Shown here: positions 1 through 64,000 of the stretch, piece by piece | Numbering within the stretch: position 1 is the first letter of the stretch | Layout of the letters: each line of letters starts with the position of its first letter | Assembly (NCBI GenBank): GCA_032622095.1 | Contig: CP136066.1 | Location: forward strand, 101,267,319 to 101,331,318 | Direction of reading: 5' to 3' | Length of the DNA: 64,000 nt | Source of the DNA: Siphonodentalium dalli | Lineage: Eukaryota > Mollusca > Scaphopoda > Gadilida > Siphonodentaliidae | Position numbers and translations under genes: made by a program | The notes under the pieces: generated by a model | What the model was told of the DNA's origin: nothing | Seen by the model: only the letters and a program-made list of their open reading frames with translations | Database searches by the model: none

Positions 1-449
1 TGATATATAGAAACATGATTGTATTGTTCCCATTCTGTTGTCACTTTTCGGAATGTTTTACCACCCACTTACAATACCCCAGACAAGGATATCCTCCCAC
101 TCACTGTAGCATTCTAATTAGAGGCCTATTGATTTTTATGGACCTTCAAAGATTACTCTCAGCCTTAAGGTGTGTTTGTTAAATGAAATACGGTCCCTCG
201 TGTCTCGTCGTGCCAAATTTAGTTCCGATTCATTTAATTCTGATTTTTCCTTGGACCCATCCCTTTCCTGGTCTCATAGTCTGCGGCTATCGTATTATCT
301 TCCCATCCATATCCTTGTATCTTACCGGTAGAATTTCAGAATATCATGATCTTTATTCGCATCTTTTCCCACCTCCCAGTGTCCTCATTTGATTACCAAG
401 TCTTCCCATTTGTTTCTTGGGTGTAACTCGGCGAAGAAGACAGAACATG
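1..449. other. No gene seen
   Basis: AT-rich sequence without a recognisable gene, long open frame or match to the repeat families of this window. Confidence 0.5.
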
Positions 450-451
450 TA

Positions 452-664
452 CAGTAATGCCCTAAATAATCGACTCCTTAACCACAGCAGAATTATGGGT
501 AACTTTTCAGGATTTAGTCGGAAATATGGCTTGTTGCCATTCATTGGAAAGCTCTTAATGAGAGCTTTCCTATGAATGGCAACTAGCCATATTTCCGACT
601 AAATCCTGAAAAATTACCCATAATTCTGCTGTGGTTACGGAGTCGATTATTTAAGGCATTACTG
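452..664. mobile_element. Family A palindromic MITE, full length
   Basis: 213 bp. Starts CAGTAATGCCC and ends GGGCATTACTG (one end slightly mutated: AAGGCATTACTG), flanked by TA at 450-451 and 665-666. The two halves are reverse complements over about 100 bp with almost no loop. CAGT ends plus TA flanks suggest a Tc1/mariner-type non-autonomous element. Confidence 0.85.
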
Positions 665-666
665 TA

Positions 667-1126
667 CCAAGGATCATTTTAAAGCTATCAATAGGAGTAG
701 GCCTAAAACAGTTATAATGAAAAATAATCAGACAAATGTTTGACAATTTGTTGCACTGCATTAAGTAATTCCTAATTCATCTGGAAATGGTTTTGTCCGA
801 TATTTGCCACATCCTACTGTCAACACGGACTCGGATTCCACATGGGGTAAACATATTGCCATCTGTCTTTGATTTCAAAGCATGCTTTGATGCCGATAGG
901 ACACATGGCGGACCATGACCTTAAACAAAAAATATAAAAAGAAGAACCCACCTTTCAAATAATACTACACAAGAAATGAATAATCAAGTAATCCGTGCAA
1001 TCAAAATAACAAATGATTTGAATTCGCATAAATATAAATGTAGCAGTATTATTTTTCTACTACTGATCGTTGTCTATGCAGACAAATACATGGTACATAT
1101 ACATGTACTCATGTTGCTGTAATTAC
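667..1126. other. No gene seen
   Basis: No gene, RNA gene or family repeat recognised in this AT-rich stretch. Confidence 0.5.
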
Positions 1127-1234
1127 GGCTATGGGTAATTTTTCAGGATTTAGTCATAAATATGGCTTGTTGCCATTCATCGGAAAGCTCTCAATTCTGC
1201 TGTGGTTAAGGATTCGATTATTTAGGGCATTACA
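1127..1234. mobile_element. Family A MITE, deleted remnant
   Basis: Contains ATGGGTAATTTTTCAGG on the left, then jumps to the right arm ending TTTAGGGCATTAC. The left end and most of the hairpin are missing. Confidence 0.7.
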
Positions 1235-1392
1235 ATACATGTATATTAAAATATATATATATCATAATTATGATGGTGTCTGGCTACCGGTATGTTAATT
1301 GTTGTTGTTGGAATTGTTGATCAGATGATTGGCACCGGTGCATACTGCAATTAAGTTTTGAGCATGCAGTCATTATTAGTGTTATTATCAGA

Positions 1393-1640
1393 TTCCCTGG
1401 TATCATGCACCTGTTTAATACCAACACACTGCTTACAATGTAAACAAGACCAGCCCAAATTTATCTGCAACCTGACTGCAGTTAAATACTTCAGTAGACA
1501 TCAGATTTCACATAGAACAAACATATAGTGCTTGATTTCTTGGTCTTGTTCCAAAATTACACGGAATAAAACTAACTACTGCATCCTGTTGCATGAGCTC
1601 TGTAAAAAATTTGCACAACGTGATAGTGGAAGTGACATTG
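1393..1640. repeat. Diverged direct repeat, copy 1
   Basis: About 245 bp sharing blocks such as CCAAAATTACA, GCATCCTGTTGCA and GGAAGTGAC with 1821-2062. Copies have clearly diverged with small indels. Confidence 0.7.
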
Positions 1641-1820
1641 TGAATGATGGTTGACCCGTAAAATGTGCGCAAAGCCTCTGTCTAAGATCAAAATGTGTGC
1701 AAAGTGTGCACAGGGGCCTGTGGTCCCCAACACACAAAGGAGCTGCAGGTTATTATTCCAATGCTGAATAAAGTGAGCCAAATGGAGCCTGTTTCAGCTA
1801 GTTTATTATAAGGGCATTTC

Positions 1821-2062
1821 TCATACCCTGCACCTGTTACCAACACATGCCTACAAGGTAAACAAGACCTGCCCAGATTTATCTGCAATGGACTGCAGTT
1901 AAGCACTCCTGCAGACATCAAATTTAACACAGAACAAACACACAGTACTTATTTCCTTGGTCCTGTTCCAAAATTACATGGAATATAACCAACTAGTGCA
2001 TCCTGTTGCAAGAGATCTGTAAAATTTCACAAAGAAGAATGTGATACTGGAAGTGACGCTGA
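1821..2062. repeat. Diverged direct repeat, copy 2
   Basis: Same orientation as 1393-1640, offset about 425 bp. No coding potential shared by both copies. Confidence 0.7.
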
Positions 2063-2448
2063 GCGAGAAGATCGATTAGTTTTTGGGAGGGGGTGGTTGG
2101 TGGCGGCTACTAATTTTTAACATTTGAGAAATTTCTGTGCAATATGTTGAGATTTTCTGGTATTTTAAAATTCTGTCCAGTATTTAGCATAATGTTTTGT
2201 TTTAAACCATGATATGCTAGACTCACAAGACCCCAATTTGAAAATTTCCAATGATATGGGTTATGTCTTAATTTTTTTCAACAGTCTAATAGAGGTCCTT
2301 TGTGGTGCGCATATGAATATTTTTTCATTGTTTGAAATTTGGTCTCGTCCATGGAAGTTTGAAGTTTATAATAGAAAGACACCACTACACCCAATAGACA
2401 GGATTTTTTTGAACATGTTAGCGGAACATTCCTACAATTGAATTCTTA

Positions 2449-3923
2449 CCCTTGGAACAAACGTCGCACTTCCGACGAATCTAATTCAATTAGAATTAGA
2501 CTCGAGTTTAATTCGTAATTCGTCTGTTGAAACAAACGTCGCATTTAATTCACGACGAATCTAAATGATTTCTTAAAATGGCATAAAGCGTTCATAAGGG
2601 TTTTCTTCAAAACGGCTAAAATAGGAAGTTTTATATCAATTCTAAAACGTAAAATTTAGTGAGAAAATGTGGCTTTTGACTTCCAAGCGACGAAATTAAT
2701 GTTACTATTCTGAGGAGTGGAAATTATTGGTTTTATATCGCTATTTCGTAGGTATTTGATACATATTTTAGGTCGGACATGATTCTTTAGGTGGTATTTT
2801 GCTTTGAACTTGTCTGAAAGAAATCAGGTCCAGTTTATTTTTATACGAAAACGTTAATAGCAAGTTGAGGTCAACGCACTATATATTGCGTCAGTATGCC
2901 TATCTAAAACCATGTGGTAAAATAACCATGGCGGGCAGGGACGTACGGCTATAGGGTCTCGGTTGGGTGGGGGGGCTAATAAATTTGCGTAATTCAACTT
3001 GCACCCCCTTGGCTGTTCCTTCACATGCCTGGATAATAGCCTATTCTGAATGGATCAGTAGACTTGTGATCATGCTCTGGGCGGACCATGGTTCTGCCAG
3101 TAGAAGAAAAATCAGAGATCTGAACCTGAAAATCCGATCATAGTTTGGCACAGCAGGAGAAAACTTTGAACATGAAAACCGCAAAAAACCTATATAGCAT
3201 TAGACTGGCCTCAAGCTTTCCAAGTGCTGACAATTTCCAACCTGACACCCCCACGAAGGTTAAAAAATTTCCAACTGATGACCATTTAAGTTCATAATTT
3301 TGAACAGAAGCACAGGAAAATAATTAGCAGTTTTTTTGGCTGGCCACGGGGCTCACGAGGGACCAGGACACAGGCCATTTCAGTCAAAATGTTGGACCAA
3401 AAGTAGGAAAATATGCAAATGTTGGTCTAAAAACAACAAATTCCCCAATAATTCATTGCTGGAAAATCAAATTACAAGAACAGTTTCAACCCATCGTTGA
3501 TGTTAAATTTGCACACGTCTATGCACAGTACCGTATAGCGTGTATATCCAAACTGAATAAATATTTAGTGTGTCAACTAGCATTTAATTTGAAACAAACG
3601 TCGCACGTTCGTCGACTCGAATTCAAATACCACCAAATTACGTCATGCTCGTTGGTGTTTTCCAGTTTCAATTGGAATTCCCTCATTAGCATTTATGCAG
3701 CTCGTTTGCATGTCTCCGAATTAAATTCGAGTCGACTGTGATGCGACGTTTGTTTCAAACACAGATCTCAGACGCATCAGCAATTAAATTTGTGTTGACC
3801 ACACGCATTCTTCGTCGGTAGTGCGTCTACTCGGATTTATTTGCAACAAACGTCGCACTACCGACGAATCTAATTCAAATAATTGAATTTGATAGTGCGG
3901 TAGTGCGACTTTTGTTCCAAGGG
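2449..3923. mobile_element. Non-autonomous TTA-flanked inverted-repeat element (PIF/Harbinger-like?)
   Basis: Left end CCCTTGGAACAAACGTCGCA and right end TTTGTTCCAAGGG are inverted, each flanked by TTA (2446-2448 and 3924-3926). The motif AACAAACGTCGCA occurs several times near both ends and inside (about 2458, 2529, 3593, 3742 inverted, 3844), each next to CGACGAAT or GACTCGAAT blocks. Length 1,475 bp, no transposase frame. A 3-bp TWA target duplication is typical of PIF/Harbinger, but the ends are not diagnostic. Confidence 0.65.
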
Positions 3924-3926
3924 TTA

Positions 3927-4295
3927 GTGTGTTTCTCTGACTGTCATGTTTAGGCCAAGAAAAACATTTTTTTGAAAAATTAATTTAAAAATGTACCTAC
4001 CGACACTAATTTTTAGCCAAGTTTTTATCAAAAATCAACTATCGATATGGTGAGGGACAAACCTATATAACATAGCCGTTTATTGATGGATTCTGACAAT
4101 TTTTGGTATGTGAATTAATGTCATCTGCCTTGACCTTTTTAACCAGAGTTGTGCCACTTGTTTCTGGCCTGTAACCGGAACCAGACATTTAATTTTCTTA
4201 GGCTTTATACATGTATATATATAGTACATGTGTCTGAACATCATTACAAATGAAGAATGTACTATCACAATTCCATTGTATTCCATATGGCAGAA
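3927..4295. other. No gene seen
   Basis: AT-rich, nothing recognised. Confidence 0.45.
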
Positions 4296-4510
4296 TCCAA
4301 GTCTGATTTTGGTGTGCGGCACTGTGTGCCTGTCATTTGCAGAATGAGGTCTCCAGAGGGCTAGCATCACCAAATTCACCCTCTTAGGACATCATTCTGC
4401 TTAGGCCTCGTCTGCTATGGGAGACATAGACTCAGATTGAAGTTCCCAAATGGTGAATATTGTGATGTACACCCATTGGGAACCTTGATTGTAAATTGGT
4501 GAGTATAGTT
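4296..4510. mobile_element. Family C MITE, partial
   Basis: Carries TGTCATTTGCAGAATGAGG, a truncated left hairpin and part of the family body (GACATAGACTCAGATTGAAG). The right hairpin is missing. Confidence 0.7.
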
Positions 4511-4620
4511 TATGGTAGAATTTAATGCTTGGGACATGATTGTTGTACATGGGTTTGGTACCTGTATAGCCAGGTATGTAGAGAATTCCTGTTGATTGGA
4601 CAGGGAACATCGAGATATGT
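4511..4620. repeat. Family D repeat, fragment
   Basis: Begins GTAGAATTTAATGCTTGGGA and matches the first ~100 bp of the copies at 5279 and 5838. It ends after ACAGGGAACAT. Confidence 0.65.
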
Positions 4621-4691
4621 CTTTTATCATGGAAAACATGTATGTCATATCCTTACCACTTTCTTCACTAAATACATGTACTTATGGAAAT

Positions 4692-4904
4692 GTCCAGATA
4701 ATAAGTTCAACTAACAGACTATGGTTTATTATCTGAACATTTCCCACAAACGAATAGGAACTCTTTTGAACTTATTAATATTATCTGTTAATTTGTCTGT
4801 CAACTGCCTATATTTCCTGAACACCCCTCCAAATAAGTAATAGACCTTTCCAACATATACTTTGAAAACTGATGGGAGAATCCATTTAGTAAATAAAGGG
4901 TTAA
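4692..4904. mobile_element. Family E element (TTAA type), inverted
   Basis: Reads inverted to 60213-60457. Shared blocks are AGATAATAAGTTCAAC, TTATCTGAACATTTCC, CCTGAACACCCCTCC and the end ATCCATTTAGTAAATAAAGGG followed by TTAA (4901-4904). Confidence 0.6.
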
Positions 4905-4940
4905 TGGCAGAATCTACCCACTAATCAAAGGGGTAGAGGG

Positions 4941-5212
4941 TAAACCCTTTCATGGCAGGAGCTATGCTGCATGATTCAGCATTAAAGATCCTGTGCCAGT
5001 GCATTTTGTTTTATATGCGAGTCTCCGATATCGGGAGCCTCTTATATATAAGAGAATACATTGGCTTACAAGGTCAAGTTATTAAATATTGTTAAACCAA
5101 TGTATTCTCTTATATATGCGAGGCTCCCTATGGGAGACTCGTATATATAAGAGAATGCATTGGCACAGGGTTTTCCCAAATTTTCAGGAAGCTCCAGTCA
5201 TGGAAGGGTTAA
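4941..5212. mobile_element. Family B TTAA MITE with paired hairpins
   Basis: Right end GGAAGGG then TTAA (5209-5212); left end CCCTTTCATGG preceded by TAAA, a mutated TTAA. Inside are two inverted hairpins built from CATTCTCTTATATATGCGAG-type arms. The TTAA site and CCCTTT ends suggest a piggyBac-type non-autonomous element. Confidence 0.75.
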
Positions 5213-5278
5213 GAATACCTTTATACCATCCTCTAAATTTAACCAATGTTTGTAAATCAGTCAGTTATAGTTTATGTT

Positions 5279-5665
5279 AGAATTTAATGCTTGGGACATG
5301 GTTGTTGCTCATGGGTCTTGTACCTGTAACCATGCAGGTATGTGGAGAATTCCTGTTTATTGGCCAGGGAACATACAGCCATTATCACATCCTATGAAGG
5401 TCAAAAATGTAATGCATAAACCCATTAGCCTGATGGGAGGTCAGCATCCAACAGAGATTCTCCAATTAATTGGAAGCATGAGGTCCTGACAGCCAACATC
5501 TCCCAACTCATCATTCTCCACTCCATTGCCACTCATCTAAGCAATCATTTAGCATACAGTATTCCACCATTCTATGGTTGTGGACCATGTTCTATTTTAA
5601 AGTGGTATATAAGCTTCAACTTTGGGAAAGAAATACCTTTAATAGGTTATTATGGAAATTGAAAA
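5279..5665. repeat. Family D repeat, uninterrupted copy
   Basis: About 390 bp beginning GAATTTAATGCTTGGGACAT. It matches 5838-6098 plus 6314-6465. At 5533-5541 it reads TCATCTAAG, the uninterrupted version of the site into which a family A element inserted in the sister copy. Confidence 0.75.
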
Positions 5666-5837
5666 AAAAAATATCAACAAATCTTGCAAAATCCATGTAG
5701 AGCTCCACTGTTTGTCGGTTGTTGAGGCGGTGACAAACTGTTTTTTAAAACTTTTTTTCCCCTCGCCTGCATCTACTTTTTTTTTGCACTTAAATATTCG
5801 TCAACCATGCTATAACACTGTCTTTGTGTGGCCTTAT

Positions 5838-6465
5838 GGCATAATTTAATGCTCGGGGCATGGTTGCTTCTGACAGAGTTTGTACCTGTAGCCAGGTATG
5901 CAGAGAATTCCTGTTGTTTGGCCAGGGAACATATGGCCATTATCACATCATGTGGAAGGTCAACAATCTAATGCATAAACCCATTAGCCTGATGGGAGGT
6001 CAGCATCCAGCATAGATTCTCCAATTAATAGAAAGCATGAGGTCCTGACAGCCCACATCTCACAACTCATCTTTCTCCACTCCATTGCCACTCATCTACT
6101 GTAATGCCCTAAGTAATCGACCCCTTAACCACAGCAGAGTTATGGGTAACTTTTCAGGATTTAGTCGGAAATATGGCTTGTTGCCATTCATAGGAAAGCT
6201 CTCACACTGAGAGCTTTCCTATGAATGGCAACAAGCCATATTTCCGACTAAATCCTGAAAAGTTACCCATAATTCTGATGTGGTTAAGGGGTCGATTATT
6301 TAGGGCATTAATGTATATTAAAGGAATCATTTAGCATATGGTAGTCCACCATTCTGTGGTTGTGGATTCCTTAGACCACCTTCTATTTTAAAGTGGCATA
6401 TACATGTAAGCTTCAACTTATTGAAAGAAATACCTCAGCTGATTTTTATACGGAAATTAAAATAA
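5838..6465. repeat. Family D repeat, interrupted by a family A MITE
   Basis: Same order of blocks as 5279-5665 (ATGCATAAACCCATTAGCC, GGTCAGCATCCA, CACTCCATTGCCACTCATC), then the family A insertion, then CATTTAGCATA and the remainder. Confidence 0.75.
6099..6313. mobile_element. Family A palindromic MITE, inside family D
   Basis: 215 bp, flanked by TA at 6097-6098 and 6314-6315. Termini CTGTAATGCCC and GGGCATTAATG are near consensus. Hairpin arms about 100 bp. Confidence 0.85.
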
Positions 6466-6577
6466 AAGATCGTCTTTTGTAATATTCCCATTTTATTTTT
6501 CCACTGAAAATGGCCATGACTCCAATGGCCCATGGAGCACAGGATATCATGATGTCATTTTAATAGCAGTGACGAGG

Positions 6578-6811
6578 TTAACCCTTTGAGTGCCAGGTCT
6601 GATTTTTGAATCAACCCATATACCCTGTGCCAATGCATTCTCTTATATATGCGAGTTGACCATAGGTCGCCTCGCATATATAAGAGAATGCATTGGCCTA
6701 ACAATTTTTTTTTAGTTTTTACAATTTTAATAATTCATTCTTATATTCTTAACAGACTTATTTTGTAGGTTTAGGGCCGATGAGATCGGCCCCTGGCACT
6801 CAAAGGGTTAA
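6578..6811. mobile_element. TTAA MITE with GAGTGCCAGG ends and one B-type hairpin
   Basis: Flanked by TTAA (6578-6581 and 6808-6811). Termini CCCTTTGAGTGCCAGG and CCTGGCACTCAAAGGG are perfect inverted repeats. After AATCAACCCATATA it contains one CTGTGCCAATGCATTC hairpin that is absent from the related element at 36215-36375. Confidence 0.8.
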
Positions 6812-7021
6812 AGCATTTTTAAATAATAAAAATTTGCACTGTCTCAAAAATCCATGCAGCTTCTATTAAATCGGTGCCTTATAATGTTTGTTATGTAGTC
6901 CCAGGCATGTACAAAGGGCAACACTTGGCATGTCTCGGAGACAAAAACATATAACATACAGCTGTGCCCAATATCTACCATATACATGTATATAATACAT
7001 CACCTTGTGTTCTCCAAGCTT

Positions 7022-7091
7022 AGATCATGCCATGAATCTCTACTCTGTCTAACGCCTGTTAGCCAGAGTATAGAGATTCATGGCATGATCT
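7022..7091. repeat. 70-bp palindrome
   Basis: AGATCATGCCATGAATCTCT on the left is mirrored by AGAGATTCATGGCATGATCT on the right around a short centre. The outer bases match the ends of the 521-bp foldback at 26008-26528, so this may be its deleted form. Confidence 0.7.
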
Positions 7092-7360
7092 ACATGTACC
7101 CCTAGCTCTGCCCCATAATTCACACCATTTATTTTCCAAAATGAAATTGCATGTCTAGGAAGTTCACAGACAAACTTGGAAAAAATCCATTGATGTGAGC
7201 TCTGTACCATTACCTTGTGGAGATCTTGACACTGTCATTTTACAGATACCTTCTACTGATCAATCTCTATATCATATGTCATATTCTCTTTGATACCTCC
7301 CGCCTGCTGTATTTCTGGTATTTGCATGCAAACATCAGTGGTCTGTTTGTTGATTGTCTA

Positions 7361-7803
7361 CATGCCTGCAAATAGTGTGTCTGTCATTTGTAGAATGTGG
7401 TCCCCATAGGGTGAATTTAGTGATTCTATCCTGCACAGTGGGCTAGCATCACCAAATTCACCCTCTGGGGACCTCATTCTACTTAGGCCTCAATTTCTGG
7501 GAAGTATCTATAGTCTCAAATTAACATTGTTTTTAGTTACTTTTTCCCTTCTTGGAAGTTTCTATATCACCTAATTTGCAGAAGATAAAATGCATAATCG
7601 AGGTGCCTATTAAATAGGTGAACAACTTCAACTGGGGAACTTCAATCTGATCCTAGGTCTCCGATAGCAGTTGAGGCCTAAGCAGAATGAGGTTCCCAGA
7701 GGGTGAATTTGGCAATGCTAGCCTGCCATGTGGGATAGCATCAGTAAAATCACCCTCTGGGCACCTCAGTCTGCAAATGACAAACATACTATTTGCAGGC
7801 TTG
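7361..7803. mobile_element. Family C MITE, full length (hAT-like?)
   Basis: 443 bp. Left end CATGCCTGCAAATAGTGTG, right end CATACTATTTGCAGGCTTG. Flanks ATTGTCTA (7353-7360) and ATTGTGTA (7804-7811) look like an 8-bp target duplication with one mismatch. Each end holds a hairpin (GGTGAATTT...AAATTCACC); the centre is unpaired. Confidence 0.75.
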
Positions 7804-8006
7804 ATTGTGTACATACTCTCCTGGAATGTCTATGTGGTGCACGTCTTCCATTATTTCTGTAGTTTGGAATGCTTCATTATAGTATGAAGATTGTCTGGCT
7901 CTATGGTACAATGGCTACATGTGGATTCAGTCACTGTCAGTGTCTGTGACAGCAGTAGTTATTTTTGTGTGATATGTGTAACAGACTCCACATATGGTTT
8001 GATGGA

Positions 8007-8127
8007 TGCAACCCTCATAATTGGCTATGACAATCAGCAATGCCGAAGCCATTTGCTGAAGTAAACTGGGCCATGGCAAATGATTGCCATAGCAGATTGC
8101 CGAAACAAAACGATCTGAACTATTAAA
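8007..8127. repeat. Dispersed repeat K, copy 1
   Basis: Shares CCCTCATAATTGG, ATCAGCAATGC and the GATTGCCA-type blocks with 33905-34010. Confidence 0.6.
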
Positions 8128-8260
8128 AGGGCTGTGGATCCGATCTGTCTGTCTATATGTCTGTCTATGTCGCTACGTAAGCCCAATAACTCAACAAATT
8201 TTGAATCTTTCAACTCATGGGTCTCTTGAATGAGTTCGAAAACCAATCCAAAACCTCACC
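8128..8260. repeat. Dispersed non-coding repeat with GTCTGTCTAT runs (family F-like)
   Basis: Contains CTGTCTGTCTATATGTCTG followed by CAATAACTCAACAAATTTTG, the pattern of the GTCCGTCC repeats elsewhere in the window. Confidence 0.4.
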
Positions 8261-8333
8261 AAATTTGTTTTCTGGAGTTTTGCCTCATAGATTGTTTGCT
8301 GGATGTTGATTTCACAATGTAGGCAGGATAACT

Positions 8334-8599
8334 TTAACCCTTTCATGACGGGAGCTGTGCTGGTACAGCATTAAGATCATGTGCCAGTGCTTTCTCCTAT
8401 ATATATATGCTAGTCTACCGCAGGGAACCTTGCATATATAAGAGAATACACTGGCATACAAGGTCACGGTAAATATTGTTAGGCCAATGTATTCTCTTTT
8501 ATATGCGAGGCTCCCTATGGGAGACTCGCATAGATAAGAGAATGCATTGGCACAGGATTTTCGCAAAATTTCAGGAAGCTCCAGTCATGGAAGGGTTAA
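8334..8599. mobile_element. Family B TTAA MITE, full length
   Basis: TTAA at 8334-8337 and 8596-8599, left end CCCTTTCATGACGGG, right end CAGTCATGGAAGGG. Two hairpins in opposite orientation. Confidence 0.85.
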
Positions 8600-9170
8600 C
8601 TTAAATAATCTGATTTGAATCATAGCATCTACTTATAAATCTTTTGGATCTGTTCAAAAACCATTCCTACCCGAGTATTTTTTCAGGAATTATTCCTCCT
8701 GGATTGTTTACGGAGTGTCTTATTTTGCTCCATACAGTGTAGCCACAGATTTTACATAACAGTATCTAGCCTTCCCTTGCATACAACCTACATAACCTTT
8801 CTATGAGCTGAACCTCTTCTTGTCTGAACAGAATTACCATATATTCCAGACGAGAGGCACTCGATGGCCATCATCACTGAATTAATAGGCTATTATAAAG
8901 ATCGGAGGTTTTGATGCTTCAATAGGTCGATTTGTATAAGTCTGGTGAATAAATTGATCATCTGAGTCACAATATTATTCGCAATTTCAGTTAATAGAAA
9001 AAATACTCTGCTAATCAGTCTAGTTTAATATTCAACCTTTCTGCACTTTAAATCTTGAAGAGAGCTACGATAAAAGTACTTTTATGAATCACCTCCAGAG
9101 CTGAAATCTCTGCATACTCCCCCTCCCACTGCACCACCCCTGAATTGACTGCAGTTGTGACTCTTCAAAC
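8600..9170. other. No gene seen
   Basis: Nothing recognised apart from AT-rich sequence. Confidence 0.45.
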
Positions 9171-9172
9171 TA

Positions 9173-9387
9173 CAGTAATGCCCTAAATAATCGACTCCTT
9201 AACCACAACCGAATTATGGGTAACTTTTCAGGATTTAGTCGGAAATATGGCTTGTTGCCATTCATCGGAAATCTCTGTGAGAGCCTTTCCGATGAATAGC
9301 AACAAGCCATATTTCCGACTAAATCCTGAAAAGTTACCCATAATTCTTCTGTGGTTGAAGAGTTGATTATTTAGCAGGGCATTACTG
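9173..9387. mobile_element. Family A palindromic MITE, full length
   Basis: 215 bp with TA at 9171-9172 and 9388-9389, consensus termini. The arms have diverged slightly from one another. Confidence 0.85.
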
Positions 9388-9389
9388 TA

Positions 9390-10680
9390 CTTGTATCACT
9401 TTACGAGCTGAAGCCTCTGCATGCCCCCCCCCCCCCTCCTTACGCTACACCACCCCTGGATTGACTGCAGTTCTGTGACTCTTCAAACTATGCATGCTGT
9501 GTTATTGCCAGAATATTATAGTTTGTATATCACATTATATTCAGGTTTCGAACTGAGTTATGGGAATCTTTCTATTCAGACACCCCAAGTTGCCTCATTT
9601 CCGCCATCTGTTTTGTCTAAAACCCAAGTGTTTTGTGAACATGCTGGCCATTATCTCTCCTTGAGTAGTTAAGAGCAAATAATGTGTAGATCATGCAGAT
9701 AGATATAGAAGCCTTAATTTAGTTTACTCAGCACTCCTTGTGTGAATATTGTGCACAGTGGTGCAAACATAATGGAAAAATTAAAGCATATGGGAGCATG
9801 CATTCTGTAAACATAGTCTGGTTTGGCCCTCATTTCTGGCACCTACCTCAGTTTTTGTTCCATCTTATCAAGATTGTGTGCTATTTATAGTAGTGTTATG
9901 CTATATTTAGGGAATCAAATTGTGGTCGACTATCTATTTCCCGAGTTTTTGGGTTAAAAATCTTATTAAAATTAGTTTTACTATGTGCCTTGGTATATGT
10001 CATAGTAATAATTGGAGGTGTATTTTTTTCTCTGATGTGAAGATTATTTGAAAATTAATTAATTCAATTCCACAGGCACATATCACATTCTTTAATTTAA
10101 TGGTACTCAATCTGATTCAATGGTCCCCATATAATCAGATTTCAACAACAACAACATTTTTTGAAATGCCGCTTCAATTATCAGAATCGATTAATTGCCC
10201 AAAAATAATGCTAACCACTGTCAACTATAGTATAAAATTGCCGGAAACATGTTATGTATTAACATGTTGTTCAACAAAATTTGGCCTTATTGTCAACACA
10301 GCCACTTGATTTTAGAGTTATCCATCTTCATTTGCAATTTGGTCGAGACTATCGGCTCGTCGACTTTTTGCTGGGACACTATAAGTTTCGATGGTCAAAA
10401 ATAATAGATTAAAAAAATCTTTATCTAAACATTGAGCTTTGATTGGTGGGTTCCTTGACTCGAATCAAATATTTTTAACCCCAAATCCAAATAAATAGTA
10501 ATTGAGGGGCATTTAATCGGATTATGCATCTTTAAAAAAGTCTATCTATAAAACTATAATTTTTATGCGCAAGATATAAGCTAATATCATTGAAATAAGC
10601 AGTTATTTTAATAAATTTTATATCAAAATTGGTGACATACAATGTAAAATTTCTTATATATGAATTATATCCAGTGACAC
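9390..10680. other. No gene seen
   Basis: A C-tract at 9424-9437 and AT-rich sequence. The small open frames are not conserved or recognisable. Confidence 0.45.
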
Positions 10681-10685
10681 CAGGT

Positions 10686-11492
10686 GGTAGGCCTGAGAAT
10701 AAAGTGCCTGTCATTTGCAGAATGAGGTCCCCAGAGGGTAAATTTGATGATGCTATCCTGCATAGCGGGCTAGCATCACTAAATTCACCCTCTGGGTCTG
10801 GGGAACTCATTCTGCTGTAATAGGCCTCATCTTCTCTGAAGGTTTCTTTATTATCAAATTTTTATAGCAACTTCTTCACATAGATTCTAATTCTTTTTTA
10901 GTTTCTCCATATCCCCAAATTGGCAGATGACACATTGCATAATCGAGGTTCCTAATGGGTGCACATCAACATCGGGTAACTTAAACCTGTGTCTAGGAGA
11001 CCATGCATAATGAGGTCCCAGATGATGAATTTGGTATGTGGGATAGCATCACTAAACTCACCCTTGGGGGGGGGGGGGGGGGGGCAATAATTCCACCAGG
11101 CAAGCCTAATTATAGTGTGCCTGGCATTTGAAGAATGAGTTCCCCATCATAATATAATATACATCACAATATTCACCATTTGGGAACTTCAATCTGAGTC
11201 TATGTCTCCTATAGCAGTTGAGGCCATGCAAAATGAGGCTCCAAGTAGTGAATTTGGTCAAGCCTTGAAATAGGGTGTCTGTCATTTGCAGAATGAGGTC
11301 CCCAGAGGTGAATTTAGTGATGCTACCCCGCATAGCGGGCTAGCATCACCAAATTCACCCTCTGGGGACCTCATTCTGCAAATGACAGACACCCTATTTC
11401 AAGGCTTGAACTGGGTGATGTTAGCTTGTGCAGGATAGTGTCACTAAATTCACCCTCTGAGGACCTCATTCTGAAAATGACAGGCACATTGG
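10686..11492. mobile_element. Cluster of family C MITEs
   Basis: At least two to three elements in a row: one from about 10686 to about 11110 whose right hairpin is damaged by a G-run (about 11067-11084); a partial one at 11105-11240; and a nearly perfect palindrome at about 11261-11407 with mirrored CAAGCCTTGAAATAGGGTGT ends. A further half hairpin lies at 11430-11492. Confidence 0.7.
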
Positions 11493-11944
11493 CTGAAAAG
11501 TTAACACTGTTGTCTATGGGAAACCATTTAGTTCAGTGATTCCTATAAAGCCATCAGACCAGCCATGCTCAGGTATGGCAGGCTGCCATGTTAGAGTGAT
11601 AAACTCATTAATAATGACCTGAGATAACCCACAGGTAGTAATCTCACTACCCAGATTCATCAGTGATATCTCCCCCTGTAATGAGATCAGAGGAGGAAAG
11701 TAATGATCCAAAACGTTATGTGTCCTGCAGACACAAATTCAGCAACTTACAACTGATAATGATTCTATCGAATAATTTGGAATCATTCTCAAATTCATTG
11801 ATTCGGAGTTTCGAATGGTGTTCTAAAACTTTTTTCAAAATTTTAGTAATCTGCTGCAGAATCCTGCTTTCCACTTCCAAATTTATTTCATGAGAACGAA
11901 GTACAATTTGTCTGCAATAAATAGGGACCCAGGCCATAACATTA
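11493..11944. other. No gene seen
   Basis: A 105-residue minus-strand open frame exists here, but it overlaps repeat sequence, has no recognisable domain and shows no splice context. Confidence 0.4.
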
Positions 11945-12028
11945 ACTAAATACTCATTGATGAGTAGTTTTCCCGCAGGAAATGTCCAGATAATAAGTTC
12001 AACAAACGACCATAGAAAGGGTTGACCT
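11945..12028. mobile_element. Family E fragment
   Basis: Contains GAAATGTCCAGATAATAAG followed by TTCAACAAACGACCATAG and AAAGGGTTGA, blocks of family E. Confidence 0.5.
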
Positions 12029-12044
12029 CTCATTTAATCTAATA

Positions 12045-12257
12045 CAGTAATGCCCTAAGTAATCGACTTCTTAACCACAGCAGAATTATGGGTAACTTTT
12101 CAGGATTTATTCGGAAATATGGCTTGTTGCCATTCATCGGAAAGCTCTCGGGGAGAGCTTTCCAATGAATGGCAACAAGCCATATTTCCGACTAAATCCT
12201 GAAAAGTTACCCATAATTCTGCTGTGGTTAAGAAGTCGATTACTTAGGGCATTACTG
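12045..12257. mobile_element. Family A palindromic MITE with arm-matched variants
   Basis: 213 bp, TA at 12043-12044 and 12258-12259. Both arms carry AAGTAATCGACTTC where the consensus has AAATAATCGACTCC. Confidence 0.88.
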
Positions 12258-12259
12258 TA

Positions 12260-12747
12260 TGCGAGCCCAGCAGGCATCATCCCCTTTCTCATGTCATCCA
12301 TGCATTGGTGTTGACCAATTACTGGGGATCATTATAATCAATATTCATAATTGTCACATTCATAGAAATGTATATACATGTATATATAGTTAATAGCGAG
12401 AAAGTGGTATGAACCAAATTAACCAAAATTTGCTTTTTTTCAAATAATTTTTGTTTGTTATTAGATACCTGAATTGTCCCGTAACACATAGTATATATCT
12501 GATACTCATGAAAATTTATTTAAAGGGGTACTGTATGCTAAATCCGGCCATTTATGGGACCATCTCCTTTAATACTCAATAGAATATATGCAACAAATAA
12601 ATGAATTTGTTCCATGGATTAGTTAAAAATGGACTCATGATCTCTATGACCGATGCAAAAAACATGGTAATTATAATATTAATGAGTTTATGACTCAGAC
12701 CAATTGGTGCCTATGATTTTGTCTGGTACCAACATTTGAGTTATTCA
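12260..12747. other. No gene seen
   Basis: AT-rich, nothing recognised. Confidence 0.45.
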
Positions 12748-12802
12748 CTGTCCTCTGGGGACCTCATTCTATAAATGACACTCAAACTAAACTCAGACTT
12801 GC
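12748..12802. mobile_element. Family C fragment (right end)
   Basis: CCTCTGGGGACCTCATTCT followed by AAATGACA and AAACTCAGACTTG. Confidence 0.55.
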
Positions 12803-12949
12803 GAAGAACAGGGAGGAACAGATTTAGTCATGTATCTCACATTTATGAGCACCAGGTCAATGTATTGGAGAATTTTCATGTTGAAGACTTCAATTTATAC
12901 ATGTATATTTAAATGACGTTATAACAGTGAAGTTTTTTTCATCTATTAT

Positions 12950-13200
12950 ATATTTTGGAACTTCTGTCTGTAGATATGTGTGTGTGTTATAGACTCGAAA
13001 ACTGCTTTACCGATCCGACTCAGATTTGGTATGTAGGCCTACTTTGATCCCGGGAATTTTATGGGTGGGTCCAATTTCATGTGCGTGTTTCTGGACCGAT
13101 CCAGAAGCTGGATATTTTGCCCAGACAGAGGCGATCACAAAGAAATACCTAAAAACCCAGACAAAGTCGGGGCACCTAAGCTAGTGTATATATAAAGATC
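12950..13200. repeat. Possible dispersed non-coding repeat
   Basis: The string GACTCGAAAACTGCTTTACC and neighbouring CCGATCCGACTCAGATTTGG read like decayed receptor-site-free 'family F' non-coding repeat sequence. No second copy was found in the window. Confidence 0.25.
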
Positions 13201-13909
13201 ATTACCGTTTGTGTTTCTGTGTAATGTTGTCAAGATTTCCGTCTTTCGTGAATGAAAATTGACATCACCTGCTATCAGGAAAATTGAATCGACTGTGTCC
13301 TATTAAATTGAGAGTAGCTGTTTTATCGACTTTGACAACAGATTCAAGAATCGACATTTATACTCGATATAGATGGGTCAATATTCTTTGGAGTGTTCAT
13401 TACAAAGTGTGTGTGGATAGAGTGTGTGTGGATTGGTGTGATGACGTAGGTTATTAGTGGCGTGATTATTCCGATACAATTTCCTTGTACCTCATGCCTG
13501 ATAACAATACATTAATTTACACAAATCGGATAGATTACGTACATAATTAGCTTTTACAATAGATCTCTGGTACTCCTTATTATATGGACCATAAACCTAG
13601 CTACAGGTAAACTTATGATGGATCAATGCATGGTGGCCTTTATGTACTAGTAACTAAAGTTGTGTTCAGGGTTTCAGAGCCCCAGTTACAGCAGTTGAAA
13701 TTGGCATTTTCTCTAATTTAGTTTCTGAGTGTAGACATTGAACTGCATACCTGTCTTCAATGGGGACAAGAATCAGTCATGGCCATGTTTCTTTTGTTAT
13801 AATGAGACTGGATGTGACCTGCTCCTGTACCCACTTACCAACTTGAATAGAAATAGATAGAAAACTCAATATTAAAACAAGATGGCATCTTGTAGGTGGC
13901 AGCCATTCC
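13201..13909. other. No gene seen
   Basis: No gene or family repeat recognised. Confidence 0.45.
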
Positions 13910-14320
13910 AAATTAATTTCGGGAGGACTATAGAAATCAGCACTGTGTGTACGTCCGTCCGTCCGATCCGGTTGTAACGCAGTAACTCGAACAAATATTA
14001 ACCAATTTCAATAATTTTTGGTTAGTGAGTTGGTTGCCACAATATCTCAAGACGAGTTCTAAAACCAGTTTCGTCCGTTTTCTTACCTAAGTTATGCCCT
14101 TTAGTTTGACGATTTCTTGTCATTTTTTTGTCATAAGCGCAATAACTCGAACAAATATTAACCAATTTCAATATCGCTGCCAATCTCAGAGTTATATAGC
14201 CACTTTGGAGTTAGCCATCTTGGAGTTAGCCACCATTTCGGGGGACACTGTGGTCGGCGACCTTTTATTAACACTTGAGATTTTAAAAACTAAAATAATT
14301 TTCATAAAAATTGACCTGGA
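13910..14320. repeat. Dispersed repeat with CGTCCGTCCGTCCG (family F-like)
   Basis: Starts at GGAGGACTATAGAAATCAGC and contains CGTCCGTCCGTCCGATCC. An internal direct repeat, AACTCGAACAAATATTAACC, recurs about 159 bp apart (about 13985 and 14145). Confidence 0.5.
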
Positions 14321-14369
14321 ACTCTGAATACATCTTTAAATTCATCATAGAACAGTTAATTAACAGATA

Positions 14370-14542
14370 CAGTAATGCCCTAATTAATCGACTCGTTAAC
14401 CACAGCAGAATTATGGGTAACTTTTCAGGATTTAGCCGAGAGCTTTCCGATGAATGGCAACAAGCCATATTTCCGACTAAATCCTGAAAAGTTACCCATA
14501 ATTCTACTGTGGTTAACGAGTCGATTAATTGGGGCATTACTG
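14370..14542. mobile_element. Family A MITE, one arm shortened, arm-matched variants
   Basis: 173 bp, TA at 14368-14369 and 14543-14544. The inner part of the left arm is deleted. Both arms share AATTAATCGACTCG, a variant not seen in other copies. Confidence 0.88.
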
Positions 14543-14749
14543 TACCATCATGACTAATGGTGCAATTCTAAAAACAAGGGTAAAAACGGAGGCAATGAAG
14601 ATGAGACCAATTTGTTTTGGCACACATGAGAAGCAAGAGAATGATAATAAAGAATGCATGAGAATGATGATGAAGAGAGTGAGGAAACGATCCTGACAGG
14701 GTATATCCGGAGATATAATCGATTCATAACTCATGTGCAATTCCAATGT

Positions 14750-15012
14750 TTATCCCTTTCTTTACTGGAGCTTCCTGAAATTTTGCGAAAACCCTGTGCC
14801 AATACATTGTCTTATATATGCGAGTCTCGCATATATATGCGAGTCTCGCATATATAAGAGAATGCATTGGCCTAACAATATTTACCTTGATCTTTTAAGC
14901 CAGTGGATTCTCATATATATGGGAGGCTCCCTATGGGAGAGAATATAAGAGAATGCAGTGACATAGGATCTTAAATGCTGCACCAGCGCAGCTCCCGTCA
15001 TGAAAGGGTTAT
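14750..15012. mobile_element. Family B MITE, flanked by TTAT on both sides
   Basis: Left end CCCTTTCTTTACTGGAGC, right end GTCATGAAAGGG. The tetranucleotide outside both ends is TTAT rather than TTAA. The first hairpin is rearranged (repeated GCGAGTCTCGCATATATA). Confidence 0.75.
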
Positions 15013-15212
15013 AGTCAGAAAGGGGATGTATACAGTATATCACGAAAATTATTAGTCTTATAGGAGAACATTTTTCCATTTTTTGGTTTAATATCATTAT
15101 AAAACAGCTGAGTATAAATGTACATGTGAATCCCTCCTTGAGCAAAATTTTTGGTTCTATTTGGGTGCCTTTATATTGTTCGATCGATAATAAAAATAAT
15201 ATCCATAGACAA

Positions 15213-15335
15213 GTCTGAGTTTAGTGTGCCTGTCATTTGCGGAATGAGGTCCCCAGAGGGTGAATTTAGTGATGCTAGCCCAGCTATGCGGGATAACGTC
15301 ACGAAATTCACCCTCTGGGGCACACTAATCTCAGG
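15213..15335. mobile_element. Family C short palindromic derivative
   Basis: Single hairpin: GTCCCCAGAGGGTGAATTTA mirrored by AATTCACCCTCTGGGG. Ends GAGTTTAGTGTGCC and GGCACACTAATCTC. Confidence 0.65.
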
Positions 15336-15883
15336 CTTTCCATCCACATTACATAAAAGTTTCCTTTTAGGAGATGATTTTTCAAAGTTATGTACACGAT
15401 AACATTTATAATATTACACTATATAGCTGGCATAAACGACATAAATGTCGTTCCAACCATACAACCATGTAAATGTGGTTCTATATATATATACCCCCCA
15501 AAGTGTTAAGACAGCACCCTATTTATCAGTCTCCTACATCAATGCCATAAGCGAATAGTAGCTAATGAAAATATGATTATAACAGATAGGGCATCTTTCT
15601 GGAGAAAATCGAAAACAGAAATATTTTATCAAGTTTATGTGAACATTTGTATCTCATATCTATCTTAGAAATACACATCTAGACACTAAATAGAATCAGG
15701 CAATGTTAGCAGTTGCTACCCTAATGAGTTATTTTGACAATAATGGCATTGAGTGTGTAGATCCAGGGGATAGAGCATGTATTCTGGTGATATGACTTAT
15801 ACTATTACCACTGATGGGCGGACATCTACACAGGAAAGCTTTCTATTCACCCATTACCATACAAATCCAGATATATGTAAATG

Positions 15884-16343
15884 CAAGCCTGAGTTTAGCA
15901 GGCTGTCATTTGCAGAATGAGGCCCTCAGAGGGTGACTTTGGTGATGCTATCCCGCACAGTGGGCTAGCATCACCAAATTCACCCTCTGGAGACCTCATT
16001 CTGCATGGCTTCATATGCTATGGGAGACATAGACTCAGATTGAAGTTCCCAAATGGTGAATATTGTGATGTACACCCATTGGGAATCTCGATTATGCAAT
16101 GTGTCGTCTGCCAATTTTGGGATATAGAGAAACTAAACTAAAAAAGAAATAGAATCTATGTGAAGAAGGTTCTATAGAAATTTGATAATAAAGAAACTTT
16201 CCAGAGAAACTGAGGCCTATAAAGCAGAATGAGGTCCCCAGAGGGTGAATATAGATATGCTAGCCTGCTATGTGGGATAGTGTCACTAATTCACCCTCTG
16301 GGGACCTCATTCTGCAAATGACAGGCAACTAAACTCAGGCTTG
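15884..16343. mobile_element. Family C MITE, full length (in duplication copy 1)
   Basis: 460 bp, ends CAAGCCTGAGTTTAG and CTAAACTCAGGCTTG. Flanks TGTAAATG and TGTAATCT are only partly alike. Hairpins at both ends. Confidence 0.75.
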
Positions 16344-16627
16344 TGTAATCTAGTTAGTTACTAGTTTATTTTATTTGCAAAGGATTGGTTCAGACCCATT
16401 AGTGCTTAAATGTGAATAATAGCTATATACTGTAGCAATAAATAATTTCGGAGGTAGTATGCCTAGGAAATTAATAATGGTATGAAGAAACATATTTGGA
16501 CAAAAAGTACTGTACACTGTACTTGGAAAAACATCTAAATGAAAGTGTCAATGACACTGTAGCTCAACTTGGAAAGGGAATAATTTCATGTGTTAAAGTC
16601 AATGGAGTGATTAGGAATGTGGAAAGT

Positions 16628-17600
16628 TGAAAGGCCTAGTTATGCAAAGAGTAAAATCTAAGATGGCCGCTGGCAGCCATGATTTTTTGCCGAATGACCC
16701 CAAAAAGACTCGTTCCCATTTACATGTCATTATTAACATCCAGTAAAAATTTCATGATGATCTGACAAAAGATACGACCTGTAGCCTGTGTCAAAGGATT
16801 TTATGATGATCAGACGAGCAGTATGACCTGTAGCCCACACCAATGGATTGAATTTTGAAATCCAAAATGGCCGCTGGTGGCCATGTTTTTTGTTGAATGA
16901 CCCCAAAATAACTCGTTCCCATCTACATGACAATGTCAACATTCATGACAAATTTCATAAAGATCGGACCAAAGGTACGACCTGTAGCCCCGCGCCAAAG
17001 GATTTAGTCATACAAAGAGTAAAATCCAAGATGGCTGATGGCGGCCAGGTTATTTGCCCGAATGACCCCAAAACGACTCGTTCCCATCTACATGTCATTG
17101 TTAACATCCATGACAAATTTCATGAAGATCTGACCAAAGCTACGACCTGTAGGCCGTGCCAAAGGATTTAGTCATGCATAGAGTAAAATCCAAGATGGCT
17201 GCTGGCGGCCATGTTTTTTGGCCGAACGACCCCAAAATGACTCGTTCCCATCTACATGTCAATTTTAACATCCATGACAAATTTCATGATGATCAGACAA
17301 GCAGTATGACCTGTAGCCCGCGTCAATGGATTGAATTTTGAAATCCAAAATGGCCACTGGTGGCCATGTTTTTTGGCCGAATGACCCCAAAACGACTTGT
17401 TTCCATCTACATGTCATTGTTAACATCCATGACAAATTTCATGAAGATCTGAACAAAGCTACGACCTGTAGCCCGCGCCAAAGGATTTAGTCATGCAAAG
17501 AGTAAAATCCAAGATGGCTGCTGGCGGCCATGTTTTTTGGCCGAACGACCCCAAAATGACTCGTTCCCATCTACATGTCAATATTAACATCCATGACGGG
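16628..17600. repeat. ~160-bp tandem array, six units (copy 1)
   Basis: Units start near 16657, 16861, 17025, 17189, 17344 and 17508 (steps 204, 164, 164, 155, 164). Each contains AAAATCCAAGATGGC, GAATGACCCCAAAA and TCGTTCCCATCTACATG. Short open frames rich in KSKMA and NDPK are by-products of the array. It ends in AATTGTTGACAGACACACGG. Confidence 0.9.
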
Positions 17601-17769
17601 AAATAAATTGTTGACAGACACACGGACGTCGGACGCCAATCCATGGCAATAGCTGAAACTTACAAAGTAAGTTGAGCTAATAATCATAGCACATTGTTTG
17701 TGCACAATCCCCTTTCCCCCCACATGGTGGGGGGTGCATGCAGAGGCCCTACCCCTTGCCCTCGACTGA

Positions 17770-19927
17770 TACCTGTAGTCTGGTCGTTGAAGCATTGGAC
17801 CTAGAACAAATTGTTTACAAGCTGTTTTTTGTGTCATATTGTCGGGCAGAATGTAGGGAACAACATATCCAAAATCCGCTAAAATCCGCTTTGTCTGTTG
17901 TTATCGGAAAATACTGAATTCTGCGGCAGGTGCTCCAATTAATGCCAAATTCGTAATAAATTGAAATATACACAAACATTGCTTAGTCGTAAACCATATA
18001 TGTTGAATATTTTTCCCAAAATGGCCACCAAAATGGACAAAATCGAATGAAATTTACATTTAGTGCAAAATTGAATAGCTAGTCCTATACGAGTGAACAA
18101 ACGCTCGAATATTGCGAGGAAGAATGACTACAAGTATAAGAGAAACTTTTGATTAGAGATGTACGAATTCTTTCTGATGTATCTCACGAGAGAGCAAGCG
18201 AAATCAGGGTCTTGTGGAACGGTTAAATCTGGACTTTTGGGCGTCCAGAAACGGAAAAATGCCGCAGTTTGATCTGTACCGCTAATCTTGAATCGTGTGA
18301 TATATGTGTAATTAAACAGCTAAACGGGATTTAGTAGGGATGTATTGACTATGCGGCCTTTCTCTAGAAGCAGAAATATATGTATTCAGAGCAGTCTCAC
18401 GAATGAGACCGATCACCATTTATTTTAATATCTACGGTATAAAACCTTAACAAATTAATTGCTATAAAACGGTATGAATTATGTTCATATTGTACTGGGG
18501 AGAATGCGTAGATTCACTTGTACGTGTCTCAAAATAGTAGTTATAGTTGCCTCAGATTAAGCAATAAAACTTGAATATTTCGCTTTTATTACAAGAATGC
18601 GTGATGGTGTACCATGAACTAAATTTATTAAATCACAAATGAGTACCATAGACTGTCTTCAATAAATTCAAAACTTGACCAAAATTGCCTACATAATTTG
18701 TGACAGAGACTGTGTTTATACCTGGAAATTATATTTGGTTGAATTCACCAAGGCCACATCTACGCGAAACTTACTACGTTGTCTTCAACCGCATCACCGC
18801 GTTTACCCATTTTCCATAATGTTACACATGTCTGTTGCACACAGAACCACAACTAACAATATTGGGTGAATGTTCAACGTTGGAATAACATCTTAAACGA
18901 TGATCACCTGATATTTAGCACGATTACGTAGGTGGTAATGGTAATATATAAACAAAAATATACTGAAAACTAACAGTGTGCATTGCGCTGTAGCTTATTC
19001 TAGTTGTAAAGTGGCCACTGAAGTTATTTTAACAAAATTGCCTACTAAGAAACCGGTTTGGTAGCAGAATGAAAATTAGTCTTACATACAATGCACTATG
19101 TACAGTCTCTTTGACCTGGTGAGATTCGGTGCTAATCCATTGAAGATATGAGTGTTTCTTTACAGTATAATAACCATTGCGACATACGTGTATCGTTTAT
19201 TATCACCAGGAGTGTTGACAATTCCGGAAATATAACTAGTATTTATACCTCTAGAGTATGCACTTAAATTTCGGCGTTGCATTCAATATTTAATCACCAT
19301 GCCGAATGAAACTACCATGCACTGTGAGACGAAACATTAGTTCGTGTGTTGCATGCACGAGCTATTTTTGTTTTGCCCAACAGTTGGATGTTGGATAAGC
19401 AGAACACCCAAACGTTAAAGACGTAAATCATTGGGGGGGGTTGACTTGCTGTGCATTGACCGATGATCCTTCAGATTGATCTGTATTAATGATGTGTGTA
19501 CCTTTAAAGATATTGAACAACCGACTTGTATATTGTCAATACGTATTTCACTCTTATGTGGTTACCCAATATGTTGCTTTCTACGTGGTATGGTTTGGAG
19601 TTGCGGCCATTGACAGCCATTTCATGGCCACGATTGTATAATTTTTTTATCCGTGTCACTATACTCGCTCCCCGCATTCTAATTTAACACAAACTGATAT
19701 AACGGCATAATTCTGATGCCACTATATATCGTATACTGACTTTGATGTAGTATAGACAACCATGTGGGACGCCATCGTGGATAACAAAGTTTCCCCAACG
19801 CAGATTTTTGCAGATTTTGGATATGTTGTTCCTGATGCTTTTCCGCGTCGAATGACACTGAAAACAGCTTGTAAACAATTTGTTCTAGGTTCACCTCAAA
19901 ATCGAGTCTCAACGACCAGACTACTGT
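17770..19927. mobile_element. 2.2-kb element with ~150-bp inverted ends (copy 1)
   Basis: Left TGTAGTCTGGTCGTTGA, TAGAACAAATTGTTTACAAG and CAACATATCCAAAATC recur inverted at the right (GATTTTGGATATGTTGTT, CTTGTAAACAATTTGTTCTA, CGACCAGACTAC). The interior is CpG-containing and has no recognisable transposase. The target duplication is unclear. Confidence 0.6.
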
Positions 19928-19939
19928 ACAAATGCATAA

Positions 19940-20310
19940 TTATATAGGAATCAGCTTGTCAGTCCGTTCGTCTTTCGTGGCATCCAGCTCTCCATTCCCA
20001 CATTTTTCCATCAATTTCGTTTAAGCTTGGCACAGATTTTTGTTCCATGGGAACCTGTGCACCTGCAATTATGAGGTTTGTGTGACTTTTTATTGTGGAG
20101 TTATCCTCCTTTTTCGACTTAGAAATTTTTTCTCAAGATGCAGCAAGAATTAGATGCATAATTTTGTCTGAGCTTTTATTACTACATTTTTCAGTCAATT
20201 TTTTAAAACTTGGCACAGATATTGCATTGGAACACATGCAAAGCAATTATGAGGTTCTTCCGACTTTTTTTTTTGAGTTATCCCCATCTTTGTGGGGATG
20301 GTTTCTGTGA
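19940..20310. repeat. Family F dispersed non-coding repeat (copy 1)
   Basis: Starts AATCAGCTTGTCAGTCCGTT, followed by repeated AACTTGGCACAGAT-type and CCATGGGAACCTGTGCACC blocks also seen at 49642-50241. Confidence 0.6.
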
Positions 20311-20739
20311 TGATCTCTTTTACTGTAGATTTTCATATGAAAATTGTTGTAAATTATCTCAACTTTAATATATGTACTTCAAAGTGTTAAGGTTAATGTC
20401 TCCACAGTTTTGACATCTGAAATATACATAGGGTGCATATGTTGACACTGAAAGCTACATGGTGTCAGACTGGAAACTAACATGGACTGTCTGCCCAGAA
20501 ATGAAATTAATGTTCATTCACTGAAAGTCTGCATGCAGGTATTTGGTGCAGGTGCCTATATCAATGGAGAAAATACAATAAAATATGGGGGGAAGGGTAA
20601 TGGGGGCACAACTTGTTTTTAGTGCCTTTTCTGTGTTGATGATCAGTTCCTCTGCCAAAAACAATGCTGTTTTTGGATGTTCTGCACAGGAAAGCTTTCT
20701 ATTCACCCATTACCATACAAATCCAGATATATGTAAATG

Positions 20740-21199
20740 CAAGCCTGAGTTTAGCAGGCTGTCATTTGCAGAATGAGGCCCTCAGAGGGTGACTTTGGTG
20801 ATGCTATCCCGCACAGTGGGCTAGCATCACCAAATTCACCCTCTGGAGACCTCATTCTGCATGGCTTCATATGCTATGGGAGACATAGACTCAGATTGAA
20901 GTTCCCAAATGGTGAATATTGTGATGTACACCCATTGGGAATCTCGATTATGCAATGTGTCGTCTGCCAATTTTGGGATATAGAGAAACTAAACTAAAAA
21001 AGAAATAGAATCTATGTGAAGAAGGTTCTATAGAAATTTGATAATAAAGAAACTTTCCAGAGAAACTGAGGCCTATAAAGCAGAATGAGGTCCCCAGAGG
21101 GTGAATATAGATATGCTAGCCTGCTATGTGGGATAGTGTCACTAATTCACCCTCTGGGGACCTCATTCTGCAAATGACAGGCAACTAAACTCAGGCTTG
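20740..21199. mobile_element. Family C MITE (in duplication copy 2)
   Basis: Identical to 15884-16343. Confidence 0.75.
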
Positions 21200-21483
21200 T
21201 GTAATCTAGTTAGTTACTAGTTTATTTTATTTGCAAAGGATTGGTTCAGACCCATTAGTGCTTAAATGTGAATAATAGCTATATACTGTAGCAATAAATA
21301 ATTTCGGAGGTAGTATGCCTAGGAAATTAATAATGGTATGAAGAAACATATTTGGACAAAAAGTACTGTACACTGTACTTGGAAAAACATCTAAATGAAA
21401 GTGTCAATGACACTGTAGCTCAACTTGGAAAGGGAATAATTTCATGTGTTAAAGTCAATGGAGTGATTAGGAATGTGGAAAGT

Positions 21484-22456
21484 TGAAAGGCCTAGTTATG
21501 CAAAGAGTAAAATCTAAGATGGCCGCTGGCAGCCATGATTTTTTGCCGAATGACCCCAAAAAGACTCGTTCCCATTTACATGTCATTATTAACATCCAGT
21601 AAAAATTTCATGATGATCTGACAAAAGATACGACCTGTAGCCTGTGTCAAAGGATTTTATGATGATCAGACGAGCAGTATGACCTGTAGCCCACACCAAT
21701 GGATTGAATTTTGAAATCCAAAATGGCCGCTGGTGGCCATGTTTTTTGTTGAATGACCCCAAAATAACTCGTTCCCATCTACATGACAATGTCAACATTC
21801 ATGACAAATTTCATAAAGATCGGACCAAAGGTACGACCTGTAGCCCCGCGCCAAAGGATTTAGTCATACAAAGAGTAAAATCCAAGATGGCTGATGGCGG
21901 CCAGGTTATTTGCCCGAATGACCCCAAAACGACTCGTTCCCATCTACATGTCATTGTTAACATCCATGACAAATTTCATGAAGATCTGACCAAAGCTACG
22001 ACCTGTAGGCCGTGCCAAAGGATTTAGTCATGCATAGAGTAAAATCCAAGATGGCTGCTGGCGGCCATGTTTTTTGGCCGAACGACCCCAAAATGACTCG
22101 TTCCCATCTACATGTCAATTTTAACATCCATGACAAATTTCATGATGATCAGACAAGCAGTATGACCTGTAGCCCGCGTCAATGGATTGAATTTTGAAAT
22201 CCAAAATGGCCACTGGTGGCCATGTTTTTTGGCCGAATGACCCCAAAACGACTTGTTTCCATCTACATGTCATTGTTAACATCCATGACAAATTTCATGA
22301 AGATCTGAACAAAGCTACGACCTGTAGCCCGCGCCAAAGGATTTAGTCATGCAAAGAGTAAAATCCAAGATGGCTGCTGGCGGCCATGTTTTTTGGCCGA
22401 ACGACCCCAAAATGACTCGTTCCCATCTACATGTCAATATTAACATCCATGACGGG
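21484..22456. repeat. ~160-bp tandem array (copy 2)
   Basis: Identical to 16628-17600. Confidence 0.9.
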
Positions 22457-22625
22457 AAATAAATTGTTGACAGACACACGGACGTCGGACGCCAATCCAT
22501 GGCAATAGCTGAAACTTACAAAGTAAGTTGAGCTAATAATCATAGCACATTGTTTGTGCACAATCCCCTTTCCCCCCACATGGTGGGGGGTGCATGCAGA
22601 GGCCCTACCCCTTGCCCTCGACTGA

Positions 22626-24783
22626 TACCTGTAGTCTGGTCGTTGAAGCATTGGACCTAGAACAAATTGTTTACAAGCTGTTTTTTGTGTCATATTGTCG
22701 GGCAGAATGTAGGGAACAACATATCCAAAATCCGCTAAAATCCGCTTTGTCTGTTGTTATCGGAAAATACTGAATTCTGCGGCAGGTGCTCCAATTAATG
22801 CCAAATTCGTAATAAATTGAAATATACACAAACATTGCTTAGTCGTAAACCATATATGTTGAATATTTTTCCCAAAATGGCCACCAAAATGGACAAAATC
22901 GAATGAAATTTACATTTAGTGCAAAATTGAATAGCTAGTCCTATACGAGTGAACAAACGCTCGAATATTGCGAGGAAGAATGACTACAAGTATAAGAGAA
23001 ACTTTTGATTAGAGATGTACGAATTCTTTCTGATGTATCTCACGAGAGAGCAAGCGAAATCAGGGTCTTGTGGAACGGTTAAATCTGGACTTTTGGGCGT
23101 CCAGAAACGGAAAAATGCCGCAGTTTGATCTGTACCGCTAATCTTGAATCGTGTGATATATGTGTAATTAAACAGCTAAACGGGATTTAGTAGGGATGTA
23201 TTGACTATGCGGCCTTTCTCTAGAAGCAGAAATATATGTATTCAGAGCAGTCTCACGAATGAGACCGATCACCATTTATTTTAATATCTACGGTATAAAA
23301 CCTTAACAAATTAATTGCTATAAAACGGTATGAATTATGTTCATATTGTACTGGGGAGAATGCGTAGATTCACTTGTACGTGTCTCAAAATAGTAGTTAT
23401 AGTTGCCTCAGATTAAGCAATAAAACTTGAATATTTCGCTTTTATTACAAGAATGCGTGATGGTGTACCATGAACTAAATTTATTAAATCACAAATGAGT
23501 ACCATAGACTGTCTTCAATAAATTCAAAACTTGACCAAAATTGCCTACATAATTTGTGACAGAGACTGTGTTTATACCTGGAAATTATATTTGGTTGAAT
23601 TCACCAAGGCCACATCTACGCGAAACTTACTACGTTGTCTTCAACCGCATCACCGCGTTTACCCATTTTCCATAATGTTACACATGTCTGTTGCACACAG
23701 AACCACAACTAACAATATTGGGTGAATGTTCAACGTTGGAATAACATCTTAAACGATGATCACCTGATATTTAGCACGATTACGTAGGTGGTAATGGTAA
23801 TATATAAACAAAAATATACTGAAAACTAACAGTGTGCATTGCGCTGTAGCTTATTCTAGTTGTAAAGTGGCCACTGAAGTTATTTTAACAAAATTGCCTA
23901 CTAAGAAACCGGTTTGGTAGCAGAATGAAAATTAGTCTTACATACAATGCACTATGTACAGTCTCTTTGACCTGGTGAGATTCGGTGCTAATCCATTGAA
24001 GATATGAGTGTTTCTTTACAGTATAATAACCATTGCGACATACGTGTATCGTTTATTATCACCAGGAGTGTTGACAATTCCGGAAATATAACTAGTATTT
24101 ATACCTCTAGAGTATGCACTTAAATTTCGGCGTTGCATTCAATATTTAATCACCATGCCGAATGAAACTACCATGCACTGTGAGACGAAACATTAGTTCG
24201 TGTGTTGCATGCACGAGCTATTTTTGTTTTGCCCAACAGTTGGATGTTGGATAAGCAGAACACCCAAACGTTAAAGACGTAAATCATTGGGGGGGGGTTG
24301 ACTTGCTGTGCATTGACCGATGATCCTTCAGATTGATCTGTATTAATGATGTGTGTACCTTTAAAGATATTGAACAACCGACTTGTATATTGTCAATACG
24401 TATTTCACTCTTATGTGGTTACCCAATATGTTGCTTTCTACGTGGTATGGTTTGGAGTTGCGGCCATTGACAGCCATTTCATGGCCACGATTGTATAATT
24501 TTTTTATCCGTGTCACTATACTCGCTCCCGCATTCTAATTTAACACAAACTGATATAACGGCATAATTCTGATGCCACTATATATCGTATACTGACTTTG
24601 ATGTAGTATAGACAACCATGTGGGACGCCATCGTGGATAACAAAGTTTCCCCAACGCAGATTTTTGCAGATTTTGGATATGTTGTTCCTGATGCTTTTCC
24701 GCGTCGAATGACACTGAAAACAGCTTGTAAACAATTTGTTCTAGGTTCACCTCAAAATCGAGTCTCAACGACCAGACTACTGT
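22626..24783. mobile_element. 2.2-kb element with long inverted ends (copy 2)
   Basis: Same as 17770-19927 apart from the two homopolymer length changes. Confidence 0.6.
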
Positions 24784-24795
24784 ACAAATGCATAA

Positions 24796-25166
24796 TTATA
24801 TAGGAATCAGCTTGTCAGTCCGTTCGTCTTTCGTGGCATCCAGCTCTCCATTCCCACATTTTTCCATCAATTTCGTTTAAGCTTGGCACAGATTTTTGTT
24901 CCATGGGAACCTGTGCACCTGCAATTATGAGGTTTGTGTGACTTTTTATTGTGGAGTTATCCTCCTTTTTCGACTTAGAAATTTTTTCTCAAGATGCAGC
25001 AAGAATTAGATGCATAATTTTGTCTGAGCTTTTATTACTACATTTTTCAGTCAATTTTTTAAAACTTGGCACAGATATTGCATTGGAACACATGCAAAGC
25101 AATTATGAGGTTCTTCCGACTTTTTTTTTTGAGTTATCCCCATCTTTGTGGGGATGGTTTCTGTGA
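24796..25166. repeat. Family F dispersed repeat (copy 2)
   Basis: Identical to 19940-20310. Confidence 0.6.
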
Positions 25167-25619
25167 TGATCTCTTTTACTGTAGATTTTCATATGAAAAT
25201 TGTTGTAAATTATCTCAACTTTAATATATGTACTTCAAAGTGTTAAGGTTAATGTCTCCACAGTTTTGACATCTGAAATATACATAGGGTGCATATGTTG
25301 ACACTGAAAGCTACATGGTGTCAGACTGGAAACTAACATGGACTGTCTGCCCAGAAATGAAATTAATGTTCATTCACTGAAAGTCTGCATGCAGGTATTT
25401 GGTGCAGGTGCCTATATCAATGGAGAAAATACAATAAAATATGGGGGGAAGGGTAATGGGGGCACAACTTGTTTTTAGTGCCTTTTCTGTGTTGATGATC
25501 AGTTCCTCTGCCAAAAACAATGCTGTTTTTGGATGTTCTGCTTCCCCCTTACCCCTGGTTACTTCTGATGCTCTGTTTGTTGTTGTTGGAAGTGTTCCTA
25601 GTCTTGACCCTCTGAAAGT

Positions 25620-25885
25620 CCTTAACTGTTTCTATACTAAATGGATTACCCACTCAGTTATATAGATACATTGAATGGTCTATTAATCACCTGGAGGGGT
25701 TTTCAGGAAAAATTAGCAGACAACAGATAATACAAGTAGAGAAGTCAGAATGAGTCCTGTTTATTCGAGGGAAATGTTCAGATAATAATTTCAACAAATG
25801 TCCTATGGTCGTCAGTTGAAATTATTAGTATTTGAACATTTCCAAAGGGACTACTCATCAATGATTATTTACTGTATTTAGTAAA
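25620..25885. mobile_element. Family E element
   Basis: Starts CTGTTTCTATACTAAATGGA and contains GGAATGGTCTATTA-like, AGACAACAGA and TTCAGATAATAATTTCAAC blocks, then an inverted GAAATTATTAGTATTTGAAC and ACTCATCAATGA. Confidence 0.6.
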
Positions 25886-26007
25886 TACGTTGGTTAAAAT
25901 GCTGTTTTATTATCTTTCAGGTATTTATGCTTTATACCTCTGATAAGTTCTGCCCCCTACTTAAATTGCTTCAGATACCCTTTGATCTCGGAAGCACATT
26001 ATGCACC

Positions 26008-26528
26008 AGATCATGCCATCAATCTTTACTCTGGCTAATGCCCGTAGAGATCATATTCCACCAGTACAAAACCTGGGAACTTTTTGATGTTCTGACCTGT
26101 TCTGACAGGGAACTTTATATCATCGAACATACAAGACAGGGAATATATTTCTTTGTTAATATGTGTTCCTCAATAATCTACTTCACATTAGGATGTGGTC
26201 CCAGCGCGAGATTGCATGCTTTTCTGTGACTTTTGTGAGCCGACATAATAAACATTGAATTAATTTCCCAGGAGAAATTCCATAATTGTATTTAAAGTGA
26301 CGCAAAGCAAAATCGCTCACATAGTCACTTAAATCGTGCAATTTCAAGTTGGGACCTACACTGAAGTACATTATTAAGGAACAGGTAATAACAAATAAAC
26401 ATATTCCCCGCATTATTTTTCTTCTTTATAAAGTTCCCTGTCAAAGCTTCAAAAAGTTCCCAGGTTTTGTACTGGTGGAATATGATCTATATGGGCATTA
26501 GCCAGAGTAGAGGTTCATGACATGATCT
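26008..26528. mobile_element. 521-bp imperfect palindrome (foldback)
   Basis: Mirrored blocks run from AGATCATGCCAT to ATGACATGATCT through CCAGTACAAAACCTGGGAAC / GTTCCCAGGTTTTGTACTGG and AGGGAACTTTAT / ATAAAGTTCCCT to GGGAATATAT near the centre. Arms of about 220 bp with many small mismatches. No protein. Confidence 0.7.
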
Positions 26529-26934
26529 TAAGTGTGCACTAATTGACCTTTTATTTGGGGGGGAGGGGCTGTTGTGTCTTGCCAATAATGTGTCCCTGTT
26601 TTCATATTAACCTTTGTATTGTGAAGGATTTGCAATATCTTATCATTTAATTAAAGATTCTTGATACAGGTGAGAAAAATTTATATCTTGCTTCTCCGAT
26701 GAATGTGACTACATTAATGGGCGAGCGCTAAGACCAATAATCATATTTGAAAGACATTGACATACATTCTATTAATGAATGAATAATTACTATTATTTAT
26801 GAACTTAAATTGACAAAGGACTTCACATTGGTCACATTTGCATGTGTAAAACACTTTATCTTATACCGATTGGAGATATTGCCCATGCATTATACTTCAT
26901 CTATAACACATATGTATGTGCTATAGGAAGATCA
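26529..26934. other. No gene seen
   Basis: AT-rich, nothing recognised. Confidence 0.45.
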
Positions 26935-27342
26935 TTAAAGACATATTATGGATCTCATCGGCCCTAATTTACAGTCTGTAGAGTGCCAGGGGCCGCTGAG
27001 ATCGGCCCTAAAAAAATTAAAATTCTTTACTTTTTTTTTTGGGTATGCTTAAGCATGCTATAGCGAATTTAAAAACAAACTGGATAAGTCCTTAGGGGCA
27101 TGTTATAACTCAAAACTATCACCAAGTATTCATAGTAATAATTTTGATGCCCATGAAAAACGTAAGATTCCCTGGCACTAAACCTACAAAATAAGCCTGG
27201 CACTGAAAGAGTTAATTAATATATAGGAGTGACAATGTGTGTTGCCAATTTTGATATAATATTTGTAAAATAACTACGTTGAGCAAGATTATTCTCCATT
27301 TCTATTATGATCACCCTACCGAAGTGTACCACATCACTTTAA
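26935..27342 (-). mobile_element. Family J TTAA element, interrupted by a decayed TTAA MITE
   Basis: TTAA at 26935-26938 and 27339-27342. Ends AGACATATTATGG and CCACATCACT match the J copies at 52757, 54568 and 61180. The middle (about 26951-27214) is replaced by sequence related to the element at 6578 (GATCTCATCGGCCCTA, CCTGGCACTGAAAGAG then TTAA). Confidence 0.7.
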
Positions 27343-28349
27343 TAACAAGCCAACAAATTTCTTAAAATAAGATTCACTGTGGTACTAGTATATTAATAAT
27401 GACCTCTGAGCTGATACCATAGTCATGGAATAAATTTGCTTAAGATGAAAGCAACCAGTGTATCATTTATGCTAGAATTGACATAAAGCGAGAATAAATG
27501 GACTGAATAGACTGAGATAGAAGATAGCTTTATGTAATTGATGAGTTTTGCGTGATATCATCTGCTTTGATAGTGATACTTTGATAGTCTCTATGCATTA
27601 ATGAAGATTTGTGATTCCAATATAAAGCTACTTGCATATAATTGTTATTAATCTGTTACTGCATGTCCGGAAATATGTATCCAGTGAAGTTGTAACAGCT
27701 AACAATGTTTTGTTGATCGCAATGAAGTGAGTCAAAATAGAATGCCTTTTAGAATTTCAAATTGAATCCAGTTTAATTGTAAAAATTAATCGTTTGATGA
27801 TTAACTTCTCTGAGGAGTAATTCAGTTAAGCTCATCAAACTTTCATTGTTCCCCCCACATTTCATCAGAGGACTATAGTAATGACCCATGACCATCTGTT
27901 CGGAACTTTGTCTGAGCGTGTATTCTGTCATTTTCCAGTCAAGTTTTTAAAAACTTGGCACATATATCAACCAGCATGAACCTGCGATTTTGAGTTTGGT
28001 CAGACTCAATTTGGCATGCAGAGTTAATTTTATTGCCCTTTTCGATATAGAATTGTTTGTCTGAGTCTGCATTCCGTCATTTTCCAATAGGGGGGACACA
28101 TTTTGATCAATGACCTTTTATTTAACTTTTGTTTATCAGAACGTTCTCTCCAAATGACTGAAAAGGAATCCTATGTCTTTTCTGCACTTATACGATCAAA
28201 GCACCCCCCCCCCCCCCCCCCCCCATGGTATAATACATTACAGTTTATAATTTTGTAAATGAATGGGAGAATCGATTCAGAAATAAAAGAGTGTTGAAGG
28301 ATCAAATCAAAGCTCGAAGGCACACAGAAAAATTATTTTCTAACTTTGA
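27343..28349. other. No gene; family F-like remnant and C-tract
   Basis: About 27870-28130 holds AACTTGGCACATATATCAACC and related blocks of family F. A run of about 22 C lies at 28203-28224. Otherwise nothing recognised. Confidence 0.45.
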
Positions 28350-29970
28350 GGTTCTTTCAGATAATTTAATCGGATAATAAAAACTTTCAATGAATCCTAC
28401 CTTTGTGTTCATTGTCATTCACATTGATAGTCATTATATGCAATACCTGAAAATGGAAAGTGATAGTAAAATTCTGATACAAAGATGAAGATGAATTTAT
28501 TTGGTTTAATACTTTCCTGATGAGAGCTTCGTTGCATGGTGCAGTATTAAAGATCTTGTGTCAGTACATACTCTCATATATACAAGTCTCCCATAGGGAG
28601 CCTCGCATATATGAGAATTCACTGGCTTACAAGGTCAAGGTAAATATTGTTAAGCCATGTATTCTCTTTTATATGTGAGACTCCCTATGGGAGACTCGCA
28701 TCTATAAGAGAATGCATTGGCATAGGATTTTTGCAAAATTTCAAGAAGCTCCAATCATGGAAGGGTTAACAGATAAAAAGAAAAGGATTCTATTTTATCA
28801 TTGAACTGAAGAAAGGCAATAGTAAAATTTTCATACAAATGTAAAAGATAAACTTGTGCCAAGCAATGCACAGTACATACTATATCCCAGTGTACTGCAC
28901 AATGCAGCATACCCCTATCAGTATGCACATGTATCTGTTATATCTCAAGCCGCTGAGCAAAATTTATAATTCTATTATTGTAGTAAATGTACATATATGC
29001 ATACACAATATATTTTCGAGCTTTTAATAATGGGTTTTTTTTCCTGATAATTTAATGGCATAATAAGAAATATTCAATACATCCTTCATGTACCATACCT
29101 TCTGTGTTCATTGTTAATATTCACATTATTTGTAATACCTGAAAATTATATGGGTTAAAGGGGAAATAAATCATTAAATTTTATTAAATTTCATGATTAT
29201 AGAGAAGAAAAGCGATAGTTCGTAAACTTTTCTTAGAAATTTAAGAGATGAACTTGTGCCAGCAGTGTACATACATTTGATAATCTAAAGCTGGCACAGA
29301 ACATATCTTTATATCCCGGTGTACTGCACAATGCAGCATACCCCTATACTATCAGTATGCTCTTAGGGCTCGAGTCACTGTTTATTCTCAACATCTCACA
29401 GTTGTACTCTATGAACTATTTTGAAGAGAATTCTGCAAAAAAATGTTTTTACGCTTTTGAAAATCCTGTCATTATATCATTACTTTTTAATGAAATGGAA
29501 TGTGTACTAAATTTATAAATAATTCTATTGGAGTATGCATACACAATTTATTTTATTGCTTTAATGGTGTTTTTATGATACTGTAATTTCATGGCATAAT
29601 AAGAACTATTCAATACATCCTACTTGTACAGTACCTACTGTGTTCATTGTTAATATTCATGTTATTTGTAATACCTGAAAATGACATTGTATTATATGGG
29701 TTAAGGGGGAAATAAAGCATAAAATGTTATTACATTTGATAGAGAAGAAAAGCGATAGTTCGTAAACTTTTCATGGAAATTTAAGAGATAAACTTGTGCC
29801 AGCCGAGTACATACATTTGATAAACTAAAGCTGGCACAGTACATATCTTTATATCCCGGTGTACTGCACAATGCAGCATACCCCTATACTATCAGTATGC
29901 ACATCTCTCATAGCTCGAGCCGCTGTTTATTCCCATTATCTCACAGTTGTACTCTCTGTACTTTTCAGTT
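28350..29970. repeat. Promoter-proximal tandem repeats, about three copies of ~540 bp
   Basis: Copies at about 28350-28960 (holding a family B insertion), 29030-29430 and 29560-29970. Shared blocks are TTTAATGGCATAATAAGAA-type, CTGTGTTCATTGTTAATATTC, AGATAAACTTGTGCC and GTGTACTGCACAATGCAGCA followed by TACCCCTAT. The last copy ends just before the presumed promoter. Confidence 0.8.
28506..28769. mobile_element. Family B TTAA MITE, inside tandem repeat
   Basis: TTAA at both ends (28506-28509 and 28766-28769), two hairpins. The left end is mutated (TACTTTCCTGATGAG). Confidence 0.8.
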
Positions 29971-30481
29971 TGGTGTGCCGATAGACTCCAGATGTGTGGG
30001 CCGAGCAGACAGGAGCTGAATAATTCACTGTTGGAATAACTGACATACCAGGCAGCTGGTCTGTGCCCACTGATAAACCATTCTCAATGGATTAGTATGT
30101 AGGCGAGGACAGCGAGTCAAAGCTCTGTGTGTCACACACAACAACAGGATTATCGACAACCTGTAGCCAATTCACATCACACAACACCACGATTGTTAAT
30201 AAGCAGATACTGTTTTATACTGGAGTCGTGAGGTTATCTTTAAGCTGTTAATATAGAGGAGTGCTTGCTTCAGTATGGATTTATTATTGCGGATTTCTTC
30301 TTAATAGTGAAATGGATTTTATTTTATGAATTTCACCGATAATGTGATATATTCGGTGAGTTGTGTTTGGCGGATTTTTGTCCTCATTTCTTTATAAAAT
30401 GAGAAATTTCACCTATTTCTCAGCTATGGATTAATTTATTTCGTTTATAGTCTGTGATATTTTTCCTTCAAAGATTTAACA
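29971..30481 (+). promoter_or_regulatory. Presumed 5' UTR and proximal promoter of HEATR5B-like gene
   Basis: About 500 bp of apparently unique sequence between the promoter-proximal tandem repeats and the start codon. It is free of the window's MITE families. I see no clear TATA box or initiator and no strong CpG island, so the transcription start is not located. The in-frame TGA at 30455 shows that the last 24 bases before the ATG are untranslated. Assignment is by position only. Confidence 0.4.
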
Positions 30482-30607
30482 ATGGAACTAGCTCACAGTC
30501 TTTTGCTAAATGAGGAAGCTTTGAAAAGTATTCCGGAATCGAAGCGGCCCGTGTTTGTGTTTGAATGGTTGAGATTCCTTGATAAGGTTCTGGCTGCGGC
30601 ACAAAAG
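30482..30607 (+). CDS. HEATR5B: HEATR5B-like, coding exon 1 (N-terminus)
   Basis: First coding exon, 42 codons, beginning [19 protein letters not shown] and continuing through a conserved [20 protein letters not shown] stretch. I recognise this as the N-terminus of the HEATR5 family, large (about 2,000-residue) HEAT-repeat proteins. In vertebrates and yeast (Laa1) the family works with the AP-1 clathrin adaptor at the trans-Golgi and endosomes. Start choice: the ATG has A at -3 and G at +4, and an in-frame TGA lies at 30455-30457, so no longer N-terminus is possible in this exon. The exon ends in phase 0 at a GTGAGA donor (30608). Invertebrates are expected to have one HEATR5 gene, so the B symbol means 'HEATR5A/B orthologue'. 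Family identity rests on remembered conservation, not on a search. Confidence 0.88.
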
Positions 30608-31802
30608 GTGAGATATTGATTTTACTCTTTATACTGGGTTCATACACTAGTCTGGAAATGTCATGGAATTTAAAGTGTGTGGTTAAAATGTCAACATCAC
30701 AGGATGCCTACAATTAGAAGATAATACTAATTTAAATGATACTGAAACCACGTTGTGAAAAGATATTAACTATTTAAGCAGAGCTTAAAATCTTAACGAG
30801 AATCAGAATCATGATTCTCAGTTTGATTCTCGTAAAAGCAGCTGATTTGCTGTATAATTGTTATATTTTGATTCTCACAAAATTTTATATAGATTTTAAG
30901 GCCTGTTAAGTTCTATCATAACAGTATGTTTCAAATCCTGCCTAGCGATGTCTGAAAAAGTTACGGAATTTCATCGACTTGAGGTCTTGGAAATTTTCTG
31001 AAAATCATGAAAAAGTCATTGAATTTCATCATTGAATAGGTGTACAATGGTGGATATCTCAGATTATAAGATTTGTTGGAATACCATTGAATAATTGTTT
31101 ACGTCATGCAGCAATTAAATTAATATTTTAGTCATCAGTTCTGAAACATTACAAATTACACAGGAATAAATATGTAGGGGGTGGACGCATGCAGATGCAG
31201 TGGCACCACTCCTTTGCCTGTCATTTATGCCTGTTTAAATGTATTTATTTACATTGGGGAAAGTGTCAATTTGAATGTTTTGAAGTCCCCTCACCGCATT
31301 GGTGCTTACATCCGGACTTAAAATCTGACGAGAATCAAAACAATGATTCTTAGTTTGATTCCCATAAAAGCAGCTAATTCCTTGTAGAAATGCTATATTT
31401 TGATTCTCACAAAATTTTAGGGATTTTAAGGCCTGTTACATACCATCACCTGACTAATATTGCCTGATATATTCACCATTGTCTATTCATAGATGATATC
31501 AACCCCAGATGTTACTAGTAGTACCTTGCTCAATAATGCTAAAAAATGATGAATTGTGCCAGTCTGTTAACAGTAGTCTGACAACACAACTGTTCTGCAT
31601 GCATTCACTAGTATCCAGCATATGGTTAAAACACTCAAAGACTAATAGTGAATGCATGCATCAACATTAGAACATCTGATTTATAATAATGTAAAATATA
31701 ACAATACTAAGATAAAATTTAGCATTCAAATGTGATTAACTGCAGGTTCATGCTTACTTTACAAATACTTAGCAGTACCTAGTCAGAGGCACCGATGAGG
31801 GC
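30608..31802. repeat. Intron 1 start, with a direct repeat pair
   Basis: 30778-30918 and 31314-31450 share CTTAAAATCT, GTTTGATTC, AAAAGCAGCT and TTTTGATTCTCACAAAATTT with moderate divergence. The rest is unremarkable. Confidence 0.6.
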
Positions 31803-31985
31803 TTGACCCTTTCATGACTGGAGCGTCCTGAAATTTCGTGAAAACCCTGTGCCAATGCATTCTCTTATATAAATGAGTCTCCCATGATAGGGAGCCTCAT
31901 ATATATAAGAGAATACACAATATTTACCATGACCGTGTAAGCCAGTGCATTCTCTTATATATACAAGGCTCCCCATGGGATTGCA
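31803..31985. mobile_element. Family B MITE, right end lost
   Basis: Left end CCCTTTCATGACTGGAGC (preceded by TTGA) and first hairpin present. Truncated within the second hairpin. Confidence 0.75.
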
Positions 31986-32139
31986 CTGGAACATCGCCTT
32001 TACTGCACTATTACTGCTCCCACTAGTAAGGGGCATCTGTGAGGGCTCAACACCGCCTTGCCCACAACTGGTGTCTGTACAAATATACAGGGGAATTTGG
32101 AAATGATATTTATGCACCCCTCAACAGTGGAACCAGCCT

Positions 32140-32885
32140 GGGGGTTTCAAAATGGGGAAAAGTCACTTCTCCCCGTTTAGTTATTTGGGAGAAGTGGACT
32201 GTTATCAGGGAGAAGTAACAATGGCTGAAGTTCTATTTCTACCCCATGATCACCCTTCTATTGTTCTGTTCAATAAGTATTATAAAACAAGAGCCCATTT
32301 ATAAAACCATCATGAGTAAGAACACCATTATAATCAACAAACATAGTTTAACCCTTTACCCAACAGAACGGCCCTGTGCCAATGCATTCTCTTATATATG
32401 CGAGTCGACCATAGGTCGCCTCGCATATATAAGAGAATGCATTGGCTTAGCACATTAAAAGTTATAAAATTGTTAAAGAATGTAAGAAAAAATGGTAAAA
32501 AGTGTTAAAAAAAGATTTTTTTTAGGCCAATGCATTCTCTTATATATGCGAGGCGACCTATGGTCGACTCGCATATATAAGAGAATGCATTGGCACAGGG
32601 CATAACTGTAACTACCACAATGTGGTCAAGGAGCCGGTTCCAATGATATCCATATTTGTATGGTTCTATTGAGACAGACCGAAGATATTTTAGGCTGTTG
32701 AAGCTTTATTTGGCCGGTTTTGGCCGTTTTGTTGGGTAAAGGGTTAAGTATTCTGTTGGGACATATGAATAGTGGTATATGAGAGAGAATTCACTTCTCC
32801 CTGGGAAAGAAATATGGAGAAGGTACACATTTTAGGGAGAAGATGTCTCCCAGGTTGCCCTCTAGACTGATCCCTGCCTCAACAT
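32140..32885. repeat. Repeat M, third copy, interrupted by a TTAA MITE
   Basis: Shares CAGGGAGAAGTAACAATGGC, AATAAGTATTATAAAAC, AAGAACACCATTATAAT and GTTGGGACATA with 35590-35787 and, inverted, with 41800-42120. The right part (32748-32885) matches 41800-41930 inverted. Confidence 0.75.
32348..32747. mobile_element. TTAA MITE with ACCCAACAGAACGGCC ends and paired B hairpins
   Basis: 400 bp with TTAA at both ends (32348-32351 and 32744-32747). Ends CCCTTTACCCAACAG and TTGTTGGGTAAAGGG. Inside, two near-perfect hairpins of the CTGTGCCAATGCATTC type in opposite orientation. Inserted in repeat M. Confidence 0.88.
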
Positions 32886-33760
32886 CGACCTAGTGCATAT
32901 TGCACCCTTTAATATTCATCAAGGCCAGGAACCTACCTCACCAATCAAGGATCTAACTCAAAAACTTTGATATTAAATTTGTTTAAAACATATATATAAA
33001 CATTTGTTGCATGGGATAAACTAGTACATAAGCTATGGAAATTCACAATCCACATTAAAAATTCAGTAGTCGTTAAAAACTCATATTTTTAACTGAAATT
33101 TACAGGGAAAATAGATGTCGATTGTGTCCCGATTTTTAACATCAAACACACCTCAACCATTTAATATTTAGACGTTTATAAAATGCACATAACCCTTTCA
33201 CTCGTAACTTCAATAACTGCTGCAACAAATATCTACAGTAATGTCTGAAGTATATGACCCTTTAAAGGCACGTGAGGCCTTAGTTGTCTAAAATATTCAT
33301 ATTTGTTCTAATCACCGTAAACAGAAAAACATTAAAATGCATACAGTTTCGTTCATATATACCATGACTATCGTGTAAACAGCATTGCTATCATAAAGAC
33401 CTACTATATTTTACCTAAGCAAGGGCCTGATTGTGTTACAGAAGACAGCACAATGCTACTGGCTAATCACACAAAAATGGCATAAACGCTCTTTATTTGT
33501 TCCATATCAGGAATTCACCAACAAAGAACGCTCTTTATGTTTACCATCATAATATAAACAAACACCAGAAAAGTTACTTTTTATGCATTTGTTTACATAA
33601 CAATGGTCAAACAAATGACAATAACATACTGTTTATGCGATATTTCTTATTTGTATACGGACAAAGTCTGTCTACATTTTGATGTTCTTTCTGTTTGTGG
33701 CAGTATTTGACGGGTGGAAATATTTTTACAGGATACCCACCGCCAAGGCCAACCGTACCT
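32886..33760. other. No gene seen (intron 1)
   Basis: AT-rich, nothing recognised. Confidence 0.45.
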
Positions 33761-33876
33761 TTAACAACAGCAGAATTTTGGGAGAGCTTTCCGATGAATG
33801 GCAACAAGCCATATTTCCGACTAAATCCTGAAAAATGTCTCATAATTCTGCTGCGGTTTAGGGGTCCATTATTTGC
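33761..33876. mobile_element. Family A remnant
   Basis: AACAGCAGAATTTTGGGAG then the right arm from AGCTTTCCGATGAATGGC. Outer ends lost. Confidence 0.65.
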
Positions 33877-33904
33877 ATATTAGCTACGTTTGTTCCTGGC
33901 CCTA

Positions 33905-34010
33905 TGAGCCCTCATAATTGGTTATGGTAATCAGCAATGCTGACAACATTTTCTTAAGCAAACTGTGCCACGGCAAACGATTGCCAAAGCCAAACAATCT
34001 GAATTAATAT
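33905..34010. repeat. Dispersed repeat K, copy 2
   Basis: Matches 8007-8127. Confidence 0.6.
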
Positions 34011-34192
34011 TCTCCTACTTTCCTAGGCTCCAGTTATACCAAGGACATATCAGAAGCAATTGTCTGGGCCCAATATAAAAATATATGATATGAAGTATCC
34101 CAATGGATTAAGTTAAATTGAGAAGTTATAGAATAGCTAGGATATACATGTACATGTAGCATACTAGTATTCAGTACTGAATACTAAATAGG

Positions 34193-34634
34193 CAAGCCTT
34201 GAAATAGTGTGTCTATCATTTGCAGAATGAGGTTCCCAGAGGGTGAATTTAGTGATGCTTTCCGCACTGCGGGCTAGCATTACCAAATTCACCCTCTGGG
34301 GACCCCATGCTGCTTAGGCCTCATCCTCTGGGAAGTATCTGTAGTCTGAAATTAACATTTTATTTTTTTTAGTTACTTTTTCCCTTCTGAAGTTCTGTTC
34401 AGTTTCGTATTCCCCTAATTAGCAGAAGATAAAATCCATAAATGAAGTGAATAATTGATGAACATCACCAACTTCAACTGGGGGAACTGGTCTCCCATAG
34501 CAGTTGAGGCCTAAACAGAATGAGGTCCCCAGGGGGTTAATTTGGTGATGCTATCCCACTATGCGGGAAAGGATCACTAAATTCACCCTATGTGGACCTC
34601 ATTCTGCAAATGATACACACTATGTGCTGGCTTG
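34193..34634. mobile_element. Family C MITE, full length
   Basis: 442 bp, ends CAAGCCTTGAAATAGTGTG and CACACTATGTGCTGGCTTG. The flanks resemble each other only loosely. Confidence 0.75.
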
Positions 34635-34669
34635 AATAAGGTAGGACAATTCTGAGTGTTGTACATGTA

Positions 34670-34879
34670 CAGTAATGCTCTAAATCGACTCCTTAACCAC
34701 AGGATAATTATGGGTAACTTTTCAGGATTTAATCGGAAATATGGCTTGTTGCCATTCATCGGAAAGCTCTCAGTGAGAGCTTTCCGATGAATGGCAACAA
34801 GCCATATCTCAGACTAAATCCTGAAAAGTTACCCATAATTCTCCTGTGGTTAAGGAGTCGATTATTTAGGGCATTACTG
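34670..34879. mobile_element. Family A palindromic MITE, in left arm only
   Basis: 210 bp with TA at 34668-34669 and 34880-34881. The inverted sister arm lacks it (TTGTAGGTTTTG around 43120). Confidence 0.88.
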
Positions 34880-35863
34880 TAGGTCTTGGCAAAGAAGCGG
34901 ACACAGACTTTGCCCTTTACTCCTGATGTGCTATGTTCATTTAGAGTTATAAACAAATCTACACAATTACAATACATTTTAGGTACATGTCTTGCCAAAT
35001 AAAACACTGATTCATATCTGTTTTGTCATTGAACTAGAAGCAGACAGCAATGTTATCTTCACTACTAATACCGTTTTCACTCAATATATTCATTACACTT
35101 TATGTAGATTAGGAGTTTAGATTATGTTTGTTATCTGAATTTGATGTGATGGTGCAGCTATTGGTATACTGCCTGACTCATAACAATTTACCAGTGTATT
35201 GATGGTTCATTATAACGGTATATATTGGGTTCTATAGAACCAAGCTATTGATGCTATCTGACTGGATGTGGTAATGACTAACGGTTTCTATTCACAAAAC
35301 CTTATGAGCTAATTATCATCAAATGCAATCGTACTAATATCTCTATATACTCCTATGCAACCCAAAAGGTTTCTGATGTCGTTTGTGGTTTACTGATAAT
35401 TTTGTCTTGAGATTAGGTTAGGATGTATTTATTCGGAATAACAATTAAAAATCAATTTGCAGTCTACCAGTAACTGTCATAACAAACTAATATATTTCAT
35501 AGTACATTTGTAAACCTCGGAACATGATAAAAAAAAAAGAATTTGAATTTTGTTTTAATTCATTTCTCATGAACAAAAATCGCTTTATTGATTTAAGTGG
35601 ACTGTAATCAGGGAGAAATAACAATGGCTGAAGTTCAATTTACACCCCAACATCACCCTTCTATGATCCAATAAGTATTATACAACACAAGAGCCCATTC
35701 ATAAAACGGTTATTGTGACTAAGAACACCATTATAATAAGTAAATATACTTTAAATATAATGTTGGGACATACATGTATGCATACTGCAAGAGATATCAT
35801 ATAGATAAAATACTGCCTTTATATTGAATCATTTCATTGTACTTGTTTCATATCTTACATGTA

Positions 35864-36003
35864 CAGTAATTCCCTAAGTAATCGACCCCTTAACCACAGC
35901 AGAATTATGGGTAGCTTATGGGTAGCCATATTTCCGACTAAATCCTGAAAAGTTACCCATAATTCTGCTGTGGTTAAGGGGTCGATTACTTAGGGAATTA
36001 CTG
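35864..36003. mobile_element. Family A MITE, shortened, arm-matched variants
   Basis: 140 bp, TA at 35862-35863 and 36004-36005. Both ends carry TAATTCCCTAAGTAATCGAC where other copies have TAATGCCCTAAATAATCGAC. The inner left arm is deleted. Confidence 0.88.
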
Positions 36004-36039
36004 TATGTTGTTTTTCTGTTGTAATTATTCAAATTATTC

Positions 36040-36215
36040 TTGAACCCTTGACAGGAGCTTCCTGTTCATTGGCCTGATAATATTTACCTTGACCTTAATA
36101 TAAGCCAGTGCATTCTCTTATATTTGGAGGTTCCCTATGAGAAACTCACAAGAGAATGCTCTGGCACAGGATATTTAATGCTGCATCTGCGTAGCTCCCA
36201 TCATGAAATGGTTAT
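36040..36215. mobile_element. Family B MITE, one hairpin lost
   Basis: Left CCCTTGACAGGAGC, right CATCATGAAATGG then TTAT. It abuts the next TTAA element. Confidence 0.65.
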
Positions 36216-36375
36216 TAACCCTTTCAGTGCCAAGTCCGATTTTTGTATCAACCCATATTTCCTTGATCATTTTTCAAATTTATTGATTATAATAATGTGA
36301 TACATTGATGGAAAGAGCTCTTATCAAGGAAATATGGGTTGATACAATAATCGGACATGGCACTGAAAGGGTTAA
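36215..36375. mobile_element. TTAA MITE with CAGTGCCAAG ends, no hairpin insert
   Basis: 161 bp, TTAA at both ends. CCCTTTCAGTGCCAAGTCCG mirrored by CGGACATGGCACTGAAAGGG, and ATCAACCCATATTTCCTTGA mirrored further in. Same family as 6578-6811 but without the AT-rich hairpin. Confidence 0.85.
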
Positions 36376-37055
36376 ATATGATACTAATATGTTCATATGA
36401 AACAGCCTCTAAATGTGTTACTTTCTACATCTACATGTAAATAAAAAGCAAAAAAATGTTTCATAAAACTTGGCCTGGAACCATGAATACATCTTGAACG
36501 CTTCTGACAGTGTTATATGGTACACATACACAGTACACGCCTAGAACAATTCCATATAGTAGTGTTAACTTTATGAACATTCCATCTGACACATAGCTTC
36601 TGTAATGGGGTAAATAATTAGAACATTTTACATGAAAATGATGTCAGAGTAGGTTGTGAGGAGTATGTGTGTTAGTAGTAGAATAATCCCCCAGGATTTA
36701 CTGTTTGGTTTATTTATAAGAGAAACAATGAAAGCTGATATAGATCACACAAGCCCGCATGATGTAATTAGGAGAGTCAGCGCCAACATTGTTGTTGCAC
36801 TCCTCCCCATCATGTGCTTGGTGCACACCTACAGTACCTACCATACTCTGTGACTTGGCATGATACACAGACTGAGAGGGTTGAACCTCACCGAACAATT
36901 GATTTTGTTTCAGGAATTAATCATGTTGATAGGAAATTGGTGCCAGTTTAATCTGTTGAATATGCTTTTACTGTAATGCATCAATTTTGATGACAAACAG
37001 GTAGGGCATAGGTGGAATTAATTGGCAGAGGGTATTGGTATGACTTGCAGAGGCT
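36376..37055. other. No gene seen (intron 1)
   Basis: Nothing recognised. Confidence 0.45.
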
Positions 37056-37170
37056 TATCAACCCTTTCTATACTAAATGGATTTTCTCACTCAGTTATGA
37101 AAGTATATACTAGTACATGTATTGGAATTGTCTATTATTAATTTTGAGGGGTGTTCAGGTAACACAAGCA
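37056..37170. mobile_element. Family E fragment
   Basis: ACCCTTTCTATACTAAATGG followed by GGAATTGTCTATTATTAAT and GAGGGGTGTTCAGG. Confidence 0.55.
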
Positions 37171-37619
37171 GACAATGATGTTCATAAACAATTCAATAAA
37201 AAATCACTCTTAAATATATCCCGCAACAGCTGCCCGCAATACGTAATATTGGTAAAATTAGAATAAGTCACACATTTTTGTCCAAGGTTTAATACTTCTT
37301 TTTCCATAAAATGTTTTATAACTTGGAAGTTGGCACAGCTATTTTAATATTAATCAGCATTGAAACCTACATGTACATGTATTACCATTGTATCTTTAGA
37401 TAGGTAGATGTACTTTAAAACTAATTTTAGCCAAGTTACCTGTATTGTAATTTTTTAGACTTAGAAGTATGTTAATATGGATATCCTATCTGTAGCCCAA
37501 GTCTTGCCCAAGTTAAAAAATTCTTGCTACAGGTACATAGTAATCTAGTCCTTTGGTAGTCTCTATTGATGTTCTTGGAAAAATAACTACATTTATCTTA
37601 CAATATAGCTATATTTCAT

Positions 37620-38528
37620 CAAATACACGCGAAAACGCCTAGGCGGTTTCCGATCTTGTATCCTGGATGGCAACAAGGATATCTTCGATGGCAACAGCTG
37701 GTGCACGTGCGTTTCGACAACTGGCTTGTTTTCAAAACAAAACGTCTAAATAACCAACTAAAAGTCGTAAAATAATATACTCGTGTGCTACGAATGTAAA
37801 ATAATCAATAATTAGTTCAATAAAGTTGACAAAATGTGGAGACAGGGTCCAAAAAGCTCAAAATAACCACCCAAAAATGTTTGGAAATCGAAAAAGTAAC
37901 GAAGTTTACACATTCTTAACAGCGCGCACGAATACGGACTATTTTGACAATTTCTATTTTAGCGAAGTAGGGAATTCCCTGTAATTCAGTACGGTCTTGA
38001 TCAAAAGCTACTGAACGTATTTTTTATTCGATAAAATACAGAATGGAAAATCAAATTAATTTTATCTTATGTTAAGGATATAAAACACAATACTTACGAA
38101 AAGTCCGTGATTTAGTGCATTTCCTCTAAATGAAGTTTAATGGGTTATTTTAGTGCGAGTCAGAACTCGATTGTCGAAGTGTCGGAAAGTTCAAAATTCA
38201 CCAAAACTCTGAATGGACAGTCATCTACGGCAATGCCTCTCGCCAACACTATCACTATCCAAGGAGATTGCACCATAAAATAATACAATTATCCTGTTAA
38301 AAGTGACAATTATGTCGAACATATGAAACAAAAATATCGTCTCCTCTTCATTGAATCGGATTCCAGCCAAAGTGAATTTGAATAGTGACTTGAATTTCTC
38401 AGAATTTGACTTATCACAACGTCGCGTGCTGAGAATATTGTGTACGTTGTGTGTTGCGCGTAATAAAATAGTTCCTGTTTTAAATTGAGTTTTATTGCAT
38501 TTTTATGGGACGAATTGTAAGATAAATT
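37620..38528. other. Relatively CpG-rich, non-repetitive intronic block
   Basis: Has more CpG (ACACGCGAAAACGCCTAGGC, GCGCGCACGAATACGG) than its surroundings and no copy elsewhere in the window. No convincing exon seen on either strand. Confidence 0.35.
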
Positions 38529-38687
38529 GGTTATCATCACCCTGTGTGTTTCTGAGATCCGTATTCAAGTCTCGCTGCCTTCTCTGGGCTGTCTATCGAC
38601 TCGTCCTACGGACTCGTCGATAGACTGCCCAGAGAAGGCAGCTCGAATTGAATACGGATCTCAGAAACACACATGGTGGTGATAACC
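38529..38687. repeat. 159-bp near-perfect palindrome
   Basis: Left TGTGTGTTTCTGAGATCCGT and CTGCCTTCTCTGGGC mirror ACGGATCTCAGAAACACACA and GCCCAGAGAAGGCAG. The centre is near CGTCCTACGGACTCG. Arms about 77 bp. Confidence 0.85.
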
Positions 38688-38740
38688 TATATGTACTAGT
38701 AGCATCGAATTAATATCGATGCAGACCAATTACGGTAATT

Positions 38741-38825
38741 AGTCTTCACTATTATTTAGTCTTCACTATTATTTAGTCTTCACTATTATTTAGTGCTCAC
38801 TATTATTTAGTGCTCACGATTATTC
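38741..38825. repeat. 17-bp minisatellite, five units
   Basis: Unit AGTCTTCACTATTATTT three times, then AGTGCTCACTATTATTT, then AGTGCTCACGATTATTC. Confidence 0.92.
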
Positions 38826-39432
38826 GGCATGTCTGATCGGTATAAAGGAAAGGTTGATTACTTGCCTCGTTTCTGAGGCGCCTATTCCTTTTATTCAGAT
38901 TAGTTCTTCTGCTTCACGAGGACCAAACATATGCATGGCTGCTTCATAATTCCTCTCTGAAGATGAAGTAATATGCTATTTTCTGCCTGATCTAATGTCG
39001 AGCTGTTTATAGTTTGTTCTTTACTGACCCATATAACACGTATTGATATCTTGTCATAATGATCGCGATGGTATTGATGCATCTTGAAGTACTTGGGAGT
39101 TCATCTAGTGGATTTTTGTGGAGAATATACAGTTCTTAATTGCATCTAAGTGGTGCAACACCCTCCTTTTCCTATAAGCACTATATATAGACTCGATACA
39201 AGCTATATACTCAGCCTCACCTAGTCGTCTTTGTGGTTTGTGAATCAGAGTGGATTTTACTATTTGCTTCCAATTGTTTTCAAATTTCTGGTCCATTAGC
39301 ATACCTGTACCATGCTAACAATATCATTGTTTGGTATATTTTCAAATAAATGTCTGTTCCTATGAATTCAGCTTGGTGGACCGGGAGGCCATATTAATTA
39401 ACATGGTACCGGTATCTTTCAGTGGTTTCTTC

Positions 39433-40413
39433 TAGAGCTGAAACGGACAGCCGGATAACCGGTTAGCATCCGGATAACCGGTTAGAAAAAATGAACCGGA
39501 CAAAACCGCATCCTGCTCTGTCAGTTGAATGTGAACATGAATAATGCACTGGTACCCTCAAAATATTAAGATAAATGATGCAAAAGTAATAATGTGCCAC
39601 CGATAGTAGAGTGCAATGCAAGCATTAATTGGTGCACGTGGAAGTTTCAGATACTGAGTAGCAATTCTCAAACTGTCCGGAAGTGTTGGCGACCTTCAAT
39701 CAATTCCGGCCATTGAAGTTTTCTCTGATCTTTCGACGAGAGCACGTGGGCAGTCACTGTGTATCTAGGCGGGATAGTTCAAAGCAATGACGTCACTGAA
39801 TCAGTGAATCTGTCATCTGATTGACACCCCTCAGACTCGGTATTATTTCGTGTTGAAATTTGAAAAGTGAACACGGCTATTGATCGACTCTGCGAGAATT
39901 AACGATAAATGCCATAAAATGGAATCGCGTAAATCGGAAGTGTGGGCGAATTTATTACTTTCTAGTCTTTATTTATAATCATTGGAGGATATACCAATGA
40001 TGATATCATGATAATGATATATTACAGATCTTTAATATATAGTTTTGTTACTCGTTTTACCAATACCCATACTATAATATTGTTACTCGTTTTACAAATG
40101 CCCAAACATATGCTGATCACCGGCAATTGCAAATAAGCGATCCCCCTGCCATTCACAAATTTCACTTGCTCATTCCCCATCACGAGAACCAGCAAAAGAA
40201 CAGGGAATGCGTGTTTTTGAATATCGTTAAATTCTGTGAATAAGGTCTTTAATTCAGCTACTATTTCTCACCTAGTTTTGTCCCTGGAGCATGGAAAATG
40301 TCGACATAATTAGTCTGAGAGAAGTCCGCTAGAAATTAGCGGTTAACCGGTTGAAATCCGGCTAACCCCAATGATTAACCGGATAGAAGAATGGGTCAAC
40401 CGTTTCAGCTCTA
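39433..40413. mobile_element. Non-autonomous hAT-type transposon
   Basis: 981 bp. Ends TAGAGCTGAAACGG and CCGTTTCAGCTCTA, flanked by a perfect 8-bp duplication GTTTCTTC (39425-39432 and 40414-40421). Subterminal GGATAACCGGTTAG and inverted GTTAACCGG motifs may be transposase binding sites. An 8-bp target duplication with TAGAGCTG-like ends is characteristic of hAT. No transposase frame. Confidence 0.88.
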
Positions 40414-40421
40414 GTTTCTTC

Positions 40422-41420
40422 AAACACTGTTCCCTAAAAACTCTATTGGAAAAATACTATTCCAGTACAGTTTAACATTTAACATTTTGTATTTTAAATA
40501 AAAAACCCTTTAAGATACATTCATGGAGTTACTAGTAGATTATCTATTTGAGTAACAACAACAAATTTGAATTTTACCAATTTAACGCCACAAATGCTTT
40601 AATATGTGTCTCGGCTAGCACCTCGTAAAAATAATCCTCTACATCTCACTCAGAGAAAAACCATATGCTACTCAGAAGAGTTAACTATTGTCTATTTATT
40701 ATTTAATGATATTAATTATCCTGGTTTTATATGCGCCACATATAATGTTCCATGATCTGGTCAATTTGCTCTGTTGAAAGTTGTGAGAGTAAACAGTGAT
40801 GGACACACCACTGATGTGTGGCTGAATATTGTCCATTCATCACTAGCAGGCTTCTGTGGAAGGTTGTGTTCAATATAAACAATTACTTAGTGCCAGGAAT
40901 CTGGTTACACTCAATAGAAATCTGTGGCTAATTGCTGACCAAACTACCCACTAGTAACTTTGGTCCATAGTTGACATTGTGTGTGTGTTTTTGATGTAAT
41001 GGGATCTGTTCTCATTTGTTTTGGGTTTTTCTGGCTGATTCCCTGAAGCTTAATTCCATGATTAAACATATTTGTTTTGTAAATTTTGTCTCATCCTACC
41101 CACCTGATGTAAATAACATGTAGCTGCTCATAGAATAATTTAGTGGCTTATCTTTGACACAAGCAGATTTTCCTGGTCTTAAGTCCTCATCATTTAGGAT
41201 AAAGCTTCCAGGGAATATAAATCACTGATTTGATAGTGGATGACATACATGTACATTTTTATACAACCAGTACATCTTTGTATACTGGTAGCTGTTGGCC
41301 TCTTCTATCGTCTGAATCTTACCATAGGTAGGTCCTTGTCCTTGTCAAAAATGAAGATTAATTTTTTTCAAAGTTGTGAATATGGTAAAAACTATGGTTA
41401 CAGAGCCCCAGTTTCTTAAA
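40422..41420. other. No gene seen (intron 1)
   Basis: Nothing recognised. Confidence 0.45.
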
Positions 41421-41421
41421 C

Positions 41422-41525
41422 ACCCTGCCATGACTGGAGCTTCCTGAAATTTTTTGAAAACCATGAGCCAATACAATGCATTTTGTTAAAACCCTGTGCC
41501 AATGCATTCTCTTATATAAGAGATA
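41422..41525. mobile_element. Family B MITE remnant
   Basis: CCATGACTGGAGCTTCCTG and CCCTGTGCCAATGCATTC with half a hairpin; the rest is lost. Confidence 0.6.
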
Positions 41526-41896
41526 GGATCATCACAGTGAAAATCGGGACAAGTTTTCAAGCTTGATCTGAGTTGATATCTTAATGTGCCAACCCGACCC
41601 GATCGTAACATGTTTATTCTATATAGTTTCAATGATTTAGACAGCAATAATTATCGTGGAAATTTTTAACTAAGAAAATGGCATATACAAAATCCAAAAC
41701 TTTAATTTCCGGTGAATTCAATTTAAACCCTGAATATTCAAAAGGATGTACAGGATCAACCAATAGTACATTTCAGGTCGGCTTATTAACCAACTGAACC
41801 AGGGACCAGCTTAGAGGGTGACTTTGGAGACAGCTTACTACTTCTCACTATTTTTGTCCCAGGGAGAAGGTACTTCTCTCTCACAAACCAGTAAGG

Positions 41897-43175
41897 CAGT
41901 ATGCTTACAGGGTATGTCCCAACATCATATTTAAATTATATTTACTTATAAAAATGGTGATGTTACTCATTATAATGGTATTATACATGGGCTATTGTAT
42001 TGCATGATACTTATTGGATCATAGAAGGGTGATGTTGGGATGTGAATAGAACTGGATACATTGTTATTTCTCCCTGATTATAGTCCACTTCTCCCTAATA
42101 AGCAAACAAGAGAAGTGACTGCTCCCAATTATAGGCTGATGCCTGAACTGAACTATCTTCTCTCCTTATTGTTCCCCAGATGAGAATGGTCAAAAATATA
42201 ACTAATTTCTATCAATAAAGCTCTTTTTTCATGAGATATGAATTAAACAAACTTTCAAATTCTTATTTTTTTCACTCTGAGGTTTACAAATGTACTATGA
42301 AATAAAAAAAATTGTTATGACAGATACTGGTAGATTGCAAACTTTTAATTGTTATTCCAAACAAATATATCGTAAACTTTACTGTAATATCTAGACAAAA
42401 TTATCCGTAAACGACATCAGAAACCTTTTGGTTTGTATAGGAGTATATAGAGATATTAGTACGATTGCATTTGATGATAATTAGCTCATAAGGTTTTGTG
42501 AATAGAAACCTTTAGTCATTACCACATCCAGTCAGACAGCATCAATAGCTTGGTTCTATAGAACCCAATATATACCGTTATAATGAACCATCAATACACT
42601 GGTAAATTGTTATGAGTCAGGCAGTATACCAATAGCTGCACCATCACATCAAATTCAGATAACAAGCATAATCTAAACTCCTAATCTACATAATGTGAAA
42701 TGAATATATTGAGTGAAAACTGTATTAGTAGTGAAGATAACATTGCTGCCTGCTTCTAGTTCAATGACAAAACAGATCAGAATCAGTGTTTTATATGGCA
42801 AGACATGTAAAGTAATGCCCTAAATAATTGACTCCTTAACCACAACAGAATTATGGGTAACTTTTCAGGATTTAGTCAGAAATATGGCTTGTTGCCATTC
42901 ATCGGAAAGCTCTCACTGAGAGCTTTCCGATAAATGGCAACAAGCCATATTTCCAACTACATGTAAATCCTGAAAAGTTACCCATAATTCTGCTGTGGTT
43001 AAGCAGTTGATTATTTAGGGCATTTCTGTACCCTACAATGTACTGTAATTGTGTACATTTGTTTATAACTCTAAATGAACATAGCACATCAAGAGTAAAG
43101 GGCAAAGTCTGTGTCCGCAAAACCTACAACACTCAGAATTGTCCTACCTTATTCAAGCCTGCAAATAGTATGTAT
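41897..43175 (-). repeat. Large inverted duplication, right arm (repeat M)
   Basis: Inverse of 34193-35787. Similarity to the third copy continues left to about 41800. It contains the start of a family C element (43154-43174). Confidence 0.9.
42810..43028. mobile_element. Family A palindromic MITE, in right arm only
   Basis: 219 bp with TA at 42808-42809 and 43029-43030. The left arm of the duplication has the uninterrupted site (AGGTACATGTCTTGCC at about 34980). Confidence 0.85.
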
Positions 43176-43592
43176 AGTAATGCCCTAAGTAATCGACTCC
43201 TTAACCACAACATAATTATGGGTAACTTTTCAGGATTTAGTCGGAAATATGGCTTGTTGCCATTCATCGGAAAACTCTCGCCGAGAGCTTTCCGATGAAT
43301 GGCAACAAGCCATATTTCTGACTAAATCCTGAAAAGTTACCCATAATTCTGCTGTGGTTAAGGAGTCGATTACTTTATAGGGCATTACTATATGTCATTT
43401 GCAGAATGAGGTCCATATGAATCTGGAACTGTGATTGAGATTTGATTTGTATACATGTAGGATGACGGGCAATGCAGAATGAGGTTCTCAGATGGTGAAT
43501 TTAGTGATGCCAGTCTGCTGTGTTGGGTAGCGTCACTAAAATCAACCTCTGGGAACCTCATTCTGCAGATGTCAAGCACCATATTTTGAGGC
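43154..43592. mobile_element. Family C MITE, interrupted by family A
   Basis: Begins CAAGCCTGCAAATAGTATG, is split by the family A insertion, then resumes TGTCATTTGCAGAATGAGG (43394) and continues to GTCAAGCACCATATTTTG. Confidence 0.75.
43175..43390. mobile_element. Family A palindromic MITE, inside family C
   Basis: 216 bp, ends TAGTAATGCCC and GGGCATTACTA, TA at 43173-43174 and 43391-43392. Confidence 0.88.
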
Positions 43593-43689
43593 CCGATGTT
43601 ACAGTAGTTGATTCAAACTGGTGGAAGACATCCCTATTATACATATATGTAATTAAAAAGTCACACAGAAATTGACCTGCTGCACTGTA

Positions 43690-43716
43690 CAGTAATGCCC
43701 TAAATAATCGACTATT
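43690..43716. mobile_element. Family A end fragment
   Basis: Only CAGTAATGCCCTAAATAATC plus a few bases remain. Confidence 0.6.
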
Positions 43717-43749
43717 TGGTTCAGACTCAGTGTATCGAACGCATTGCTA

Positions 43750-43898
43750 CAGTAATGCTCTAATTAATCGACTCCTTAATCACAGCAGAATTATGGGTAA
43801 CTTTTCAGGATTTAGTCGGAAATATGGCTTGTTGCCATTCATCGGAAAGCTCTCACTGAGAGATGTGGTTAAGGAGTCGATTATTTAGGGCATTACAT
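43750..43898. mobile_element. Family A MITE, right inner arm deleted
   Basis: 149 bp. The left arm is complete; the right arm begins at GATGTGGTTAAGGAGTCG. Confidence 0.8.
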
Positions 43899-43995
43899 AC
43901 TCTATACTGGTATACATTGTGATGATTAGCTTGAGATGCATGGGGGAAATGGAATCAAATGCCAACTAGTCCAGACACTGTACAGGGTATATTAA

Positions 43996-44230
43996 TTAAC
44001 CCTTTCATGACTGGAGCTTCCTGAATTTTTGCGAAAACCCTGTGCCAATGCATTCTCTTATATATACGTGTAAGAGAATGCATTGGCCTAACAAAATTTA
44101 CTTGATCTTGTTAGCCAGTGCATTGTCTTATATATGTGAGGCTCTCTATGGGAGACTTGTATATATAAGAGAATGCACTGGCACATGATCTTTAAGCTGC
44201 ACCAGCCAGCTCCCTTCATGAAAGGGTTAA
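43996..44230. mobile_element. Family B TTAA MITE, full length
   Basis: TTAA at both ends (43996-43999 and 44227-44230). First hairpin shortened, second intact. Ends CCCTTTCATGACTGG and TTCATGAAAGGG. Confidence 0.85.
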
Positions 44231-44880
44231 GCTTCTTTATTTAGTGCCCACAAATGTGATAGTTCCTTGAGCATTTCTCTATCTCTGCTTGGTGCATGTA
44301 CAAATGCACGTGTTTGCTTTGTGGGTATGCCCAATATCTAGGCTCACACAGGCTTATACATCAGAGACTACCATCTCAACCTAATAACTCAAATAAAAAC
44401 AGTTAACAGAAGTGCATGATGAATACCTAGTACCCTAGCATACACTGTACACATCACTATGAACTATCAATGTATGTCCGTACTACCGGGGTATGTCCAT
44501 AGGTCATAATTATCTGTATGCCCTGCAACGAAAACTAATTTGCACAGGTGCTACATCAGTAATTAAAATGTCATAGAGCTTTGAGGAAAAAAACTCAACC
44601 TGCTATAATAGATGCTAAAAACCTCAAAATGGTGTTACCAGATGCTAAAAAAACCTCAACGTGTGTTAATCGATCAGGTTCGCGTGAACAATAGGATCCT
44701 TTATTCCATCAAATCATGGCATCCATTGTGTACTGACTGATATGTTTCTTCATTTGGATTCTTACAGCTTGGCAGCTACAATTTACCAGTAGCTTTATGT
44801 TAATTTGTGGGGAAACAATGTCTTGGTTTTCAGTAAAGGTCTAAAAATATGGTATCATCATAAGGTTTTTCTCTCTTCCT
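44231..44880. other. No gene seen (intron 1)
   Basis: Nothing recognised. Confidence 0.45.
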
Positions 44881-44882
44881 CA

Positions 44883-45080
44883 CAGTAATGCCCTAAATAA
44901 TCGACTCCTTAACCTCAGCAGAATTATGGGTAACTTTTCAGAATTTAGTTGGAAATATGGCTTGTTGCCATTCATCGGAAAGCTCTCAGTGAGATCAACA
45001 AGCCATTTTTCCAACTAAATCCTGAAAAGTTACCCATAATTCTGCTGTGGTTAAGGAGTCGATTAAATAGGGCATTACTG
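44883..45080. mobile_element. Family A palindromic MITE
   Basis: 198 bp, TA on the right (45081-45082), CA on the left. Small inner deletion in the right arm. Confidence 0.82.
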
Positions 45081-45082
45081 TA

Positions 45083-45846
45083 CCTACCTTTATTTTAAAC
45101 ATGGCTAACATTATTATTTTATTGTCTTAATGTTTAACCTATTGAGTTCTTGTATTCTCACTGTTAAATATTCAGGGAGTCATTTAATAAAGTTCAATCG
45201 GAAAGTTGTTTTATACAGCCATCGAAATATTGGGTGAAAATGTCTCACGGTAAATTTTATGCTGTGACATGCAGTTGTTTGCGCTGAGTTGAAAAATATT
45301 TTGGCCAACAGTTTGGCCAAATGAAAAATGTTTTGTCCAAATAAATAAAAAAAATGGCCAAATTGAATCATAATTTTCTGGGTGGTTCACAATTGATGAC
45401 ACAAAAAACAACTTTAAAAACATAATATTATACGAACCTAAAGGTATGCGTTATGTCACACGTCAAGACAGATCAATTCACATAAGTCAATATTAATTAA
45501 TGCAACATATGACGTGATTTTATATCTGACATATGCAAAAAACACTGTGGTAATCGAAGTCAGAATTGGCTGGGCCATCAATTTAAACAATAGAACTAAT
45601 ATTATTTATAATCACATAAATCCCCTTAGACTTCGTCGGTGCTGTTGAATTAGCTTTCCGTCTCCATTTGGGGAGAGAAAAAAAAAGTTTGGCCAAATGA
45701 AATTTTTATTTGCCAAATTCGAAAAAAATTGGCCATTGGCAGCATGAACACTGGTGTCATGTTAGATTGCACATGTTGCCACGTCATTTCCCATGGCATT
45801 GCTTATTGCCATGGCAATTTTGAGGATTGTGTTTAAATTAGGTTGC
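45083..45846. other. No gene seen (intron 1)
   Basis: Contains several TTGGCCAAA-type words (45300-45360 and 45685-45735) but no clear repeat unit. Confidence 0.4.
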
Positions 45847-45848
45847 TA

Positions 45849-47265
45849 CCGGTGTAACAGGATATCTCCCCCCCTGGATATCTCCCCCCCCCCCCCCCCC
45901 ACCCTGGATATCTTCCCCCCATGTACGAAATGGCCAGAATTTTTTTTATTTCTCGCTGTTTCATGACTATAAAGCAAAACAAGCGATAACACCATAAGAT
46001 TATTTTTTTTGTCATGTAGGTGCTGGGTGGGGGGGGGGGGTGGAGATATACTGACCTGGACATCTCCCCTCCCCCCCACCCCAAACCCTCAGAAGAAGTT
46101 AATTTCTCGCTGTTTCATGACTATATAAAGCAAAACAAGCAATAAATCCATACAATGATTTATTTGTCATGTAGGTGCTGGGTGGGGGGGGGGAGATATC
46201 CTGACCTGAACATTTCCCCCCCCCCCCCCCCCCCCCGGGTGTAACAGGATATCTCCCCCTGGATATCTCCCCCCCCCCCCCCACCCTGGATATCTTCCCC
46301 CCCCCCCATGTGTACGACTAAAAAATAATTTCACTCATTTGATATCGTTTGGTTCTGAAATGGCCAGAATTTTTTTTATTTCTCGCTGTTTCATGACTAT
46401 ATAAAGCAAAACAAGCGATAAAACCATAAGATTATTTTTTTGTCATGTAGGTGCTGGGTGGGGGAAGATATCCTGACCTGGACATCTTCCCCCCCACCCC
46501 AAACCCTGACTAAAAAAACTTGTTCTCAGAAGAAGTTAATTTCTTGCTGTTTCATGACTATATAAAGCAAAACAAGCGATAAAACCATAAGATTATTTTT
46601 TGTCATGTAGGTGCTGGGTGGGGGGGGGGGGGAATATCCTGACCTGGACATCTCCCCCCCCCCCCCCCCCCCCCCATCCCAAACCCTGACTCAAAAAACT
46701 TTTTCCGCAGAAGTTAATTTCTCGCTGTTTCATGACTATATAAAGCAAAACAAGCAATAAATCCATACAATGATTTATTTGTCATGTAGGTGCTGGGTGG
46801 GGGGGGGGGGAGATATCCTGACCTGGACATCTCCCCTCCCCCCACCCCAAACCCTGACTCAAACAACTTTCTCTTGGAGAAGCTAATTTCTCGCTGTTTC
46901 ATTACTATATAAAGCAAAATAAGCGATAAAACCATAAGATGATTTTTTTGTCATGTAGGTGCGGGGTGGGGGGGGGGGGTGGGGGTGGAATATCCAAGCC
47001 TGGACGTTTTGAAAGAAAAGAAAAAAATTGAATTAAAAAAAAACATTTTTCTGGTCATTTCATGAACAGACAATAAAAAATTAAATAAATAAAAAATTAA
47101 TTAAATAAAAAAAAAATTAATAAATTTTTTTTTTTAATCTCAAAAAACATTTTTATGGCCATTTCAGAACCAAACGATATCATATGAGTGAAATAATTTT
47201 TTAGTCGTACATGGGTGGGGAAGATATCCAGGGTGGGGGGGGGGGAAGATGACGTGTTACACCGG
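45849..47265. mobile_element. 1.4-kb TA-flanked element with internal C/G-tract tandem units
   Basis: Ends CCGGTGTAACAGGATATC and GTGTTACACCGG, flanked by TA (45847-45848 and 47266-47267). Units containing TTTCTCGCTGTTTCATGAC start at about 45950, 46104, 46380, 46541, 46719 and 46889. Between them are GTCATGTAGGTGCTGGGTGG, G-runs, GACCTGGACATC and C-runs up to about 27. The right end mirrors the internal copy of the left end near 46236-46370 (CATTTGATATCGTTTGGTTC inverted). No protein. Confidence 0.75.
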
Positions 47266-47468
47266 TACATGTTATAGAAAGATTAGCTAGAAGCTACTCG
47301 GCGCTGCTCAGAGTAATCCCATGGGACATACCCAGAGATTTGGTCAATGGAAAATGGATATCTTATTTCATGCTTTTCGTGAAGCTTCTGTTAATATTTT
47401 TTTCGTTTTTTACCCAAAATCAGACAACCTTTTCACTGGTATAGTATATATTTGTATATCTGACCAGT

Positions 47469-48315
47469 GGGTAGGGTTCTCTATTCCGAAGGTTCGCTAT
47501 TCCGAAGGTTCACTAATCCGAAGGTTCACTAATCCGAAGGTTCACCAATCCGAAGGTTCACTATTCCGAAGGTTCGCTATTCCGAAGGTTTTCTATTACA
47601 CCCCAATACACCCCAATCTAATATCTAATTTGTCCCGGATGTCGGTTATTAATAGCAAGAAGACAGTATCAGTTTATCATTTTAATATTATAGAAAGTTG
47701 AAAACACAATGACTGAAATAAACTACGAGTTAGAGATGCATTCTACCCGAACTGGCAATCTGTACTTGAAAGAAACATCAACATTAAAATCAATACAAAG
47801 TCAGAATTGCAGTTAGGTCCATTCAGCGGTATTCTGCTATACAGTAAGTTATAGCGCTCCAGTATTGATTGACCGTAAGAGCCCCACTGTTATAGTCCGC
47901 CTTTAGCATTTGGGACATTATATTAATCAAAATAACTCCTATGTAAATCATTTATAAATCAGATGATATATTGAAGTTATATAGACGTAAAATAACTAAA
48001 ATATGTCGTTTAGTCCTCAGCCGATAGACGACATATATGTCGTTCTACTCGCCAAAGGGTTAAATCTCAAGGAAAACAAAAATCACATTTATTTTTTTAA
48101 TGTTTTAAGTTATTTCCTTTCATAAGAGTCTTCGTACTAAAGAACCCTCTCAATATACTTTAGAATATAGAATTAACTTTTAAAATAACAAAAACCTTCG
48201 GAATAGCGAACCTTCGGAATAGTGAACCTTCGGAATAGTGAACCTTCGGATTAGTGAACCTTCGGATTAGTGAACCTTCGGAATAGCGAACCTTCGGAAT
48301 AGAGACATGTTCCCC
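47469..48315. mobile_element. Foldback-type element with 7 x 16-bp arrays at each end
   Basis: 847 bp, flanked by a perfect 8-bp direct repeat TGACCAGT (47461-47468 and 48316-48323). The left array (47477-47588) and right array (48195-48306) each hold seven 16-bp units of the type TTCACTAATCCGAAGG, inverted to each other and with nearly the same order of variants. Its 606-bp centre has no recognisable gene. The tandem-repeat ends recall Drosophila foldback elements, which make 9-bp duplications. Confidence 0.85.
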
Positions 48316-48541
48316 TGACCAGTATATTCCCCAGGGGCCTGTGAATAATACGAGAAACCTTTGGCATTTCTCTCACCCATTGTTGGAAAAATTGGTTGAA
48401 TTTTCAGACTGGAAGGACCCTTTCTTTGTATGTCTCGCGCCCTCAGATACAAGGCTTATATGAAATTACAAAGACGAAGACTGAAGATATTATTTGCTTT
48501 CGCGTCAATGGAAACCTGATTATAGGTATCTTCTCTTCTAG

Positions 48542-48755
<214 letters not shown>

Positions 48756-48960
48756 TAAGTACATGAGCGAAGACTAATATGTGTCTTACGGACTCAGATC
48801 TGTTCATGACATGGCCCTTTATTGGCCTGTGACCCATTCTTTACTAAATGGCGATTAGTCGACTAGGAGATTGCTATTAAGTTGATTATCACGGAAATTC
48901 TAGTCGATGTTGACTAATCTTTTAGTTTAATAAAGCAGACAACAGACGGAGTAAAAGCTA

Positions 48961-49140
48961 CAGGAATGCCCTAAATAATCGACTCCTTAACAACAGCAGA
49001 ATTATGGGTAATTTTTCAGGATTTAGTTGGAAATATGGCTTGTTGCCATTCATCGGAATGCTCTCACTGAGAGCGGAAAGCTTTCCGATGAATGGCAACA
49101 AGCCATATTTCATTCTAAATCCTGAAAAGCTCTCAGTGAG
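48961..49140. mobile_element. Family A MITE, right end lost
   Basis: Left arm CAGGAATGCCCTAAATAATC onward. The right arm stops after TAAATCCTGAAAAGC. Confidence 0.75.
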
Positions 49141-49351
49141 TACTGAGTACTGGCATGTGTTCTAAATTGTTCTGTGTTCAATTTTGATCTGCACTGTACT
49201 GCCAGTCTATTATTCTCGGTGGAAGGGGAATAACTCTTATCTCCTAGTTTTTAATTTTTATGTATTTTGGATAAATAAAGAGGGAAGCCTTGGGGGTGAA
49301 TCTGAGAATCTCTTATCACTTGGTGGACACTCCTAGGACATCCCTGTTCTA

Positions 49352-49509
49352 CAGTAATACCCCTAAATAATCGACTCCTTAACCACGGCAGAATTATGGG
49401 TAACTTTTCAGGAATTAGTCGGAAATACGGCTTGTTGCCATTCATCGGAAAATCCTGAAAAGTTACTCATAATTCTGCTGTGGTTAGAAGTCGATTATTT
49501 AGGGCATTG
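49352..49509. mobile_element. Family A MITE, inner right arm deleted
   Basis: 158 bp from CAGTAATACCCC to TAGGGCATTG, TA on both sides. Confidence 0.8.
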
Positions 49510-49556
49510 TATAACCTGGTGGAACATATATATATATATTTGTTTTTTGTTATGGT

Positions 49557-49576
49557 GGGGGGGGGGGGGGGGGGGA
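49557..49576. repeat. Poly-G tract
   Basis: About 19 G, preceded by an AT dinucleotide tract (49527-49540). Confidence 0.8.
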
Positions 49577-49641
49577 GGGGTGTTATTTCATGCCAAAAAT
49601 AGTCAATAACGCTGATTCTGTATAGAAATAATCGGGGGACT

Positions 49642-50241
49642 CATTATTATACCCCCCGCAACGAAGTTAGGGGGGGGGTATACTGGAGTCGGCTTGTCCG
49701 TCCGTCCGTCGTCCGTCTGTGGACACAAATTTGTCCGGAGTTTTTCTCAGTCGTTTTTTTTATCAATTTCCGTGAAACTTGGCACAGACATCAACCACCA
49801 TGGGAACCTGTGCACCTGCGATTATGACGTCTGTCAGACTTTTTTTGGTGTAGTTATCTCCCCTTTTTCGACTTAGAAAACTTTCGCAACATGTATACTT
49901 TTGTCCGAGCTTTTATTCCTACATTTTTCGGTCAATTTTTAAAAAACGTGGCGCAGATATTTAGTACCATGGGAACCTGTGCACCTGCGATTATGACGTC
50001 TGTCCGACATTTTTTGTGTGGAGTTATTCCCCTTTTTTTTCGCAACATACATAATTTTGTTCAAGCTTTTATTCCTACATTTTTCGGTCAATAGGTTTAA
50101 GATTAGGGTTATGGTTGTACACCTGCAATGGGAACTGTTATTTTATTATTTTAACTAATATTTACTGACAAGTGAAACATCTTAGTATTTTTAAAACAGG
50201 GGGGTATCCGTAGTCCCATTGGGACAGTCACACCTCTAGTT
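49642..50241. repeat. Family F dispersed non-coding repeat, fullest copy
   Basis: Begins near CCCCCCGCAACGAAGTTAGG, then GTCCGTCCGTCCGTCGTCCG, two copies of CCATGGGAACCTGTGCACCT each followed by GCGATTATGACGTCTGTC, and ends CCCATTGGGACAGTCACACC plus TCTAGTT. No coding frame. Confidence 0.7.
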
Positions 50242-50838
50242 AAAGTGGGAATTTAATAGATGGAAATACATTTCAAGGCTTCACATATATTTGATAAAAT
50301 ATACCATACAGATATTAAGTCTTCCATATTAAATGAGACTTTTCTCATCCATTTATGATATTCAAATCTCATTTCCTGCACTATCTACCAAGTTTATATG
50401 GGATATTGGATCTTGATAGAAGTGATGGATTGTTAGAAGAATTCATTTCCCAATTTGAATGGTCTCTGCTCCAGGGAAAATGACATCATGAAATTAATTT
50501 TCTTGAAATATTCCACAAGTCCTGTCATGTCTATAACCCAGTTTGCTGCCAGATTGCGTTGTCAAGACAACTGAACATTGAAACCAAAGAGATTGATGGA
50601 CATGACACTATCACATTCGCTCATTGTTTGCACAACTGATGATGCAGAAAATAGCCGAATCCCCATAAACTTTGGACACAATCTTGGCAACTCGGAATTT
50701 TGATTAGTTTCAGTAATGGTTTTATTTGTAGAGCTGTTTTTCCCTCACTGATAGATTACGTGTGAATAAAAACGATGAGTACTATCAGCTACTGCTGAAT
50801 GTGATGCCTTTCTTTAGCTCTGAGGAGGCTTTTCCTCT
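50242..50838. other. No gene seen (intron 2)
   Basis: Nothing recognised. Confidence 0.45.
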
Positions 50839-50846
50839 GTCATTAA

Positions 50847-51291
50847 CAAGCCTGCAAATAGCATGTGTGTCATTTGCAGAATGAGGTCCCCAGAGGGTGA
50901 ATTTAGCGACTATCCCGCGCAGTGGGCTACCATCGCCAAACTCACCCTCTGGGAACCTCATTCTGCTTAGGCCCTCAACTGCTATGGTAGACCTAGGATC
51001 AGATTGAAGTTCCCCAGTTGAAATTGGTGATGTTCACCCATTAGACACCTCGATAATATGCATTTTATCTTCTGCAAATTAGGGATACAGAAACTGAACA
51101 GAAGGGAAAACGTAACTAAAAACAATGTTAATTTGATACTGTAGATACTTCCCAGAAGATGAGGCATAAGCAGAATGAGGTCTCAAGAGGGTGAATTTGG
51201 TGGTGCTAGCCCGCTGTGTGGGGTAGCATCACTAAATTCACCCTCTGGGGATCTCATTCTGCAAATGACAGACACACTATTTGCAGACTTG
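50847..51291. mobile_element. Family C MITE, full length
   Basis: 445 bp, ends CAAGCCTGCAAATAGCATG and CACACTATTTGCAGACTTG. Flanks GTCATTAA and CTCATTAC agree at 6 of 8 positions. Confidence 0.78.
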
Positions 51292-51310
51292 CTCATTACT
51301 GTAGCCCTGT

Positions 51311-51571
51311 TTAACCTTACATGATTGGAGCTTCCTGAAATATTGCGAAAACCATGTGCCATGCATTCTCTTATATATGCGAGTCTGCCATAGAGAGCCC
51401 AGCATATATTAGAGAATATATTGGTCTAACAATATTTACCTTGACCTTGTAAGCCAGTGCATTCTCTTATATGTACGAGGCTTCCTATGGGAGACTCGCA
51501 TATATAAGAGAATGGACAGGTACAGGCTCTTTAATGCTGCACCAGCACAGCTCCCATCATGAAAGGGTTAA
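51311..51571. mobile_element. Family B TTAA MITE, full length
   Basis: TTAA at both ends, left end CCTTACATGATTGG (one C lost), right end CATCATGAAAGGG, two hairpins. Confidence 0.83.
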
Positions 51572-51584
51572 CAGTAATGAGTTT

Positions 51585-52019
51585 TGGGGGGTACATGTAT
51601 ATAGGAATCAGCTTGTCCGTCCATCTGTCTGTTGAGCCGTCTGTCCGTATTCTCAACTTTGTCCGAGCTGTTATTTCTACATTTTTCAGTCAATTTTTTT
51701 TTTAATTGGCACATGTTTAGTATCATGGGAATCTGTACACTTGCGATTATGAGGTCCGTCTGACTTTTTTGTGTGTAATTATTCCCATTTTTTGACTTAT
51801 GCAAGTTGCATCATTTTTTCAGAGCTTGTATTCCTACATTTTTCAGTCAATTTTTTGAAACTTGACACAGATATTTTGTACCATTGGAACCTGGTACACC
51901 TGCAATTATGAAGGCGATCCAACTTTTTTGTGGAGTTATTCCCCTTTTTTATACTTAAAAACATTCGCAACATGCAGAAGACTGGCTGCTCCTTAGTCCC
52001 ATTGGGACAGCCCACCTCT
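51585..52019. repeat. Family F dispersed repeat
   Basis: From GGGGGGTACATGTATATAGG through TTGTCCGTCCATCTGTCTG to CCCATTGGGACAGCCCACC then TCTAGTT. Confidence 0.65.
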
Positions 52020-52407
52020 AGTTTTAACTGATTGAGAGAAAAATTGTAGCAATCAAAATGTTAATTTCTTGATTTAGCCTGAGACCTGTAAATTTCAATC
52101 TTCAATTGAATCAGATTCTCTCAATAAATGTACATCGAGTCAGATTATCTCTTGTTGATTTGAATTTACCTCTATATACCCATATACCCACAAATGCAGA
52201 AGACTGGCTGCTCCTTAGTCCCATTGGGACAGCCCACCTCTAGTTTTAACTGATTGAGAGAAAAATTGTAGCAATCAAAATGTTAATTTCTTGATTTAGC
52301 CTGAGACCTGTAAATTTCAATCTTCAATTGAATCAGATTCTCTCAATAAATGTACATCGAGTCAGATTATCTCTTGTTGATTTGAATTTACCTCTATATA
52401 CCCATTT
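51972..52407. repeat. 222-bp tandem duplication
   Basis: Copies 51972-52193 and 52194-52407 (the second slightly shorter) appear identical over their shared ~214 bp. The unit takes the last ~48 bp of family F (ATGCAGAAGACTGGCTGCTC) and adjacent unique sequence. Confidence 0.92.
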
Positions 52408-52409
52408 GC

Positions 52410-54460
52410 TACTGAATGGATTCTCCGATTTACTTCTAAATGTATACATTGGAATGGTCCATTCTTTATTATAGGGTTTTATTGTAGAGCTAATCTACAG
52501 CCCTTTGATAGATTATGGGTGAGTGCTTGTCATGGTCACCATGATAGTACCATCAGTCTTACCGGTAATTTTGACGCCCTTCTTTATTGGCTTGGAGGAC
52601 AAGGCATTCATCATGTATATATAGTTGTATTTTATTCTCATTTGGAGGCTTCTTCTGTCATTATCGTAGCCCCGTTCCATTTCTTGAATGAGCAGGAGGC
52701 CTGTTGATGCCTACAATCCATCAAATTTGACTGATAACAGAATTCTCATGAATCATTTAAAGTGATGTGAAACACTCCGGTAGGGTGATCAAATACAAAT
52801 GGTGAATAATCTTCCTCAAAGTAGTTATATTTTACAAATATTATATCCAAATTGACAACACACACTGCCATTCTTACATATTAATGAAATTCAGTGACTT
52901 TCGATGGCGAAATCATTTTCATAAGTTTATCGCCGATAGTTGCATCCCGATTCTAGAAGTAAATATTTACATTTGAGCGCAGTTCTTCGATGTTTTCTTT
53001 GGAGTGGTACAGTCGATTTGCTTCAGATTTTCGGCGATGTTAGTAGAATGTTACATTCCCTCAGTTGGCATAGCGCCTGACTACTAACTTATCAGTTTCA
53101 CGAACCCGAACAAGTCCATAATATGTCTTTAAACCCTTTGCTCCTAAATGGATTATTTTCTCGGCTGTTCAGATTGTATAAGCAGATTACAGGCAGAGAA
53201 ACACCCTACAGATTCCAAATCATCGATTTGGGGTTTTTTCACATAATAAGCCCAACAAAATTCCCCACTTAAGGCTGTTTTCGTACTCAATCATCTCTAT
53301 ACAAATGAATGAACAGGAATCAAGTAGATTTTCATCAGCAAGTATCCAGCTAATCGTGGAGCAAAACAGAGTTGGAGAAATTCACTACAGAATTTGTTAT
53401 ATCATGAAATATCATGAGTAGATTTCTGTAATCGAAGCTGATTGCTCTCTCAGTAGTAAATTTTGTGCCCTTGTTAAGCTCTAGGACACAGCATTCATCA
53501 ATGAAACATTGGGTTCTGTGGACCTATACACTTATATTTTATTCTCGTTTGGAGGCTTCTTCGGCCATTATCGTAGCCCCGTTCCATTTCGTGATTGTGC
53601 AGGACGCCTGTTGATTTCTACAATCCATCAAATTAGATCGTCTCTTGTTGATTTATATCACGATTCTCATGAATCATTTAACCCATTTGCTCGTAAATGG
53701 ATTCTCCGATTCAGCTCTAGCAGTACCCAATGGAATTGTCTATCCTTCATTTGTAGGGATGTTCAGATTGTATAAGCAGATTGCAGGCAGAGAAACTCCC
53801 TACAGATTCCAAATCATCCATTTGGGGGGTTGTTCCCATAATAAGTTCAACAAAATTCCCCACTTAAGGCTGTTCGTTGCACTCAATAGATGATGACCAT
53901 CTTTACAAATGAATGAATAGGAATCAAATAAATATCCATCAGCAAGTATCCAGCTAAACAGAGTTGGAGAAATTTGTTTCACTACAGAATTCATTATATT
54001 ATGAAATATCATGAGTAGATTTCTCTATTCGAAGCTGATTGCTCTCTCAGTAGTAAATTTTGTGCCCTTGTTACGCTCTAGGACACAGCATTCATCAATG
54101 AAACAATTGGGGTTCCATGGACCAAAATACTTATATTTTATTCTCGTTTGGAGGCTTCTTTGGTCATTATTGTAGCCCCGTTCCATTTCGTGATTGTGCA
54201 GGAGGCCTGTTGATTTCTACAATCCATCAAATTAGATTGTCTCTTGTTGATTGATATCACGATTCTCATGAATCATTTAACCCATTGCTCCTAAATAGAT
54301 TATCCCATTCAATTCTAGAAGGATACATTGGAATGGTCCATTCTTCATTTGTATGGATGTTCAGATTCTATTTATAAGCAGGCATTGTATAAGCAGACTA
54401 GATTCAAAATCATCCATTTGTGGGGTTGTTCAAATAATAAGTTCAACAAAATACCTTAGG
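52410..54460. repeat. ~550-600-bp tandem array
   Basis: Unit starts ATTTAACCCATTTGCTCCTA at about 53678 and in related form at about 52405, 53131 and 54277. Shared blocks are GGAGGCTTCTT, TAGCCCCGTTCCATTTC, CAGGAGGCCTGTTGAT and TCTCATGAATCATTTAA. The start of the unit resembles family E. The first unit is split by a J element. Confidence 0.85.
52757..53132 (+). mobile_element. Family J TTAA element, inside tandem array
   Basis: 376 bp with TTAA at both ends, AGTGATGTGAAACACTCCGG to AATATGTCT. The uninterrupted CATTTAACCC site is seen in the sister array units. Confidence 0.85.
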
Positions 54461-54567
54461 ATTTCTTAAGGATTTCAATGAAAATGTGTTTGTTTCTCAG
54501 GAGATTTTTCCATTATTTTTAATACCGGTATTTCTTAGAACAGTCTGCAATTTTTCCTCCATTTTGA

Positions 54568-54942
54568 TTAAATTCATATTATGTACTTGTTCGGATTCGT
54601 GAAACTTTCAAGTTAGTATTCAGGTGCTATGCCAACTGGAGGAATGTAGAATTCTACTAACATCGCCAAAAATCTGAAGCAAATCGACCATACCACTCCA
54701 TAGAAAACACCGTCTGAACTAGATGCTCAATTGTAAATATTTACTACTCGATTCTGGAAGCATCTATGGGCGATAAACTAACAGATGATTTTGCCATCAA
54801 GAGTCACTGTATTTAATTAATAATAAGATTGACGGTGTGTGTTGTCAATTTGTATATAATATTTGTAAAAATAACTACTTTGAACAAGATTTTTCTCCAT
54901 TTCTATTTGATCACCCTACCAGAGGGTTTCACATCACTTTAA
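54568..54942 (-). mobile_element. Family J TTAA element
   Basis: 375 bp, inverted, TTAA at 54568-54571 and 54939-54942. Confidence 0.82.
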
Positions 54943-54947
54943 TGGTT

Positions 54948-55014
54948 TCCCTACTTTTAGGCCTGTAATCTGTCGGACAGTTGGACTACTGCAGACTGAT
55001 TATCATTCTGTTTA
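54948..55014. repeat. ~67-bp direct repeat, left copy
   Basis: Matches 56326-56393: CCCTACTTTTAGGCCTGTA, CGGACAGTTGGACTACTGCA and ATCATTCTGTTTA. Confidence 0.85.
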
Positions 55015-55015
55015 G

Positions 55016-56321
55016 ATAACCCTTTGATGACTGGAGCTTCCTGAATGTTTGCGAAAACCTTGTGCCAATGCATTCTCTTATATATGCAAGTCGCCCATAG
55101 GGTGCCCCACATATATAAAAGATGCATTGGCCTAACAATATTTTCCTTGATCTTGTAAACCAGTGCATTCTCTTAAAAATGTGAGACTCGCATATATAAG
55201 AGAATGCACTGGCAGAGGGTCTTTAACTCTTTCACCACTGGATTTCCATTGGGAACTTCCACCAAACCCTGGATTAATTACTGATAATTCTCTGAAATGC
55301 GTCTCAGTGATAGTACCATGCGCTAAAATTGAGATAGATATTGTACAAACAGGAAACTTGGCCCATATATACATTGGACCAAACTCATCGTTTTCGGGTA
55401 TGATCACACGCATGGCATGACCATCCTTGGCAACGGTTGCTAGGCAACCACAGGGTTGTTCATAAAATCACCCATACCATGTAAATTGGTATATAATGTA
55501 ACAGAAATATGGGATAGCAATCACATTTCATACCGAATAGTACGTTGTAGATATCTGGTATGAGCAAAGAGCATTTTCGTATCATGTTTGGTTAGCAACG
55601 GTTGCTATGTGTAAGATTCTTAGCTATAAAAGGTACCAATTAACCCTCTGTTATCAGAAGCATGGAACTTGATATGTATATACATATGTGTCCATTGTCT
55701 GTGGGCATTATTCTAGTTCTACAATCATCTCAGCTTGGTTCCACCCTAACAACCGTTGCTAGGCAAATATTGGATGTCTTGAAATGTAGCTATACTATTG
55801 ATTTTATGGACATTAACCCATATAACACATGCAAATAAATTTCTCTCTCCAACAACATTGAGACACTTACATATAAATTATAAGCCGATCCAGGCACTTC
55901 CCATCTGTGTCAATTTATAACTGTTCCTGGGCAGGTCAGCCCCCAGGCCTTTAAATTACCCCAAATTAACGTCGTTAAACGGTGTCCCCATATAACGGAT
56001 ATGACCCCAAATTTTTTTTAAATAAAAAAAAAATGACAGTTCTGGTCTGTTTATGGATTTTCCTGCCGTAATTTTTCGCAGCACCTCCAGTGGGAGTACA
56101 ATATTGATTCCAATAATAATCATCGTGGTATATACATTGATCCATCTTGAATAAAAAGTTTATAATATTTAGTTATAAAGTAGGGAAGTGAGAATGGTTT
56201 CGCCAGCCCGCTGTAGCGGGCCACCGGGGTTAACGTAAATGACGTCGTGCCCGCCACAGCGGGCCGCCGGGTTGAAAGAGTTAATGCTGCACTAGCTCAG
56301 CTCCCACCATGAAAGTGTTAA
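55016..56321. mobile_element. Family B MITE split by a nested TTAA element
   Basis: Left CCCTTTGATGACTGG preceded by ATAA, right CACCATGAAAGTG then TTAA (56318-56321). Its internal TCTTTAATGCTGCAC is split at TTAA by the insertion. Confidence 0.82.
55223..56284. mobile_element. 1.06-kb TTAA element nested in family B
   Basis: TTAA at both ends, termini CTCTTTCACC and GGTTGAAAGAG. It contains three GCAACGGTTGCTA-like motifs and, near the right end, two GC-rich hairpins (GCCCGCTGTAGCGGGC and GCCCGCCACAGCGGGC). No transposase. Likely piggyBac-type by target site. Confidence 0.82.
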
Positions 56322-56325
56322 TAGT

Positions 56326-56393
56326 TGCCCTACTTTTAGGCCTGTATATCTTTCGGACAGTTGGACTACTGCAGACTGAATATCATTCTGTTT
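56326..56393. repeat. ~67-bp direct repeat, right copy
   Basis: See 54948-55014. Confidence 0.85.
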
Positions 56394-57190
56394 ATATATA
56401 ATAGTTATTTTCACAAGGTGGGATGGGGAAGCCATAGTAGTTTAGAAAAATATCTCATAGCACATTATGTCTTCTTCCTATGTACTCGCCTTCAATGTTG
56501 TTTACACCATGTCTGGCCAGGTTTACTTTTTACCCTATTAACCCCTTTCTATACTAAATACTCATTAATTAGTAGGACAGCTTTACCAGGGGTGGTTGAC
56601 GATCTGTGATAAGCCACTAGCTGACGTTTCCGTCTGGAATCCCGAGACAATATCTCGCCATTGTTAGTAGAGTTTGCTATACTAATAATGATTATTGGGA
56701 TGTGATTTCTCGTTGTATTTGTTCTTACACGTAGTTTTCTATTTATGGAGACATTGTAGCTTTTGTTCGTTAATGTTTCGCCATAAGTTGCACTCATAAG
56801 TTTTCCATATTGTGATCCATTGATTACAGTTGGGAATTAATGTTTCTCTCATGTGTTCGTGCTTTCACTATAGAATGGGAATAACAAGCAAAAAATCTCC
56901 ATTCTCTTCTCCTATCATGTTGTAACTTGCCCTGTATTATCTTATGTCAGCATTTTTATCTCACAGAAAGCATTGTTATTAGTTACATTTCCCTTCTGTT
57001 CAGTTTCTATAGCCCCCAATTTGTAGAAGATAAAATGTTTAATCGAGGTAACTCGGCCCTGTCTTATCTATCACCATTTTTATCCCACAGTAAGTAATTT
57101 GAGTGGATATAGCAATGGGTTCCGTCCTTCCATCTGTCTGTTCATTTATTCATCTGTAACAACTTTGGAGCTCTCTATCTCAGTTGTCAT
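56394..57190. other. No gene; family E and C fragments
   Basis: 56536-56580 has CCCCTTTCTATACTAAATAC (family E); 56990-57050 has TTCTGTTCAGTTTCTATA and GAAGATAAAATG (family C body). The rest is unrecognised. Confidence 0.45.
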
Positions 57191-57191
57191 A

Positions 57192-57406
57192 CAGTAATGC
57201 CTTAAATAATCGAGTCCTTAACCACAGTGCAGAATTATGGGGAATTTTTCAGGATTTAGTCGGAAATATGGCTTGTTGCTATTCATCGGAAAGCTCTCAC
57301 CAAGAGCTTTCTGGTGAATGGCAAGAAGCGATATTTCCGACTAAATCCTGAAATATTACCCATAATTCTGCTGTGATTCAGGGGTTGATTATTTAGGACA
57401 TTACTT
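57192..57406. mobile_element. Family A palindromic MITE, full length
   Basis: 215 bp, TA on both sides, arms moderately diverged. Confidence 0.83.
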
Positions 57407-57452
57407 TAGGTTGCTTTTATCTGATCATTAGTCTACTTCTTATGTACAACAG

Positions 57453-57845
57453 TTGAAATATTTTGTCTGTCATTTCCAGGATGAGGTCCACAGAGGGTGA
57501 ATTTAGCAACAATATCCTGCACAGCTGGCTTGTGTCACCAAATTCACCCTCTGGGAACCTAATTCGGCTGAGGCTTCAACTGCTATGGGAGACCAACATG
57601 TAGGATCAGATTGAAGTCCCCAGTTGAAGTCACCTTAATTATGCATTTTATATTCTGCAAAAAATTAGGGAATATAGAAACTGAACAGAAGGGGAAAAGT
57701 AACTAAAACAATGTTAATTTCCAGAAGATGAGGTCTAAGCAGAATAAGGTCCCCTGAGGGTGAATTTAGAGATGCTAGCCCGCTCACTAAATTCACTCTT
57801 TGGAACCTCATTCTGCAGATAACAGACACAATATTTCAAGGCTTG
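57453..57845. mobile_element. Family C MITE
   Basis: TTGAAATATTTTGTCTGTC to CAATATTTCAAGGCTTG. Both hairpins present; the right one is shortened. Confidence 0.72.
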
Positions 57846-57931
57846 GTAAAATAAACCACAATGGAGGAGGGGATTTCTACATGGTACATGTTTTGTCTAT
57901 TTATTTGTTGCAGAATTATGTCTGTTAGCAA

Positions 57932-58022
57932 ACCGGAATTTAGTGTGCTTGTCATTTGCATAATGAGGTCCCCAGATGGTGAATTTAGTGACGATACCCT
58001 TCACACTGGGCTAGCATCACAC
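57932..58022. mobile_element. Family C left-end fragment
   Basis: GGAATTTAGTGTGCTTGTCA through CTGGGCTAGCATCAC. Truncated. Confidence 0.65.
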
Positions 58023-58257
58023 AAAAAATATTAGCAAAGTATGCTAGCACTGCAATAGTTCAGAAAGGCTACTTCTGATTGGTGTAAATGGAATTTATGG
58101 AGGTTAATCCCAATTACAGCCAATCATAAATAGTTTTATCGATAGTCTGACTCGATGACCATTATTTCTATTTTTGCTATAGATGTAGGTCCCATTAGAT
58201 GCTTGACGTACGAAGATTGGCAATCTCCAATGTAAACTTGTCTATTATATATTTCAG

Positions 58258-58366
58258 GGCGGCCGTTGCATGTCTTGGTGCCATGTATGAGAAGCTGGGG
58301 AGGATGGTTGGTAGGTCCTATGAGGAGACCATACAAATACTCATCAAGTCCCTCAAAAATGCCGAG
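58258..58366 (+). CDS. HEATR5B: HEATR5B-like, coding exon 3
   Basis: Starts after a polypyrimidine TATTTCAG acceptor. Its first base G completes the Leu codon split by intron 2, followed by 36 codons reading AAVACLGAMYEKLGRMVGRS then YEETIQILIKSLKNAE. It ends in phase 0 at GTAATT (58367). The alternation of small residues with an amphipathic helix (MYEKLGRMVGRSY) and a second helix (ETIQILIKSLKNAE) is what one HEAT repeat looks like, and the sequence matches the family position directly after the LPT(K/R)L segment. No stop codon or odd residue is seen. Intron 3 (2,564 bp) follows. Confidence 0.88.
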
Positions 58367-59203
58367 GTAATTATCATTAAAGAATTGTTTTTACAGGATT
58401 TCAGCTCGCATTCAAATGACCAACTCCTCTCTGGCCTTTCCTCATCAAAACAATCCTATCATAATTAACTTACCATGAACTGTTTCAGCAATAGCAATGC
58501 GAGTCAAAATTTTACTATCACAATGTGATGCGCATCACGATGCAAATTTTTGGCAACTGACGGCTGTGAAAACTAGATGAACTGCTTAAAATCATTTTAG
58601 TATATATATTCTCATCATTGTTTACCTCAGCATATTCATTTTAGTAAATTACAAGACCTAATTCAAATGACCAAAATGCCTGGCCAGGTATTACAAGTAG
58701 ACTATAATAGCTAATACAGTCTCCAGATCAGCCAAGATTTGAAGTTTTGAGTGGAAAAGTTTGCATCTGACTATTGATATCTCTGCATACGCATCTCATC
58801 GCACTCTCCCAATACGATGCATTGCATCATCAACTTTAAAACGTGATACATCGTAATCGTGATGAATCATTGCAGCCCTACCACCGACAATATGTTTCTT
58901 TGAATGGTAGGTATACAAATTCCATAAAATAAAGCAAAGTAATTAGAACGGAACTGTGTACTTCCTATTCACCCAGGGATATAGACTTCCTTATTTTCCT
59001 ATAGATTCTGAAGGTCAGGAAACCATCAATTATTGATAAATCATTATCCATCGAATACCTCTGTGTCATTCAAATGTTTTAAGCCATCTCCCCGAGCAGC
59101 CACTAAATAGCTATTTGATGGTTCATATTCCCATGAACAGCTTCAGGGAATATTTGTATCCATTTCTAAATTAATCTGTTGATTCTTTCATATCAACAAC
59201 AAC
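58367..59203. other. Intron 3 start; possible decayed hAT end
   Basis: 58840-58882 ends ATCATTGCAGCCCTA, which inverted resembles the TAGGGCTGCA end of many hAT elements, and contains CACGAT/ATCGTGAT words also seen near 58540. A matching left end is not seen. Otherwise nothing. Confidence 0.35.
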
Positions 59204-59403
59204 TGGTAAAGGTTGTTCAGTTTTGTGTCACATTTCGAACCCATGTTAAGACCAGTACACAATTTAACCTCGGAAAAAGGGATTTCATTTAAGGATGTCC
59301 ACATGGTAAAGGTTGATCAGTTTTGTGTCACAATTCGAACCCATGTTAAGGCCAGTACACAATTTAACTCCGGAAAAATGGATTTCATTTAAGGATGTCC
59401 CCC
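59204..59403. repeat. 100-bp tandem duplication
   Basis: Two units starting TGGTAAAGGTTG at 59204 and 59304, a few mismatches. Confidence 0.92.
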
Positions 59404-59450
59404 ATAGCTGAGGTGCTTAATCATGGATACCACCATCGCAGTATGGGCAC

Positions 59451-59592
59451 CAGTAATGCCCTAAATAGTCGACTCCTTAACCACATAAGAATTATGGTTA
59501 TATTGGCTTGTTGCCATTCATCGGAAAGCTCAGTGAGAGCTTTCCAATGAATGGCAACAAGCCATATGGAATCGATTATTTAGGGCATTTTT
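59451..59592. mobile_element. Family A MITE, both arms shortened
   Basis: About 142 bp from CAGTAATGCCC to TTAGGGCATT. The stretch after the outer end is deleted in both arms. Confidence 0.75.
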
Positions 59593-59594
59593 AA

Positions 59595-59893
59595 GTTCCC
59601 AGATTGTGAAGATGGTGATTATTTTGTGAACCCAATGGGTACTTTGATCATGCATTGTGTCATATGCCAATTTCGGGTTGTAGAGAAACTAAACTAAAAA
59701 TGTAAAAGACACTGAAAAATTAATTTGGTAAAAAAGATACTTTATACAGAGAAGATGAGTCCTAAGCAGAATGAGGTCCTCATAAAGTTAATTTAGTGAT
59801 GTTAGCCAGCTGTGTGGGGTGGCTTCACTAAATTCACTTTTTGGGGACCTCATTCAGCAAATATCCTGCACCAAATTTTCAGGACTGCTGACA
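59595..59893. mobile_element. Family C MITE, left end lost
   Basis: Body blocks TGCATTGTGTCATATGCCAA and TAGAGAAACTAAACTAAAAA, and the right hairpin ending TTTTCAGGACTGC. Confidence 0.65.
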
Positions 59894-60212
59894 GACTATA
59901 TTGTAAGCGCAGACTTAATTTATTGACTAATTTTCTAAAGAAGCTTCCACATCTGCTTCAGCTTGAGACAAATGTACTTTGTTAGCGTGAAATGGTGAAA
60001 TCCTGGGTAAATATCAATCTTAATGAGACCGTCAGAGATTTCGTAACTGGCTTCTCAGTAATGCTGATAGTGTCTGTGGGATAAGCTTAGTGGGAACCAA
60101 CTCAATATATTTATTCATCAAAGCCATGTTTTCATGGTAATAACACTCATTATGATATTAATGTAGATATTTTTATGTGTCCCCAATTTTAAATACTTTA
60201 TTTACGTACAAT

Positions 60213-60457
60213 TTAACCCTTTCTGTACTTAATGGATTCTTCCATCAGTTATAATAGCATACATTGGAATGGTCTATTATTCATTTGGAGGGGTGTTCAG
60301 GAAAATTGAGCTGACAACAGACAGAAAGATAATTCAAGTTCAGAAGGATTCCCATTCATTGGTGGGAAATATTCAAGTAATAAGTTCAACAAACGGCCAT
60401 GTTATCTGTATTATCTGAACATTTCCTCAGGGAACAACTCATCAATGAAAAGGTTAA
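60213..60457. mobile_element. Family E TTAA element, complete
   Basis: 245 bp with TTAA at both ends, CCCTTTCTGTACTTAATGG to CATCAATGAAAAGG. Internal AGTAATAAGTTCAACAAACG. Confidence 0.72.
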
Positions 60458-60708
60458 ACCTTATTATATTAATATAACTATGACACAACTCTGATAAACG
60501 GCGAGATCACAAGTAAAGATAACATATGCTTGGCACGAAAACTGCAGGAAAGTGGGATTGGGTCTTGATTTGTTTCTTCGACCATGAATACGTTGGAAGT
60601 TTCAGCATTGTACATACATGTATTTGCTTAAAATTATTATTTCTTATTCATTTATCGTTATCATAATGGGCTGTTGAAGCATTTTCATTGTGTTTGTTCA
60701 AAACGAAT

Positions 60709-60804
60709 TTAACCACTGCAGAATTATGGGGAACTTTTCAGGATTTAGTCGGAAATATGGCTTGTTGCCATTCATCGGAAAGGTCTCAGTGAGAGCATAT
60801 TTCC
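60709..60804. mobile_element. Family A left-arm fragment, near exon 4
   Basis: AACCACTGCAGAATTATGG through ATTCATCGGAAAGG. It ends about 126 bp before the exon 4 acceptor. Confidence 0.75.
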
Positions 60805-60930
60805 AAGCACAAGTATTAGACTATCTTTTAGATGGTGGTGCTAGCATTGTTGAATACAATGTATGTAGGGTTTAAAATACATAAGGAAGTTGAAATACTG
60901 AATGTAAAATCTCCATTCTCCATTTTTCAG

Positions 60931-61080
60931 TCGCAGGGACGCTATGAGATCATGTCGACATTAGAGAAGGTTGTTGCTGGGCTTGGATCAGCTGGGAACT
61001 CCTGTCACAAGGATATCTATAAAGCATCGAGACAGGCTATGAGTGATAGGTCAATGGCAGTCAGATTTGCTGCTGTGAAA
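60931..61080 (+). CDS. HEATR5B: HEATR5B-like, coding exon 4 (gene continues beyond the window)
   Basis: Fifty codons, phase 0 at both ends, between a CCATTTTTCAG acceptor and a GTAAGT donor. The peptide begins SQGRYEIMSTLEKVVAGLGS and ends DRSMAVRFAAVK. The S-Q-G-R opening, the conserved D-I-Y-K and the D-R-S-M-A-V-R helix start agree with the HEATR5 family and describe another HEAT helix pair. The next family segment (a helix beginning CLLEL) is not found between 61081 and 64000, so the next exon lies outside the window. A family A palindrome fragment lies about 130 bp upstream and a family J element about 100 bp downstream. Confidence 0.88.
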
Positions 61081-61179
61081 GTAAGTCTATCTCTCTCTAC
61101 CGTTAGATCATATCATTTCCATGTTCATTTGATTCCAAGGTTTGTATACTAGTCTGGAATACTGGAAAGTTTTGGAATT

Positions 61180-61548
61180 TTAAAGTGATGTGAAACACTC
61201 CGGTTTGGTGATCAAATAGAAATGGAGTATAATCTTGCTCAAAGTAGTGTTATTTTTATGAATATTATACCAAATTTACAGCCCACACAGTCATTCTTAA
61301 ATATTAATGAAATGCATTGACTCTCGATGGCAAAGTTATTTGCTTTAGATTGTCATCGATTGTTGTGTCCTGAATGAAGATGTAAATATTTACAATAAAG
61401 CGTAGTTCAGACGATGACATCTACGGAGTGGTATGGTCGATTTCTTTGAGATTGTTGTCGATGTTAGTAGAGTCCCACAGTTGGCATAGCACCTGAGTAC
61501 TAACTTATCAGTTTCACTCACCAGAACAAGTCCATAACATGTCTTTAA
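61180..61548 (+). mobile_element. Family J TTAA element
   Basis: 369 bp with TTAA at both ends, 99 bp downstream of the exon 4 donor. Confidence 0.82.
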
Positions 61549-62813
61549 AAAAAGATAGAAAAAAGGCACCTTTTTTCACCTCACAATAGAACATTTTTGG
61601 AAAAATGCCCCGTCAACTGCAGTCAATCTGGAAAAGTCATGGAATTAAAAAATTATTCTTTAATTACCTTGAAGTTGAAGCGCAGGTGTTAAATTCATAT
61701 CTAATAACACACAGCCGCAAATGAGGCACAGTTAGGTTTCTCTGTTACGAGTGCCAACAATAACAGTATATTTACCGAAAGACAAGTGTTTTTGTGAGCA
61801 CCGGTTATAACTTCTTCCCATCATCGGCAAACTAATTTATCTAAGACTGAGGCCAAGTTGTGAGGAGAAATTAGCTATTCAAGATTCATTTCATATTAGT
61901 TTTGAAGTCCCACCATGCTATCAGTCTGGAAAAGTAAAGAAATTTCATTGCCTCAAGGTCATGCAAAATTCCACTATATGTCACTACATGATAGTCAATC
62001 TTCACACATTACACAGAGCTCATATATATTGCAATTAATGTTATGGACATGTTGGTAAAAACATACCAAAACATTATTTTTTTTAAATTGAAATTAATTT
62101 TTTGGTACTTTTTGATTTTTTGGTACTTTTTTTTGTCATAAATTCAAAAATTTAAATAAAACATCAAATGCGGGCCATTTATTTAAATGCGGTGGTGTCT
62201 GAGACTCAAATAATATTTTTTATTTGGCCTTACTGTATTGATTTTATTTAACTCTAAAATTAAATCGCAGACAGCTCTAACAAATTGGAATTGCCGAGAT
62301 TTATGAACTTAGTACAGCAAATCACTTATCTGATGAGATTTTATTGGAATGAACAGGACTTTAATACCGCCAGGTTATCTCCGCTAATGTCAACTTTCTC
62401 CCTGAATTATTGAATTCAATCATTGTGGTTGGAGCTGATGAGGAAACAGTGATATTTGAAAATGTCATGTTTTACGACTATCGACCAGTTGGAGATGTAA
62501 TTCTAGTAAAAACTCATTTGACTATGTGAGACTTGATGTGCGTGTGTTTTGTGATATAGGGAAGTAGATATCCAGGTTATCTTGGGTTATCTGACTCATA
62601 ATTGAATAAATACAGCATATCTATTTTGTGTTGTGAATTACATCTTTTATGTTCACAAGGTTATGGGGACCATGGCGGAAATAAGATTTAACTGCTTTCT
62701 TTGTCTTATTCCCAATGGCTGCCATAAATATAACTACCTATGGCTTTCAGACACTGCCACTCCAATAATATTTTGTTTATCCATCTGCAGCCACACTTCG
62801 GATTATTCCTACT
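61549..62813. other. Intron 4, no further exon seen
   Basis: T-rich runs near 62090-62140. No splice-bounded frame with HEATR5-like sequence. Confidence 0.5.
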
Positions 62814-62950
62814 TAGGATCAGATTGAAGTTCCCCAGTTGAAGTTAGTGATGTTCACCCAGTAGTCACCTCAATTATGTATTTTATCTTCTGCAAATTAG
62901 GGGATCAGGAAACTGAACAGAAGTTATTAAGAACAATATTATTTTCCAAT
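62814..62950. mobile_element. Family C body fragment
   Basis: TTAGGATCAGATTGAAGTTC through CAAATTAGGGGATCAGGAAA. Both hairpins absent. Confidence 0.6.
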
Positions 62951-63126
62951 TTTCAAGCCTGATCTGAGTTGAGGGACATCTCAATGTGCCATTCCTATCA
63001 CAGTATGACCACATCAATAAGAAATTGATAATTTGTTCACATGTGTTCATGTACGTTGTGTGAATAAAGATTAGAAAAAATATCAGTGCAGCATACTGGG
63101 CTGTCTTTCATACCAGTATCCAATTA

Positions 63127-63523
63127 TGCAAATTGTGTGTCTGTCATTTGCAGAATGAGGTCCCCATAGGGTGACTTTAGTGATTCACCCTCTGGGGACC
63201 TCATTCTGCTTAGGCCTCATCTTCCTGGAAGTATCTATAGTCTCATATTATCATTGTGTTCAGTTACTTTTTCCCCTTCTGGGAAGTTTCTGTATCCCCC
63301 TAATAGTTGAAATGCATAATCAAGGTGACTATGGGTGAAATTCAAATTTCTAGGGAAATTCAATCTGATCCTTGGTCTCTCACAGCAGTTGAGGCCTAAG
63401 CAGAATTAGTTTCCCAGGGGTGAATATGGTTATGCTAGCCCACCATGCAGGATGATGTCACTAAATTCACCCTTTGGGGACCTCATTCTGCAATTGACAG
63501 ACACACTGTCATTGCAGGTTTGC
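63127..63523. mobile_element. Family C MITE, left hairpin shortened
   Basis: GCAAATTGTGTGTCTGTCA through ACACACTGTCATTGCAGG, with body and right hairpin. Confidence 0.72.
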
Positions 63524-64000
63524 CAGTATCCTGAGCTAAATGTGTTCTTCCTTCCCACTCAATCTATTTCCTGCATACCGGTGGTTGAATTTCTCTCCAA
63601 TGGTTCACGCCTTCACATATTGATTGAATAATGTGATTATTATCCTCTATATTCGTCAGCAATTCACGGAATTCTGTTTGCAAAAACAAAACTACGTAAC
63701 CACAACATTTCCAAGGAATACTTTTTACATAACTATATATAAATAGTTTAGCTTAATAGGTGATTATCTTTGGCAAACTTCTTTGAATTCTTGAAGAGGG
63801 AGTGATTAAATTATATCTGAACCTACTCTTATCTTCAAATTACTTAAATTAAAACACAATTAGAGCAGACAACTTGAGAGTTATTTTCTCCACACCGTAT
63901 TTATAGTTCTATTTTTTAAGAGTGGGGGATTACTTATATTTAGCAGGCTAATTTTCTGACTTTCATGTATTATTACATAATATACCCCCCCCCCCTCTAG
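63524..64000. other. No gene seen
   Basis: AT-rich intron sequence ending in a C-tract at 63986-63995. Confidence 0.45.

Follow-up and report, generated by a model that had tools for sequence, protein, structure and literature searches.

An approximately 81-nt hairpin in three otherwise different kinds of TTAA element, probably copied from kind to kind as a unit

The window, a 64,000-nt stretch of Siphonodentalium dalli DNA, carries a series of small TTAA elements, and a palindromic hairpin module of about 81 nt lies inside three otherwise different kinds of them. The terminus types that include the hairpin are B (CCCTTTCATGA), C (CCCTTTGAGTGCCAGG) and D (CCCTTTACCCAACAG). A tenth B element (B10, 55016-56321) extends the series beyond the range of 4941-51571 originally described. 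For B4, B5, B6 and B9, the start or the end was set partly by eye. The features are as follows.

4941..5212, minus strand: element B1, inverted pair of modules (left 5090-5170, minus; right 4989-5072, plus)
6578..6811, plus strand: element C, TIR CCCTTTGAGTGCCAGG, TTAA ends, single hairpin module
6623..6703, plus strand: C module, CCCTGT edge, 27-bp stem, T.C mismatch, 5-bp stem, ATA loop
8334..8599, minus strand: element B2, inverted pair, TTAA at both ends
14750..15012, plus strand: element B3, inverted pair, 19-bp tandem duplication in the centre of the left module
26951..27215, minus strand: short blocks common to the C right arm, not one collinear stretch, without module
28506..28769, minus strand: element B4, inverted pair, limits partly by eye
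31803..32000, plus strand: element B5, left module 31845-31919, right module partial; right end not found, end set by eye
32348..32747, plus strand: element D, TIR CCCTTTACCCAACARAACGGCC, modules as an inverted pair
32372..32452, plus strand: module D1, left-type, perfect stem with 32/32 Watson-Crick pairs
32453..32519, plus strand: D spacer between D1 and D2, without match to the B spacer
32520..32600, minus strand: module D2, left-type, perfect stem
36040..36214, plus strand: element B6, degenerate, right module only (36098-36171, minus), start by eye
36215..36375, plus strand: C2, C-type terminus without hairpin, 53-bp TIRs (96%)
41422..41523, plus strand: element B7, left-end fragment with partial module 41492-41523
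43996..44230, plus strand: element B8, inverted pair, centre of the left module lost
51311..51571, plus strand: element B9, inverted pair, start by eye
55016..56321, plus strand: element B10, inverted pair, right arm interrupted by a TTAA element
55223..56284, plus strand: element E, nested in B10, termini CTCTTTCA, without module
60213..60457, plus strand: family F, terminus TTAACCCTTTCTGTAC, no module beyond a noise match

Relatives of family F stand at 4904, 25622, 37060, 53678 and 54277.

By their sequence features, the B, C and D elements look like small non-coding MITEs of the piggyBac type. C, C2, D, B2 and B8 have TTAA at each end; several worn B elements have lost one or both copies. 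Target duplication is seen for element E, which is bordered by TTAA on both sides within B10, while a single TTAA stands at the same point of B9. The CCCTTT termini agree at 14-16 of their first 16 bases in B2, B8, C, C2 and D, and they have the form of the piggyBac-type TIR motif, quoted as about 12-19 bp beginning with CC[C/T]T (PMC2872659). Inverted termini flanked by TTAA (13/16 or better, within 1500 bp) amount to 25 pairs in the window versus none in each of 10 dinucleotide shuffles; five of these pairs are of the CCCTTT types, the remaining 20 belonging to a different palindromic repeat. In length, the complete B, C, C2 and D copies range over 161-400 bp, and no open stretch inside them exceeds 83 codons (in B2). 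No Pfam match at E 0.1 is found for the five ORFs overlapping B2, B3, B5, B10 or E. Likewise, no transposase is found, nor any Pfam family above cut-off, in the 25 scanned of the 285 window ORFs of at least 55 aa.

In the module, stems of 27 bp and 5 bp are separated by a T.C mismatch, and the loop is ATA. The 18-mer at its start has 22 matches at up to three mismatches in the 64-kb window, and a profile search with nhmmer places the module at 21 sites, 20 of them with an E value of 1.5e-8 or better in one orientation. The weakest is the 32-nt fragment at 41492-41523 (E 9.9e-7); the noise match inside the family F element (60246-60267) reaches only E 4.9 and 3.3 bits. All 21 copies adjoin flanks of B, C or D elements, and the occurrence of the hairpin under three terminus types, as in the initial annotation, is confirmed for B, 6578-6811 and 32348-32747. 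Among six of the 21 modules folded as DNA, five fold better than all of their 200 shuffles, and for the worn left module of B9, 9/200 shuffles fold as well. The exact hairpin pattern has no match in viral_contigs or genome_contigs, nor has that of another repeat of the window; the exact B and C termini have none in viral_contigs, and a "distant" blastn of the D region against phages gives none. Little was to be expected there, as these sets hold viruses and prokaryotes.

The module ends sharply on its outer side, which is turned towards the nearer terminus in each of the five placements (B left, B right, C, D1 and D2), at about 24-50 nt from that terminus in four of them and at 147 nt in D2. 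Outward of the stem base, copies from different placements resemble each other for no more than 3-10 nt (5-7 nt in 25 of the 36 pairs compared, from 10 copies). Within one placement the likeness extends further, to 34-40 nt for four B-left copies and to 13-18 nt for three B-right ones. At the inner edge, which is ragged, similarity between placements runs over 3 to 13 nt, and C shares 7-13 nt with the four B-left copies compared. This edge is also less clear, as B-left copies share only 12-14 nt where the B8 indel intervenes. The edge listing rests on 20 outer and 18 inner edges, and the table of extensions covers 10 outer and nine inner ones.

The modules of B, C and D have a common origin. 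Pairwise identity of the C, D1 and D2 modules is 96-98%, whereas the flanks of B, C and D have no detectable homology beyond TTAACCCTTT. Indeed, when TTAACCCTTT is left out, comparisons of the flanks (C-B, D-B and C-D, with B8 alone representing B) do not rise above 500 shuffles each (p 0.076 to 0.99). The hairpin-less C2 provides a second line of evidence. It aligns with C with a score of 54, attained by none of 500 shuffles, and is 91% identical to the left arm of C over 44 bp, the match ending one base before the module. A continuation of C2 past the module of C was not found (score 25, p 0.65). The C-type terminus therefore occurs both with the module (C) and without it (C2), although C2 might conceivably have arisen by deletion of the module. 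The likeness of the C and D modules beside flanks of no detectable relationship, together with the break in C2, supports the exchange of the module between families proposed earlier, with a single C copy and a single D copy as the sample of non-B types carrying it in 64 kb.

In a tree of 19 of the 21 modules (the partial copies at 31980 and 41492 omitted), C, D1 and D2 cluster with the B-left modules, apart from the B-right ones (branch 86/98); the tree has no starred branch. The AU test formally rejects neither a D2 constrained with B-right (p 0.085) nor a B-left clade that excludes C and D (p 0.19), which leaves the assignment of the donor weak: the C and D modules may come from a B-left-like element. 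The earlier description of the hairpin as an inverted pair in two types is correct for B and D, but the make-up of the two pairs seems unlike, as D1 and D2 are both left-type and the D spacer lacks any match to that of B. A transfer of the whole B pair to D is therefore disfavoured, the AU value being not formally decisive. The D pair is better seen as a fresh inverted duplication, or conversion, of a left-type module, a conclusion that is supported but not decisive. It could also be an old left/right pair homogenized later by conversion, the absence of the B spacer counting against this.

The presence of the hairpin in three otherwise different kinds of element suggests that it was probably copied as a unit from kind to kind. 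The account that we favour, with moderate confidence, is that of a cassette of about 81 nt copied between MITE families of different termini, and duplicated within them, presumably by a repair-type process. The cassette would travel as a unit, leaving behind the termini, flank and spacer of the donor. Copying could proceed by break repair or template switching begun at the palindrome, either upon cruciform cleavage or during gap repair following excision, and a transposase acting on the hairpin would not be the copying agent. The persistence of the cassette might be due to its CCC end pointing outward and its usually subterminal position, which would be at least compatible with transposition, and it may bind a piggyBac-type transposase. 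How MITEs gain internal sequence is an unsettled matter, already posed by the CMITEs of corals (PMC2872659). Here a compact hairpin, sharply bounded on its outer side, a C2 without it and two pairs of seemingly different origin make it testable whether repair swap, selection of transposase sites or mobility is at work.

A similar case, an internal block common to several MITE families, has been described in corals before; the hairpin form, the polarity and the C terminus with and without the block set the present case apart as a variant. The CMITEs of Acropora (Wang et al. 2010) are small non-coding piggyBac-type MITE families with TTAA target sites and TIRs of about 13-14 bp mostly beginning with CCCTTT; under these different TIRs, several families have in common an internal region of about 75 bp, which varies less from family to family than the TIRs do and whose origin the authors leave open (PMC2872659). 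The elements of the window share the TTAA, the CCCTTT termini, the small non-coding structure and an internal block common to several terminus families, and the B/C/D module too is better conserved than the TIRs that enclose it. However, the main text of that paper does not contain the words hairpin, palindrom* or secondary structure, whereas the present block is a palindrome with outward polarity. It also differs from the CMITE block in being present in one element of a terminus type and absent from another, and in being single or arranged as two differently made inverted pairs. The window yields no match to the published CMITE 60-mer at E 1e-3. Wuneng and Microuli TTAA elements also include a motif common to different types, but of 7 bp (cited in PMC2872659), as opposed to about 81 nt at 96-98% identity here. 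Among the titles and abstract openings searched, which cover few subscription papers, no match to the phenomenon other than the CMITEs was found. Foldback-type elements such as Galileo have an inverted-repeat architecture reshaped by recombination and resemble the present case in this respect, but the termini and target site of Galileo differ from those of the present elements. Galileo is a member of the P superfamily (PMC4168063).

Besides repair-type copying, the module could be kept because it is functional, as a subterminal palindrome bound by piggyBac-type transposases, perhaps several, whereby a TTAA MITE that acquires it would be better mobilized, with exchange being random and selection on mobility enriching the chimaeras; we regard this as possible but doubtful. 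The constant outward orientation and the subterminal position of four of the five placements are in its favour. piggyBac and piggyBat are TTAA elements. Two cysteine-rich domains bind the palindromes that their ends contain (PMC11707139), and the CMITE authors suggest a role in transposition for their internal region (PMC2872659). The palindromes near the ends of piggyBac and piggyBat resemble the present ones, but they are transposase sites of about 14-19 bp (PMC11707139), whereas the palindrome here is 81 nt long and its binding putative. The covariation of the stem also favours such a function: cells changed on both sides of a stem pair number 13, at five pairs, against a shuffled mean of 5.5 cells, and the covariation score is 0.117 against 0.068, neither value being attained in 500 shuffles. 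The number of pairs with a double change is, by contrast, ordinary, being reached by 179/500 shuffles (14 of the 21 modules; B3 right, B5 left, B5 right, B6, B7, B8 left and B10 right omitted as carrying large indels or being fragments). Related sequences can exceed such shuffles even in the absence of any structure. Strong covariation was thus rejected as proof of function, since the double changes are few and inherited and the pair count is ordinary. In addition, terminus types E and F and the C-type element C2 exist without the module. Within B, identity is 0.878 for the left module, 0.873 and 0.854 for the flanks, 0.869 for the spacer and 0.801 for the right module (seven of the ten B elements; B5, B6 and B7 omitted). 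The left module is therefore no more conserved than flanks and spacer and the right one less so, and no purifying selection is seen within B.

A wider reading, which we consider unlikely, makes the hairpin a trans-family cassette, palindromic, polar, usually subterminal and with a defined outer end, that is repeatedly loaded onto TTAA MITEs differing in their termini and renders them mobilizable. If it were true, MITE families would evolve by swapping a common "engine mount" and not by decay from one autonomous parent; and if the module aids mobilization by several transposases, it would represent a new kind of common cis-element.

The initial annotation also considered that the hairpin may itself be mobile; it would then be a palindrome with a CCCTGT end inserting into TTAA MITEs. 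In favour of such an element, its outer edge is nearly identical in the five placements with constant polarity, and the stems of C and D are nearly perfect; the recurring outer edge is explained by a unit with defined ends no less well than by random repair breakpoints. Nevertheless, none of the 21 copies lies away from B, C or D flanks in the 64-kb window, and no target duplication above chance is present at the module edges. In seven cases (C, D1, D2, B2 left, B9 left, B1 right and the D pair), direct repeats within 3 nt of the edges do not exceed 2-3 nt, a length also usual in 500 random 81-bp stretches (0-7 nt, mostly 2-3). As the inner edge is moreover ragged and the hairpin too short for a transposase gene, mobility of its own is unsupported and appears improbable.

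Descent of B, C and D by point mutation from one hairpin-bearing element could account for the TTAA and CCCTTT found in all three types and for the borderline comparison of the C flank with the B-left flank (p 0.076), but it is very unlikely, as the C and D modules diverge by 2-4% beside flanks without detectable homology and the hairpin-less C2 has the left arm of C itself. Equally improbable is a spread of the palindrome among MITEs as a source or substrate of small RNAs (siRNA or miRNA-like hairpin): no Rfam match at gathering score is found in the window, and although the RNA stems (four of the 21 modules folded) reach -53 kcal/mol in C and -57 kcal/mol in D1, with z about -13, any long palindrome folds in this way.

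Short elements of several families in the window end in TTAA followed by CCCTTT or a near variant. Inverted TTAA termini are above chance, with 25 pairs in the window and zero in every one of 10 shuffles; 20 of the 25 are part of another palindromic repeat. Family B (CCCTTTCATGACTGGAGC) counts ten recognised members (B1-B10), part of them worn or truncated. The initial annotation had reported an AT-rich hairpin common to family B and to two elements with other termini, C and D. This is confirmed by a profile search of the 64-kb window, in which the module was located at 21 places (18 in B, one in C and two, D1 and D2, in D), each adjoining B, C or D flanks. One noise match, of 3.3 bits, lies at 60246 within an element of a further family, F. 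The termini of F and of element E, which sits within a TTAA of B10 (the unoccupied site being visible in B9), are also TTAA-type, yet without the module. Copies of F show about 70-78% identity, the ends seen being TTAACCCTTT or TTAACCCATT.

Elements and altered modules in the window
6578-6811, element C, single copy
32348-32747, element D, single copy
55223-56284, element E, 1062 bp, TTAACTCTTTCA termini, TTAA at both ends, no module
60213-60457, 4904, 25622, 37060, 53678, 54277, family F, six places (BLAST)
44038-44093, left module of B8, hairpin centre lost
55153-55220, right module of B10, hairpin centre lost
14792-14877, left module of B3, hairpin centre duplicated (19-bp tandem)

The outer end of the module is CCCTGT, for which most right-hand modules of the B pair (B-right) have TCCTGT or a variant. 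It is followed by a 27-bp stem starting GCCAATGCATTCTC and, past a T.C mismatch, by a stem of 5 bp and an ATA loop; the return arm ends in GGC, then YTAACA or similar. Watson-Crick pairs number 32/32 in both D1 and D2, 31 plus one G.T in C, and 23 to 30 in the B modules (11 counted). The DNA folding energies of C, D1 and D2 lie far off shuffles (z -12 to -15), as do the RNA values of C and D1 (z about -13). Folding as DNA is weaker in two B copies, at z -9.3 and -5.3. Another B copy, worn and lying at 51351-51431, is indistinct from shuffles (z -1.9, 9/200 equally good). Judged by its losses and one duplication, the palindrome centre looks unstable. A second long-palindrome family (CCACAGCAGAATTATGGGTAACTT), with arms of 90-111 bp set 1-5 nt apart, has many copies (449-667, 6094-6318, 12042-12260, 34683-34863, 43187-43375 and others).

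Under its different termini, the module is one and the same thing. Identity among the modules of C, D1 and D2 is 96-98%; to B-left modules it is 82-96% (the top values coming from the shortened copy of B8, aligned along part only) and to B-right modules 74-84%. With TTAACCCTTT removed, local-alignment scores of the C-B, D-B and C-D flanks fall inside shuffled ranges (p 0.076 to 0.99). The flanks of C and of C2 (36215-36375), a hairpin-less element with the C-type terminus, align with a score of 54, reached by 0/500 shuffles. C2 retains 44 bp of the left arm of C at 91%, to one base short of the module, so one terminus type exists with and without it. On the outer side, similarity between placements stops 3-10 nt beyond the stem base, and at 5-7 nt, i.e. 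at CCCTGT, in 25 of 36 pairs; four B-left copies share a run of 34-40 nt there (measured to a limit of 40) and three B-right copies one of 13-18 nt. At the ragged inner edge, the stretch held in common with four B-left copies is 7-13 nt for C, 6 nt for D1 and 7-9 nt for D2; among themselves, B-left copies share 12-40 nt.

Exchange of the module between families, as the initial annotation had proposed, is supported by these like modules in C and D, by flanks not detectably related and by C2, and is the reading that fits the sequence best. Palindromes are liable to cruciform cleavage and template switching. The modules here include some with lost centres and one with a duplicated centre. A break may arise at the module, and a repair copy at such a break could bring the hairpin along without its flanks. 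Retention as a candidate transposase site is attractive by analogy, since the palindromes present at piggyBac and piggyBat ends are targets of the transposases' cysteine-rich domains (PMC11707139); however, within B the module evolves no slower than its flanks, and its covariation rests on few inherited double changes. The other suggestion, that the module is itself mobile, appears unsupported, all 21 copies in the window adjoining B, C or D flanks and direct repeats at the edges being 2-3 nt as at random places, therefore with no sign of target duplication. In B-left, B-right, C, D1 and D2 alike, the module has its outer end towards the closer terminus of the element; these five placements are not independent draws, because pairs may be inverted duplicates.

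The B and D pairs are probably of separate make-up. Left and right B modules are distinguished at sites that recur: in most copies B-left reads CCAATGC..GCATTGG and B-right CCAGTGC..GCACTGG, and the inner edges are CTAACA and TTACAAG, respectively. In the module tree, eight B-right modules stand apart from all others (branch 86/98), and D1, D2 and C all group with B-left; constraining D2 to B-right costs 12.7 log units, yet is not formally rejected (AU p 0.085). The D spacer gave no match to the B spacer. Since D1 and D2 are left-type and their spacer is unlike that of B, the D pair most readily fits a fresh duplication, in inverted orientation, of a single left-type module, or else a pair that conversion has homogenised.

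This well-defined and unusual hairpin, known from 64 kb of one genome, has a published precedent. In CMITE of Acropora corals (PMC2872659), TTAA elements with differing TIRs, most starting CCCTTT, have a common internal region of about 75 bp, whose origin the authors left open and for which they suggested a role in transposition. Within the literature searched this is the closest case, and the same phenomenon of an internal block common to TTAA elements under different TIRs. The sequences differ, a CMITE 60-mer having no match in the window, and the module here is a hairpin, of which the main text on CMITE makes no mention. Beyond what is described there, one terminus type occurs here with and without the module, and inverted pairs are of two kinds.

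Other repeats include two copies, in opposite orientations, of a 16-bp tandem array (47475-47590 and 48193-48302); between them, at 48054-48063, lies a TTAACCCTTTGGCGAG end. A direct repeat of 3612 bp, perfect throughout (15829-19440 / 20685-24296), is spaced by 4856 bp and stops at a change in G-run length. Further 100% stretches have the same spacing (19671-19970 / 24527-24826 and 20152-20223 / 25008-25079), and either the segment was recently duplicated or the repeat is an artefact of the assembly.
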